This document shows positions 1-64,000 of a stretch of 64,000 nucleotides of DNA, piece after piece. The notes beneath the pieces are model-generated. The model did not search any database. It was not told the DNA's origin and saw nothing but the letters and a program-made list of their open reading frames with translations. Positions within the stretch are counted from its first letter, which is position 1. Each line of letters opens with the position of its first letter. Both the position numbers and the translations under genes were made by a program. This DNA is from Orobanche coerulescens (taxonomy: Eukaryota; Streptophyta; Magnoliopsida; Lamiales; Orobanchaceae): contig CM065802.1 of NCBI GenBank assembly GCA_033398695.1, forward strand, positions 146,182,096 to 146,246,095, read 5' to 3'.

Positions 1-2
1 AT

Positions 3-791
3 CACATGAGTGGAAATGAACATCTCTTCACGGAAAAAAAGGAAGATCGTGGCTGTGTTACCTTTGGGGATAATAAAAAGGGCCAAATAAAAGGGACAGG
101 TAAAATTGGTAAGAAACCTTTACCTACTATTGAAAATGTTCTATTTGTTGATGGACTTTGCCATAATCTTCTGAGTGTTTCCTAACTTTGTGACACCGGT
201 CTTAAATTAATTTTTGAAATTACGCATTGCACGGTAATGAGAAAGGACCAAATCGTTTTTATTGGATTGCGTTATGGAAATATTTACATTGTTGATCTCC
301 AAGATGAATCTTCCTTCAACGAAAAATGTCTACTTTCGTACGATGAAAACGCCGTTATTTGGCACCGAAAATTGGGACATGACTCTTTACCACTTCTTTC
401 AAAATTGGACAAAAATGATATTGTTCGTGGTCTACCAAAATTAAATTTTAGAAAAGACCACATTTGTGAGGCCTGTATTAAAGGTAAACATGCAAGAGGC
501 TCGTTTAAACCAAAAATGGAAATTTCCACTAGTCGCATTCTTGAATTAATTCATATGGATTTAATTGGTCCGTCTCGACATGCCAGTCTAACAGGTAAAC
601 TTTACACTTTAGTTCTTGTCGATGATTTTTCAAGATTTACTTGGGTAAAATTCTTAGCTAATAAAGATGATGCTTTTAACGAGTTTGTTAAGTGGTGTAA
701 GGTTACCCAGAAGGAAAAAGAATTACCAGTTATCGCCATACGAACCGATCATGGTGGAGAATTTGATTCTAATCTCTTTGAAGATTGGTGC
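3..791 (+). pseudogene. SIRE-like pol, first part: protease tail, GAG-pre-integrase, integrase N-half
   Basis: Codons are in frame from position 3. HMSG near the start is the segment that follows the DSG active site in copia protease. WHRKLGH (about 360) and CEACIKGK (about 469) form the zinc-binding HHCC region of GAG-pre-integrase and integrase. Two integrase acidic residues are visible, MDLIGPS (about 556) and RTDHGGEFD (about 745). An in-frame TAA at 183-185 sits where a Gln codon (CAA) would fit after LLSVS, a C-to-T change. The frame is cut at 791 by LTR-A and resumes at 3270. Family assignment is secure; a functional product is not expected. Confidence 0.9.
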
Positions 792-1020
792 TGTAATACC
801 CGGTTGTAATTCAGTAATTATCATTCAGTATTTATCATTCAGTAATTGATACTCAGTAATTTTCACTCATTATTAATCATTGTCACTCAGATTCAGTCAT
901 GGTATTCATCATTCAGAGTAATTGTATCGTGTATCAATCGTCATTCATCACTAATCTGATTGGAGTTTCGTGCCGTGTTTATCATCATTGTCATTTTCGC
1001 TTGCGAATCGGCGTGAGGAG

Positions 1021-1581
1021 TAGCGCACGCCACGTACTCCTTTAGCGTATGCTAATTGGGTATAGGTAGCGCACGCTACCACTCGCCTTTAGCGCACGCT
1101 AAGGTTGCAGGCTGCCGATCCGGAAGGTACCGGACCGGCAGTGAGTTATTTGTAGCGCACGCTACGAGTGGTAAGTAGCGCGCGCTAACGGGTTGTAGTA
1201 GCGCACGCTATATATGTGGAGTAACGCGCGCTAGGGACGGATCAGGTTGAGTCCAGTGGCTACTGGACTGCACTGGATTAATTCATAGCGCACGCTATGT
1301 GTTGTTTTTAGCGTACGCAATCGATATTATAGCGCACGCTAAATAATGGTTGTAACGCACGCTATCGAGGTCGCCGAGGTCGCGGTTTCTGGATTCCAAT
1401 ACTGGGCATCAAATTATTCGTTAGCGCACGCTAACTATGAGTATTAGCGCACGCTATTGATATGGCCGTAGCGCACGCTACAAAAAGGTACGTAGCGCGC
1501 GCTACCGTGTTCGGACAGTGGGTACTGTACTACCCAAATTACTCGTTAGCGCACGCTACGCACAAGGGCTAGCGCATGCTA
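1021..1581 (+). repeat. GC-flavour 12-bp palindrome array in LTR-A U3
   Basis: About 17 copies of TAGCGCACGCTA or one- to two-base variants (TAGCGCGCGCTA, TAGCGTACGCAA, TAACGCGCGCTA). Examples are 1067-1078, 1153-1164, 1176-1187, 1286-1297, 1422-1433, 1469-1480 and 1547-1558. Spacing is irregular, often 20-25 bp start to start. Intervening sequence is unique, so this is not a simple tandem repeat. The array ends about 12 bp before the TATA box. Confidence 0.95.
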
Positions 1582-1593
1582 ACCTGGACTGAC

Positions 1594-1600
1594 TATAAAT
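1594..1600 (+). promoter_or_regulatory. TATA box of LTR-A
   Basis: TATAAAT lies immediately after the palindrome array, with a pyrimidine-rich leader (TTTCTCTTCCTCTC) about 40 bp downstream. It has the same position relative to the array as in the other long LTRs of the window. Confidence 0.7.
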
Positions 1601-1774
1601 TGGACAGTTTTGTCAGACTTCGATATTTGTCATCTATTTCTCTTCCTCTCGTCGGTTCTTGGCGATTTGGGCGATTTAGAGAGTATTCTTCAAGGTGTAA
1701 TCATCAATCATCATCTTCAAGTCTTTGAGTTGGATTAATCATCACTTCATCATCTCCAAAACACCGAATCAAAG

Positions 1775-2887
1775 GTATTAATTTCTTGGATCTAGAATTT
1801 CGGATTTTTGGGTTTTCCTTCCGATTCCTTCGTGTAAGCTTGGATTATCATTGAAATATGTTAGATATGGATTATCTACCTTGGATAAATATATTCCTAT
1901 GGATTTAATGGTTATTTTCGGAATTATTTCAAGAACCCTTGGGGTTGACTTCGGTTAATTGGGGATTTTCCGATTGATGTTGTTGTAATCATGAATTATG
2001 GATTCCTAATGGATTATTGATATCATTGAAGTGTTTTGTTGGATCGAAATACTCAATTTGACGTTGGTTTCGACATATTCGGGATTGGATAATTTCGAAG
2101 TTGTGTAGTTGGTTATGTATTCGTTGGAATGCCCTATGAGTTTGATTATCGTTGTTTCGACCTTTAGGTTAGTCGTGTTTTGTTGTTTGATACGTGTACT
2201 GAACGATTGTTGGTAATGATTGTTATTCAAGGTTGTTCGAGCGACCAGTATCTTGGTTAGGACGTTGTTCGTGGACGAACATTCTTCATCGGTATTGTGT
2301 AAGTTAAATCTTACTCGGTTAAAAGGATACTCATTCCTTTTGTTGTTGATTGCTCATAATCATAATTCATTCATCATAATATTAATCATTTGAGACTTGT
2401 AATTGTCGAATAATCATTTCATTCACGAGGAACGACGGTTCGAAATCATTTCATTGGGTTATCAATCACGTCACTATTACTTTCATATCGGTGAGTCATC
2501 TTGGCCTTGTCTAATTATTATTCATTGATATTCCTTATGGTCATTCACGTTCATATGACCTTCTGGGTTCATATTGCGTGGCCGGGTGTGGCTGTGTGGA
2601 ATTTTTAGTCGGGCACACGATGGTCATGTATTGGGTTCACCGATACATCGGACCGTGCACACGGTAACGCTTACCTCCGTGAGACTAATTAGGTACAAGG
2701 ACGGGTGTGTCCGGTCATTCGTCTTGTACACTTGCACAGAACATTACGGGCGTACTATGATACTCCTCTTCAGCGTAATTCATAATTAAAATAATTCATA
2801 ACTTCAGTTAATTCATGATTGTGTAATTTCAACTCTTGAGGATTGTTGTTCTGGGTCATTGACCCCGGTGGGGGATTTTGTTTTCAG
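1775..2887 (+). other. Candidate intron inside LTR-A
   Basis: Donor AAAG|GTATTA at 1775 lies 181 bp after the TATA box. Acceptor TTTTGTTTTCAG ends at 2887 and is preceded by TTGAC and the hairpin ACCCC-GGT-GGGG (2862-2874). Corresponding sites occur in the other gypsy LTRs. Splicing itself is inferred from motifs only. Confidence 0.45.
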
Positions 2888-3269
2888 GTCACGGCAAGGC
2901 AAAGGCACGGGAAGAGCATGCTGACGGCGAGGAGTCCCAATGATACTAGTAGGGGGCCCCAGTCATTTCGTTTGTTTCAGTCATTTCAGTCGTTTCAGTT
3001 ATTCCGTCATTTGTATTTTTCCGCTGCAAAATTCCGTTTGAAATGCTTATTTGTTCAGGGTGGTGTATTTTATCTCCATATAAAATATACTAGTATTCTG
3101 TTTTGTCCTGGTGTAATGTACTTAAACTCCTCATCGGAGTACTTGGTAATATAATGTGGTTCGGTACTGCAATTATATTATTTAATTCATCATTTTCATT
3201 TGCCTGGTGGGTCCCAGTCGGGGATTCACGGCACTGTAATATCCGCCTAGTTTGGGGTGTTACAGGTGC

Positions 3270-5494
3270 GATAAATATGGTATTGGGCACAACTTTTCGG
3301 CACCTCGGACACCTCAACAAAATGGAGTTGTCGAGAGGAAGAATCGCTCTCTAGAAGAAATGAGTCGGACAATGCTCAATGAGTATGGTCTTCCTAAATA
3401 TTTTTGGGCCGAAGCCGTTAACACCGCTTGTTATGTTATAAATCGTGTCCATCTCAGGATAAACAAAATGATGACTCCCTATGAGATTTTTAAAGGTAAA
3501 AAGCCTAATTTATCTTATTTTCATCCATTTGGTTGTAAAGTGTTTATTCATAATAATGGTAAAGATAATTTGGGTAAATTCGATTCTAAATCAGATATTG
3601 GAATATTTCTTGGTTATTCTACTAATAGTAAAGCGTATCGTATATTTAATTGTAGAAGAGGCTCGGTAGAAGAGTCTATTCATGTAAAATTCGATGATAC
3701 AGTTTTACCCCCGAGAAAGGTAGTTTTTGATGATGATGCACATATGGTTCCAGCTAACAAAGTATCCGATGTATCAAAGGAATTGGAGAAGCTCGACGTA
3801 AGCTCAGACAAGCAGGAGGAAAATACTTACAACCTTTCTAAAGATTGGGCAAATGTGAAAGACCATCCGATGGAACAAATTCTCGGAAAAATTGATGAAG
3901 GTGTACGAACTAGGAGGAATATAAATGATTGTATTAACAATATTGCATTTATTTCTCTTACAGAACCAAAGAATATCGATGAGGCCATAAATGATGAGAA
4001 TTGGGCTATTGCTATGCAAGAAGAGCTAAACCAATTCGAAAGAAATAATGTTTGGGAATTAGTTCCGGCACCGGTAGACAAATCAATCATTGGCACCAAA
4101 TGGGTTCATAAAATCAAAACCGATGATGATGGTCTCCCAATTAAAAATAAATCGAGGTTGGTCGCCCAAGGTTATAATCAAGAAGAAGGCTTGGATTATG
4201 AAGAGACGTTCGCTCCTGTTGCTCGTCTTGAAGCTATTCGTCTTCTTTGTGCTTTTGCCGCATACAAGAAGATCAAACTCCATCAAATGGATGTAAAAAG
4301 TGCATTCCTAAATGGAATCATCCAGGAAGAAGTGTATGTCAACCAACCACCGGGTTTTGAAGATTATGATCATCCGGATCATGTGTACAAGCTCCATAAA
4401 GCTCTCTATGGATTAAAACAAGCTCCGAGAGCATGGTATGATCGTCTAAGCTCTTTTCTTATCTCAAATGGTTATAAAAGAGGTAATGTTGATAATACCT
4501 TATTCATTAAGATTTTAGGTGATGATATGCTAATTTGTCAAATTTATGTAGACGATATTGTTTTTGGTGCAACTAACGAATCTCTGTCCAAAGAATTTTC
4601 AAATCTTATGAAGGGAGAGTTCGAAATGAGTATGATGGGAGAGTTGAAAAACTTTCTCGGACTCCAAATTAGGCAACTCATTGACGGAATTTTCATTCAT
4701 CAATCCAAGTACGTTAATGAGCTTCTAAAGAAATTTAAGATGGAAGATTGCAAAGAAATATCCACTCCTATGTCTTCCACTCTTAAACTCGATAAAGATG
4801 AAAAAGGTAAATCTGTTGACCAAAAACAGTATCGAGGTATGATCGGATCTTTACTTTACTTAACTGCATCTAGACCTGATATAATGTTTGCTACTTGTCT
4901 ATGTGCTCGTTTTCAAGCAAATCCTAAAGAATCTCATCTCATTGCATGCAAAAGGATTTTTCGATATTTAAAATATACTGCTGGTTTAGGCCTATGGTAT
5001 CCTTCTAGCATTGATTTTCAACTTTTTGCATATAGTGATGCCGATTTCGGTGGATGTAAAATTGATAGAAAAAGCACCACCGAAACTTGTCATTTTATGA
5101 GTTCGTGTTTAGTTTCATGGGGGAGTAAGAAACAGACTAGTGTCGCTACTTCCACAGCTGAAGCAGAATATGTGGCTGCGGGAAGTGCATGTGCACAAGT
5201 CCTTTGGATCAAAAATCAATTACTTGATTATGGCATCGAACTTAAAAATACTCCTATCTTTTGTGACAATACGAGTGCCATTAATTTAAGTAAAAACCCC
5301 ATTTTGCATAGTAGACAAAACACATAGAAATTCGTCACCATTTTATTCGTGACCATGTTCAAAACGGGAATGTTCGTCTCCAATTTATTGGTACTAATGA
5401 ACAATTGGCGGATATTTTTACAAAACCATTACCCGAAGAGGCTTTCAACTTTATTCGCATAAATTTAGGAATGAGACATGTTGATCACTTTTAA
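3270..5494 (+). pseudogene. SIRE-like pol, second part: integrase C-half, reverse transcriptase, RNase H
   Basis: Open for about 690 codons after the nested [14 protein letters not shown] (about 3325) carries the third catalytic residue of integrase. Reverse transcriptase shows the segment after [11 protein letters not shown] (about 4210), [11 protein letters not shown] and the catalytic YVDD box (about 4549). RNase H shows YSDADFGG and STAEAEY (about 5155). A one-base shift near 5316 moves the last 60 codons (HFIRD through NEQLADIFTKPLPEEAF) into another frame that ends with TAA at 5492-5494. This is the best-preserved coding stretch of the window, and the damage here is recent compared with copia-2 to copia-4. 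Confidence 0.92.
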
Positions 5495-5580
5495 ATATTG
5501 CATACTCATCATAGTCACATTAAATGGTCATTTAAATCGGGACATCATCGAAAGGGAAAAGATTATTCATTTGGTCCTGC

Positions 5581-5760
5581 TTACGTACGGTAGGGGCGGT
5601 CCATTACGTACGTAATAGGACCTTACGTACGTTACATGATGTTACGTTACGTACGTAACAAATCGCAGGATTCAGTCCAGAGAGTTCAGGTTTTCACGCT
5701 ACGTACGTTACAGAAGGGATATAACGTACATAATCCGCCTTTGACCCTAACACATATAAA
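5581..5760 (+). promoter_or_regulatory. Internal palindrome array plus TATA box upstream of the extra SIRE ORF
   Basis: Six copies of the AT-flavour palindrome (TTACGTACGTAA-like: near 5581, 5603, 5622, 5646, 5700 and 5722) lie between the end of pol and the extra ORF. TATAAA follows at 5755-5760, then a leader of about 130 nt and the ATG at 5889. The layout copies the U3 of the element's own LTR (array, then TATA, then leader), although the sequences between motifs differ. I infer an internal promoter for the extra ORF. Confidence 0.6.
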
Positions 5761-5888
5761 CCCTTTTCGACCGTATGTTTCATATCATCTCAAATCCCTA
5801 GCATCGACGGCGAAATAAATCTCCACAAAATTGACCGAAACATCATTCTCATCCATCAATCATCACTTTTCCGACCATTTCACTCAAG

Positions 5889-7087
5889 ATGGCTTCCAGA
5901 TCTGGAAAGAAGAGAAGAGGAGAAACCTCCCAATCATCTTCCACGGCTTCCGGTGAACCAACCTTTCGGAATGCTTAGGCTATGAAAATCTTCAACGAAA
6001 TCCTTATCGACGAAGCGGTAACTCCGAGTCACCATTTTGATTTTGAATCTCTGAACTCTGCTGGTGTTGATATCGAAGAATTCTTCGATATGCTTGGGAT
6101 AAATCGTTTGTTAGCCTTGCTCGACCAATATATGTGGACTGTGTAAAAGAGTTTTATGCAATTTTTTTTGTCACGTATGATGCCGATGGACTTGCTGTGG
6201 TTAACTCTCTTGTGCGTGGTAAATCTATATCCTTTGATGTCGCAAAAGTTTCGGAACTCTTTGGTCTCCCCAATGAGGGTTTTCGTTGTAAAGGAGAGTT
6301 TGCTGCTCCAGATGAAGTCATTGAAAATTTCTCTGACGATGAAAGCTATGGTGTTCATGAGTCCAAGGTCCGTGATTTTTTGTCGGACAAAGCCGTTCTA
6401 GATGTTCATTCCGGGCGTTTTGAAAACAATGACTTTGGGATAAACATCCGCTTGCTTCACCATGCTATCACTCGTTGTCTTATGCCTAAAGTTAATGCTC
6501 AGCTTCGTCTTGTGAATATCGATATGGATATCATTTATCATGTGTGGAAGGATCACCAAGTCAACTTCGCGTCTATTGTGCTAAAATGGTTCGTGGAAAA
6601 AGGTCAAATTTTCCACAAAAAGAGCTACGCGAAAGTTGATCGTCAGAGAAAATCGGGAATGCCGTTTGGGTCAATCTTAACAGAAATATTTGAGAAAGCA
6701 GGAGTTTATTTATCTGGGGTTCATGGGGTTCCGATTCCTAGGGGGAGCCTCGTCACCGAGGGGACTTTACGGACGATGAGGTATCTACGCACGAGAAATT
6801 GTGGATGGGTATACTTTGCGTATATCAAGGATGATGATCGGCTTGTAGAAGGGGGTGCTCTTCCGAGACCGGAGGAGAGGATCACATCTAGGGGGATCGA
6901 GCATACTGGACCTCGTCCTTCATCTCAGCTTGGTTCCTCCCGACCTCGTCCGGAATCCTCTTCATCTCAGATGGCTTCTCGGATGGATAGGCTCGAGAAA
7001 GATATGAGCGAAATCAAAATCATGGTCAAAAGCATCTGCACGCATTTTGGGATACCGCCGACACCTCCGGATGCGGACCTTGACTAG
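5889..7087 (+). pseudogene. Extra ORF downstream of copia pol (plant transposon-protein-like), with one stop and one frameshift
   Basis: Starts at ATG 5889 with a basic, Ser-rich N-terminus (MASRSGKKRRGE). An in-frame TAG near 5976 and a one-base shift near 6120 break it; from 6134 it is open for 317 codons to TAG 7087. The core (VDCVKEFYA, NSLVRGKSISFD, ELFGLPNEG) resembles the 'putative plant transposon protein' domain seen in extra ORFs of plant retroelements; this is recognition by eye, not a search. The C-terminus is Ser/Pro/Arg rich and ends in a short coiled-coil-like segment (MDRLEKDMSEIKIMVKSI). No transmembrane helix is apparent, so an envelope role is not supported by what I see. 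It has its own array and TATA upstream. Confidence 0.75.
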
Positions 7088-7488
7088 TCGGACTATCCTT
7101 CTTATGATGATGTTTCCCTTTTTCTATTTAGACCAAACATTTCATTTCCATGCATAAACTCTATTGGTGTTTTATTTTGAATAGGTTTCGTTTGTATTAA
7201 CTATTTTTTGTTTCTATGCATTGGTTTGGTTATTCGTTGCTTTGGATTTTATTGATTATTATGCGTATCATTGATTTCTCTTGCAGGATCTCTAAACTTT
7301 TTGTTAATGACAAAAAGGGGGAGAAAAATATGTATCGTTTTTGAAATCATTTTTGAAATAACCCGTGCTCGTTTTCAGGGGGAGCCTTATTCAAGGGAAA
7401 AGCTTATTAGATTTTTAAATCTTCCTTAAACTTTTTCTTTTCAAAAACTCCCATACCTAAATTTTGTCATCATCAAAAAGGGGGAGAT
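7088..7488 (+). promoter_or_regulatory. 3' untranslated region with repeated polypurine tracts, last one primes plus strand
   Basis: Three purine tracts are visible: CAAAAAGGGGGAGAAAAA near 7313, CAGGGGGAGCC near 7377 and AAAAAGGGGGAGA at 7475-7487. The last lies directly before the LTR start and is the expected plus-strand primer. No coding sequence is seen here. Confidence 0.8.
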
Positions 7489-7570
7489 TGTTGGAACAAT
7501 ATTTTTTCTTAGATCATTTTGATGATGTGTTATTAAAACCAAAATTTACTTAAACATATTTTTCTTCAAT

Positions 7571-7979
7571 TAACGTACGTAACGCAAACCATCTTAACGT
7601 ACGTAACATTCACAGTTGTCTGCAAGATTTTCAGTACAATTAACGTACGTAACTCGTCTATCATAACGTACGTAACACTCATGGTTTTCGTAAGTTTTTC
7701 TGTACAGGTAACATACGTAACCAGAGTTATCTAACGTACGTAATGCTTGAATTATTCTGACCGTTGGAAAAGTCACTAGCCGTTGCAACAAGTCGTCACA
7801 CTCAACTGATATCTGACCGTAATATTATGTACGTAACCATGCAGTTCATAACGTACGTAACGTATATTATCATATCTCACTGGACCAGTTCTTCACTGTT
7901 CGTTATGGCCGCTATTCGTAGCATATAACGTACGTAACGTTCATAACGTACGTAACCATCAGCACGTAATGTACATAAT
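7571..7979 (+). repeat. AT-flavour 12-bp palindrome array in SIRE U3
   Basis: About 11 copies of TAACGTACGTAA or close variants, e.g. 7571-7582, 7595-7606, 7641-7652, 7664-7675, 7732-7743, 7849-7860, 7926-7937 and 7943-7954. The 8-bp core ACGTACGT is itself palindromic. Variants are mostly transitions (ACATACGT, ATGTACAT). The array lies 40 bp upstream of the TATA box. Confidence 0.95.
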
Positions 7980-8019
7980 CAGTTAAACTATTCCATCGGG
8001 AATATGAGCTCAAGAAGGC

Positions 8020-8027
8020 TATAAATA
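8020..8027 (+). promoter_or_regulatory. TATA box of the SIRE LTR
   Basis: CTATAAATAGCCC is a strong plant TATA context, about 40 bp after the last palindrome of the U3 array. Transcription probably starts 25-35 bp downstream. Confidence 0.75.
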
Positions 8028-8536
8028 GCCCACTTCATGGAGATTGAAGATACACAAGCATTCTGAGCCTACTAGCATACTCAAGCAATATCAAGCAAAC
8101 ATTTTGAGAGATATACTTATTCTAGATTGTGATACGAGAAGATTTGTTCTATAATTTCCAATCTTCATTCTTGTATCAAAGAGCGATATATCGTGAAAGT
8201 CGAGTTCCTACTCGCATTTATTTGTGTAAAGGTTATCTTGTACCCAGAAAAACAAGAGTGTTTTAGTGAGGTTGTTCTTGAGTCCGGAAATCAAGAAGTT
8301 GTAAGAAGTTGGCACTAAACTAGAAAGTGCAATTCTAAGTTCTAAGAAAAGTCCTAGTCGATAAAACTAGGTAGGGGACGTAGGCTTCGTTAATAGCCGA
8401 ACCTCTCGAACAATTTCTTGTGTTCCTTGTTTTCCGCACTTTTATTACTCCGATATTTTTGCTTCCGCACAAAAAGAGTACAATACTCTTATCCGCACTA
8501 TTCAACCCCCTTTCTAGTGGCGGTACCAATCTAACA

Positions 8537-8900
8537 CGATGCTTTTTATATCATGTGATGCCATGTATGTTTAAATTTATGCACGTATGTGATGCGATGT
8601 ATGTTCAGATATATGTTAGCCAACATAGACATGCCATATAGGATAAAACCCATCGCTAAAATTTTTAATGCCGTTCAATTAAAACACCTATAAAGACTTC
8701 GATCATCTTGAGCAGGTCATGCCAAAGCTGGGTGCTCAGATTATCTTAGTAAGGTAGGATAGGTAATGGTGATACCTATGTGTTTTAATGAACTAAGAAT
8801 TCAAAATAGTTTAGAACCTTGAAGCATAAGATGGGATTAGAACATGCTTGGACATAAGATGCCAAATATAAATATAATATAAGAGTTACATATGATGTAA
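8537..8900. other. Unassigned sequence between SIRE 3' LTR and copia-2
   Basis: No gene or repeat is recognised. It may be decayed 5' sequence of copia-2, whose gag becomes readable only from about 8901. Confidence 0.5.
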
Positions 8901-9959
8901 CCGATAAAGATTTATCCACCTAAAGACAAATGGAAGAAACATTGTGATGATTTCATTGATGTCACTTATGTTATGTTGGCTACCATTTGTCCAGAACTTC
9001 AGAAGAATCTGGAAGAAATGGAAGCCTATGAGCTTAATGCTCACCTCAAGGAAACTTTCTCAAAGCATACTAGGCAGAAGAGGTATGAGACCTTTCAAGC
9101 CTTGTATGATTGCAAGAGGGTTGAGGGGACATCTGTCAGCACTCATGTACTCAAGATGAAAGGATATATTGATCATCTTGATAGGCTTAGTTTTCCACTT
9201 TCTAAGGAGCACTCCATGGATGTGATCCTAAACTCATTGACCGATAGTTTCGGTCAGTTTATTATGAACTATAATATGAATGAGATGGAGAAGTTCATTG
9301 CTGAACTGCATGAGATGCTTAAAATGGCTGAGCAAAATATCAAGAAGAAACCAAGCCACGTGCTGATGGTCAGCAAAGGGAAGTCCTTCGAGAACAAAGA
9401 CAAGGGTAAAGGTAAGGCAAAAGTTGCCAAATCTAAAGACCATACTAAGCCGATTTTCAATGCAAAAGCTCCCAAAGATGGAAATTGCCATCATTGCAAT
9501 AAACCAGGATACTGGAAAAGAAATTGGAAGGTTTACTTGGAAGAGCTGAAGCATACCAAGGGTAGTGAGACTGCCACATGTATATTTGTTATAGAAGTAA
9601 ACTTATGTACTTCTAAATCCTGGGTATTAGATACTGGATGTGAATCTCACATTTGTACAAAGGTGCAGGGGTTTAGAAGTAGTAGAGAACTGAAGAAAGG
9701 GGAAGTGGATCTAAGAATCGGCAATGGAGCAAGAGTTGCTGCACTAGCCGTTGGAACTTATAATCTAGTTTTACCCAATGGGCTATTGTTAGTTTTGAAC
9801 AATTACTATTATCTTCCTGCTATGAATAGGAATATTATTTCAGTTTCTACATTAGATTGTAAAGGTTACAGTTTTCTTATTAAGAATAAGATTATTCGTA
9901 TTTTCTTTTATGACTTGCTTTATGGTACTGCAAAGTTATATAATGGCCTTTACAATTGA
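8901..9959 (+). pseudogene. copia-2 gag (UBN2-type) and protease
   Basis: Readable from about 8910 (KDKWKKHCDDF) without an upstream ATG, so the N-terminal third of gag is missing. LKMKGYIDHLDRLSFPL and SFGQFIMNYNMNEM mark the gag core. The CCHC knuckle near 9487 is damaged: CHHCNKPGYWKRNW has Tyr for His and Trp for the last Cys. Protease follows with WVLDTGCESHIC (about 9620), keeping the D-T-G triad. The frame closes at 9959, just before the pre-integrase region, which starts in another frame. Confidence 0.88.
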
Positions 9960-10996
9960 TCTAGATGAGTCCAACATTTTGGAAGTCTATAACATTGCAA
10001 CCAAGAAACCTAAGCTCAATGAATCTAATTTGACTTTATTATGGCATTGTCGACTTGGTCACATAAACGAGAAACGCATTTCTAAACTCTATAATGATGG
10101 ACTTTTAGACTCTTTTGACTATGAGTCATATGGGACATGCGAATCTTGTGTATTGGCAAGATGATGAAGAATCCTTTCACGGATCATGGAGAAAGGGCTA
10201 GTGATCTATTAGGCCTAGTACATACTGATGTATGCGGACCTCTTAGCACTCATGCCAGAGGCAGATACCAATACTTCATCACTTTTACCGATGATTTTAG
10301 CCAGTATGGATATGTTTATCTTATGAATCATAAACATGAATATTTTGAAATGTTCAAAATATTCCATACTAAAGTACAGAATCAATTTGGCAAGACAATT
10401 AAAGCCCTTTGACCGAATTGAGGTGGCGAATACTTGACCCAAGAATTCGATGATCATCTAAGGAGTTGTGGAATTGTTTCACAACTTACTCCTCCTCGAA
10501 CATCTCAACATAACGGAGTATCCGAGCGAAGGAATCGAACTTTATTAGATATGGTTCGATCCATGATGAGTCGAACGGAGCTTCCATTATCATTTTGGGG
10601 CCATGCCTTAGAAACAACAACATTCACCCTGAACGGTGTTCCATCTAAAGTAGTTGAAAAACACCATTTGAGAAATGGATTGGTAAGAGACCAAACTTGT
10701 CTTTTCTAAAGATCTGGGGTTGTGAAGCGTTCGTAAGACGCCAAGTGTTTGACAAACTGGTGGCCAGATCTGAAAGATATTTATTTGTGGGATATCCTAA
10801 GCAAACTAAAGGATACTATTTTTATAAGCCCGCAGAGAACAAAGTGTTTCTTGTTCAAAATGCTGTCTTCCTGGAACGGGAATTTATTTCCAAAAAAGAC
10901 AATGGGAGAAGAGTAATTCTCAAGAAAACTCGAGAACCACAAGAAGACATTGCTTCACCGATGGAAATTGAACAGGCTCAACAATCAGTTGAATAA
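9960..10996 (+). pseudogene. copia-2 GAG-pre-integrase and integrase
   Basis: LLWHCRLGH (about 10038) and CESC (about 10140) form the zinc region. VHTDVCGPL (about 10220) has the first catalytic Asp, and GVSERRNRTLLD (about 10520) the Glu. The second Asp region (10410-10440) is cut by a stop: TGA follows TIKAL and the following motif is shifted. The connector at 10697-10996 (KIWGCEAFVRR, VGYPKQTKGYYFY) is in a third frame. At least three frame changes are present. Confidence 0.87.
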
Positions 10997-11039
10997 CAGA
11001 GCAAGATGACTCATCGTTCATAGATAATGAGCCTAGTAC

Positions 11040-12530
11040 CTATACAAAAGCTGCTTCAGGACTAGAGTCCAAGGAATAGCTAGAAGCCACGAAGTCAGAG
11101 ATGCAGTCCATGTACGATAATCAAGTTTGGAGCTTGATAGTTCCACCTGAGGGTGTTAAAACCATAGGGTGCAAATGGGTCTTCAAAAGGAAAAAGGACA
11201 TGGATGATAATCTGTAAGCCTATAAAGTTATACTAGTGGCAAAAGGTTATAGAAATATTCATGGTGTTGACTATGATGAGACTTTTTCACTAGTAGTCAT
11301 GCTTAAATCAATTAGAATTTTATTTGCCATTGCCGCATACTATGATTATGAAATATGGCAAATGGATGTCAAAGCATTGTTTCTTAATGGGAACTTAATC
11401 GAGGATGTGTACATGACACAACCTGAGGGTTTTGTTCATCTAGAAAATTTTAAAAGGTTTGTAGGCTTCAAGGATCCATTTATGGGTTGAAATAGGCTTC
11501 TCGGAGCTGGAATCTTCGTTTTGATGAAACTGTCAAAGAGTTTGGGTTTATTCAAAATGGAGATGAACCATATCTATATAGGAAGGTTAGTGGGAGCATA
11601 GTTATTTTCTTAGTCTTATATATAGATGATATATTACTCATTAGAAGTGACATACCCACCTTGCAGACAGTCAAGACTTGGTTGGGAAGTTGTTTCTTAA
11701 TGAAGGACTTAGGAGAAGCTGTTTACATTCTTGGGATAAAAATCTATAGAAATAGATCAAAGAGGATAATTGGTCTGAGTCAAAGTGCATATACTAACAA
11801 AATATTGAGGAGGTTCAATATGCAGGACTCCAAGAGAGGACTCTTGCCAATATCACATGGCATTCATCTCACTACGACTCAGAGTCCTTTAACTCCTGAT
11901 GAGTGAGTCTGTATGAGCAAGATTCCATATGCTTCGGCCATTAGATCAATCATGTATGCCGTGATTTGTACTCGACCAGATGTATTGTTTGCCGTAAGCA
12001 TGACAAGTCGATACCAATCAAATCCAGATGAAAGTCACTGGACAACAGCGAAGACCATCCTAAACTACTTAAGAAGAACTAAGGATGCGTTTCTAATTTA
12101 TAGAGTTGTGGAAAACGAGCTGGGTGTAAATGGTTACACCGATGCAAGTTTCGAAACTAATATATACGATCTAAGATCGCAGATAGTTTTGTGTTTTGTC
12201 TAAAACAGAGGTGCTGTGAGTTGGAAATGTTCCAGGTAAAGCACACTCATATATTCTATTACTCAAGTTGAGTACCTGGCAGCATCGGATGCAGTCGAGG
12301 AGAATATGTGGATCCTTTTAGGTCCTATAAGTCTTTACTGCGATAATAATGGTGCTATTGCGCAAGCTAAAGAGTCAAGGACCAATTAGAGATCCAAAAA
12401 CGTACTCACTATATGCAAAGTAGCAAGGAAAGAGAATGTTGCTGATCCACTTACCAAGCCTCTCTCACAAGGAAAGCATGTTGAGCATGCTAGATCGATA
12501 GGACTAAAAGTCATGAATGAATGGTTGTAG
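11040..12530 (+). pseudogene. copia-2 reverse transcriptase and RNase H
   Basis: Motifs in order: VDYDETFS (11267), QMDVKALFLNG (11360), LYIDDILLI (11618; the catalytic pair is kept, with Ile for the usual Val), MKDLGEAVYILGIKIYR (11700), PYASAIRSIMYA (11926) and YTDASFE (12134). After 12200 RNase H is visible only as scattered pieces (the QVEYLAASDA area near 12268; NVADPLTKPLS near 12438). Stops follow positions 11490, 11906 and 12200. Not functional. Confidence 0.87.
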
Positions 12531-12544
12531 TGCGAGTGGGAGAT

Positions 12545-14125
12545 TGTTGGGAATAGTGCCCTAGGACATTCGATATGCCTAGATATGTAATTGTCACATT
12601 TAAATAAATTATTTGATATCATTTATTTCTCGTTGATTATTATAATGTGTGCATGTTTTATATTATAATAATCGAATACTGGTTATTCGCGAAAAATAAG
12701 ATTATTAAAATGTCCGTGGTCCAATCGCGTAGAATGGAGACTCAAGTGATTAATATACTAGTATAAGTTTGATTGATAATCATCAGATGATTATGCGTAT
12801 GGTACGGATCAAACTTATGGGTATTGGTTGGAGAACGCAGTACTGGACAGACCAACATTGAGATAATTGCATGGAAATGTCATAAGTGAATCTCAATATA
12901 ATAGTATGCCAACAAATCCTTGAACCTGAGATTATCATAGAGTCCAACATGATAACTGCTATGCCTTGACGTAATCCAACGTCATCTGAAACATGGTGAT
13001 CATAAAGGTTAGCGATCGGGATTAGTGGGAGTCATGTAGAGGGCAATGAATAATCAAGATGAGGATTTGTCCCTCTATTTAGGGAGAGAGATATCTGCTG
13101 GGCCCCTCGATAAGTAGGACTGAAGGAAATGCATGGCCATGCTCAAATGAAGAGTCATTTGATTAAATTAGTCTACTTAAGATCGAGAAAGCATTTGAAC
13201 ATAATAAGTATGATAATTTCCATGACTTAGTTCAAATATGATATCACGCGTCAAAGGGATTTGACACCTTAAATGGTTTAATGGACGATAAACTTATATT
13301 ATTTGCGTAGTCATAATGTCTTGCTACAGACCGCTTATGGCTTATTATTTAATAAGTATTAAATAATTGCCAACAATATAAGCCTTTTGGGTCACACAGA
13401 CGAGAATTAAAGATAAGCAAGAATAATTAATAGATATAATATTTGATATTACATTTATTAAAGAAATTAAATAATGAGTAATATATAATATAGGATATTA
13501 TATATTATATTATTTAATTATATCAATTGGGAAATATAAATATAATATTAGATATTTATTTATTAGAGAATTAAATAATAATTAATATATATAATATAAG
13601 ATATTATATGTATTGAATTATTTAATTAGTTGAGGGACAACTAAGCAAATACTAGAGTTTGACTCTAAGGTCTAATTAGTATAAATAAAGAGTCTTAGAC
13701 AAGGAGTTGTCTCAAGAGAGAAACAACAAAAATCGATCCCTTCCTCTCCTCATACGGTCGATTTTATTTCTGTCTGGGAATCTCGTTTTGGCCATCTCCA
13801 CCTTCTTCCCTTAGTTAGTTTTGGTCAACAGTACAAATCCTTATAGCAAGGAATTATTTATTATACGATTTATCAACATTATTCATAAGGTTCTAGCAAG
13901 CTATCTTGTACCAATTGTTCGTGTGTGGATCACCGAAAGAGAAAGACGATATTAATCAGCTTCTCGTCCGGGTTACAGATCTGTTCTTCGAATTAAGGTA
14001 ATTCGACGAACTCTTTATAATTCAATTAAATTACTGCATGAAGATCCTCATCTGGGTTTTCGTTAATTATTTTCGCTGCGTTTTGCTCATATTTATTATA
14101 TTAGATTCACGTAAAACCCAATACA
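12545..14125 (+). repeat. 3' LTR of copia-2
   Basis: Starts TGTTGGGAAT after a purine-rich GTGGGAGA. Very AT rich between 13380 and 13640, with TATAAATA at 13680. The right end ACCCAATACA at 14125 is inferred from the TG...CA rule and because minus-strand copia coding begins at once to the right. Confidence 0.65.
13680..13687 (+). promoter_or_regulatory. TATA box of copia-2 LTR
   Basis: TATAAATA followed by AAGAGTCTTAGAC. There is no palindrome array upstream, unlike the SIRE and gypsy LTRs. Confidence 0.55.
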
Positions 14126-14274
14126 AGCTTCATATGTTCGATGCAAGCGACATTATCTTCGGATATGCTTGTGGGCACATCAGTGACAATACTTAGTTCA
14201 TTGTTACCTCGAATATGTGTAATAATAGTCCTCAATCGTATATACTCATGGACCACCTCATGTAGAGTGTTGGG
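14126..14274 (-). pseudogene. Copia RNase H fragment on the minus strand, cut by copia-2
   Basis: Minus-strand translation reads LHEVVHEYIRLRTIITHI and then, after GNNELS, VPTSISEDNVACIEHMKL. It carries the EDN-AC signature of copia RNase H. It ends exactly at the copia-2 LTR border, so copia-2 probably inserted into this older element. The other half is not found on the left side of copia-2, consistent with its 5' truncation. About 50 codons remain. Confidence 0.75.
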
Positions 14275-14340
14275 ATAAATCCTCATGGAGTTTTGATAAA
14301 TGCAGTAAAATACAACATCCTTCCTACAACCAACATCATA

Positions 14341-14514
14341 CAGTTAAACCTCGATAAATGAATGTTCGATAAATGAATAATCTCGCCAAATGAATAACCT
14401 TTTCTGGTCTCAACTCTTTATAACATGTTCAAATTTTCTTTCGATAAATGAATAATTCGCTAAATGAATATTTTTCTCCGGTCCCGATCATATTCATTTA
14501 TCGAGGTTTTACTG
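14341..14514. mobile_element. MITE, Emigrant/pogo-like, 174 bp, with TA target duplication
   Basis: Terminal inverted repeats of about 23 bp (CAGTTAAACCTCGATAAATG on the left, CAGTAAAACCTCGATAAATG read from the right) are flanked by TA at 14339-14340 and 14515-14516. TIRs starting CAGTAAAACCTC and TA duplication are characters of plant pogo-like Tc1/mariner elements such as Lemi1/Emigrant. GATAAATGAATA-like words recur inside (near 14368, 14388, 14439 and 14460) as sub-terminal repeats. There is no coding capacity. Confidence 0.85.
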
Positions 14515-14979
14515 TACATCTTTGATCATACAACATTCAATTTACAGCGTAGTAAAGATCATTTCTACAGCATAAGATCCTATTGGCTACAACAATAATG
14601 ATGTATGATTTTGCTTAGGAAAAGTAAAGTGTAAAATCAATAGGAGTACACTTACTCTTAAATCATTGTGAAACAACCATATTTTATTCACAAAGTATTC
14701 AGGAGTTTGAAGAATATTTAATGGTGATGGAGACAATATTTAATGCGGCCGAAAGACTGTGGATATAGAGCACTCAGTGAAGACCAAAAGAATCTCTGAA
14801 TCATTTCATGCCAAAAAGATGGATTATTTTAATTCAAATATTCACCAAGCCGCCAATCTGAAGTGTCCATATCTCACCAAACGGCCAACGGCTAGAAAAG
14901 TACTGTTCAGGACAGCAACTCACCATCAGCTGTCGAGAAAAGAAGAAAAATCATAAGTCTCATAGGGAGACATTTAAGT
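14515..14979. other. Unassigned stretch right of the MITE
   Basis: AT-rich, with no recognisable gene or repeat. It may be decayed transposon sequence. Confidence 0.4.
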
Positions 14980-15627
14980 CGGAAGCTATTCCAATAGCTC
15001 CTCAGGCAGCTACAGTGGACCCTGAGGTTCCGCCATCTGAACCCATACCTACTACTCCCCTAGCGACTCTAGCAGTCTCTGAGGAAGCACCTACACTGAT
15101 TGTCCAGACAGAAGCCAAGCAGCTGTAGACATCGAAGTTGCTACTATTGTGCCCACAACAGATCATGAGCCATCCGTGACTATGACGTATGAGCAAGTCT
15201 TTATGAAGTTAGAAGGCCGGGGCGAATCGATTACCCCTTCGGAGCCGACAACTGCCTCTCCCTAGAGGGCACCCAACCTTATTGAAGTTCCTCTCCAAAC
15301 GGGGAATCCCACCGTGTGCGGAGCCCTTGTACTCCTCGGGCTCCCACACCTATTGAGGATTCCAACCAGGCATTAGTCCTACCTAATGTTAGGACTCCCT
15401 CCCCGACGGACATGATCAACCCAACTCTCATGCCCGTCGAGATTGAAGCTTCCATTGAGAGCTTCAACACCTGAAAAAGCTACAGGGAAGCTGAGTACGA
15501 TGTTCTATACAATTGGGCCGATTGGGAATAGAAAGAAAAATTTATCCTCGAAGTAACTGATACTGGCAATGTGGAGTTCTTGATCCGTTTTGACGATCCT
15601 TTTTGTCAAGGACCCATTGTCTTGTTC

Positions 15628-15704
<77 letters not shown>

Positions 15705-15753
15705 AAAGGTTGAAAGGAAAAAAGGCCACTCAAGAGGCTGTACGGAGCCCAAG
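14980..15753 (+). pseudogene. Broken Pro/Thr/Glu-rich ORF ending in an Arg-Glu microsatellite
   Basis: Reading from about 14980 gives a Pro/Thr-rich segment (EVPPSEPIPTTPLATLAV, near 15025-15080). Frame changes near 15128 and 15260 lead on to REAEYDVLYNWADWE (about 15490) and VEFLIRFDDPFCQGP (about 15570). The (AG)n run then reads as Arg-Glu repeats and continues into KERLKGKKATQEAV up to the start of an LTR at 15754. This looks like one extra protein of a retroelement, broken by shifts and by the LTR insertion. I do not recognise the family. Confidence 0.4.
15631..15701. repeat. (AG)n microsatellite
   Basis: About 35 uninterrupted AG units inside the broken ORF. Open frames over it on both strands (poly Arg-Glu or poly Ser-Leu) are composition artefacts, except that the upstream frame runs into it. 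Confidence 0.97.
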
Positions 15754-17351
15754 TGTAATATCCGTTATTTTTATATGCGTTAATGTAGTTAACATTATTA
15801 TAATATTAATTAATGCATTTTTCAATCATGTTCATAACATTCATTTATACACATGATTAGTTACATTTCAGTAATTCATGGGATTAGTCAAGCCTAAGCC
15901 ATTCACGTTTATTTCACGTCGATTTCATGTCATGAGAATTAGTACATGTAGTCTTATTTAAGTCATAGTCAATTTATTTCGACGTATCACAAATTCTAGC
16001 CCGAGTCATATTTGTCGGTTTTTTAAGTAGTCATTTATTATTAATAATATTGAATAATAATAATAATGTTATGATAATATCAATAAAATTATGATCATTG
16101 TTACTATTTTTAGCATTTCTAATATCATTATTCTCGATATTACTGTTATTACGAATTGATTATTAACATTAATATAAATTATTACTTTTATCATTATTAT
16201 TATTACTATTACTTTTTATCAATATTATTATTTTCAGTATTATTATTTTTATTATAATTATTATTAATACTATTATTAATAGTCTTAGCCCGAATCATTC
16301 ACGTGGCTGAATAATTCATAGATGGCCCAATAAGTATTTCTCTCCAAGCCTCAGAATTTCCTAATTCAACCAGGATTCTAGAAATCCGACCCTTCCTAAA
16401 TTCCTAGGGCTACAATACATCTCAAACTTAACCTAGGAGTATAAAAACACCTATCTTGACAAATACTCCCAGTTGATTTTCTCCAGCAGTCAACATCAAT
16501 CAACACCTTCAGCAACTTCTTATTCTTAATACATTTAAACGATTTTACTCTAGCAAGGTAAACTCAAATTTCTCTCTTTAATTTCCTGTTATTAAAATCC
16601 TTACAAAGAGTTTAGCCTCAATCGGCCCTAATACGCAAAATCAACCCCCCTCAGAATCAATCCTAAATTCCAACTCAAACCAGAGACATCACAACCGATC
16701 CCAGAATCCCAACCTAAACCATTCTAGATACACATGTTTCAACCCTCATCAGCGACCGATTCGAGCCAGAACCCTAACCCAGTTTGATTTTTATTGCTCG
16801 GCCCGAACTCGCTGCAAGCCGGCGCGAAATTCCCAGTCCTAAACCCACACAAACTTAACCATGTTCAAAAGCGCAATCATCGTGGGACCTACACCTTGAC
16901 CACGAGCTGCCCGCCGAAAACCGCTGCACTATTAAATCGTCCCGCCATCACTTTTGTTGTGGGGCGCGAACTTATCGTTTGTGTGTGATTGACCGATTAT
17001 GTTTGTGTGTGTATGTGAGGTCTCGCGTGTGTGTGTGTGTGTTGTGAGAGAGTTGTGGATGAGAGATAGGATCCAGGAAGTGAGAATCGGGAGGAAAGAA
17101 ATGAGAGTTTCCTGCCGAGAAGAAAGGGTTATATACCCGATATTTTCTAGGGTAAATTCCGTTAGGCCCCTAGAATTTCAGATTCTTCAATCTAACCCCG
17201 TTATGATTTATAATTCTTTCAGATTAACCCCAGCCAATTTCTGATAAATCAAAATCAGACCCTTATTACTTTGACTTTTCAGTTAGTTATGTTTTTAATT
17301 ATATATTTAATTTATATATTCTCTTTTAGTAATGAAATTGTTATTATTCTT
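15754..17351 (+). mobile_element. Probable LTR (LTR-E), interrupted by gypsy-1
   Basis: Starts TGTAATATCCG, like the gypsy LTRs here, immediately after the broken ORF. TATAAAAAC lies at 16440, followed by a pyrimidine-rich leader and a donor-like AAGGTAAACT near 16556. An AT-rich stretch (16030-16280) and a GT-rich stretch (16978-17045) lie inside. There is no palindrome array. The right end is not resolved: sequence may continue after gypsy-1 at 26890 to about 27280, but no matching target duplication of CCAAG was found. Confidence 0.45.
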
Positions 17352-17509
17352 GTATATGTAATACCCGAGATTTCTGTTATGTAATTGGAACTTGCGATAT
17401 TGTAATGATTGTACTTTTGTCTGAATACTATTCTCCGTATTTCATATTCCGATATCGCCGAGCATATAATTTCGTGTATGTGATTTAAAAGGATGAAATT
17501 CTATGCATG

Positions 17510-17796
17510 TAGCGCACGCTACAGGCTAAGGGTAGCGTACGCTAACATGGTTTTATAGCGCACGCTACCGAGTGTAAGTAGCGCACGCTATGCGTGGTCG
17601 ACCGATTGAGACGCGGCGGTAGGTGAGATCTCGCCGGGACCCCCGCCGGATCGTGTCGGATGTACCGGACGGCTTTCGGAAAAGCCGGTCAACGCCTTAG
17701 CGCACGCTACAGAATATGCGTAGCGTACGCTAAGTGCCGAGTACGCTTTAGATCAGAGCGTTAGCGCACGCTACGAACAGGGTGTAGCGCGCGCTA
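17510..17796 (+). repeat. GC-flavour palindrome array, gypsy-1 5' U3
   Basis: Eight copies of TAGCGCACGCTA, TAGCGTACGCTA or TAGCGCGCGCTA, in two groups of four. The last (17785-17796) is 12 bp before the TATA box. The corresponding array in the 3' LTR lies at 24707-24999. Confidence 0.95.
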
Positions 17797-17808
17797 ATAG
17801 CCATTTAT

Positions 17809-17816
17809 TATAAATA
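17809..17816 (+). promoter_or_regulatory. TATA box of gypsy-1 5' LTR
   Basis: TTATTATAAATAGGAC is a strong TATA context; the identical box in the 3' LTR lies at 25010-25017. Confidence 0.75.
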
Positions 17817-18017
17817 GGACAGCATCCTATTCGTGATTTCAGTCCTTTCTTCCCACATAACCCGAACTCTTGCACTTGAAACATAACTCCATTCGTCCTA
17901 AACACTCCATATCAACCTCCTAGTTCGAGATTGAAGATCATATACCATTGGAGATCGGTGTTCAAGCCGTGGGTGTTGGATTGCTTCATTTTCATCCGTG
18001 TTCTTCACTACTTTGAG

Positions 18018-19394
18018 GTAGGTAATTCTTCACCGATGATTATTGAGGTTCCTAAGGAAGTTTTAATCATGTTTGGATAGCAAGTATCTCGTTTTTATCG
18101 GTCATCACATGTTAGAAGGATACTTTTGACGTATCGGTACTAGATGTCGAACGAACCTTTGAACCATCTTATTATAAGGACTCCTAAGCATGTTTAAATC
18201 GATTTATGATCGAGTAATCGGATATTACCCAGTTGATACGTTGTATACGTTGGAATCATGTGTTTTGGAACGTAAGATGATGGAACTTAGATTATTTCTT
18301 GAAGATCGTAGAGGAATTGTGATATCGAGATAACTATCCGTATATTGGTATTTCATAATCATAAATCTTCCAGAAACCTTATTAGCATGATATGCCCGAG
18401 GATAACTTGTAATATCACCATAGGATTCATGAGTTCTTCATCATTCAACCCGGTTTTCGGTTTGCAGTATTCTGCCATGCAAAAGTAGCGCACGCTAACA
18501 TGTGTGAGTTAACGTGCGCTATCGAGGTTCGGTTTTCGCACAAAACGGACGTAACGTACGTTATGAGACAGCCGAGTCAGACTGCCAGTTCGTGGCTAGC
18601 GCACGCTAGTCTTATACGATAGCGTACGCTAACAGTTCAGCTTAGCGCACGTTACGTATAGTACGTAGCGCGCGCTAAGCAATCCAGGCAGCTTGTTTAA
18701 GTTTGAACTTTTCGGCCGTAGGTCGAATTGTTAGGCCATTGTTCAACTCGAGATGATTTGTATATCGTTCCTTTTGTTAGGGTTCAAGCTTGTTACGTTG
18801 ATCGGAGGGGGCGGCCTTCGAGTGCGTCGAGAGCATTGAAGTATATCGTTCTTGCCATCTACGAGGCAAGTATCGTGATATGTTAATATCGGTATTTTTG
18901 GAGTATGCGTATGATTATGCATGTTGTTGAACATGATAGTTACTTCGTTGATTTGTCATGATATTCGTTATATAGTGTTTACATGTTCATGATGATGAAC
19001 ATAATGATTTGGCATAAGTGTATGCATGAGTTGTGTTTGTATACGTTGTGCGATCTATGCTGAGGGCGCTGGATCGAATGTCCACCTCGTGTTGATCCGA
19101 CGAGATCATCTTGGGATCTAGGCTGAGGGCGCTGGATCATTAGACGGGTTATTTCCACCTCGTGTTGGTCCGACGGGATCATCTTGGGATCTATGCTGAG
19201 GGCGCTGGATCATTGGAATACCCATGCTGTATAATGAAATCTTGTGGATTTGCATTGTCGGATTCCGGTAGCGGAAGTCCGTGTGGTGTATCTTGTTATG
19301 TATTACTGATGCATATTCGAATTGTTTAACATGATACTTGTACTAGCATCGTTTTGCTAACCCCTTCGGGGGTGGACATTGTTTTGATGTTCAG
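18018..19394 (+). other. Candidate intron inside gypsy-1 5' LTR
   Basis: Donor TTGAG|GTAGGT lies 209 bp after TATA. Branch-like TTGCTAAC (19355-19362) overlaps the start of the CCCC-TTCG-GGGG hairpin, then TTGTTTTGATGTTCAG ends at 19394, about 35 nt from the branch A. The 3' LTR repeats all parts (25219-26578). Splicing is inferred. Confidence 0.5.
18486..18679 (+). repeat. Second palindrome array of gypsy-1, inside the candidate intron
   Basis: Seven copies mix both flavours: TAGCGCACGCTA, TAACGTGCGCTA, TAACGTACGTTA, TAGCGTACGCTA, TAGCGCACGTTA and TAGCGCGCGCTA. This shows that the GC and AT forms are variants of one motif. The counterpart in the 3' LTR lies at about 25678-25862. Confidence 0.92.
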
Positions 19395-19703
19395 GTAGCC
19401 GAGGAGCGGGAGGCACCACAAGATCGGCAGTGACGATGAGATGGCTCGGTGATGTGGTTGTTGTTATTGTTGTCGAGAGTTGTTTTTCTTGTTTCGCTCA
19501 AGACTCGAGCACGTCTGCTTTGATAATGTCCTTTCGATATGGTTGTATAAATTAACTCTTTGATCGGTTGAATCAAATATGTCTTTAAACTTCGATGTAC
19601 GATTGGTTTATATTTACACACTTCTTAAAATTAGCCTTGTAAATCCTTACCTAAAGGGTTTACGACGCCGTAATTATTCGAATATCTCGGGGTGTTACGA
19701 ATA

Positions 19704-19714
19704 TGGTATCGAGC
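19704..19714 (+). other. Primer binding site of gypsy-1 (tRNA-Met type)
   Basis: TGGTATCGAGC lies four bases after the LTR. It matches TGGTATCAGAGC, the complement of the initiator tRNA-Met 3' end, with one base deleted. Confidence 0.75.
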
Positions 19715-19935
19715 TAAGATTTATGGATATCTTGGCAATGGGTTAGTTGGGTCTGCTTACGTTATTGATTATTGGTCGTTCGTAACATCATCACGAGCCA
19801 AAGATCGCCAATCGGATCGTGGTTGTAAGTTTCCTAATCTCGAATACTATTGTTCTATTAAATTCTGGTCTTGTAAACATTGATGGATGTACTTTTAGAA
19901 CGTTGCCATGGATATTGAGTATTTATGTTTACGGT

Positions 19936-21045
19936 ATGTTGAGGGAGGTCGTGGACGCGGACGCGGTCGTGGACGCGACGTGGAAATGCGAGGCAAGAAG
20001 AATCGGTATCTACTCCCGAGATAGCCGTTAGCCAAACGGATTCCCATTCGAGGACAAGAAGGATCGGCGAATGATGACGCAAATCCTAACATGCCAGAGT
20101 GCTTCAACAGTGGTGGCGCAGATAAACCAGGCCGCTTGTGTCGTTGATCGCATGCAGACAGCGATGGGACAGCAGCACCACGAGGATAACCGGGGTGACA
20201 GATGGCTTGCTGAGGTGGTTAAATTGCACCCGCCAAAATTTGACGGATCTGCTGAGGCACTTGTTTGGGATCACTGGCTCAAGGAGTTGGAGAAAATATT
20301 CGCGGGTCTTAACTGTCCCGAGGACCGGAAGGTTCCCATCGCCCAGTATTTTCTGACTGGGGAGGCCTTTGATTGGTGGGAAGCTGTTCGACCCGAGGAT
20401 CATAATGCGGATTGGACGGAATTCAAACAAATGATGGAAGCACAGTATTGTCCCCATCCAGTAAGAGAGGCGAAGATCCGAGAGTTTTTCTCACCACAGA
20501 GTTCGGAGGCATCTGTGACAGATGTAATTAAAGCTTTTAATCATCAGCTGACTTGTGTGCGACACTTGGTCAGAACGGAGGCAGAAAAGATTTTTTATTT
20601 TGATATGCGGATGAAGCCGGAGATTCAGCAGTACATGTCCGGATTCGAGTGTACTACGTTGCGACAGTATCAAGACAAAGCGCTGGCCTACGACATGAAA
20701 GAGGCGGCGGTAGAGAAATCAACGGAAGCAAAGAAACAGAAGGTGTCGGGAAACTTCACGGAGAATAAAAATAGCGGGCCCCGCCGGGGTCAGTCCTCTT
20801 TTCACTCATCTAGGAGACCCCCGCATCCTAGTCGAGGAGGAAAGAAGTTCCGGACAGCATCAGCAGTTTTGGACGCATCAAAGAAATGTTACAATTGTGG
20901 CCGAGCAGGGCATGTTCGACGTGATTGCCCCGCATCTTCTGTGACTTGTTACGACTGTGGGCAAGAAGGGCACCGTGCGGCCTTCTGTGGAGCCGCTACT
21001 AGATCTTTTGGTACCTGCACTCCACACTGTGTCCTAAGGACATAA
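19936..21045 (+). pseudogene. gypsy-1 gag
   Basis: The likely start is ATG 19936 (MLR), followed by a Gly-Arg-rich run GRGRGRGRGRD after a one-base deletion; another shift follows. From 20071 the frame is open for 324 codons. The gag core (WLAEVVKLHPPKFDGSAEAL, KVPIAQYFL, FDWWEAVRP) is clear. Two CX2CX4HX4C zinc knuckles, CYNCGRAGHVRRDC (20887) and CYDCGQEGHRAAFC (20947), end the protein. Gag forms the cytoplasmic particle and packages RNA. It closely resembles the gag of gypsy-2, including the RG-rich start. Confidence 0.9.
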
Positions 21046-21179
21046 GTGTGAACCAGACACGCAGAGTGGATTCCAGCAGCAGAACGCTGGGAAGAGAGAG
21101 ACATCCAAAGGCCGGGTCCGTTCCTCCGCGCTGCATTTGAAATGAGGAGATCTCGACGACTGCAACACCGCCGTTGCAT

Positions 21180-22540
21180 CGTGCACGATTCAGATCCTTT
21201 TGCAACCAGTTAGTGTCTTGTTCGATTCAGGAGCTACGCATTCTTTTATATCTTTGAACTGTGCTAAACATTTGAACATCTCGTGCTTGTATAATTGTGA
21301 ACCTGTTGTTGTGGGATTACCGAGCGGAGAGAAAATTGTGGGAACACTAGAAGCTAGGGATTTCCCAAAGATTCTATAGAGGGGAGAGATTGGCCATCGA
21401 ATCTTATTGTAGTCGACATCTGCGGTAACGATTTAATTCTCGGAGATGATTGGCTCAACCGTTATGGAGCTGTGTTGAATTACCGAGAGAGAGTCAATTC
21501 CATCATTGCTGATGACGGATCTGAACACTTGTTCCGGGGATGGAGACCGGGAAGCTCGGGGAAAGTGATCAAAGCAATGAAAGCAGTAAAATTACTGAAA
21601 CAGGGATGTCATGGACTTTGGTGTTATGCCATGAGGAAAGAGGAAGGGGTAGAGCTCTCGTCTATTCCAGTTGTGAATGAGTTCTCGATATATTTCCTAA
21701 CGAGCTACTGTGGTTACCTCCACAAAGAGAAGTGGAATTCACCATCGAATTAGAGCCTGGAGCAACCCCTATTTCAGTGGCACCATACCGCATGGCGCCA
21801 ACCGAGATGTATGAACTCAAGAAGCAACCGGAGGAATTGTTACTGAAGGGCTATATTCAACCGAGCATTTCCCTTGGGAGCGCCTGCTCTCTTTGTCCTA
21901 AGAAAGACGGATCCCTCCGACTGTATTGATTACGAGAGCTTAACAAGATGACGATCAAGAATAAGTATCCTATACCTCGGATCGACGACTTGTTTGACCA
22001 ACCGCAAGGGGCGAGGGTATTCTCGAAGATCGACTTGCGATCGATACCACCAACCGAGAATTAAGGAATCGGACATACCGAAATCGCTTTGATCCCAGAC
22101 GGCATTATGAATTTGTAGTGATGCCATTCGGACTTACCAATGCCCTCGCGGTATTCATGCAATTGATGAATCGGGTATTCTTGGAATACTTGGATAAATT
22201 TGTGGTCGCTTTCATTGACATTTTGATATATTCGAGGACGCAGAGGAGCATGCCGATCATTTACGTGTGGTTTTGAGCATCTTGAGAAAGGAACGACTTT
22301 ATGCAAAATTTGCTAAATGCGAGTTCGCTTAAGGAAGTAACCTTCCTTGGGCATGTGATATCACCGATGGAGTTCAGTGGACCCAAGAAAGTCGAGGCAA
22401 TCTTGGGATGGGAAGCTCCTAAGAACGTGAAGGAAGTCCGAAGCTTCTTAGGACTTGGCCGGATACTATCGCCGCTTTGTAGAGGGATTTTCCAAAATTG
22501 CTCGTCCGCTCACCCAAATTTATAAAACTCAAAAGTTCGC
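21180..22540 (+). pseudogene. gypsy-1 protease and reverse transcriptase, broken
   Basis: Protease is marked by LFDSGATHSFIS (about 21212) and ILGDDWLNRYGAVLNY (about 21439), separated by a stop near 21378 and a frame change. Reverse transcriptase pieces are [20 protein letters not shown] (21735), KKDGSLRLY then a stop (21927), and [19 protein letters not shown] (21940). The catalytic box reads FIDILIYS instead of FIDDILIYS (about 22214), an in-frame loss of one catalytic Asp codon. Several breaks sit where relatives have CTG or CAG, e.g. Leu to Pro (CCG) at 22002-22004. As read, it cannot make active enzyme. Confidence 0.85.
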
Positions 22541-22552
22541 GTGGAATGAGAA

Positions 22553-23086
22553 GTGCCAGTGGGTTTTGACGAACTTAAGAAGAGACCGACGACAAGACCT
22601 ATATTAGCGCCGCTGTATGAACCGACGGATTTTTGGTATACTGACGCTTCGAATCAGGGTTTGGGTTGTGTGTTGATGCAAAAGGATAAAGTAATTGCTT
22701 ATGCTTCTCGGAAATTGAAACCGTACGAAGTTAATTATCCGACTCATGATCTGGAGCTAGCAGCTGTAGTCTTTGCCTTGAAAATATGGCGACATTATTT
22801 GTACGGCACTCATTGTCAGATATTTACAGACCATAAGAGCCTCAAGTACATTTTCAGTCAGAAAGAGTTGAACATGAGGCAGAGAAGGTGGCTGGAATTG
22901 ATCAAGGATTACGACTTGGAGATTCTCTATCATCCGGGGAAAGCAAATGTAGTAGCCGATGCTTTGAGTCGTAAACTGCTTTCTCTTCGAGTGTTGAAGC
23001 TCTTACGCCTGCATCAAAGATTCAACGAGAACCGATCCGAAGGGATTGAAGTATGGGCACCAGAATCCAAGGGCGACTTTATGTGA
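22553..23086 (+). pseudogene. gypsy-1 RNase H
   Basis: Open for 177 codons. The four-residue RNase H pattern is present: [10 protein letters not shown] (22637), [18 protein letters not shown] (22749), [11 protein letters not shown] (22825) and [11 protein letters not shown] (22946). RNase H degrades the RNA strand during reverse transcription. The domain itself looks intact, but it is separated from reverse transcriptase by frame changes. Confidence 0.88.
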
Positions 23087-23252
23087 TGGAGTGACTTCAT
23101 CACTAGTCGAGAAGATCAAGTCCAAGCACTTGGACGATTCTCCGATCCTTCGATTATGTGATGAAGTAAAGAAAGGAAAAGCCCGGATTCGTGATACAAG
23201 ATGATGGAGTTCGAGATTTCGTAATCGACTTTGCGTTCCCGAAGATGATGAT

Positions 23253-24518
23253 TTGAGACGGACTATTCGAAAGAAGCTCATAGCGCGCCTATTCTATTCA
23301 CCCGGCAGTAAGATGTATAAGGATCTTAAACAAAACTTCGGTGGGGAATATGAAGAAGGACGAGCAGAGTACGTTGCGAAGTGTTTGACTTGTCACAGGT
23401 CAAAATTGAGCATCCGACACTTAGGGATGTTAAAGCCGCTTCCGATCCCCGAATGGAAGTGGGAGGATATCTCGATGGATTTCATCACCAAGATGCCAAG
23501 GACTAAAACGGAATGAACATGATTTGGGTTATAGTTGATCGACTAACCAAGTCGGCTCATTTCCTAGGGATCAAAGATACTTGGGGACCCGAAAGATTGG
23601 CGCGAGTATTTATTGCGGAGATAGTCGATTGCATGGGACGCCGAAGACCATTATTTCGGATCGAGATGGTCGCTTTCGTGTCGCACTTCTCGGAAAGCGA
23701 TTCATGTGGCTTTAGGGACCGAGCTAAACTTTAGTACTGACTTATCATCCCCAAACGGACGGCCATCCAAAGGACTATTCAGACAAAGAGAGGACATGCT
23801 TAGAGCTTGTGCATTAGATTGGTCGATCGATTGGGAGGTTCACTTGCCCTTGATCGAGTTCACCTATAATAACAGCTTGGCATGCTTCTATTAAGATGGC
23901 CCCATTTGAAGCTTTATACGGAAGAAGATGCCGATCGCCTGTGGCCGGGATGATTCTTCGGATTTGATCGGGACGGAACCGGAATTGATTATTCAGACTC
24001 AAGAGAAGATAGCCTTGATTCGAGAGAGACTGTTGACTGCCCAGAGTCGACAGAAGTCTTATGCAGATGTACGTCGTCGCCCTCTAGAGTTCGACGTTGG
24101 GGACCACGTACTATTGAAGGTGTCTCCTACACGAGGGATTTTCGGTTTTGGGAGAAGAGGCAAGCTTAGTCCAAGATATATCGGACCATTTGAGATCCTA
24201 GAGAGAGTTGGGGATTTAGCATACAGATTGGCCTTACCGCCATCGCTGAGTCTTGTTCACAGTGTATTTCACGTATCCCAACTACGGAAGTATATACCGG
24301 ACCCCAGTCACGTCATTGATTTCGACGAGATCGAGATAGCTAATGATGGCACCTTCGAAGAGAGACCAATCAAGATACTTGAGAGCCGGATCAAACAATT
24401 AAGGAGTAAACCGATACATTTGGTTAAAGTACAATGGTCACGACATGGAGTCGAAGAGGCCACTTGGGAAACGGAGGACGGTATGAAGGCTAAATATCCG
24501 GAGTTGTTTTCATCCTAA
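23253..24518 (+). pseudogene. gypsy-1 integrase with chromodomain-like tail
   Basis: CLTCHRSK (about 23384) is part of the zinc domain; ISMDFITKMP (23470) holds the first catalytic Asp. Frame changes follow near 23510, 23650 and 23740; the HPQTDG region is mutated (HPQTDGHPK). The last 196 codons are open: the GPFEIL and FHVSQLRKYI barrel region, then VKVQWSRHGVEEATWETEDG to the stop. This C-terminus is the chromodomain-like module of Tekay/Del chromoviruses, thought to steer integration to heterochromatin. Confidence 0.88.
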
Positions 24519-24538
24519 GTTTCGGGACGAAACTTCTT

Positions 24539-24553
24539 TTTAGGGAGGAAGGA
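24539..24553 (+). other. Polypurine tract of gypsy-1
   Basis: TTTAGGGAGGAAGGA lies directly before the 3' LTR, preceded by TTTCGGGACGAAACTTC, a block also found before the 3' LTR of gypsy-2. Confidence 0.8.
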
Positions 24554-26884
24554 TGTAATACCCGAGATTTCTGTTATGTAATTGGAACTTGCGATATTGT
24601 AATGATTGTACTTTTGTCTGAATACTATTCTCCGTATTTCATATTCCGATATCGCCGAGCATATAATTTCGTGTATGTGATTTAAAAGGATGAAATTCTA
24701 TGCATGTAGCGCACGCTACAGGCTAAGGGTAGCGTACGCTAACATGGTTTTATAGCGCACGCTACCGAGTGTAAGTAGCGCACGCTATGCGTGGTCAGAC
24801 TGATTGAGACGGTAGGTGAGATCTGGCCGGGGGACCCCTGTCGGATCGTGTCGGATGTACCTGGACGGCTTTCGGGAAAAGCCGGGTCAACGCCTTAGCG
24901 CACGCTACAGGAATATGCGTAGCGTACGCTAAGTGCCGAGTACAGTTTAGACTGTGAGCCGTTAGCGCACGCTACGAACAGGGTGTAGCGCACGCTAATA
25001 GCCATTTATTATAAATAGGACAGCATCCTATTCGTGATTTCAGTCCTTTCTTCCCACATAACCCGAACTCTTGCACTTGAAACATAACTCCATTCGTCCT
25101 AAACACTCCATATCAACCTCCTAGTTCGAGATTGAAGATCATATACCATTGGAGATCGGTGTTCAAGCCGTGGGTGTTGGATTGCTTCATTTTCATCCGT
25201 GTTCTTCACTACTTTGAGGTAGGTAATTCTTCACCGATGATTAGTAAGGTTCCTAAGGAAGTTTTAATCATGTTTGGATAGCAAGTATCTCGTTTTTATC
25301 GGTCATCACATGTTAGAAGGATACTTTTGACGTATCGGTACTAGATGTCGAACGAACCTTTGAACCATCTTATTATAAGGACTCCTAAGCATGTTTAAAT
25401 CGATTTATGATCGAGTAATCGGATATTACCCAGTTGATACGTTGTATACGTTGGAATCATGTGTTTTGGAACGTAAGATGATGGAACTTAGATTATTTCT
25501 TGAAGATCGTAGAGGAATTGTGATATCGAGATAACTATCCGTATATTGGTATTTCATAATCATAAATCTTCCAGAAACCTTATTAGCATGATATGCCCGA
25601 GGATAACTTGTAATATCACCATAGATTCATGAGTTCTTCATCATTCAACCCGGTTTGCGATTCTCGCCATGCAAAAGTAGCGCACGCTAACATGTGTGAG
25701 TTAACGTGCGCTATCGAGGTTCGGGCGACAAAACGGACGTAACGCACGTTATGAGACAATGAGTCGATCGCCGATCGTGGCTAGCGACGCTAGTCTTATA
25801 CGATAGCGTACGCTAACAGTTCAGCTTAGCGCACGTTACGTATAGTACGTAGCGCGCGCTAAGCAATCCAGGCAGCTTGTTTAAGTTTGAACTTTTCGGC
25901 CGTAGGTCGAATTGTTAGGCCATTGTTCGACTCGAGATGATTTTTATATCGTTCCTTTTGTTAAGGTTCAAGCTTGTTACGTTGATCGGAGGGGGCGGCC
26001 TTCGAGTGCGTCGAGAGCATTGAAGTATATCGTTCTTGCCATCTACGAGGCAAGTATCGTGATATGTTAATATCAGTATTTTTGGAGTATGCGTATGATT
26101 ATGCATGTTGTTGAACATGATAGTTACTTCGTTGATTTGTCATGATATTCGTTATATAGTGTTTACATGTTCATGATGATGAACATAATGATTTGGCATA
26201 AGTGTATGCATGAGTTGTGTTTGTATACGTTGTGCGATCTATGCTGAGGGCGCTGGATCGAATGTCCACCTCGTGTTGATCCGACGGGATCATCTTGGGA
26301 TCTAGGCTGAGGGCGCTGGATCATTAGACGGGTTATTTCCACCTCGTGTTGGTCCGACGGGATCATCTTGGGATCTATGCTGAGGGCGCTGGATCATTGG
26401 AATACCCATGCTGTATAATGAAATCTTGTGGATTTGCATTGTCGGATTCCGGTAGCGGAAGTCCGTGTGGTGTATCTTGTTATGTATTACTGATGCATAT
26501 TCGAATTGTTTAACATGATACTTGTACTAGCATCGTTTTGCTAACCCCTTCGGGGGTGGACATTGTTTTGATGTTCAGGTAGCCGAGGAGCGGGGAGGCA
26601 CCATGCAAGACGGGGACGATGAGATGGCTCAGTGATGTGGTTGTTGTTATTGTTGTCGAGAGTTGTTTTTCTTGTTTCGTTCAGTACTCGAGTACGTCTG
26701 TTTTGATAATGTCCTTTCGATATGGTTGTATAAATTAACTCTTTGATCGGTTGAATCAAATATGTCTTTAAACTTCAGATGTACGATTGGTTTATATTTA
26801 CACACTTCTTAAAATTAGCCTTGTAAATCCTTACCTAAAGGGTTTACGGCGCTGTAATTATTCCGAATATCTCGGGGTGTTACA
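24554..26884 (+). repeat. gypsy-1 3' LTR
   Basis: 2331 bp, ending TTACA. Nearly identical to the 5' LTR over long stretches. Differences cluster in the GC-rich array regions (24797-24960, 25650-25800, 26590-26620) at CAG/CTG-containing words and small indels. Array, TATA (25010-25017), candidate intron (25219-26578) and hairpin (26544-26557) are all conserved. Confidence 0.93.
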
Positions 26885-27392
26885 GTATATAATAACAAGG
26901 ATTTTCGGGCATAGGAATTTGTGAGTCGAGCTTTCTGCATTTCATCCAGTTCAAGCTACATACATCAGGTGAGAATTTTGCGCTATCACTTTAATTACTT
27001 TCATTGAACTGTGTAGGTACTAACTGTAATATCAGTTCATGTTATGCATGCTAGATTCATGTTATACGTGACAAACAGTTGATCACAAAATATATACAAT
27101 GTTATGCATGCTCAATTCATGTTATACATGTCAGCTTCAGATTCAATTATTACATCATTCTTATTATTCCATGCCTCAATGAGATTCTATATTATTCATA
27201 TGAGCTGAAGGAAGCTCACCCCACCTTATTTTGTAAACCTCAGGTTAATTGGAATGACGGTGGACGAATTGTGAGGCTACAAGGCATATGATGAAGTTTT
27301 TTTTTCTTATTTTAGATTTTAAATTCAAGTATTGGGGAAACAATTTTGTTGACATATATTCGTGTAATGCTCCACACTACATTATCAATCGA
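26885..27392. other. Sequence between gypsy-1 and the acidic ORF
   Basis: Starts with the GTATA target copy. Contains imperfect repeats of TTCATGTTATGCATGCT (27030-27130) and a block GGAAGCTCACCCCACC like those found in plant gypsy LTRs. Possibly the right part of LTR-E. No gene is seen. Confidence 0.4.
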
Positions 27393-27821
27393 ATGGCCAA
27401 ATGGCAAGAATCAAGGAAGCGAGGTTCCCCATCAGAACAAGTTAATGATTTGATTAAAAAGTTCCCTAGTAATTGGAGCCGTTTCACCATCGATCTATGG
27501 TTTGAGTCCCTAAGGAGGAACCTAGAAGCGAGGCAGCATGTGGACCATTTTCAGTATGTAGACAATAAGGTGCTGGACCTGTTCGTAAAAGGCGAGATTC
27601 CCGACGACGGGCAGAGCTCGAGCTCAGGGAACGAAATTGAAGAGGATCCCGAGGAAGACCCCGAAGAAGATCCCGAGGAGAGCTCCAAGGAAGACCTCGC
27701 GGAAAACATGAAGGATGTCGTAATGCCGGACATCGAGTCCGACGATGATGTTGTTTCATGGATTAAGCTGCAACCCCCTGTTTCTATTGTAGAGATTATC
27801 AGCAGTGATGATGAGGAGTAG
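27393..27821 (+). CDS. Acidic protein of unknown function with C-terminal SUMO-interaction-like motif
   Basis: ATG 27393 opens 142 codons (the frame extends upstream to 27288). The N-terminal half is mildly basic with Trp residues (MAKWQESRKRG, KKFPSNWSRF, DLWFESLRRNLEARQ). A Ser/Glu/Asp-rich tail then carries three to four near-exact repeats of EEDPEEDP (27637-27680). The end reads SIVEIISSDDEE: a hydrophobic VEII core followed by Ser and acids is the textbook form of a SUMO-interacting motif. A gag fragment follows at 28052, so it may be an extra ORF upstream of gag in a decayed gypsy element. Family not recognised. It is intact, unlike its neighbours. Confidence 0.5.
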   Translation: MAKWQESRKRGSPSEQVNDLIKKFPSNWSRFTIDLWFESLRRNLEARQHVDHFQYVDNKVLDLFVKGEIPDDGQSSSSGNEIEEDPEEDPEEDPEESSKEDLAENMKDVVMPDIESDDDVVSWIKLQPPVSIVEIISSDDEE

Positions 27822-28051
27822 CCGTAGGCTTAGTTCACTTTTGTTATATAACTATTACGTTAAGAAATTCGGTTGATGTTCTAATTCCATTTAAAAAAAA
27901 CATATTATATATAATGAATCTCAGTTATTGCTATCGCATGCTGTCATTTTTTTTGTGTTGTGACTATTATATGCACATTATCGGTATCTTCCTATTCTTT
28001 ATTTCTTGCACTGCATCGACTGATGGGTTTTTATAACTCGTTGGCCAACTC

Positions 28052-28384
28052 ATGGCTAACCATGGTAACCGCAACGCTCAGCCTACTCAAGAGCAGCTTT
28101 TGGATGGACTAGCCACGTTGCTTCAAGGCGCGACCATTTTGCCACCTAACACTCCCGAGCAAGTTCAAGCTCAAGTCATCAACTAGTTCATTCAGTTCAA
28201 GCCTCTCGTTTATCTTGTTCTTCAGGGACTAACAACCATAGAAGAATGGTTGTTGAACCTAGATAGCATCTTCGGTTACATGGCATACATATGGCCGGTC
28301 CTGAGGTTCCGAATGCCCATGGCGAAAGGCTAGAAAAATATTCCTTTATTACGCGAATGAAATTTTTGAAAGGGGTATGGAACC
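28052..28384 (+). pseudogene. Gypsy gag N-terminal fragment cut by LTR-C
   Basis: ATG 28052 (MANHGNRNAQPTQEQLLDGL). A short gag-like stretch follows, FKPLVYLVL, TIEEWLLNLDSIFGYM; the EEWL-NLDSIF pattern is typical of plant gypsy gag N-termini. In-frame stops occur at about 28184 (TAG) and 28333. The sequence ends where LTR-C begins. Confidence 0.6.
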
Positions 28385-28672
28385 TGTAATACCCGCGATT
28401 TTCGTTCCGGTTATTTTGAATTTTTTTTATTTGGATGCTTCCCGGTTGCCGAGCGCTGATATTATTTTCTCAACAACTAATTTTGGTGTTTATGGCTGTA
28501 TGTGGTGGTTTGTTATCCATTGTTTTCATTTCGGATCGATGATGTTGTCCTCGAGCATTTTGTCGTGTTCGTTCCGTGCGATTTCGGAAAAATCAAGTCG
28601 TCGAGTCATGGCGGCAGGGCACTGGACGGAAGGGTGCGAGCACTGGCCGGACAGGTGCGGTAGGAAGCGGCA

Positions 28673-28994
28673 TAGCGCACGCTACTGCCGGAAGGCAGCA
28701 CACGCTATGACCGGAAGACTGCGCACGCTACGGCAGGAAGGATGTGCACGCTAGTCGGCCGAGGCAGCAGGGGCAGAGAGGTTTCTGGACTTCGGGCGGA
28801 TAGCAGGTAGCGCACGCTACTGTCGGTCACTGCACGCGCTAATCGGCAGTCGTAGCACACGCTACCCGGTCGGCTAGCGTACGCTACCAGGCCGATAGCG
28901 CATATGACTAGCGCATGATGGCGGGCCCTGGCCTAATGTTCTCGACCATGACCGCCCGTTAGCGCGCGCTAGCTCTGAAGCTTAGCGCACGCTA
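28673..28994 (+). repeat. GC-flavour palindrome array of LTR-C
   Basis: About 12 copies, several decayed by single changes (CAGCACACGCTA, TAGCACACGCTA, TGCGCACGCTA), ending at 28994. TATATATATATATA (29006-29019) follows within 12 bp. Confidence 0.9.
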
Positions 28995-29005
28995 GTCTGC
29001 ACCAG

Positions 29006-29019
29006 TATATATATATATA
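29006..29019 (+). promoter_or_regulatory. TATA region of LTR-C
   Basis: (TA)7 takes the place of the TATAAAT box of related LTRs, followed by GAGCAGTCCAG as in gypsy-2 (GAGCAGTCG). Confidence 0.6.
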
Positions 29020-29183
29020 GAGCAGTCCAGTTTCAGTCATTTTTTCCCATTTCTCTTTCTCCCTTCTGCGGCTGGAGCCTTGGCGAACTTGAAGGAATGG
29101 TGTTTAACAATTAATCCATGAAGTTCCTGAGCCTATATCATCGATTGATCGTCCCCTAACATCCTTCGATCCAGCGAATCAAG

Positions 29184-30876
29184 GTTAGTTTTCCTAAAAT
29201 CTTAATTTTCGGAAATTTGGGTATCTTGATAGATTTCATCCGTTCGAGACGTATTAACTCATATTCTTAATGGATAATCATAAATTGATTATATTTTGTT
29301 GTTTCCATTATTATTCCATGGTTTTATTGCCTTCGATTTGTCGTTTTGTCGAACTCCAAATTTATACATACAAGGTGTTCGACATAAGTTCTTAGAGGGA
29401 GGTTTCAGGTGTCTATGATTATTCTTCCTCATACGATCGTTTATTATTGACGATATAATGTTAGGGTCAGGTTCCTTGCGAAGAACCTGAGTTGGAACTC
29501 TTCCATTCTTCGTTTCCCGATCGATCGTGTTATTGTTGTTTCCGCCTGAAGTATTGTGGGTGTTCGAGGTTTCCCGATTGAGCCGTGTTTGTCGGAGTAT
29601 CCGATGTCAATTATCGAGGGAAATATCTTGCCTATACACTTCATGTTTCGTATTCGTAATAGTTGGTAATTGACTATGTGTGCGATTGAAATGTTTTAAT
29701 GAACCTACGCAAGAATCGATATACTCTCGATAAAAGCTTTCACAAAGATCTATTTGTGTGTTTGTGAGTGAATGTGATCCAAGAATATGTATTAGTGTTG
29801 TGCATTGGTATGCCTTGGTTGCGTATGGTACCGCTGTGTGTGATTATACCGTTAGTGGACTTAAAGATTATGTCTTTTGGAAAGAGGTGTGTGTGTGTGG
29901 TTATGTGTGTTTATTGATGAGTATGGTATGTTATATAATATTGGTTGTGAGTATGTGTCAGGATATAGTGGCCATTCCTAGCAAGTACCTTGATTTACAT
30001 TTGATGTACTCCGGGGGAATATGTTTTTGGTGATTGTGATTTGTGCCATGTGATTAATGAGTGTGTGCGAGCCGAGTAAAACCAGCGAGGGTCCCCTGGG
30101 ATCCGTTAGACTGTGAGTATCTACGGATCACTCGGTTGGGCTATACACCAGGGAGGGCCTGACGAGGTGTCCCTGGGGTGTGTATCTTGCTAGAAAGGTA
30201 CAGGGCCAGTATAGCTCGGGAGGTTGTTTTGTGATGATGACTATGACATGTTGTTGTTTTCGATAATTGTGATATGTCCAGAATATCACAACGCTTTCAT
30301 TCTCAGTGTGAGATATGTCATATGTAAGGTCTTGGTATTTGGCTAGAATGTCACCAATATAGATCATATATGATTCGTTACTTGGTTGAGATATTTTTGA
30401 CATAAGGATGCGGGCCTTGTGATTGTTTCCGTGCATTGTGGTTTGGTTGTGTATCGAGTTTGACCATTGGGTTATTCACTCGAGTATGTGATGTGGATGA
30501 TTGGGTCGTAGACCCCGTGTTTTGTGACCGTATTTGCATTCTTGAAAAACAATTCTTTGGCCCGTGTCCCTTTGTGGTTTTTGATAAGTTGAGGATTCAT
30601 TAGTCCAAAATGTCTTTCTAAAACTCCCGAGACTTTTTAAATGCTTTTCAAAGTGTCTGTATGTCTCATTCCATCTTTTTACGGTTTGAACTATTTTATC
30701 CAATGAAATATCTCGGGAAGTCTTCGTTGGGTTGAATTGTGGAATTAATCAAGTTATTACATTCTTCGAGTATATTGTGTATAGCTAGTATTTGCACTTT
30801 ATACTTGCACTAGCAAAACAGTGGAGTTTTGCTAACCCCCGAGTATTCGGGGGGTGGATGTCTGTATTGCGTCTAG
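29184..30876 (+). other. Candidate intron inside LTR-C
   Basis: Donor TCAAG|GTTAGTT lies about 170 bp after the TATA region. TTGCTAAC is followed by the hairpin ACCCCC...GGGGGGT (30835-30855) and acceptor GCGTCTAG (30876) or TTGCAG (30886). Same arrangement as gypsy-1 and gypsy-2. Confidence 0.45.
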
Positions 30877-30970
30877 GTACTTGCAGGTTGCTGGGGAGCG
30901 AATCACAAGATCGGTACGAAGGATTATGGAAGACAACGATACTAATCACATGAAGACAAGTGTTGAGTAT

Positions 30971-31800
30971 TGTAGCGACCACTTTTCAAAATGTCTTTTT
31001 AAAATAATTTTAAGGGAGATTAAATATCCCAAAAAAATAATTGAATAATTGCAGCGGAATTGAAATAAGGTCATTCATTTCGCAAGTAAATAAAAATAAA
31101 TTCTCAACATTCAAACATCCATAATATTCAACATGACATTGAAGCCAAAGTTAAAACTTTAAATAAACGAAATAGCTGAAAAAACAGATAACTATTATTA
31201 TCACGCCACACCTTTGCCCGCCACGCCAGACTCCTCAACCTGAAAAGTTTAAATAATGGGGTGAGCTTTCAACTCGCTCTGTGAGGAGGGAACGCTTTGT
31301 TAAATTTAAGTACATACATGTTGTCAAGTAGATATGACATGCCTGAACCTGGTGATTGCCCGAGGGCCATTAATATGCGAACTTTGTGCATACTGCCTAC
31401 TACTCATTGGATGCTACAACGTAAATAATATGCAAACTTTGAGTACATTATGCATACTACTCATTGGAGGCTACAACATAAATAATATGCAAACTTTAAG
31501 CACATTATGCCTACTACTTATTGGAGGCTACAACGTAATTAATATGCAAACTTTGAGCATATAAATATTTGGCAAGAAACAAGCATATATACAAGTAACA
31601 TCATGCATTAAATAAAACAAGCATAAAGTTCCCACCTCGAAATACGATGATGATCCTTGAAAATTTGAGATGCGAATGCAGTTCAAGTCCTAGGCTCTAA
31701 GTCCTCGTCTCTTAAAATAACATTTAAATTTTAATATTAATATAGCTCCCAAAATAAACTAATATAAATTATTGAATTTATAATTGAGTAAAAGGGACCT
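30971..31800 (-). mobile_element. Possible gypsy LTR end in minus orientation
   Basis: TGTAGCGACC at 30971 marks an abrupt change of sequence. ATTGCAGCGGAA and AATGGGGTGAGCTTTCAACTC resemble blocks of plant gypsy LTRs read backwards. The other end and target duplications are not found. It contains the 57-bp tandem repeat. Confidence 0.35.
31372..31562. repeat. 57-bp tandem repeat, about 3.3 copies
   Basis: Anchor word TGCAAACTTT occurs at 31431, 31488 and 31545 (57 bp apart), plus a diverged TGCGAACTTT at 31376. Each unit holds CTACTACTCATTGGAGGCTA. The period is a multiple of three, so a frame stays open by chance; coding is unlikely. Confidence 0.9.
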
Positions 31801-31810
31801 GATTTAAATA

Positions 31811-32296
31811 TTGGGAACTGCAACACAACCTACAAGTGCTATACCCATCGTTTATCATGAAGAATCCCCTCCCGATCCTACCCATTCCCCAAGAAATGAA
31901 GACAGCAAAAATCATCTAAGATCTCTTGCCGGGCAAACCATATTCATAGAGCATGCTGTCAAAGCACTAATACAAAGTAGGCAAGAAACTCGACTCGATG
32001 CATGGCACCAAATGCGATCTGCCATGTATTTTCTTGTTCAAAGAGCATCAAGAACTTGTACTTAATAAGGAATAGGAAAAGGCAACAGTTGCAGAATCCA
32101 CTACTGCTGCTGCCCTTCAGACTACTCAAGAAAGGCTAGTAGGACACGTCCACAAAATCAATGATCTCAATACCATGGTCACTAGCCATATGGACTTGGT
32201 AAAAGGGCTACAAGATAAGAAATATAAGTCAATGTACATCCTTCGGGACACCCAATTCAAAGTCACCAATCTTGACAAAGCCAAAAAAGAGGACTA
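31811..32296 (+). pseudogene. Broken ORF with coiled-coil-like segment, unknown family
   Basis: Reads EESPPDPTHSPRNEDSKNHL (31862), then VKALIQSRQETRLDAW; a frame change near 32030 leads to EKATVAESTTAAALQTTQER (32076) and a heptad-like run (HVHKINDLNTMVTSHMDLV) before TAG near 32294. A Pro-rich start and coiled-coil-like end recall the broken ORF at 14980-15753; whether they are relatives cannot be settled by eye. Confidence 0.35.
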
Positions 32297-32796
32297 GTCC
32301 AGGGATGCTGCAAAGTGATGGAGGATCGAGAAAGGGAGAGAGATGGAGGTAAGGATATAGTAGCTCAAGCCATTGGCCGCCTGGCGGGGCCAAGCATTGG
32401 CCAAGGAGCTAAAAGATAGAAGGTTGCAGGGTCAAGACCTAAACCCAACAATCCCAAGTCCCTATGGAAGATCAATGTGCAAAATCCAGTTGAGATTCTT
32501 TTCTGCCCATAGACAGACAGCTGACAACAGACGAGATAAAGGCCTGGATGAGAAACGAGTTAAATAGATACTTATGTCTACTCATTTGGGAATTGGCCAT
32601 GTTTAATTACTGCAAAATGAGGGAGGCTTCCGGCAACAAATTCTCAAGGCTGCTGGATGAAGGGAAACTTTCCTTGGAAATCTAAATAAAGGGAAGATAC
32701 ATGAAAGGCGAGCAACTGACCCATCCGGATGATTGGATCCGTAGCTATGACAAAACTCCTCAAGAGAAATTTTTTACATGAATAGAGGCCAAGATA
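32297..32796. other. Unassigned stretch before copia-3
   Basis: Only short frames with many stops. Purine-rich and probably part of the same decayed element as the broken ORF on the left. No recognisable motif. Confidence 0.4.
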
Positions 32797-33818
32797 TGGG
32801 CTTATGGGTCCATTGGGATCGGATCCCTATCCAATTTGTGAATCTTGTCTTCAAGACAAAATGACGAAGTTACCCTTCACAGAGACTTTTGAAAGAGCTG
32901 CTGAAAAATTGGATTGACCCACACTGACGTATATGGCTCTCTTGAAGTGACAAGATGGCTTTCAGTATTTTATTACATTCACTAATGACCATACTAGGTA
33001 TGTGTTCATGTGCTTAATGAAACAAAAATCTGAAGCATTTGATAAATTCAAGGAATTTAAGACCCTAGCTGAAAACCAAATAGGTAACCGTATTAAGGCT
33101 CTTTGGTCAGATCGAGGTGGAGAGTCTATGAGTACCGAGTTTGATTAGTTCTTAGAGAAACTAGGAATAGTGTCGCAATTTACTCCTTTAGCTACTCCAT
33201 AATTAAATGGTGTATCAGAAAGAAGGAACCGAACCTTGTTGGACATGGTTCGCTCATGCTTAACTATACTGATCTAGTTTACCTGTGGGGTTACACGCTC
33301 CTTACTGCTGCATATATCTTGAACAAAAGTACTTCCAAATCCATTTCTAAGACTCCACATGAGATGTTGAGAGGTAGGAATACAAGTCTTAATCATATTT
33401 GGGTTTGTGGATGTCCGATTTATGTCAAGAAGACTAAAGTAGAGAAGTTGGAAGCTAGATATGTGAAAATTCATTTCATAGGATATCAAAGAGATTCCAT
33501 GGGATATGTATTATACATGCACAAGGATCATAGGATCATCGTTGCTTTACAAGCATACTTTCTTGAAGATGAGTTCATTCAGGAAGGAGACACAATTAGT
33601 AATATTTTTAGAAGAAATAAAAGAAATACCAAATGAGACACTTGTACAAGATATTGGAACAGAACCTTCTGAAATACAAACAAAACCTCACAGGTCTAGT
33701 AGAGTTTCTCATTTACCTAAGAGGTACAGCTATCTGCATCAAGAGGAACTTTGTCACCATGAGATGACAGAAAGTAGCCAATACAATGATCCATATACAT
33801 ATGACCAAGCGAATGTAG
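32797..33818 (+). pseudogene. copia-3: integrase fragment lacking reverse transcriptase
   Basis: Begins abruptly at GCTTATGGGTCCATTGGGAT, which matches copia-4 at about 47087. Translation, across shifts, gives CESC, the TFERAAEKL region, a decayed first catalytic region, RSCLTI, and an open stretch 33256-33636 (LWGYTLLTAAYILNKSTSKS, KTPHEMLRGR) matching copia-4 at 57140-57267. It stops at 33818 where an LTR begins, just after DPYTYDQANV, well before reverse transcriptase. It is a close relative of copia-4, truncated at both ends. Confidence 0.82.
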
Positions 33819-35447
33819 TGTTAGGATTATGCCCTCGAATACTACTCAGAGGATGAGAGAGTTAGAGCATTGTATTATAATTATGAATCTTAAATTAAAT
33901 AAGGCACTTATTATAACTGTATTATTGTATATCACTGGCATTGTGATTTGGTATATTAAATAATAGTCCTTATATTTGAGAGCAAACATTCCACTCCTTA
34001 TGGAGATAAGGAGATAGGCGCCGAAAGTATTTAAGGATCGAACCCTTAACTAGTTCGCAAGTCGATAAAACTTAATTGGGCAATAAGTTTATATAAGACT
34101 TGTATAACGTGGCCCTTAACATATTGTGTGCCTGTGTTCACTAAGGGTTAGCGGGATCACATGTTATAGGTGTGCTGGGATTAGTATACTCGAACTCGAC
34201 TCACCTCGATTCCGTCACAAGGATTTCACTCTGGGATTGTCAATGACTGAATCGAAAGGTTGTGATAGGTATGCGTGAATATTTGACTTGAGGTTTCAGT
34301 AGGAGATGTACATGTGATATTAAGATTAGAGTAGTTCGATCCAATCACCGCTTGGTGGGGTCAACCTCGAAGTGCAACTTAGTGGGCAAGTAGTGGTCTC
34401 TACTGAATTCCAAGATAGGATTCTTTCTCCTGTAAGTGAGGAGGTAAATGTCCTGTGTGGTTAATCGCAAATTCCATCATAAGTCTTTGGCCAAAGCATT
34501 TAGGGCTAGTTGTATTTGACACACGAAAGCTCGGTGATCTCAATTTGCATTAACAAATGCATAGAGGTAAGATACAATATGGTTTGACATTACCGTGGCT
34601 CTAATACTTGAGCGGGACATATGATTAAATGGTTATACGTATACGGTATTCACGAAATAATATTTTTAGAATGGTTCTGTCATTCATTCTTAGTTGGGTT
34701 GTGGTGCCGGCCACTAGGTTGGCTAAGTGTTATCCACACTCCTTGGTTCTTCCCATTGCCGACCGAAACGGACCTATGGAGTCGCGCACAAGTATATTTG
34801 ATGAATAAATATATATTTAATATCTCTTTATTAATATTTGATATTAGATATCTAATTTGATTTATTGGATATGCGGTCCTATGAATTGAAATTAATTACC
34901 GGTGATTAATTTAATTCATAAATAATTATTTCTTAGAGAAATGTAACTATAATATTGTATATTTGATAAAAAAATTTGGTCGAATTGAACAAAGGGAGAG
35001 GATAGAATTTTTTTCGTTTTTCGTGTTCATCTTAGAGAGAGAAAAAGAAGAGAGGAAGAGAAGGAAAATACTATATCAATTCCTCGCCGTGTTCTTAGAG
35101 AACGAATTGATATAATATATTTCCAATCAATATCCACCGCGTGGTGACGTAGAGACATTCGACATCTTCGGTGTTAAATCATTTATCAAGTCTAAATGTA
35201 TTTCATTCGTATTAGTGTTGGTGATACAAAAAGGAACATATATTTTCGTTACTCGGGAACTTTGCAAAGCTTGGCTCAACTTTTTCTACCAAGATAAAAT
35301 TATCAAAGAACTATGAGGGTATGACTTCTTCAATTTTATCTTCATCGATTTGTCTTCGATATACGATACTTGATCGATCCTCTTAGGGGTTCGATTTTTA
35401 TCCAATTAGACCAGTTTTATTTTTGCACCGTGTAACTCGATTTTAAT
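33819..35447 (+). repeat. copia-4 5' LTR, main part
   Basis: Starts TGTTAGGATTATGCCCTCG. Shares long blocks with the LTR at 59210: AGCAAACATTCCACTCC, TTTCACTCTGG, CATAAGTCTTTGGCCAAAGC. TTAAT at 35443-35447 is the gypsy-2 target site; the LTR tail lies beyond gypsy-2 at 44115-44125. No palindrome array is seen. Confidence 0.75.
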
Positions 35448-36011
35448 TGTAATATCCACAATTTCGATTTCCGGTAATTTTCTTTTTTTCGGCGGGGGTC
35501 TGTTTCGACGACTCGCTTATGACCGTTTCGTCATTATGAGAATGATTAATTCTGCACTTTTTGACATCCGAGTTCGTTTCGGTGTTGTTTTGTTGAGTTC
35601 CGTGCTTCGTAGTGACTTTTCCGCACTCGAGTTCGATTCTTGCGAATCTCATTCAAAACTACTGTTTCGAGTTTCACGTAAGTTCGTTTAACTTTGTTAG
35701 ACGTGTTGTGAACTTCGGTTTGGTTATTCGATCACGTATTGTGATTTTCGGGCGTTTTGGGCCATTTTGTAATTTACCCAAAGTTATAGGTATCTGCATT
35801 CGTATTTGTTCTCTTGACCCTTTTCATGGTCGCGTGTGATTAATTGTTGCATGGTATTTCATTTCGGGTCGTTGATGTTGTCCGCGAGCTTTTCGTCGTG
35901 TTTGTTCCGTGCGTTTTCGGAAATCGAGACGGCTGAGCACTGGCCGGCCAGGTGCGGCAGGCACTGTCGGAAGTGCTGGACAGTGGCCGGCAGGCACGGC
36001 AGGAACCGGCG

Positions 36012-36406
36012 TAGCGCACGCTAGCTCGGCAGGTGTAGCGCGCGCTGCCGACCGTCCGGCGTACACTATCGGATTTGGGCAGAGGGGTTTTTGACGTACT
36101 GGACTCGGGAAGGAACGGTAGGTAGCGCACGCTACTGTCGGTCGCGGTGCACGCTAACCGGCAGGTGTAGCGCACGCTGTCGGCCGGCTAGCGCACGTTA
36201 CCTGGCCGAGCAGTTTAGTCCAGAGGGTTCTGGACAGGTTGGCTAGCGCGCGCTAGCGTCCGCGCAGCGCACGCTATCGGGGTCGGGCGGGCAGGCCTTG
36301 GTCGGCAGGTTTTGTCAGCAGTGCCGGGTCGTGCGGGCCCCGACCGAGGGTTCTGGGCCGATACTGGCCGATAGCGCACGCTAGTCCGGGAAGGCTAGCG
36401 CACGCT
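36012..36406 (+). repeat. GC-flavour palindrome array, gypsy-2 5' U3
   Basis: About 12 copies of TAGCGCACGCTA and variants (TAGCGCACGTTA, TAGCGCGCGCTA, CAGCGCACGCTA) in very GC-rich sequence. The 3' LTR array (41424-41663) has fewer intact copies because the GC-rich stretch differs. Confidence 0.93.
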
Positions 36407-36418
36407 AGTCCGGCCCAC

Positions 36419-36426
36419 TATAAATA
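36419..36426 (+). promoter_or_regulatory. TATA box of gypsy-2 5' LTR
   Basis: ACTATAAATATGACAGAGCAG, 12 bp after the last palindrome; repeated at 41784-41791 in the 3' LTR. Confidence 0.75.
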
Positions 36427-36594
36427 TGACAGAGCAGTCGCATTTTCACTCGTTTTTCATTTCCTTTCTTTTCTGTCCGTGACTGGAGTTTCAGAGGAGG
36501 TGAAGCCATGTTGTTAAACAACAAATCCATGAGGTTCTTGAGTTCATATCATTGATTGATCATTCCATAACATCCTTTGATCCAGCGAATCAAG

Positions 36595-38356
36595 GTTAGA
36601 TTTCTTAGAACCCTATCTTTGGGAAATTTTGGGATTTTCGGGTTTTTGTCCGATTCGTTCCGTATTGTTGATTAATACATGATGGGTATGATTAATCTTA
36701 ATATTATTCATGTTTTTAACATCATTTAATCCATTGTTCTTCGTCCGAATCAGGGTATTTTGTCTTGAACTCATGTTTTTGAAAGATTGTAGGGATTTCC
36801 TTTTTGATTTCGTTTCCAATCCATTTTTGATCAATTAATTGATGTATAAACGTTGTTTTGGACGTGTTCTACGGATTGTATATCCATATTTCGAGTTCGT
36901 TGGAACCCAATCAGGATTTTTGGTTTTCTAAGGAACCTTGAACATTTAGTATCCGATTAAATGTCTCAAAGGGTTCCCTTCGATTCTTGATCGTGTTTTC
37001 CTTTGTTTTTAATTGTTATTCTCGTAGTAACCGTGTTTCCATTAGATTTCACGGAGGATTGTAGGTGTTCGAGGTTTTTCAGGTTGTGCCGTGTTCATAG
37101 GAATATTCGGGTGCCAACGATCGAGGCAAGTATCTTATTATACGACTTGTATCTTGTGACTTGAAATCACTTATTAGGTTATGATGATTTTACTTGCCTC
37201 CGCTTTGAGTTGGTTGTGTATTCTGTAATGTGAAGGCGTTGTGATAATAGTGTTATATTGATATACGTGTTAGGTGTTGTGCCATTTGTGCAGGATTGCG
37301 ACGTACATATTGGATGGTTGTACACTTGGTTGTGAAATGTATTGTGTACCGATCGTGTGTTATGTTGGTTATGTGTCGTTGATTGATAACAGTTTGTTGT
37401 GAGTGTCGAGATTGTGTTATGTGCGTGTGAGGTACGATGTTGTGGTGATCAACGTGAATGATTAACTGTGCTTATTGTTGTATGAAATGTGATTATGAAT
37501 GTGAATATGTGTGACCGCTAGGTTCACTCGTGATGGTTTGACGGGACCTACGAGGACTCGTGGCAGTGGACTACGGGGTCAGAACTTAGTGAGGTACTGA
37601 GATCCAATCGTGCTAGTCTAACGAGGCCTACGATAACACATAGCAGTGGACCATGAGTTTCGGGCACAGTGCGTCCAACCGGGTGAGCTCGACGTGGCTT
37701 ACGGTGACACGTGGCAGTGGACTACGGTGTTAGGACTGTGTGTGTGATTGTTGTAATCAATATAGTCTGTGTGGGTTGTTGAACCTACGGAGACACGTGA
37801 CAGTGGATCACGTTGTCGGAATTGGTTATGTTTGGTTATCTGTATGTGGAATAGTCCATGTGGGTTGTTGAACCTACAGAGACACGTGACAGTGGATCAC
37901 GGTGTCGAAATTGATTATGTTTGTTTATTTGTGCATGGTGTAGTCCGTGTGGGTTGTTGAACCTACAAAGACACGTGACAGTGGATCACGGTGTCATGAA
38001 CATGTTTTGTCAATCAAAGTTTTGAAAGGAAAAGTTTAATGGAGAACCGTTGAGTTATGAAACAAGATTTGGGTTAAGACCCTAAAGTTTTTCGAAAGGA
38101 TTTGTAACTTGGGACTTGAGGCTTTAGAGATTTTGTTCCTAGAATTCCCGAGATGATAAGTTTATTTTTTTTAAATGCTTCATAGCTTATTTCCCTTGTT
38201 AACCTCCCGAAAATATTTTGGTACATGGTTATTAAATTTGCTTATGATCAATGTTTGCTCGTTACTTTTCGTATGATTTGATACTTGCACTAGTAAAACA
38301 GTGGAGTTTTACTAACCCCCGAGTAATGGGGGGGTGGATGTCTGTTTTGCGTCCAG
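36595..38356 (+). other. Candidate intron inside gypsy-2 5' LTR
   Basis: Donor TCAAG|GTTAGA lies 176 bp after TATA. TTTACTAACCCCC contains TACTAAC, the consensus branch sequence, followed by the hairpin and TGTTTTGCGTCCAG (38356; alternative CATACAG at 38366). The 3' LTR repeats it (donor 41960, acceptor 43746). Splicing is inferred. Confidence 0.5.
37520..38000 (+). repeat. Tandem hairpin repeats in gypsy-2 LTR (89-bp period)
   Basis: GTGGGTTGTTGAACCTAC starts at 37771, 37860 and 37949 (89 bp apart), with three older, diverged units upstream. Each unit contains GACACGTGA...TCACGGTGTC, able to fold into a stem of about nine pairs with a 7-nt loop. Repeated in the 3' LTR at about 42900-43380. 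Confidence 0.85.
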
Positions 38357-38723
38357 GTACATACAGGTTCAGGGGAGCAGTCATAGGATTGGCACCGGAG
38401 AATGACGAGCTGCGATACTAATCAAGAGTTGAGAGTTGGTAGAGTTTGGTTGTATTATCAGAGTTGATTTCAATCTTCCGCTGTATTGTGTTTCAACCCC
38501 TGTGTGGGTAATGTTGTATAAGTCAGTTTTGTTAATTGAGTTGTGTGACCTCATCGGTCTGTGTATTCACGTGTAAGTGACCATAACGGTCTGTATTATT
38601 TTATTGTTTGTCCCTAGCCGGGCAAGCACTTGGTTGTTTTGTAAGGTATAGCCTGGTAGATCCTCGTAAAAAGGGGGCTAGGGCTTGTAATATTCCCATA
38701 TGGTTTTGGGGGTGCTACATTTA

Positions 38724-38735
38724 TGGTATCAGAGC
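38724..38735 (+). other. Primer binding site of gypsy-2 (tRNA-Met)
   Basis: TGGTATCAGAGC, exact complement of the initiator tRNA-Met 3' end, four bases after the LTR. Confidence 0.9.
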
Positions 38736-39612
38736 CTAGGTTGCGGAAACCTAGGCTGTCGGGTCAAGTCGAGTCGTGATTTGTCGAGTATTGTGTGGTT
38801 TTGTCATTCGACATGTCGGGTGACAAGTTGAGTTGTGCGTAGTCACAACGTGTCGGATATGTTGTCGGATGAGATTAGTATCGTGGGCGACCGTCGTCTC
38901 CGTGCGGCCTGTGGACGTAAGTCTCCTCTTTTATGGATTTTAAAATCGGTTAAATTTTGACAAATGGGCCGCGTATTTTCAAATGACACCATCAGACGGC
39001 ATTTGGAAAATGTGTTTTGAAGTACTTCGGATATTGCGAAATATTACTGTCGTTTTGGTTATGAACCTAATGATTTTGGAAAATTTCTGTTTTGCAAAAC
39101 AACTTTGGCTTTCGTAAACTAGAACGTTATGTGTTTACGTATTGAGGTTTAGTCGTGCAGTGAGTTGCTATGTTATTATTCTCGTCAGAAAATCTGGGTT
39201 GTATGCCCAAGTGGCGGGATATGTTGTTAGGTATCGTTCCCCACTTCAATGACCGAGGTATTAAACAAAGTATTTTCAAAATTTCATCCCAGCAAAATCT
39301 TTCGAAACTCGGGAATTTTAAAATATTAACATTTGAACAAATACCTCGGAAAAACTTTATTTTTAAAGAATGTTACAAGTGTCTAGTCTCAATGACATGT
39401 ATGTGGTCTCGACCGTGTTTATTTTGGTAAAAGTCGTGCACCTCTGTTGGTGTAACCGTGCGAATTACTTATGAATTTAAGTCTATTATTGCAGTGTTAG
39501 TTCGTGTACTCGTGTGATGACTTGGAGTGAATACTTTATTGTGCTACTGGTTGTTGCCCTATGTTGATTATGTGGTACTTATTTTGTTGTTCTGAATGGT
39601 TGCGCGTTCAGT

Positions 39613-40707
39613 ATGCTGAGGGGTCGAGGCTGAGGCCGTGGTCGTGGTGGTGGTCGTAATCAGGAGCATGAGAGGGCGACTCACTCCTTGCCGAGTACCA
39701 ATCAGCTCGGTACAGATCAGGGACATTCTCATTCAGCCAGCGTTAACGTTGACGTTGGCGCCACCATCGTCCTTCGTCAGGTGGTTGACCAGTTAGTGCA
39801 GATGAATCAGGCCGTACATCGGAATGAGAACCCAAATGTGGATAACGGAGCTAGTAAGCGAGATGAGATGAGAATGCACCCGCCCCATTTTGTGGGTTCG
39901 TATGACTCGTTAGGTTGGGAAAACTGGCTCTTCCAGTTGGAGAGAACATTTGATGCTGTAGCTTGTCCGGATGAAAGGAGGGTACCCATTGCTCAGTACT
40001 TGCTCGACAAAATAGCTGCAGACTGGTGGCAGGCTATAGTGTCTGCAGATCGTACACCTACATGGGCCGAGTTTAAGACCGCCATGGAGGCAGAGTATTG
40101 CCCGCATGTTCGTGAGCGCAAGATCGTTGAGTTTTTCTTGGCTACGCCCCAGGATGTGTCGATATCCTAGGCGATAGTCGATTACAATCGACAGCTGGAT
40201 TATGTTCGTGATCAAGTGAGAAATGAAGCGGACAAGGTCCGATACTTCAACATGCACATGAAACCCCATATCCGTGAGAGTATGGCTCCGCTTATGTGTA
40301 CCACTCTGAAGGAATATTAGGACCGAGCTTTAGCCATTGAGATGGCCGTTTCTGTGACGGAATCTGATTCAGAGAGTAAGAGACAGAAGACCTCGAGTAA
40401 CTTTGCAAGAGGCCAGAGAAGTGAGATCCATGAGCCTGTTGCTTCGCATTTTCCTTCTGGGAGCACTCCTCGTTCGGTTGACCAGTCTAAGAACCTTACT
40501 CTGGAGGCGAGTAAGACGATCGGTGTGAAGACCTGCTTCAACTGCAGTCGTGTGGGCCATGCGAGACAAAATTGTCATTCGCCACCAGTTAATTGTTTCA
40601 AGTGCGGCCAACTGGGGCACCAAGCAGTGCATTGTGAGACCGTTGCTAAGATGTTTGGGAATCGGGTTTTCGTTCATACTCGGGGAGGGCCCAGTGGTGT
40701 CCAGTGA
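39613..40707 (+). pseudogene. gypsy-2 gag with three premature stops
   Basis: ATG 39613 (MLRGRG) meets TGA at 39631 (CGA to TGA), then an RG-rich start as in gypsy-1. TAG codons near 40168 and 40318 replace Gln (CAG to TAG). Otherwise the frame is continuous: gag core (MRMHPPHFVGSYDSLGWENW, ADWWQAIVS), then CFNCSRVGHARQNC and CFKCGQLGHQAVHC near 40530-40630, both intact CX2CX4HX4C knuckles. All three stops are C-to-T changes, as expected from cytosine deamination. The frame ends at 40707 with no trace of protease. Confidence 0.9.
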
Positions 40708-40846
40708 TGTAGTTGTGTGTCGTACTTTGTTCTGTAAATCGTGTAGAGATTGATATTTGTTGCGTGAACTTTTTGGTTTTATTTGTATTCTACCCTGATG
40801 TTTTATTTTAAATTTCGGGACGAAACTTCTTTTAAGGAGGGAAGTA
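40708..40846 (+). other. gypsy-2 tail and polypurine tract
   Basis: Noncoding tail containing TTTCGGGACGAAACTTC, shared with gypsy-1, and AAGGAGGGAAGTA (40834-40846) before the 3' LTR. No pol remnant is recognised. Confidence 0.8.
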
Positions 40847-43800
40847 TGTAATATCCACAATTTCGATTTCCGGTAATTTTCTATTTTCGGTGGGGGTCCA
40901 TTTCGACGACTCGCTTATGACCGTTTCGTCATTCTGAGAATGATTAATTCTGTACTTTTTGACATCCAAGTTCGTTTTGGTGTTGATTTATTGAGTTTCG
41001 TGCTTCGTAGCGACTTTTCCGCACTCGAGTTCGATTCTTGCGAATCTCGTTCGAAACTACTGTTTCAAATTTCCCGTAAGTCCGTTTAATTTTGTTAGAC
41101 GTGTTGTGAACTTCGGTTTGGTTATTCGATCACGTATTGTGATTTTCGGGCGTTTTGGGCCATTTTGTAATTTACCTAAAGTTGTGGGTATCCGCATTCG
41201 TATTTGTTTTCTTGACCCTTTTCATGGTCGCGTGTGATTAATTGTTGCATGGTATTTCATTTCGGGTCGTTGATGTTGTCCGCGAGCTTTTCGTCGTGTT
41301 CGTTCCGTGCATTTTCGGAAATCGAGTCGTCGGGTCATGACGGCTGAGCACTGGCCGGACAGGTGCAGAAGGCACTGTCGGAAGTGCTGGGCACTGGCCG
41401 GGCAGGCGCGGAAGGAACCGGCATAGCGCACGCTAGCTCGGTAGGTGTAGCGCACGCTGCCGACCGGCCAGCGTACGTTATCGGATTTGGGCAAAGGGGT
41501 TCTGAGGTTCTGGACTCGGGAAGGATCGGTAGGTAGCGCACGCTACTGTTGATCACGGCGCACACTAACCGGCAGGTGTAGCGCACGCTGTCGGCCGGCT
41601 AGCGCACGTTACAGCGGCGATTTAGTCGAAGGTTACAGGCGGGTTGGCTAAGCGCACGCTAGCGTCCATGCGCCTGCCTTATCGGGTCGGCGGGCGAGCC
41701 TTGGTCGGCGAGTTTTGTCGGCGGTGCAGTCGTGCGGGCCCCGGGCAGTTACAGGCTATCGGCCGAATGCTAGTCCGGCCTAGTATAAATATGATAGAGC
41801 AGTCGCATTTTCACTCGTTTTTTATTTCCTTTCTTTTCTGTACGCGACTGGAGTTTCGGAGGAGGCGAAGCCATGTTGTTAAACAACAAATCCATGAGGT
41901 TCTTGAGTTCATATCATTGATTTATCATTCCATAACATCCTTTGATCCAGCGAATCAAGGTTAGATTTCCTAGAACCCTATCTTTGGGAAATTTTGGGGT
42001 TTTCGGGTTTTTGTCCGATTCGTTCCGTATTGTTGATTAATCTATGATGGGTATGATTAATCTTAGTATTATTCATGTGTTTAACATCATTTAATCCATT
42101 GTTCTTCGTCCGAATCAAGGTATTTTGGCTTGAACCCATGTTTTTGAAAGATTTTAGGGATTTTCTTTTTGATTTCGATTCCAATCCATTTTTGATAAAT
42201 TAATTGATGTATAAACGTTGTTTTGGACGTGTTCTACGGATTGTATATCCATATTTCGAGTTCGTTGGAACCCAATCGGTATTTTTGGTTTTCAAAGGAA
42301 CCTTGAACATTTAGTATCCGATTAAATGTCTCAAAGGGTTTCCTTCGATTCTTGATCGTGTTTTCCTTTGTTTTTAATTGTTATTCTCGTAGTAACTGTG
42401 TTTCCGTTGGATTTCACGGAGGATTGTAGGTGTTCGGGGTTTTTCGGGTTGTGCCTTGTTCATAGGAATATTCGGGTGCCGACGATCGAGGCAAGTATCT
42501 TATTATACGACTTGTATCTTGCGACTTGAAATCACGTATTAGGTTATGATGATTTTACTTGCCTCTGTAAATATGTTCCGTTTGAGTTGGTTGTGTATTC
42601 CGTAATGTGAAGGCCTTGTGATAATAGTGTTATATTGATATACGTGTTAGGTGTTGTGCCATTTGCGCAGGATTGCGATGTACATATGTGATGGTTGTAC
42701 ACTTGGTCGTGTAATGTATTGTATACCGATCGTGTGTTATGTTGGTTATGTGTCCTTGATTGATGACAGTTTGTTGTGAGTGTCGAGATTGTGTTATGTG
42801 CGTGTGAGGTACGATGTTGTGGTGATCAACGTGAATGATTAACTGTGCTCATTGTTGTATGAAATGTGATTGTGAATGTGAATATGTGTGTGACCGCTAG
42901 GTTCACTCGTGATAGTTCTACGGGACCTACGAGGACTCGTGGTAGTGGACTACGGGGTCAGAACTTAGTGAGGTACTGAGGTCCAATCGTGCTGGTCCGA
43001 CGAGGCCTACGATAACACATGGCAGTGGACCATGAGTTTCGGGCACAGTGCGTCCAACCGGGTGAGCTCGAAGGGGCTTACGGTGACACGTGGCAGTGGA
43101 ATACGGTGTTAGGACTGTGTGTGTGATTGTTGTGATCGATATAGTCCGTGTGGGTTGTTGAACCAACGGAGACACGTGACAGTGGATCACGGTGTCAGAA
43201 TTGGTTATGTTTGGTTATCGGTATGTGGAATAGTCCATGTGAGTTGTTGAACCTACGGAGACACGTGACAGTGAATCACGGTGTCAGAATTGATTATGTT
43301 TGTTTATTTGTGTGTGGTGTAGTCCGTGTGGGTTGTTGAACCTACGGAGACACGTGACTGTGGATCACGGTGTCATGAACATGTTTTGTCAATCAAAGTT
43401 TTGAAAGGAAAAGTTTTATGGAGAACTGTTGAGTTATGAAATAAGATTTGGGTTAAGACCCTAAAGTTTTTTGAAAGGATTTGTAACTTGGGACTTGAGG
43501 CTTTAGAGATTTTGTTCCTAGAATTCCCGAGATGATAAGTTTTTTTTTTTTAAATGCTTCATAGCTTATTTCCCTTGTTAAAACCTCCCGGGAATATTTT
43601 GGTACTTGGTTATTAAATTTGATAAGGATCAATGTTTGCTCGTTACTTTTCGTACGATTTGATACTTGCACTAGTAAAACAGTGGAGTTTTACTAACCCG
43701 CAAGTAATCGGGGGGGGGGGGGGGTGGATGTCTGTTTTGCATCCAGGTACATGCAGGTTCAGGGGAGCAGTGACAGGATTGGCACCGAAAAATGACGAGC

Positions 43801-44109
43801 TGCGATACTAATCAAGCGTTGAGAGTTGGTAGAGTTTGGTTGTATTGTCAGAGTTGATTTCAGTCTTCCGCTGTATTGTGTTTCAACCCCTGTGTGGGTA
43901 ATGTTGTATAAGTCAGTTTTGTTGATTGAGTTGTGTGACCTCATCGGTCTGTTTATTCACGTGTAAGTGACCATAACGGTCTGTATTATTTTATTGTTTG
44001 TCCCTGGCCGGGCAAGCACTTGGTCGTTTTGTAAGGTATAGCCTGGTAGATCCTCGTAAAAAGGGGCCTACGGCGTGTAATATTCCCATATGGTTTTGGG
44101 GGTGTTACA
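40847..44109 (+). repeat. gypsy-2 3' LTR
   Basis: 3263 bp, ends GTGTTACA. Very similar to the 5' LTR except in the GC-rich array (41330-41780), where many CAG words read CGG or CGA. The hairpin G run is expanded to 15 (43710-43724). TATA lies at 41784-41791. Confidence 0.93.
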
Positions 44110-44114
44110 TTAAT

Positions 44115-45732
44115 TACCGAATCCAGTAGTGGTATCAGAGAGTAGGCGTATGTAATCGTATTCGATATTTGTATTTGGAATGCTCGATTATATAATTTTA
44201 TGATTCAGAATCATAGTTGTTTTAATCGTAATGTTTAATTGTTCGTGTAAAATTTATTTTTTTGATTTTATGTTATAATATAAATCTATTTTTCTTTTGA
44301 AAAACTAATCTATATGTGTAATATAAAAATTTGAAAAACATTATTTTTAGATTCGAGATGAAAAGTCGATCCGAAAAAATAGCCAGAACCGTCCCGCCAT
44401 AGCTGGAAGCACAATGCCTACGGCCGGCAGGCAGCATTGTCTGCACTCGGCAAGCAGCTGTTGAGAGGAAATGGTTCTCTCGGCGAAGGCCCGACTGTGA
44501 AACCAGGCTGCGGGCTCAGTAAATTAATTCTTGCAAATTCAATTGGATTTAATTTGATTAAAATATGATTATGATATTTTTATTTTAAGGGAATTAATTT
44601 AATAAAATATTTATTTTCATCCAGAATAAATTAAAATTAACAATTGCGTGAATTAATTAGATTAATTTTTATGAATGGAATAATTTTATATTGATTGGAT
44701 CAATATTTAGATTAATTATTTATGCCATTAATTTTTATGTGATTGTTGCATTATTTGAATGGTGATGTAGTTCATGGACTTAGTTTTTGAATCTTTATTC
44801 GATGGAGCTTTAATGGACGTTTTGAGCTAATTTATTATGTTTAGTAAATTAGTATATGATGCAAATTTTATAAATCTAATAAACTAGCTATGATGAAGAG
44901 CCGAGGACAAGCCGTCATGAAGAAGAAGATTCAAGACTTGTAATTTGATTACTTGTAATTTTTTTTACCGAGTTGATGATGACTATGTAATTAAGAACGG
45001 TCCAGTAACTACATGTTGGTAAATTTAGGTTGTGTATGTTTTTCATATTACATGACAAACAAACAAATCGACAAACCGCGATTATAAAATGATTAATGTG
45101 CAAAGTGTAACATATAGTAGCGTAATTCTCCCACTTACAAAAACTAAGTTAAAAAGGTTATGAGATTTCTTACCCTCCGGTAAACTCATGGAAAATTAAA
45201 ATCTAAACTGAATTATTATTTTTTCGAGTATGTCGGGGTAATATTTTGGGGAAGGTTGACAAATTTCTAGAGTGCATTAGATGCCTTCGGTTGTGACAAA
45301 TAAAACCCCCAGAAGCCGTGTAACTTGTCGGGTGAGATTCAATTGTCAAACTGATAGGAGTTCGGTTTAAACTTTGATAGTTGAGCGAGTCATAAATACT
45401 ATATGGGTTGAGGGCAAGTGAACTAGGGATAAAAGAAGACCGAATCATCCATTAGATGGGTTGATGTTAGACACCATTTTATGAAGAATAATAAAATAGA
45501 AACCGTATGGGTTGCCCTCTATTTAACTTTGTAAAGAAATCGATCAACAATAGGAAATCAACCATGATTTCTGATTTCCACATGGGAGTGTGAAATGCTG
45601 ATAGAAATAGTGGGAGCCGAGTTTTGAATAAATAAAGTCCTTAGAAATTCTTCACTCGGATCATAATTAAATAATCACTAATGAATCTCAAATTATTCTC
45701 TATAATTAACAAATAAATAAATCTCTCAAAAA
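44115..45732 (+). other. End of copia-4 5' LTR, primer site and long leader
   Basis: TACCGAATCCA completes the LTR at 44125; TGGTATCAGAG (44130-44140) is a tRNA-Met primer site. About 1.6 kb of AT-rich leader follows up to gag, unusually long for copia, with a GC-rich island at 44390-44520. No coding sequence is recognised. Confidence 0.6.
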
Positions 45733-46520
45733 ATGACAAAGAACCCACTCACGATTCTACTTGAAAAGAACACTCTTACTGGACCCAACATTGTGGACTG
45801 CCTTCGCAATCTGAGGATAGTTCTCAGTATGGAGATGTTGGGTTACGTCTTGGAGGCGGACATCCCACCAGCTCCTGCATGGTCCCTGGCTAATCAGGAA
45901 TATGTCAAAGCCCATGAGAAATAGGTCGGAGATGATGTCAGGGTTCGAGGTTTCATGATGGCCTCAATGAACAACGAGTTCCAAAGGGCCCATGAAAACA
46001 TGCCCTATGCAAGGGCGATTCTGACACATCTTACTGTGCTCTATGGAGAGCACAACCAAACTTCTCGATATGAGATATCGAAGCATTTGTTTAGTGATCG
46101 GATGAAGAGAGGTGAGAAAGTTGGGGATCATGTCCTTAAAATGATATCTATGATAGAGAGATTGGAGGCTCTTGATTTTAGAATACATGCTTCTCTCTAG
46201 ATCGACCTTATCCTTTAGTCACTTCCAAACTCCTTCTCTCAGTATGTTATGAACTTCAACTGTAATGAGATTGCTTGTGACTTGGCTGGTCTAATAAACA
46301 AACTAAGTAGGGCAAATTCTCAAATGAATAAAGTTGAAGGAAACTGCAGTTGTAATTTCTTCTAACCCTCAGAGGTCCAACAACAATAAGAAAAAGGGCA
46401 AGAAGCAGTTCATGTCCAAAGGAGGGGTACAGAAAGAAAAGGGCAAAGCCCCAATGTTTCAAAAGAGTAAGGTGGCCAATAGAACAGATGCTTAACTCAA
46501 GTGCGGTGTGCTAGGCCACT
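45733..46520 (+). pseudogene. copia-4 gag (UBN2-type)
   Basis: ATG 45733 (MTKNPLTILLEKNTLTGPN), VDCLRNLRIVLSMEML and YVLEADIPPAPAW show the copia gag N-terminus. A TAG at about 45922 breaks it; the frame continues with AHENMPYARAILTHLTVLYG and RYEISKHLFSDRMKRGEKV (to 46200, TAG), then NSFSQYVMNFNCNEI in scattered frames. The zinc knuckle region near 46500 is decayed. Confidence 0.85.
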
Positions 46521-46599
46521 GGAGGAGGCACTATCCAAAACTTGACCACAATGCGGCTTCAGGTACAGAACTACTAGTTTTGGAAATGAATTGTTCTGT

Positions 46600-47414
46600 A
46601 TCTATTTATTCCACTTCTTAGATACTTGATTCTGGTGCAAGTTCTCACATATGCACAAATAATCAGGATCTGGAATAAAGTAGAAAGCTTGGAGATGGAG
46701 AAGTGATGGTGACAGTCAGCAACGGTCATAGTGTCGAGGCAACTGACATCTGATCACTTATGTTGGATTTAGAATCCGATTTTATTATTACTTTAGATGA
46801 TGTACTTGTTTTGCCCAAGGGGCACAAAAATATTGTATCAATTCCGGTCATGGATCGTAAATGATATCATTTCATTGGAGATGGATCCTGTTGTATTTAT
46901 TTTAGAAATAAATTAGTTGGTACATATACATTACTAAATGATTTACACAATTTGAATCTAAAGCATAAAACCATTGTGAACACTATAACTAGGAAGTCTG
47001 GTAGGGATAAAACAAACCAAGCACTTAAGTGGTATCTTAGACTTGGTCATGTGTCAGACCATGACTCATAAAATGGATAAAGAAGGACTTATGGGTCCAT
47101 TGGGATTGGATCCCTATCCAACATGTGAATCTTGCCTTCAAGGCAAAATGACTAAGTCACACTTCACAGGGACTTTTCAAAGAGCTGCTCAAAAACTTAG
47201 ATTAATCCATACCGACGTATGTAGCCCTTTTGAAATGGCATGAGACGGATTTTCAATATTTCATTACATTCACTGATGACCATATTGGTATGGATTCGTA
47301 TACTTAATGAAACATAAATCTGAAGCCTTAGAAGAATTCAAGGAATTTAGGGCCCTAGTTAAAAACCAAATGGGTCATCATATCAAAGCACTTAGGTCGG
47401 ACCGAGGTGGCGAA
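46600..47414 (+). pseudogene. copia-4 protease, pre-integrase and integrase N-half
   Basis: LDSGASSHICTN (about 46627) is the protease site. KGHKNIVSI (46820), WYLRLGHVS (about 47030) and CESCLQGKMTKSHFTGTF (47125) follow, then LIHTDVCSPFEMA with the first catalytic Asp (about 47200). The reading stops at RSDRGGE (47397-47414), where gypsy-3 is inserted. Several stops and shifts are present. Confidence 0.87.
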
Positions 47415-49019
47415 TGTAACACCCCAAATTAAACCAGACGCTACAGTGCCGTGAATCCCGTGTGGGACCCACAAGGCGAGTTTTAAAAGAGGTTTTAAAA
47501 ACAATCGAATCAACAAGTAGTTTTCAGAAAATGTTCCAATGAAAGCGTTCGTACAACCGAAATACAAAGGGTATTAATGTCCGTTCATACTGTTATTACA
47601 CAACGTGGATTATTCAAATTTAGTTTAAGAAATTTAACAAGTCTTCTCGCCAACACTGCTCAAGCCTGACCGGAACCTTCGGGAGTGTCCTGCACATATT
47701 CAACAAATTTTCCTGACACGAGTATCGTTTTAGTCAAACCAGGTCAGATCAATCGAACAAAATGTCATTTACAGAATCAGATAAATTCAGAAAACAAGGT
47801 TATCACCGAATATTCAACATCATTTCTTTTATCAGCACATAAACTCCCAAGGTCGCAACCAAGGGTCACAGAAGTATCTGCACAGGAATACTCCGGAAGT
47901 GGGTACCATTCAGGTTTTATCCCTCACACAGTTCTGTAAGATATATCAACAGATAAACTCCCAAGGCCGCATCCAAGGGTCACGGAAGTATCTACACAGG
48001 AATACTCCGGACGTGATAGATAAGACGAGCACAATTTCATAGAAAATAACACATACAATATTCTGAAATTTTAAGACGTAAGGTCCGAGCAAGATTCACT
48101 TGCCTCAAATCCGACGAGAGTTACTCCCTTGATAACACAACGGCCCGAACGACCACAACCGAAGGCTCAACCTATCACATATTCGTCGATTAACATCTCA
48201 TGGTAACAATGATGATTAATGGATATTTCACCTCATCCCTCTAGGATCCTAAACTGGGTTGTTCACGTCGCCAAAATCAAAATTCTCTATTTTGACTGTA
48301 ATGCATACCATTAAATTCCTCGGTTCGCCATTTTACAATTTGTCATCTCGTTGATTAATGTTCTAATACAATATTCCTACGTTGTGAATATGGCTCAAGA
48401 CCACCGTAGTTACATCACTAATTTTAGTTTAAATTACTAGAATGGAACGATTAAGCACTAATTCCCGGAAGTCCTAATATGTTTGAATACCTATCCGAAT
48501 TAAAAGTCGTTAGTTAGTTCTTCAAGGAATTATTAACGTTTCTACGATATGTTATTAGGATTATAATTGAAATCTTCAACAAGATGATTCTAAGGTGTTG
48601 GTGATTAACAATTCGGTTATGAGTTCCCATCCAACTACGAGTACTACCATCATCCATTATATTTACTAGCTAGATAGGCATCGATTAATAATTTGTGATA
48701 GTTTTCACCATTCCGATCATTATCAAAAGTTCTAAACTACCCAAGGCATCTGAAATTTAGTATGACTGGTATAACAACATGGAAATGAGTTCAAGATTCT
48801 ATAAACTTACCTTAATCGACAAAAGAGGATGACGAACGATGAAGGACGACAAAGAATGAGAGGGTGGCACCTTCAAAACCTCCTCCGGAGCTTGATCAAC
48901 TCACTCCAACCAGATAACACTTGATTAGGGAAGCTAGAATAGACTTAGGGAAGGTATAGGATGGTATACAAGAGTAAGGGATGAGTTTTGGGTCGGAAGA
49001 AATGAAAGGGTGGGTGTCC

Positions 49020-49027
49020 TTTTATAA
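49020..49027 (-). promoter_or_regulatory. TATA box of gypsy-3 left LTR
   Basis: On the minus strand, GGATTTATAAAAGGAC directly follows the palindrome array. The right LTR has the same at about 56138-56147. Confidence 0.7.
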
Positions 49028-49040
49028 ATCCGTAATGGCT

Positions 49041-49350
49041 TTACGTACGTTAGGCATGAAGCTTTACGTACATAAGTCATGTTACGTATGTTATCCCAGA
49101 AAGCTTAACGTATGTAAGTAAAACTCAGAACTAACTGGACTAAATCACACACATTGTTACGTATGTAACAAAAGTCAGCTTACGTACGTAACACCCGTTG
49201 ACTTGCCGAAAGTTGGTCTGACAATGCACCATCCGACGAAGATTCCCTATCGGAAGACCGAAGACCACGTTACATACGTAAGGTATTATCTTTAGCGTAC
49301 GTAATGACACACTCTTAGCATACGTAATACATAGCTGTTAACGTACGTAA
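49041..49350 (-). repeat. AT-flavour palindrome array, gypsy-3 left LTR
   Basis: About 10 copies of TTACGTACGTAA or variants (TTACGTATGTTA, TTACATACGTAA, TAGCGTACGTAA, TAACGTACGTAA). The right-hand copy of the array is at 56159-56479 with the same spacing. One unit (TAGCGTACGTAA) is half GC, half AT flavour. Confidence 0.94.
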
Positions 49351-49678
49351 GGTTCAGTTTGTTCACTAAGTTATAATCACATTGATTCCTTATAATATGA
49401 CTCCCTCTCAATCTCATCGAGAAATCTCTCGGGGAACAAGACGTTGGCCACCGTCATATTCGCACCAATAATTGCCCAATGGCATCAAGGTATGTCACCG
49501 ACAAATCATCAATCACATTACAAGAATAACAGGCGCGGACAAGCTTTATTCATGATAATACAGTACGAACATATCATTCAAAATACATTTATCGTGACGA
49601 AGTACATTTATTTATTAAATATGTGAAATAGAAATGATCGCTCAACGTGAAACAGCATGTAATACTGGTGGTATTACA

Positions 49679-49697
49679 TATTACCCCCCTTAAAAAT
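49679..49697 (-). other. Polypurine tract of gypsy-3
   Basis: On the minus strand, TTTTTAAGGGGGGTAATA directly precedes the LTR start at 49678. Confidence 0.8.
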
Positions 49698-49712
49698 AGT
49701 TTTGTCCCGAAA

Positions 49713-51257
49713 CTAATAGAATAACTCTGGATGATTCTCCCTCATGCTTGACTTGGTCTCCCAAGTCGCTTCTTCTATGCCATGGTGCGACCATTGAACT
49801 TTCACAAGAAGTATGGCCTTATTCCTTAGTGTCTTTACGCGTTGATCCAAAATCGCGGTTGGGACTTCTCTAAAAGTAGCATCATTAGAAATCTCTACCT
49901 CCTCGAAATTAATCTTGTGGCTTGGGCCGTACACATACTTCCTCAGCTGGGAAATGTGGAAGACGTTATGCACTCCGTCTAATGAAGGTGGCAACGCCAG
50001 TCGATAAGCAAGTTTACAAACTCGGTCCAGTATTTCGAATGGGCCAATGAATCTCGGGCTCAATTTACCTTTCTGGCCAAAGCGTCGAACGCCCCGCATC
50101 AGCGATACTTTGACCCAAACGTGGTCCCCAACCATAAATTCCAACGGTCGCTGGCGGTCCGTAGCATATGACTTTTGCCGGCTTTGAGCTGCCAACATGT
50201 GTTTTCGAATGATGGAAATCTTCTTAATAGATTTCTGGATCAGATCCAACTCGGTAGCGACGACATCGGACGCATCATCCCAACACAGAGGAGACTTGCA
50301 CCTCCTACCGTACAAGGCCTCGAAGGGTGCCATGCCTATGCTTTCATGGCAGCTGTTGTTGTATAAAAATTCTGCCAAGCAGAGGTGTCTGGCCCAATCC
50401 TCACCCCAATCGAGTACACACGCTCTTAATATATCCTCCAAGGTTTGTATAGTATGTTCTGTTTGTCCATCTGTTTGAGGGTGATAGGCCATGCTGAAAT
50501 GTAACTGAGTACCCATAGCCTTGTGGACAGCCTTCTAGAAGCAAGACACGTATCTAGTATCTCTATCTGATATGATCCCCGAGGGAACGCCATGTAGCCT
50601 CACAATTTCTCGGATAAAGATGGTTGCCATCTGCTCTGTTCCGGTGGTCTCCTGAATTGGAATGAAATGTGCCGACTTCGTCAGTCGGTCTACAACGATC
50701 CATATCGTGTCTTTTATTCCCGCCGTCACTGGTAACTTGGTGACAAAATCCATTGATATGCTCTCCCATTTCCATTCTGGAATGGGTAACAGCAGCATGA
50801 TTCCGGCCGGCCTGCGGTGTTCAATCTTCACCTGTTGACATGTCATACATCGAGCAACGAACCTTGCTACCTCCTGTTTCATGTTCTTCCACCAGAAACT
50901 CTTCTGCAGATCCTTATACATTTTGCTTGTCCCGGGATGTACCTAATAGGGAGTAGAATGAGCTTCCTTAAGTATAGTCTGTTCAAGCTCGTCATTCGGT
51001 GGAATACAAATTATGTTCTTAAACCTCACCAAGTTTTCTTGGATCCTGTAGTCTGAAATACTCCCCCATTCGGCTCTTGCGCCGATCGCACGAAGTTCCG
51101 GGTCTTCCATTTGTGCCAGGCGTATCTCGTCCAGCAAGGATGAATGAATGTTAATTGAGCACAACTGTCCCTGGCGGTGTTGTATCCATACTTCAATGCC
51201 ATTTCTCCTTAGATCTAGCTGCAATTCCGACTGTACCGTTAAACCGGATAGTGCCAT
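49713..51257 (-). pseudogene. gypsy-3 integrase with chromodomain-like tail
   Basis: One frame with TAG stops near 50940 and 50534 (the latter likely TGG to TAG). Zinc domain: HSTPY, VHPG, CMTCQQVKIEH (about 50830). Catalytic residues: MDFVTKLP (50745), IISDRDTRYVS (50560), then TDGQTEHTIQTLED (about 50460). The barrel region (GPFEIL, FHISQLRKYV) leads to VKVQWSHHGIEEATWETKSS at the end. That tail is the Tekay/Del chromodomain-like module. Apart from the stops this is well preserved. Confidence 0.9.
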
Positions 51258-51260
51258 CTC

Positions 51261-52622
51261 CTATGCAGTTTTCCGACTTAGTGCATCTGCTACAACGTTG
51301 GCCTTTCCAGGGTGATATAAAATCTCCACATCGTAATCCTTGATCAGCTCCAGCCAATGCCTCTGTCTCATGTTTAACTCCCTCTGGGTGAAAATGTATT
51401 TTAAACTCTTGTGGTCCGTAAAAATCTTACAGGTAACCCCATAAAGGTAGTGTCTCCAAATCTTAAGGGCGTGGACCACTGCGGCCAGTTCCAAGTCATG
51501 CGTCGGATAGTTCACCTCATATGGTTTAAGTTTTCGAGAGGCGTATGCAATAACTCTATCATTTTGCATGAATACACATCCAAGTCCATGCTTAGACGCA
51601 TCGGTGTATATTACGAATCCTTCTGTGCCCTGTGGTAGTACAAGTACTGGCGCGGTAGTCAACTTTCTTTTCAGTTCGTCGAAGCCCTCCTGATAATCTG
51701 TTGTCGAGACAAACTTGGTACTCTTCTTTAGTAGATTCGTCAATGGCCGGGCAATACTAGAAAAAGATTCGACAAACCGTCGATAATATTCTGCCAAACC
51801 CAGAAAACTCCTCACTTCCTTGACGTTTCTAGGTGGTTCCCAACTCATAACTGTCTCGATCTTCTGGGGGTCTACCTTAACGCCTTCTGATGAAATTACA
51901 TGTCCTAGAAAGGTCACCTCCGGCATCCAGAATTCGCATTTAGAAAGTTTGGCATAAAATTGGTGTTGCCTCAAAATACTCAACACGTGCCTCAAGTGTT
52001 CCTCATGCTCCTGTCGGCTCCGGGAATAGATCAAAATGTCGTAAATAAGAACTACCACACACTTATCGAAAAATTCTAGCAAAACCTTGTTCATCAATTC
52101 CATGAAAACGACCGGAGCATTAGTCAAGCCAAACGACACCACCATGTACTCGTAGTGCCCGTATCTTGATCGAAATGCGGTCTTCGGAATATCCTCCTCT
52201 CGAATTCTCAATTGGTGATATCCAGAACATAAATCGATCTTTGAAAACACAGTCGCTCCCTGTAGTTGACCCAATAAATCATCAATCCTCGGAAGCGGGT
52301 AACGATTCTTAATAGTGACTTTATTAAGTTCTCGGTAATCTATACACAGGCACAGAGAATTGTCCTTTTTCTTAACAAAAAGGACCGGTGCACCCCATGG
52401 CGAAGTGCTCGGACGAACGAGCCCCTTTCTTAGCAATTCTTCGAGTTGTAACTTCAATTCCTTCATCTCGGCTGGTGCCATCCTATACGGTGCCTTGGAG
52501 ATAGGCGTCATTCCTAGTTCAAGTTCAATCGAGAGATCGACCTCCCGTCGTGGCGGCAATCCTGGTAATTCATCGGGAAAAATGTCTGGAAATTCGCTCA
52601 CCGTGGGAATATTAGCAACCAA
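51261..52622 (-). pseudogene. gypsy-3 reverse transcriptase and RNase H
   Basis: Open for 453 codons. [20 protein letters not shown] starts the polymerase; [31 protein letters not shown] and [15 protein letters not shown] follow. The catalytic box reads [12 protein letters not shown] where the family has FIDDILIYSR, so the first Asp is Tyr (GAC/GAT to TAT) and polymerase should be dead. RNase H is complete: [41 protein letters not shown]. It ends at a TAG that replaces Gln. Upstream it is in frame with protease across another TAG. Confidence 0.92.
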
Positions 52623-52640
52623 CAGTTGTGATGTGTTCTC

Positions 52641-53105
52641 CTAAAGAATATAACACAAATAATACGTTCCCTGATCATCACAAGATACTCCTGCTGTAAG
52701 GAGACTGAGGGACCCCTTAGTACTAAAGTGTTCTCGGCCTCTGATTATGTGAGTGGCACCGTCAGGAGTTGTAATGGAAACTGTCAGGTGATAGGTGTCT
52801 AATACCGTCCTATGCATTGTCATCCAGTCCATACCCAGAATAACATCTTCGTTCTGGAGTGGAAAAACCATGAGGTTTGTTGTCCAGCCCTGATTATCGA
52901 TGCAGATCGGGCAGTTTTGAACTTCCAAATTACCCCCCACCCTACTACCCTCAGGTAGCTTAACAGTAATAGATTCACAAGGTACACAAGGAAGATTCAA
53001 ATGGTTAACACATTCCACGGATATGAATGAATAGGTCGCTCCAGTATCAAACAATACATGAACAGGCTGGGAATTAATAAGAAGTGTACCTGAGACAGCA
53101 GGTGC
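52641..53105 (-). pseudogene. gypsy-3 protease
   Basis: VLFDTGATYSFISVECVNHL carries the D-T-G site (about 53050). VILGMDWMTMHRTVLD (about 52840) is the second protease block. The frame is continuous with gag's last part across a TAG at 53109-53111 and with reverse transcriptase across a TAG at 52641-52643. Confidence 0.9.
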
Positions 53106-53108
53106 AGT

Positions 53109-54339
53109 CTAGTTATCAGTAGCTCTCAGTTCGAACATGCAGGATGTTAATGTCCCTGAGGAGGGTGTAGTACCTCCCCTGCGCCCACGTCCTCTTCCAG
53201 CACCGTATGGAGGAGTTTGGTAAGGTGGGGATCGACAGTCGGACATGGAGGATGCCCTGGATGTCTGGACCGAGCCTTGCTGACTCCGAGGGGCTGAATT
53301 TGGTGTAGGTTTGATCCGTGAGCAGTAGCGAGACCCTTTCAGCATGAAAAACACTTTGTAGACGCCTTACGACACTGACTCATGGTATGCACCGCTATGC
53401 CACAATTGAAACAGCTCCGGCGAGAGGGCCCGTCAGATGCTCCTTTCTGTTGGGACGAAGCTGCTGATTTAGAGGAGAACCCAATTCCCGAGTTCATTCT
53501 GCTGGTGCTCCCGGACTGATTAGATGTCTTCTGCTTCTTCTGGTTATGCCCGGTATCCGAACTGACAACTGTACCGGCATATGCTCTGACTACGTCCTCA
53601 TATGCCCTTGGAGTGGTGCAGTGAAACCTGGCTGCGTAACGTTGAACATCTTCCGGCAACCATTGAGCAAGGTGGCAAATTTGTTGATCTTCCGATGGAA
53701 CCATCTGTGTGACATATCTTAGTTCAGTCCTGTAAGCTCAAATGATTTCGGGTACTGGTAAGTCCTCAGGTCCTGCACTGAAGAAACTCCGCGCTTGAGC
53801 AGTCTCAGCTGACCGCGGGCATATTCATCTCTCAATAATTTGGAAAACTCGGTCCATCCGACGACTCTGTCCTCCGGCTTATAGGTCCTCCACCATCGGT
53901 CTGCGATGTTGCGGAGATGGTTGATTCCGAGTGGTACCTTTCGATTCCCTGGGCAACCGATCACCTCGAAGGCAGTCTCCATCTCGGAGATCCAATCGTT
54001 CACGTGCTTATCCCATGATCCATCGAATAATGGCGGGCTGGCCTTCAGCATCTCTCCCAGCCAACAGTCCTTCCCAGTGTTCTCTTTGATATCAATGACC
54101 GGTACCCGTTCTCCCTGGTTGACCTGAACGATCCCCATAGCAATGGCCTGGGCGAGAGTCTGGACGAAGGCTGGATCAAGTCTCCCGTTGTTCTGATTTT
54201 CTGCCTCCTGTTCATTCTGATTAACGGGCAGTGGCTGATTTCCGGCTGGGTTAGTTTAACCGGTGTTCCTGTCTTCCTGTTGATTCATAGCGGTACCCTG
54301 TGCAGCGTTTACGTTCCTTATAGCTCCACGATGTGCCAT
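53109..54339 (-). pseudogene. gypsy-3 gag
   Basis: ATG 54339 (MAHRGAIRNVNAAQGTAMNQ); TAA at 54258 replaces Gln. Core: WLGEMLKASPPLFDGSWDKH (about 54070) and ADRWWRTYKPEDRVVGWTEF. Shifts near 53710 and 53345 split it. One zinc knuckle, CFNCGIAVHTMSQC (about 53420), is intact; the second begins CFSC and is cut by a shift. An RG-rich stretch (GAGRGRGRRGG, about 53190) sits between knuckles and protease, whereas gypsy-1 and gypsy-2 have theirs at the N-terminus. Confidence 0.88.
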
Positions 54340-54545
54340 TAGTGATGATTGTTCGATCTAGAAGGTTAATTTAGTACAAACAGTCTTTGAGTTTTTATTG
54401 AATTCAAACATTATACCGGATTCTCAAGAGTTTACGTATATTTTACCTCGACATTCCTCGAGGAGTTACGGTCGCCAGGAGTGTTGGACTTCTGAAGGCA
54501 AAACGTTTCCAAAATATTTTGATACAACTTCCCACGTGAGTTTTC

Positions 54546-54558
54546 GTCTCCGATACCA
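54546..54558 (-). other. Primer binding site of gypsy-3
   Basis: On the minus strand, TGGTATCGGAGAC lies five bases after the right LTR. Similar to TGGTATCAGAGC (tRNA-Met). Confidence 0.75.
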
Positions 54559-54563
54559 TTTTC

Positions 54564-56818
54564 TGTAATGCCCCAAATTAAACCGGATGCTACAGTGCCG
54601 TGAATCACGTGTGGGACCCACAAGGCGAGTTTTAAAAGAGGTTTTAAAAACAATCTAATCAACAAGTAGTTTGCGGAAAATGTTCTATTGAAAGCGTTCG
54701 TGCAACCAAAATACAAAAGGTATTAATGTCCATTCATACGGTTATTACACAACATGGATTATTCAAATTTAGTTTAAGAATATTAACAAGTCTTCTCCCC
54801 AACACTGCTCAAGCCTGACCGGAACCTTCGGGAGTGTCCTGCACATATTCAAAAAATTTGCCTGACACAACGTATCGTGTCAGTCAAGCCAGGTCAGACA
54901 AATCGAACAAAATTTCATTTAAAGAATCAGATAAATTCAGAAAACAAGGTTATCACTGAATATTCAACGTCGTTTCTTTTATCAGCACATAACTCCCAAG
55001 GTCGCAACCAAGGGTCACGGAAGTATCTGCACAGGAATACTCCGGATGTGGGTACCATTCAGGTTTTATCCCTCAACACAGTTCCGTAAGATATATCAAC
55101 AGATAAACTCCCAAGGCCGCAGCCAAGGATCACGGAAGTATCTACACAGGAATACTCTGGACGTGATAGATAAGACGAGCACCATTTCATAGAAAATAAC
55201 ACATACAATATTCTGAAAATTTAAGATTTAAGGTCCGAGCAAGATTCACTTGCCTCAAATACGACAAGAGTTAATCCCTTGATAACACAACGACCCGAAC
55301 GACCACAACCGAAAGCTTAACCTATCACATATTCATCGATTAACATCTCATGGTAAAAATGATGATTAATGGCAATTGCCCCCATCCCATTAGGATCTAA
55401 ACTGGGTTGTTCACGTCGCCAAAATCGAAATTCTCTATTTTGACTGTAATGCATACCATTAAGTTCCTCGGTTCAATGTTCTAATACAATATTCATATGT
55501 TGTGATTATGGCTCAAAACCACCGTAGTTACATCACTAATTTTAGTTTAAATTACTAGAATGGAATGATTAAGCACTAATTCCCCGAAGTCCTAACATGT
55601 TTGAATACCTATCCGAATTGATAGTCATTAGTTAGTTCTTCAAGGAATTATTAACGTTTCTACGATATGGTAATAGGATTATAATTGAAATCTTCAACAT
55701 GATGATTCTAAGGTGTTGGTGATTAACAATTCGGTTATGAGTTCCCATCCAACTACGAGTACTACCATCATCCATTCCATTTACTAGCTAGATAGGCATC
55801 GATTAACAATTTGTGATAGTTTTCACCGTTGCGATCATTATCGAAAGTTCTAAACTACCCAGGGCATCCGAAATTTAGTATGACTCGTATAACAACACGA
55901 AAATGAGTTCAATATTCGATAAACTTACCTTAATCGACAAAAGAGGATGAAGAACGACTAAGGACGACAAAGAATGAGAGGGTAGCACCTTCAAAACCTC
56001 CTCCGGAGCTTGATCAACTCACTCCAACCGGATAACACTTTATTAGGGAAGCTAGAATCGACTTAGGGAAGGTATACGATGGTATACAAGAGTAAGGGAT
56101 GAGTTTTGGGTCGAAAGAAATGAAAAGGAGGGTGTCCTTTTATAAATCCGGAATGGGTTTACGTACGTTAGGCATGAAGCTTTACGTATGTAAGTCATGT
56201 TACGTACGTTATCCTAGAAAGCTTAACGTACGTAAGGAAAACTCAGAACTAACTAGACTAAATCACACACATTGTTACGTACGTAACGAAAGTCTGCTTA
56301 CCTACGTAACACCCGCTGACTTGCCTGCCGCTATCCGAAAGTTGGTCTGACAATGCACCATCCGACGAAGATTCCCTATCCGAAGACCGAAGACCGCGTT
56401 ACGTACGTAAGGTATTATCTTTAGCGTATGTAATGAAACACTCTTAGCATACGTAATACATAGCTGTTAACGTACGTAAGGTTCAGTTTGTTCACTAAGT
56501 TATAATCACATTGATTCCTTATAATGCGACTCCCTCTCAATCTCGTTGAGAAATCTCTCGGGGAACAAGACATTGGCCACCGTCATATTCGCACCGATAA
56601 TTACCCAACGACATCAAGGTATGTCACCGAAAAATCATCAATTATCATACAATCACATTACAAGAATAACAGGCGCGGACAAGCTTTATTCATGATAATA
56701 CAGTACGAACATATCATTCAAAATACATTTATCGTGACGGAGTACATTTATTTATTACATAGGTGAAATAGAAATGATCGCTCAACGTGAAACAGCATGT
56801 AATACTGGTTGTATTACG
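54564..56818 (-). repeat. gypsy-3 5' LTR (right copy)
   Basis: Minus-strand start is C-GTAATAC: the terminal base pair at 56818 is G on the plus strand (TTACG), where the other LTR has TTACA. The other end is TGTAATGCCCC at 54564. Array 56159-56479, TATA about 56138-56147, candidate intron 55928-54839. Confidence 0.92.
54839..55928 (-). other. Candidate intron inside gypsy-3 5' LTR
   Basis: Minus strand: ATTAAG|GTAAGT is a consensus plant donor about 215 bp after TATA. The 3' side has GACTGAC, then TGACAC-loop-GTGTCA, then TTTTTTGAATATGTGCAG (54839). The order branch-like site, hairpin, acceptor is the same as in gypsy-1 and gypsy-2, although the sequence is different. Confidence 0.5.
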
Positions 56819-56823
56819 GCGAA

Positions 56824-57500
56824 TATATGAGCACCGAATTCGATGAGTTCTTAAAAAGCTGGGAATAGTGTCACAGTTCACTCCTCCAACTACTCCACCA
56901 TTAAATGGTGTGCTAGGAAGTAGGAACCGAACCTTGTTGGACATGGTTCGAAGCACTTTAGTCGGACCAAGGTGGTGAGTATATGAGAATAGAGTTTGAC
57001 GAGTTCCGAAAGGAACACGGAATTGTGTCACAACATACACCTCCAGGTACTCCTCAATTAAATGGTGTGTCGAAAAGGAGGAACCAAACCTTGTTGGACC
57101 TGGTTCGTTCCATGATTAGCTACACCAACATGCCAATTTACCTGTGGGGATATGCACTTACTTCTACATATATCTTAAATAGATGTCCTTCTAAATCCGT
57201 TCCTAAGACTCCACATGAGATGTGGGAAGGCAGGAAACCAAGTCTAAATCATATTAGGATTTGGTGATGCCCCACCCTTGTCAAGAAGACTAAGGTGGAG
57301 AATTTGGAAGCTAGGCATGTGAAGGGGCGTTTAACTGGATTCCCATATGGGACAATGTGTTATCTAATTACTTTGCAACCACACTTCCTAGAAGATTAAT
57401 TCATTCAGGAAGGTGGAGCAGGTAGAAGTATTTATTTGGAAGAATATAATGAAACTCTTCAGGAGATAACTATGCAATAAGTTGGAACCGAACCTTCTAA
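56824..57500 (+). pseudogene. copia-4 integrase C-half
   Basis: Resumes right after the gypsy-3 target copy: YMSTEFDEF, then a decayed pass of the NGV-ER-RNRTLLD motif near 56900, then a second, better copy of the same region at 56960-57100 (RIEFDEFRKEHGIVSQHTPP, NGVSKRRNQTLLDLVRSMIS). So about 110 bp of integrase occurs twice with divergence (56824-56955 and 56960-57110). The connector (PSKSVPKTPHEMWEGRKPSL) follows. Confidence 0.8.
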
Positions 57501-59194
57501 AACACAAGTACAACCACCTCGCAGGTCTAGTAGGGTGTCTCAATTACCTGACAGGTATGACTTTATGCACCTGGAGGAACTGGGTCTCCATGAGGTTCCA
57601 AGTGATAGCCAAGAGACCGACCCCACGACCTATACCCAAGTGATGGTGGATGTGGACTCCCAAAATGATAGGAAGCTTTGGAAGATCCGATAGACTCGAT
57701 GCATGCCAATCAGGTGCGGACTCTGATAGACCACCCCAAGGGCATAATGCCTGTTGGGAACAAGTGGATCTACAAGAGGAGAACTGATGGGAATCGCAAT
57801 GTTGACACCTAGAAGGCCAGACTTGTGGCAAAGGTTATACCCCAAAGGAAGGGATCCATTAATACGATACCTTCTCTCCCGTAGCTATGATCAAGTCTAT
57901 TCGCATGATGCTTGCTATAGCTGCCTTCTACGATTATGAGATATGGCATATGGACGTAAAGACGGATTTCTTTAATGGATTTCTCAAGAAAGAGATCTAT
58001 ATGGAGCAGCCTAAAGGGTTTGTGCCTAAGGTCTATATTCATAAAATTTGCAAGCTTCAACGTTCAATTTATAGATTGAAGTAGGCTCCGTGGAGTTGGA
58101 ACCTTTGTTTTGACGAGGCAGTCAAAGAGTTTGACTTCGTGCACAATGCAGATAAACCTTGTGTATACAAGAGGGTTAGTCGGAGCAAGGTCGCATTCTT
58201 AGTACTATATGTAGATGATATTCTACTAATAGGAAATGATGTGGGAATGCTCTGTTCTGTGAAAGCTTGGCTTTCGAGTAAGTTCTGTATGAAGGACTTG
58301 GGAGAAGCTACTTATATTCTTGTAATTTGGCTTTACCGGGATAGAGCGAAGACAATGATAGGTCTTTCCAAAGCCCTCTATATAGATAAAATCTTAAAGA
58401 GGTTAAAAATGGATGAATCTAAAAGAGGGTTCCTTCTAATGCGACATGGAATAAAACTCACCTTGAAAATGTGTCCTCAAAATGAGGAACTACGAAAGGA
58501 AATGAGTACTATACCATATGCTTCGGCCGTGGGTAGCCTTATGTATGCTATGCTGTGTACGAGACCTGACATTGCAGTTGTTGTGAGCGTGGTAAGTAGG
58601 TTTCAGGCAAACCCAGGAAAGAAACATTGGACCACCGTAAAGAACGTTCTCAAGTACTTACGAAGGACTAGAGATCTGGTTCTAATGTATGGTGGTGGAG
58701 AATTGAATGTGACGGGCTTCACTGATTCAGACTTCCATGGACAGAAAGACGACTCGATGTCTACTTCTGGCTACATATATACTCTTAATGGAGGAGCAAT
58801 ATCTTGGTAAAGCGCCAAGCAAAGCACAACTACTGATTCCACCTGTCAGGCTGAGTATCAAGCGGTCTCGAAGGCCTCTAAGGAAGGGTTTTGGATTAAG
58901 AAGTTTCTAGGCGAACTTCAAGTGATTCTATGTGCTGAGCTGCCTTTTCCACTTTTACGCGACAACAACGGAGCTATAGCGCAGGCTAAGGAGCTAAGGT
59001 TTCGCAACAGTATAAAATATATTGAGATAAAGTATCATCTCTTGAGAGAATTTATTCGCAAAGGATTCATTGTATTGCATAGAGTAGCATTAGAGGACAA
59101 CGTCGCTGATCCACTAACCAAGCAACTTTCTCAGATAAGCTTGAAGCGTCATCTGGATAACATAGGTATTAGATACCATAGTGTATGGAATTGA
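57501..59194 (+). pseudogene. copia-4 reverse transcriptase and RNase H
   Basis: Linker (RRSSRVSQLPDRYD, about 57517), then polymerase blocks: IWHMDVKTDFFNGFLKKEIY (57941), LYVDDILLIGND (58207) with the catalytic YVDD intact, MKDLGEATYIL, PYASAVGSLMYAMLCTRPDI. RNase H has FTDSDF, CQAEYQAVSKASKEGFWIKK, RDNNGAIAQAKE and ADPLTKQLS. Stops: TAG near 58082, TAA at 58808; shifts near 57680-57880. From 58139 to 58810 it is open. Confidence 0.88.
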
Positions 59195-59209
59195 GTCCAA
59201 GTGGTAGAT

Positions 59210-60706
59210 TGTTAGGAGTATGCCCTCGAATGCCACTCAGAGGATGTGAGAGTGAGGGCATTGTACTTATTATTATGTAAATTATCATCAGAAAGCAATT
59301 GTATGTTTCTTTATTTACTGGTAGTCACTGGCATTCCTAACTCGTAAATATATATACAGAAACTAGTCCGTGTATTTGAAAGCAAATATTCCACTCCCTA
59401 TGTAAGGGTTTATGGCTCAAATACTTAATCATTTGCGAGTTGGTGAAGCTTGATTAGGCGTTAAGTTTATGTGAAGACTTGTATGATATGTTCTTTGACT
59501 TGGAGAGTACCTGTCGTCACTAATGGTTAGTGGGAGCACAAATTATATGCATGCCGATGAGACTAGTATACTCGAACCGACTCATCCTCGATTCGTCACA
59601 CAGATTTCACTCTGGCACAGTCAATGATGGAATCCAAAGGTTGTGATAGCTCTTCGCAAACATTCGACTTGAGGATTTAGTAGGGATGTGCTCTTGACGT
59701 TAAGATTTTCATTAGAGTAGTTCGACCTAGAAAACTGGAAGGTGGGGCTCAACCTCGATACGCATCTTGACGGGCAAGCAACAAGTTCTACTGAATACCG
59801 AGATATGATTCTTTACCATGTAAGTGAACAGGTGTATGTCCTATGTCATTATTGGCAAATGAGATCATAAGTCTTTGACCAAAGCATTGAAACTACTTGT
59901 ATTAGATATACGATAACTCAATGATCTCGATTTGCATTAACTCATGCATAGTGTCAAGTACAGATATGATTTGACTGACCATGACCGTGTAATTTGATTG
60001 GGATATTTGAGATAAGGGTTTATATGTATACTGGTATTCACGACACAAAGATTTTGGAATGATCTCCAATCATTCGTTCTCAGTTAGGTTACAGTGTAAG
60101 CCGCGGGACTCGCTAGGTGGTGCTATCACTTTTTGGTTTCTCCCATTGCTAACTGAGATGGACCTACCGAGCCGCGCATTAGGATAGACGACGAAATAAA
60201 TCGAGTTTATTCCCTCTTTATAAATATTAGATATTGGATATTCAATTTATTGGACAATAGATGTCTAATTAATTTTGGGACATTGGATGTCTTAATTAAT
60301 TTATTGGATAAATTAATTTATGGTTTAATGAATTAAATAAATTACTGGGTAATTAATTCAGTTCATATATATAATTATTTCTTGGAGAAATTAAGTATAT
60401 TATTTTGTATTTGATATAATTAATTAATTGGATGAATTAATTAATATAAATACATTAAGACGGAATAGAGTGTATCTATCGAATTGAACACAAGTGAGTC
60501 CGAAATGAAACGAACTCTTCCGTATGCTTATAAAGCCTCCTCACCCCCTTGGTCTTCACTTGGACTAGTCTTCCACATTAATCGGTGGAAGACCAAGGAC
60601 TTAGATGTAGAGAATTATTCTTGTGAAGAATAATTAAAAGGGGAGAGTAGACTTTGACTAAGACTGGGAATGATGAAAGCAAATCAAAAAAGGAAAACTT
60701 AGCTCC
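59210..60706 (+). repeat. 3' LTR of copia-4
   Basis: Starts TGTTAGGAGTATGCCCTCG after AAGTGGTAGAT. Similar to the 33819 LTR in blocks across about 1 kb. AT-rich 60220-60460; TATAAAG at 60529-60535. The true right end is unclear; the ending expected from the 5' copy (ACCGAATCCA) is not seen before the Ale LTR at 60707. Confidence 0.65.
60548..60597. repeat. Inverted repeat (hairpin) after the copia-4 LTR TATA box
   Basis: CTTGGTCTTC (60548-60557) pairs with GAAGACCAAG (60588-60597), and CTTCCAC with GTGGAAG inside the same stretch. It lies about 20 bp after TATAAAG, so it would be at the very start of an LTR transcript. Confidence 0.8.
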
Positions 60707-60923
60707 TGTTGTAAAATTGAAATATTATAGAGAGAGAATTTAGAGAGAGAATAGAGAATGATTCTCAGGTATATTTTTTTATTAATAACTGAAGCTCTAT
60801 TTATAGGAAAACTTCAGATGGCATAATCGTAATTACATTATTACATCAGGGGCATAATAGTCATTCACACTATATAAAAACAAAGGGGTAATTGAAATGT
60901 CACTTTCGCGATATATTATAACA
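60707..60923 (-). repeat. Short copia LTR (Ale/Retrofit-like), minus strand
   Basis: 217 bp. On the minus strand it starts TGTTATAATATATCGCG and ends TTTTACAACA, with a TATA box (CCTATAAATAGAGC) near 60800. CAAGGGGGAG lies just outside (60924-60933) as the polypurine tract. Length and tract fit Ale/Retrofit elements. Confidence 0.8.
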
Positions 60924-61973
60924 CTCCCCCTTGAATGACTATTTACATAACTATCTGTTGAACTAGTTTGAAGAAAAACCCAATGGGAGAAAAACTTTCA
61001 AACTGTTTGTATTGGAGCTTGTGGCAATCATATCATGTTGCATCATAATGTTGGTAGGAAATCTCAATTGGATAAAACTTCAACAATCTGTAATCTCGTA
61101 AATTTGCTCCCCCTTATCTTGATAATTCTTGTATGAGTATTCTTGTGCCGTCTCAGTAAAACCTCGTGGGACAAAAACTGAGTGAATCTGTCATGTATAT
61201 CATTCGTTGTTGGGAGTATCCATGTGTTGCCTCATTAAAACCTGGTCAAGAAAACCCAGTGGGAAAAACTTGATCGAAAGAAAAAGCGTACAACTACTCC
61301 TATTTTCAAGCTTTGAGGAATAATCTTGATCTTTGTAGTGTTCCTCATTATGTCATGAATATGCCTCGTTAAAACCTTATTAGGAAAAACCCAATGAGAA
61401 AAATCCTAATTAAGGGAAAAGAGTACATTATTCATACTAATACGTCATTCCAGTTGCCTCGTTAAAAACCTTGCTAGGAAAACCCAATGGGACAAAACCT
61501 CAGTCAAGGGAAAAAGAGTGCAACGCGTATTTTATAAATTTGCCCCAGGCATTTCAATAATCCTCCGAGTATCATCTTCAGTGCAGTTTGTAATATCGAA
61601 CTCATATTTATTGCAATATATTCCAAATTTCTTTTGGAGATTCCATATTTGTTCTGATTAGGCTGCCTCGTTAAAAACCTTGCTGGGAAAACCTAGTAGG
61701 ATAAAACCTCAGTCAAGGAAAAGAGTACAGCATATAATTTTCATTCACAACGTTTTATTTTGAGTGATTGCATGCACTAATAATATGTTCAAAACTCCTT
61801 ACGTGTCACTTTCAGTAAGCCCATATGTTTCATTTTATTATAAGGGCGTATATTTCAATTTCAATGGATTTCAATATCCTCATTTTCACAAATCATGGAT
61901 TTTAATATCCTCATTTCCAATATCCATATTTCACAGTCATGGATATCCTCATATCATTTATCGATATCCTTTT
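60924..61973 (-). other. 3' noncoding part of the Ale-like element with diverged repeats
   Basis: Polypurine tract at 60924-60934. Upstream (rising coordinates), about six diverged units of a 60-75 bp repeat carry GCCTCGTTAAAA-CCTTG...AAAACCCAATGGGA...CAAGG (near 60970, 61145, 61213, 61362, 61454 and 61664). The CCTTG/CAAGG and CCCA/TGGG words can pair within each unit. No pol coding is reached before LTR-D at 61974; the rest of the element should lie right of the window. Confidence 0.7.
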
Positions 61974-62217
61974 TGTAATACCCGCATTTTTCTTTTCCTT
62001 GTATTTTCATTTTCGGTGTATTTCTCGATTGTAGCGACCCTCGTGTATCTTTCAGTGTATCTTTCCCGTCATCTATTGATCTGAGACTCGTTATTGTTGT
62101 GCGGAACTGCTGTTTCGTGGTTGCCGCGGATCCATTCTATGTTTTGATGCACTTTGAGGTGTTCCGTTTGATGTTTCGTTCATATTCCGGTGTTGTGAAC
62201 CGTTTATATTCTGTATC

Positions 62218-62742
62218 TAGCGCACGCTAAATTTCCTGCATAGCGCACGCTAGAGGTCCCTTAGTAGCGCACGCTACGTTTACTTCGTAGCGCGCGCTAG
62301 CGAATTAGCCCTAGGAGTGGCAGTGCTGTTTCCAACCCTCTGGACTGGCGGATTAGCGTACGCTACATAGTCTAGCGCACACTAATGTCGGGGGCTAGCG
62401 CACGCTGATATTTCCAGGTAACGTGCGCTACCGTGAGTGTCCAGTACTGGACAGTTTACTACTGAACTCGGTCAGGTGCCAGTTAGCGCACGCTACGCTT
62501 GTATGGTAGCGCACGCTAACGGTTCAGGTGAGTTTTGGGCAGTTAGCTTCTGGACTCGGCTGATGTCCAGGTGGCGCACGCTATTGGTCGATAGCGCGCG
62601 CTACCGTGTGGTTATTAGCGCACGCTATGTTTCGGGTAGCGCACGCTAACGGCCAGAAATCGCTCTTGGTGGGGCCTTCATTTGTATGGATTGGAATTTT
62701 ATCCGTTAGCGCACGCTAACCTTGAGGATTAGCGCGCGCTAA
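62218..62742 (+). repeat. GC-flavour palindrome array of LTR-D
   Basis: About 16 copies of TAGCGCACGCTA and variants (TAGCGCGCGCTA, TAGCGTACGCTA, TAACGTGCGCTA, TAGCGCACACTA), ending 12 bp before TATA. Confidence 0.95.
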
Positions 62743-62754
62743 CACTCCTGTTTG

Positions 62755-62760
62755 TATAAA
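62755..62760 (+). promoter_or_regulatory. TATA box of LTR-D
   Basis: GTATAAACCGGGG after the array; a pyrimidine-rich leader (TTTCTTCCTCTCTC) starts about 40 bp later. Confidence 0.7.
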
Positions 62761-63370
62761 CCGGGGAGTTGACCGAGATAAACATAATTTCTCATTTCTT
62801 CCTCTCTCATGGCGAAGGCGATTCCGGGGCGATTTCCTTGGCGATTTCTTCCTCCAATCATCTCATCCAACATCTTTCTTGAGTTCTTGGAGTATTATAA
62901 CAACATCAACACGAATCTTTCATCCTAATCCACGGTAAATCTCTTAGAACCCTACTTTTGGATAATTTGGGGTTTTGGGATTTTCTTAGATCCGTTCCGT
63001 TTTGTTGGTGGATTCATGATGAATATGATTAATCTTGTTGGTATAATTAGTTTTCCTACGGATTCATGGTATATTTTCATGGTTTTGCGAAATCGAGAGG
63101 GTTTGGTTGTGGTCCGCCCTCGTTGTTATTTTTGTACGAATATACATGAATCGTAGGCGGGTTTTCGGGTGTATTCCATTTCCGTAATCGTTTAGGAGTG
63201 GTTGTGATTGTGTTATTCGAATCGTTAGGTTCGTTCGTCGGTTCCTCGCGGTCGTGCTTGATTCTTCCGTTCCGTTCGTGTCACCGTCTATTAATCGAGG
63301 CAAGTACCCTTATGAACTTACAATCTTGACATAGTAGCATTGTATGAGAAATGGTGTGTGTGTGTATGCT

Positions 63371-63500
63371 CACTACGGGTTAGATCCGACGGGGTCTCGG
63401 TAGGGGTCCACAGAGACGTGGATCGACGAGCTTTCTTTTAACCACTACGGGTTAGATCCGACGGGGTCTCGGTAGGGGTCCACAGAGACGTGGATCGACG
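63371..63500 (+). repeat. 58-bp identical repeat, two copies, in LTR-D
   Basis: Copies at 63371-63428 and 63443-63500, identical, 72-bp period. Each contains GATCCGACG and CGTGGATCG (inverted partners), so each could fold as a hairpin, like the GATC-type units of gypsy-1 and the GACAC units of gypsy-2 at the same place in their LTRs. Confidence 0.92.
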
Positions 63501-64000
63501 GTTAATTGTGGTGCATTTTACAAATGTGATTCGTTTATGGCATTTCCGGAAATGAATGTTTTGGAACTATGTTTTCGTGATATCGTGCATTGACTATATG
63601 TGTAAGATGTAAGTTGTTCATTTGGTTACTTGTACTGGCGTAATTGCTAACCCCTCTGGGGACCCATTTTGGGGAAATTCGTTTTATGAATTTGGTCGTC
63701 GGGTTAATCGAGACGAGGTATTTGGACGATTACGGATGATGGCCGTGCGTGATGATTGTGCACGAGTGATGTCTTAGTGTCTTCTATCTTTTTATCTTTC
63801 GTGGTTTTGTTTGAACTAATAGAAGTACTCGAGTACTTAAAAATTTTTACTCGTCTGGATTGTATTGTTGTTTATCATGTTTGTGTCGGATTACGGTGTT
63901 ATGTTGACCGGTTGAACCGGGTGGATTATTTTGTTGGGCGTCTTTATGACGAGGTATTTTTTTTCTGTTGTTTCTGTGAGTCGATGAGTATGATGCTTGT

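Follow-up and report, generated by a model that had tools for sequence, protein, structure and literature searches.

Arrays of a directional 12-bp word upstream of TATA boxes are common to Sirevirus (copia) and Tekay-type (gypsy) retrotransposons of Orobanche coerulescens

Arrays of one 12-bp word, with a fixed polarity and a pitch of about 23 bp, were present in the LTRs of both Sirevirus (copia) and Tekay-type (gypsy) elements of O. coerulescens, mostly just upstream of a TATA box. The stretch of DNA analysed, here called the window, is 64 kb long, and its features are listed in Table 1. A first-pass annotation had reported dense word arrays, and this was confirmed; the pitch, the polarity and a second motif, CTGGACTG, were absent from it.

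Table 1. Array-bearing elements and associated features in the 64-kb window
Feature	Position	Strand	Details
Sirevirus integrase gene	split 186-809 / 3240-	+	interrupted by LTR-A
LTR-A, Tekay/Del-type solo LTR	792-3264	+	in Sirevirus integrase gene; starts TGTAATACCC, ends GGGGTGTTACA
LTR-A array	1021-1581	+	18 words, mostly tetrads, ~23-bp pitch; TATAAA at 1594, 12 bp on
Second motif, full inverted repeat	1250-1269	+	AGTCCAG-N6-CTGGACT, in gap of LTR-A array
Pre-ORF3 array	5581-5733	+	6 AT-form words between pol and ORF3; TATAAA at 5755, 21 bp on
Envelope-like ORF3	5889-7087	+	Transposase_32, PF20167; homology starts at ATG 5889
Sirevirus 3' LTR	7489-8536	+	PPT AAAAAGGGGGAGA directly before; C-rich signal near 3' end
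Sirevirus LTR array	7571-7978	+	AT-form words, last with 2 mismatches; TATAAA at 8020, 41 bp on
gypsy-1 5' LTR	17357-19699	+	Tekay/Del-type termini; TSD GTATA
gypsy-1 promoter array	17510-17796	+	8 words; TATA 12 bp on
gypsy-1 second array	18486-18677	+	~700 bp downstream of TATA box
gypsy-1 3' LTR	24554-26884	+	two arrays in the same places, 24707-24997 and 25678-25861
LTR-C	28385-30950	+	Tekay/Del-type start; 3' end approximate
LTR-C array	28673-28994	+	10 words (<=2 mismatches); TATATA 11 bp on
gypsy-2 5' LTR	35448-38719	+	gag match inside; TSD TTAAT
gypsy-2 array	36012-36407	+	9 words; TATAAA 11 bp on
Second motif AGTCCAGAGGGTTCTGGAC	36217-36235	+	in gap of gypsy-2 array
gypsy-2 3' LTR	40847-44109	+	array 41424-41661 decayed, TATA-proximal pair gone
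gypsy-3 LTR	47415-49678	-	TSD GCGAA
gypsy-3 array	49041-49350	-	10 AT-type words; TATAAA at 49021-49026, 14 bp on
gypsy-3 other LTR	54564-56818	-	array 56159-56479
LTR-D	61974-64000	+	Tekay/Del-type start; continues to window end
LTR-D array	62218-62741	+	16 words; TATAAA 13 bp on
Half second motifs	5674, 28785, 36099, 49135, 62340, 62550

With up to one mismatch, TARCGYRCGYTA was matched 102 times in the window (0.96 expected), and with up to two mismatches TTACGTACGTAA was matched 34 times (2.4 expected). When TWRCGYRCGYWA was also included (up to one mismatch), the LTRs and the pre-ORF3 stretch, together 24.4 kb, held 122 of the 124 words, and the remaining 39.6 kb held 2. The core consensus is RCGYRCGY, with its CG steps fixed in place, and information content was 0.9-2.2 bits per position in the core and 0.01-0.25 bits in the spacers. 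Purines and pyrimidines alternate at word positions 3-10. The most frequent form, TAGCGCACGCTA, carries C/A at its centre. The word had been described as a palindrome; most copies are not perfect ones (18/95 were), and because the centre keeps one orientation, the case for a palindrome bound by a dimeric factor is weaker. A symmetric dimer on a perfect palindrome was rejected as a full account on both grounds. The copia-2, copia-4 and Ale-like elements had been said to lack arrays, and the window scan agreed for the region that holds them taken as a whole, where just two word pairs occurred: one at about 12.4 kb (words with 1 and 2 mismatches) and one at about 31.4 kb (2 mismatches in each word), both of chance quality. 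The exact GC-form pair had no match in viral contigs, and a looser GC form had one match each in viral and prokaryote contigs, as single pairs with no array. A protein search for relatives in other species, made with chance ORFs across the LTR-C array, returned nine candidates, none at E <= 0.001.

The arrangement of the words was highly regular. In the window, 46 of the 55 short steps between copies measured 22-24 bp (random placement: mean 6.3, maximum 16 over 2000 trials), and the spacers, of about 11 bp, were unconserved. On the sense strand the centre of TAGCGCACGCTA read CA 44 times and TG twice. Nine arrays were surveyed for TATA boxes, with one LTR per element, and a sense-strand TATA followed the main array in eight, always within 45 nt and in six at 11-14 nt. 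Among the nine, the exception was the second gypsy-1 array, which has no TATA box of its own. The distance from array end to TATA box was 11-14 bp in Tekay elements, and 21 bp (pre-ORF3) and 41 bp (LTR) in the Sirevirus. The gypsy-3 TATA box was assigned to the minus strand because the element is transcribed on that strand; a plus-strand TATA was rejected. Two features of this geometry count against the explanation preferred below, as 23 bp does not correspond to an integral number of helical turns, and strict polarity fits poorly with a simple symmetric dimer.

LTR-A, LTR-C, LTR-D and gypsy-1, gypsy-2 and gypsy-3 have Del/Tekay-type ends, and the seven elements therefore fall into just two lineages, the gypsy-type Tekay and the copia-type Sirevirus. 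The families had been called unrelated, which holds for Sirevirus versus Tekay but not among the six other LTR families, as these termini are common to all of them. The Tekay-type LTRs have a U3 att start resembling TGTAACACCC, differing by 1-2 letters, and a type-A U5 end with GGG (the U5 end of LTR-C and LTR-D was not seen); a chromodomain in pol was matched weakly, below the curated cut-off, in gypsy-1 only. LTR-A is flanked on both sides by the 5-bp target duplication GGTGC. Its array comprises four modules of about 125-136 bp, and their spacers, aligned with gaps, agreed at 37-62% of the aligned positions, so that common descent of the modules is only suggestive. LTR-C and gypsy-2 are related (about 69-75% in near-array blocks). 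The internal region of gypsy-2 is only ~2.1 kb, and the element is therefore probably non-autonomous.

The left-end element showed the features of a Sirevirus, namely multiple PPTs (a second one at 7315), a PPT tethered to the LTR start, a C-rich signal near the LTR end and an envelope-like ORF, and there is a 68-bp tandem repeat inside its LTR. The array attributed earlier to this copia SIRE LTR was found in the 3' LTR, and a second, separate array before ORF3 has to be added. The TATAAA that follows this second array is a candidate internal promoter for ORF3, and a second genomic copy of the array was found in stretch L030. The window copy of ORF3 is broken, its first frame stopping at 5985 and the homology shifting frame near 6107.

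The window pattern was repeated in a genome sample of twenty stretches at fixed positions (200 kb of the 3.65-Gb genome), which were not chosen for arrays. It contained 26 arrays, and 141 of 159 short steps were of 22-24 bp. A TATA box within 50 bp on either side was lacking at 9 of the 26. One array in the sample (L029, 5846) was of reversed polarity, as judged from only 2 informative copies. Array-to-TATA distances in Sirevirus LTRs were 41-43 bp. A copia element in stretch L024, with a copia-type gag between its LTRs and a Sirevirus PPT, carried an array of exact TAGCGCACGCTA in which word, polarity and pitch were as in Tekay, together with half a second motif and a TATA box. Genome-wide, the exact GC-form pair occurred 223,878 times (112,525 + 111,353) and the reversed control 0 times; by extrapolation, the arrays would number in the hundreds of thousands.

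The second motif forms an inverted repeat, CAGTCCAG-N6-CTGGACTG, in some Tekay arrays; both halves were intact in no Sirevirus array examined. Six of the 9 array regions contained AGTCCAG, whereas no more than 4 did so in any of 300 shuffles. As a 6-mer, CTGGAC was not beyond the shuffles by regions (7, shuffle maximum 7), and exceeded them only by total (17 versus 15). In the genome sample the second motif was counted 23 times (0.70 expected), and just 12 of its 26 arrays contained AGTCCAG/CTGGACT at all.

Spacers of Sirevirus and Tekay arrays were mostly unalignable apart from the second motif. The assertion that sequence between copies is not conserved between families was therefore mostly right, except around the second motif and in the related LTR-C and gypsy-2, which align. 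For this pair, words were 79% and spacers 59% identical (p = 6e-6), the words having changed less, in word-anchored alignments that are biased in favour of such a result; with the other gypsy-2 LTR the values were 70% and 63% (p = 0.13, not significant). When the paired LTRs of a single inserted element were compared, words were not better kept than spacers (88/92, 93/94 and 99/97%). The earlier proposal that selection acts on the word and on its position is supported by the mostly unalignable spacers between superfamilies, by the tight pitch and TATA distance and by the recurrence of the pattern in 200 kb.

The same comparisons bear on whether a promoter module (words, pitch and second motif) moved between Sirevirus and Tekay by recombination or template switching and then diverged. 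Five of 72 spacer comparisons had z above 3 (60 shuffles): LTR-C with gypsy-2, which are related, LTR-A with LTR-C and LTR-D, inverted, and pre-ORF3 with gypsy-2 and (inverted) LTR-C. Six of 40 Sirevirus-Tekay spacer comparisons exceeded all 100 shuffles, but the two best of these matches consist of the second motif and its flanks. Around that motif, the L024 Sirevirus array and a Tekay-type array (L034) matched at 21 of 23 positions, and the CA polarity common to both lineages also points to transfer. Spacings in pre-ORF3 (11,7,12,40,11) mirror those of gypsy-3 (11,39,12,6,11), and this was matched in 167 of 5000 shuffles; the likeness was noticed before being tested and is only suggestive. 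The TATA distances differ by lineage (11-14 versus 21 and 41-43), and therefore the core promoter junction was not transferred as a block. The transfer of array segments raised in the first-pass annotation thus finds support around the second motif but not in the other, mostly unalignable spacers, and spacer similarity was rejected as proof of it elsewhere. Such a transfer, which we regard as unlikely, concerns origin and can be compatible with the explanation that follows.

The explanation that we favour, at slightly better than even confidence, is that the arrays are cooperative sites of a host factor common to Sirevirus and Tekay, acting as upstream activator modules. A sequence-specific DNA-binding protein of the host would sit on neighbouring 12-bp words at a register of 23 bp, the TATA-proximal group of words would stand at a distance fixed by lineage, and the gaps would hold the second motif for a partner factor. 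Cooperative binding would drive LTR transcription and, from the internal TATA promoter, that of Sirevirus ORF3. Both lineages would by now rely on a common factor or factors. The arrays may grow through tandem duplication while spacers drift, and words and pitch would be kept because only transcribed elements leave copies.

The Sirevirus part of the arrays, including the one before the envelope-like gene, is the known 'RM box' architecture, in which 8-32 short symmetric words per element lie upstream of the LTR TATA and of the envelope-like gene (Bousios 2010, PMC2829016). Here too, many copies of a symmetric word (most not perfectly so) precede the TATA box in copia LTRs, and further words precede the envelope-like gene, in the window and in L030. 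A CGG-CCG core is found in 12 of 13 published RMs, with Tnd-1 as the exception, whereas the words here (TAGCGCACGCTA and TTACGTACGTAA) have the core RCGYRCGY without CGG-CCG. RM boxes were reported as Sirevirus-specific, in contrast to classic copia (PMC2829016), but the present word and pitch also occur in Tekay-type LTRs and so are not restricted to Sireviruses. The 23-bp pitch, the strand polarity and the second motif do not appear in the consulted parts of the RM-box description (PMC2829016). Del LTRs have a variable CpG-rich region in their 5' half with a suggested silencing role, and no CpG island was found in the eudicot Del elements of that study (Cruz et al. 2014, PMC4029996). The Tekay LTRs described here carry defined words with a pitch, and do so in a eudicot (Orobanchaceae); the consulted passages of PMC4029996 contain no repeated word.

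The binding protein could instead be encoded by one element, for example as Sirevirus ORF3, and counter silencing, with other elements exploiting it. Precedents are VANC21 and VANC6, whose binding sites are short motifs, tandemly arrayed in the non-coding DNA of the respective transposons; VANC6 motifs are found also in an unrelated element (Hosaka et al. 2017, PMC5735166). VANC proteins counter silencing of VANDAL transposons (PMC5735166; 2023 follow-up PMC10398659). The likeness is that a short motif has multiplied in tandem within non-coding transposon DNA and is present in an unrelated element too; VANDALs differ in being DNA transposons, with an element-encoded binder and 8-9-bp motifs that are not promoter-phased LTR arrays. 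Relatives of ORF3 are annotated in Orobanche (14 matches), but the window copy matched Transposase_32 alone in Pfam, and the relatives, at E up to 1, gave weak coiled-coil and similar matches and none to DUF1985. A DNA-binding role of ORF3 is thus unsupported by Pfam, and RM boxes also occur in published Sireviruses without ENV (Table 3, PMC2829016). An element-encoded factor is accordingly considered distinctly unlikely. Still less probable is that the arrays act not by binding protein but by way of small RNAs or DNA structure, as siRNA hotspots, hairpins or left-handed DNA. In maize, palindromes of Sirevirus LTRs are reported as small-RNA mapping hotspots (PMC5311732), and the purine/pyrimidine alternation would agree, but the words are short and mostly imperfect palindromes, their CG steps are fixed, and constant pitch and TATA distance are unexpected for hairpins. 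The least probable reading, also disfavoured as the alternative of a single captured satellite with alignable spacers, is that of functionless satellite remains: local tandem duplication (the 68-bp repeat and the LTR-A modules) agrees with it, but words and pitch persist between superfamilies while spacers mostly do not align, and the words are almost confined to LTRs or pre-ORF3.

A literature search for the word itself returned nothing related by title, and among the best-matching papers listed none was seen to describe a word common to Sirevirus and gypsy LTRs, both within the open-licence literature; PMC6911290 concerns insertion targets. One word with one polarity (CA centre, sense strand) and one pitch in both superfamilies, together with the second motif, looks new.

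Regulatory words in the LTRs of retrotransposons are generally regarded as family-private. A wider reading of the host-factor explanation, which we hold tentatively and at somewhat less than even confidence, is that of one host-wide promoter code: two superfamilies without common LTR ancestry would have converged on, or exchanged, a directional 12-bp word, a 23-bp register and a partner motif, and one or two factors would govern much of the LTR promoter population as well as the Sirevirus internal promoter. That the envelope-like gene of Sireviruses has an internal promoter was an idea left undecided in 2010, and the TATA box at 5755 supplies a concrete and mappable candidate for it. If the wider reading is true, abundant retrotransposons hang on a common factor or factors, which would offer a single host point at which much mobile DNA may be started or stopped.

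The 12-bp word was concentrated in LTR arrays, as the first-pass annotation had proposed. A scan of the window detected 102 words with up to one mismatch to TARCGYRCGYTA (0.96 expected) and 34 with up to two mismatches to TTACGTACGTAA (2.4 expected). For the joint form TWRCGYRCGYWA (up to one mismatch), 122 of 124 words were located within LTRs or in the pre-ORF3 stretch of the Sirevirus, the copia element at the left end of the window; the remaining 39.6 kb harboured just two words, each single. The description of the word as a palindrome was only partly accurate: only 18 of 95 copies were perfect palindromes. The centre of the GC form is C/A, and when each array was read in the sense of its own element it appeared as CA 44 times and as TG twice (nine window arrays summed, copies with up to one mismatch).

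LTR pairs were defined by self-comparison of the window, and domains by Pfam. A TGTAATA-C/T-C-like start was common to LTR-A, gypsy-1, LTR-C, gypsy-2, gypsy-3 and LTR-D, and the LTR ends, where visible, were GGGGTGTTACA or close to it. These starts and visible ends agree with the Del/Tekay attachment sites in the relevant section of Cruz et al. (PMC4029996). Matching 5-bp target duplications flanked gypsy-1, gypsy-2 and gypsy-3 (the last on the minus strand), and gypsy-1 had a chromodomain match below the Pfam cut-off. Two polypurine tracts (PPTs) were present in the Sirevirus, one of them abutting the start of the LTR; close to the LTR's other end was a C-rich signal. Its ORF3 is envelope-like (Transposase_32 match) and broken in the window copy; the 14 database relatives of ORF3 were all from Orobanche, which makes the plant a probable member of Orobanchaceae. 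Because six LTR families share Del/Tekay-type termini, the seven elements previously regarded as unrelated appear, on this evidence, to represent one gypsy lineage and one copia Sirevirus, although the latter does stand apart from that lineage.

Coordinates of the arrays and associated features (window coordinates, except for the L-numbered stretches)
Feature	Position	Description	Target duplication
LTR-A	792-3264	Solo LTR inside the integrase gene of the Sirevirus	GGTGC
Arrays of tetrads with ~52-bp gaps	1021-1581; 28673-28886; 62218-62430	Unit repeated every ~130-136 bp; final word of the tetrad often altered, with a CG centre or with A in position 3	
Pre-ORF3 array	5581-5733	Between pol and ORF3 of the Sirevirus	
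TATA box before ORF3	5755		
gypsy-1 second array	18486-18677; 25678-25861	Inside the LTR	
89-bp tandem repeat	37762-37995; 43141-43375	2.6 copies, past the promoter in each gypsy-2 LTR	
Interrupted copia	47085-47414; 56819-60419	Parts flanking nested gypsy-3; akin to the copia at 32.8-35 kb	GCGAA (around gypsy-3)
Phage array (L003)	5761-5931	Contig IMGVR_UViG_3300033463_001428	
Protease match (L036)	5495-5803	Weak, Ulp1-type	

The decisive case for sharing between superfamilies is a minus-strand copia element in L024, a 10-kb stretch sampled from the same genome. Its two LTR stretches were 92.6% alike and enclosed a copia-type gag (Retrotran_gag_2, E 3e-17); at least three PPTs were present, and the PPT/LTR junction was identical to that of the window Sirevirus. 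In its LTR arrays most words were exact copies of the GC form TAGCGCACGCTA, mainly spaced at 23 bp and with CA polarity; one half of a second motif was present, and a TATA box followed 43 bp further on. Among the window Tekay families gypsy-3 carries the AT form and the others the GC form; this copia element has the GC form too and the window Sirevirus the AT form, so each superfamily is represented in both. L030 contained another copy of the window Sirevirus family, with both arrays in place. By contrast, three stretches with copia pol relatives (L028, L032 and L042; 28-57% identity to Sirevirus pol) contained no arrays within their 10 kb. Separately, a phage contig contained approximately eight TTACGTACGTAA-type words, four of them exact to TWRCGYRCGYWA, at a pitch of 22-23 bp with unconserved spacers. 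This array directly precedes a small ORF matching Arc-like repressors (PHROG, E 1.2e-4; in Pfam, CopG/RHH hits that did not reach the cut-off), followed by terminase and portal genes, and is an independent instance of the AT word at nearly the same pitch.

Words were grouped as pairs or tetrads with a pitch of 22-24 bp, which accounted for 46 of the 55 steps of up to 34 bp in the window arrays (exactly 23 bp in 32); random placement (2000 trials) gave a mean of 6.3 and a maximum of 16 such steps. Information content was 0.9-2.2 bits per position in the word core and 0.01-0.25 bits in the spacers. The proposed location just upstream of the TATA box held for eight arrays, with the last word 11-14 bp away in six Tekay families and 21 bp (pre-ORF3) or 41 bp (LTR) away in the Sirevirus, but not for the second gypsy-1 array, which lies ~700 bp downstream of the TATA box and lacks its own. 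TATAWA is expected by chance within 45 nt in ~5% of arrays, which are partly interdependent. The second motif, CTGGACTG, often occupied the gaps separating word groups; some Tekay arrays had it as a full inverted repeat, CAGTCCAG-N6-CTGGACTG. AGTCCAG was present in 10 copies in six of nine array regions, whereas the best-shared 7-mer in 300 shuffles reached four. The 6-mer CTGGAC was found in seven regions, a number also reached by shuffles, with a total of 17 against a shuffle maximum of 15. Intact GTCCAG and CTGGAC halves lay close together at seven sites, all in Tekay-labelled arrays; the Sirevirus arrays had one intact half.

The genome-wide scan suggested earlier was performed for the exact GC-form pair, TAGCGCACGCTA-N9-14-TAGCGCACGCTA, and yielded 112,525 forward and 111,353 reverse occurrences in the 3.646-Gb assembly (a single tetrad may yield up to three pairs), compared with none for the reversed control; the window occupies positions 146182096-146246095 of contig C2 in this assembly. 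A sample not selected for the word comprised twenty 10-kb stretches taken at set positions on four contigs (C1-C4). It contained 268 words, against 11 in simulated sequence (one simulation per stretch), and 26 arrays with three or more words, spread over 12 stretches. Extrapolation from these contigs gives ~470,000 arrays genome-wide. The pitch was 22-24 bp in 141 of 159 short steps. A TATA box lay within 50 bp on either side of 17 arrays (on one side only in 16, on both in one) and was absent from nine. In the 16 one-sided arrays, read in the TATA sense and thus omitting the other 10, the centre was CA 110 times and TG seven times; one array (L029, 5846) had the opposite polarity. AGTCCAG/CTGGACT occurred 23 times in 8.9 kb of sample array (0.70 expected) versus 15 times in the 191 kb outside; 12 of the 26 arrays had it within or adjoining them. 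One stretch with three arrays (L036) had a weak Peptidase_C48 match (E 0.0025, below cut-off); Ulp1-type protease domains can occur in VANDAL-like transposons.

In their sections on repeated motifs, Bousios et al. 2010 (PMC2829016) describe 8-32 copies of symmetric, CpG-rich, Sirevirus-specific motifs, mostly with CGG-CCG cores, upstream of the LTR TATA box and of the envelope gene. The window Sirevirus arrays are of the same kind, but their core differs. An internal ENV promoter is favoured there, with none pinned down; the TATA box that follows the last pre-ORF3 word by 21 bp is a concrete candidate and lies 134 bp ahead of the ATG at which ORF3 homology begins. Among the best-ranked open-licence papers, none was found that describes gypsy LTRs sharing the word together with its register, polarity and partner motif.

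Spacers were mostly unalignable between copia and gypsy, largely as the first-pass annotation had stated. The best Sirevirus-Tekay match (21 of 23 positions, L024 against L034, the latter resembling LTR-D and LTR-A and on that ground labelled Tekay-type) surrounded the second motif. Spacer comparisons exceeded all 100 shuffles in 6 of 40 Sirevirus-Tekay, 18 of 45 within-Tekay and 4 of 6 within-Sirevirus cases. Local tandem duplication was visible as a source of array growth, and Sirevirus and Tekay elements may have either converged on the module or exchanged it. Selection on the word, also proposed earlier, was supported by the tight pitch and TATA distance and by the mostly unalignable spacers. 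Between LTR-C and the related gypsy-2, 79% of word and 59% of spacer positions were kept (p 6e-6), in alignments anchored by the words themselves, but words and spacers did not differ significantly in a second related pair (70% versus 63%, p 0.13), nor in comparisons of an inserted element's own two LTRs. This pattern fits selection during transposition, followed by neutral decay after insertion.

The constancy of the register and of the distance to the TATA box points to protein contacts, and the presence of the array in two lineages without a shared LTR speaks for a binder supplied in trans. On the likeliest reading of these sequences, a putative host factor would bind the words cooperatively, the second motif would take a partner, and the array, next to the core promoter, would activate transcription.
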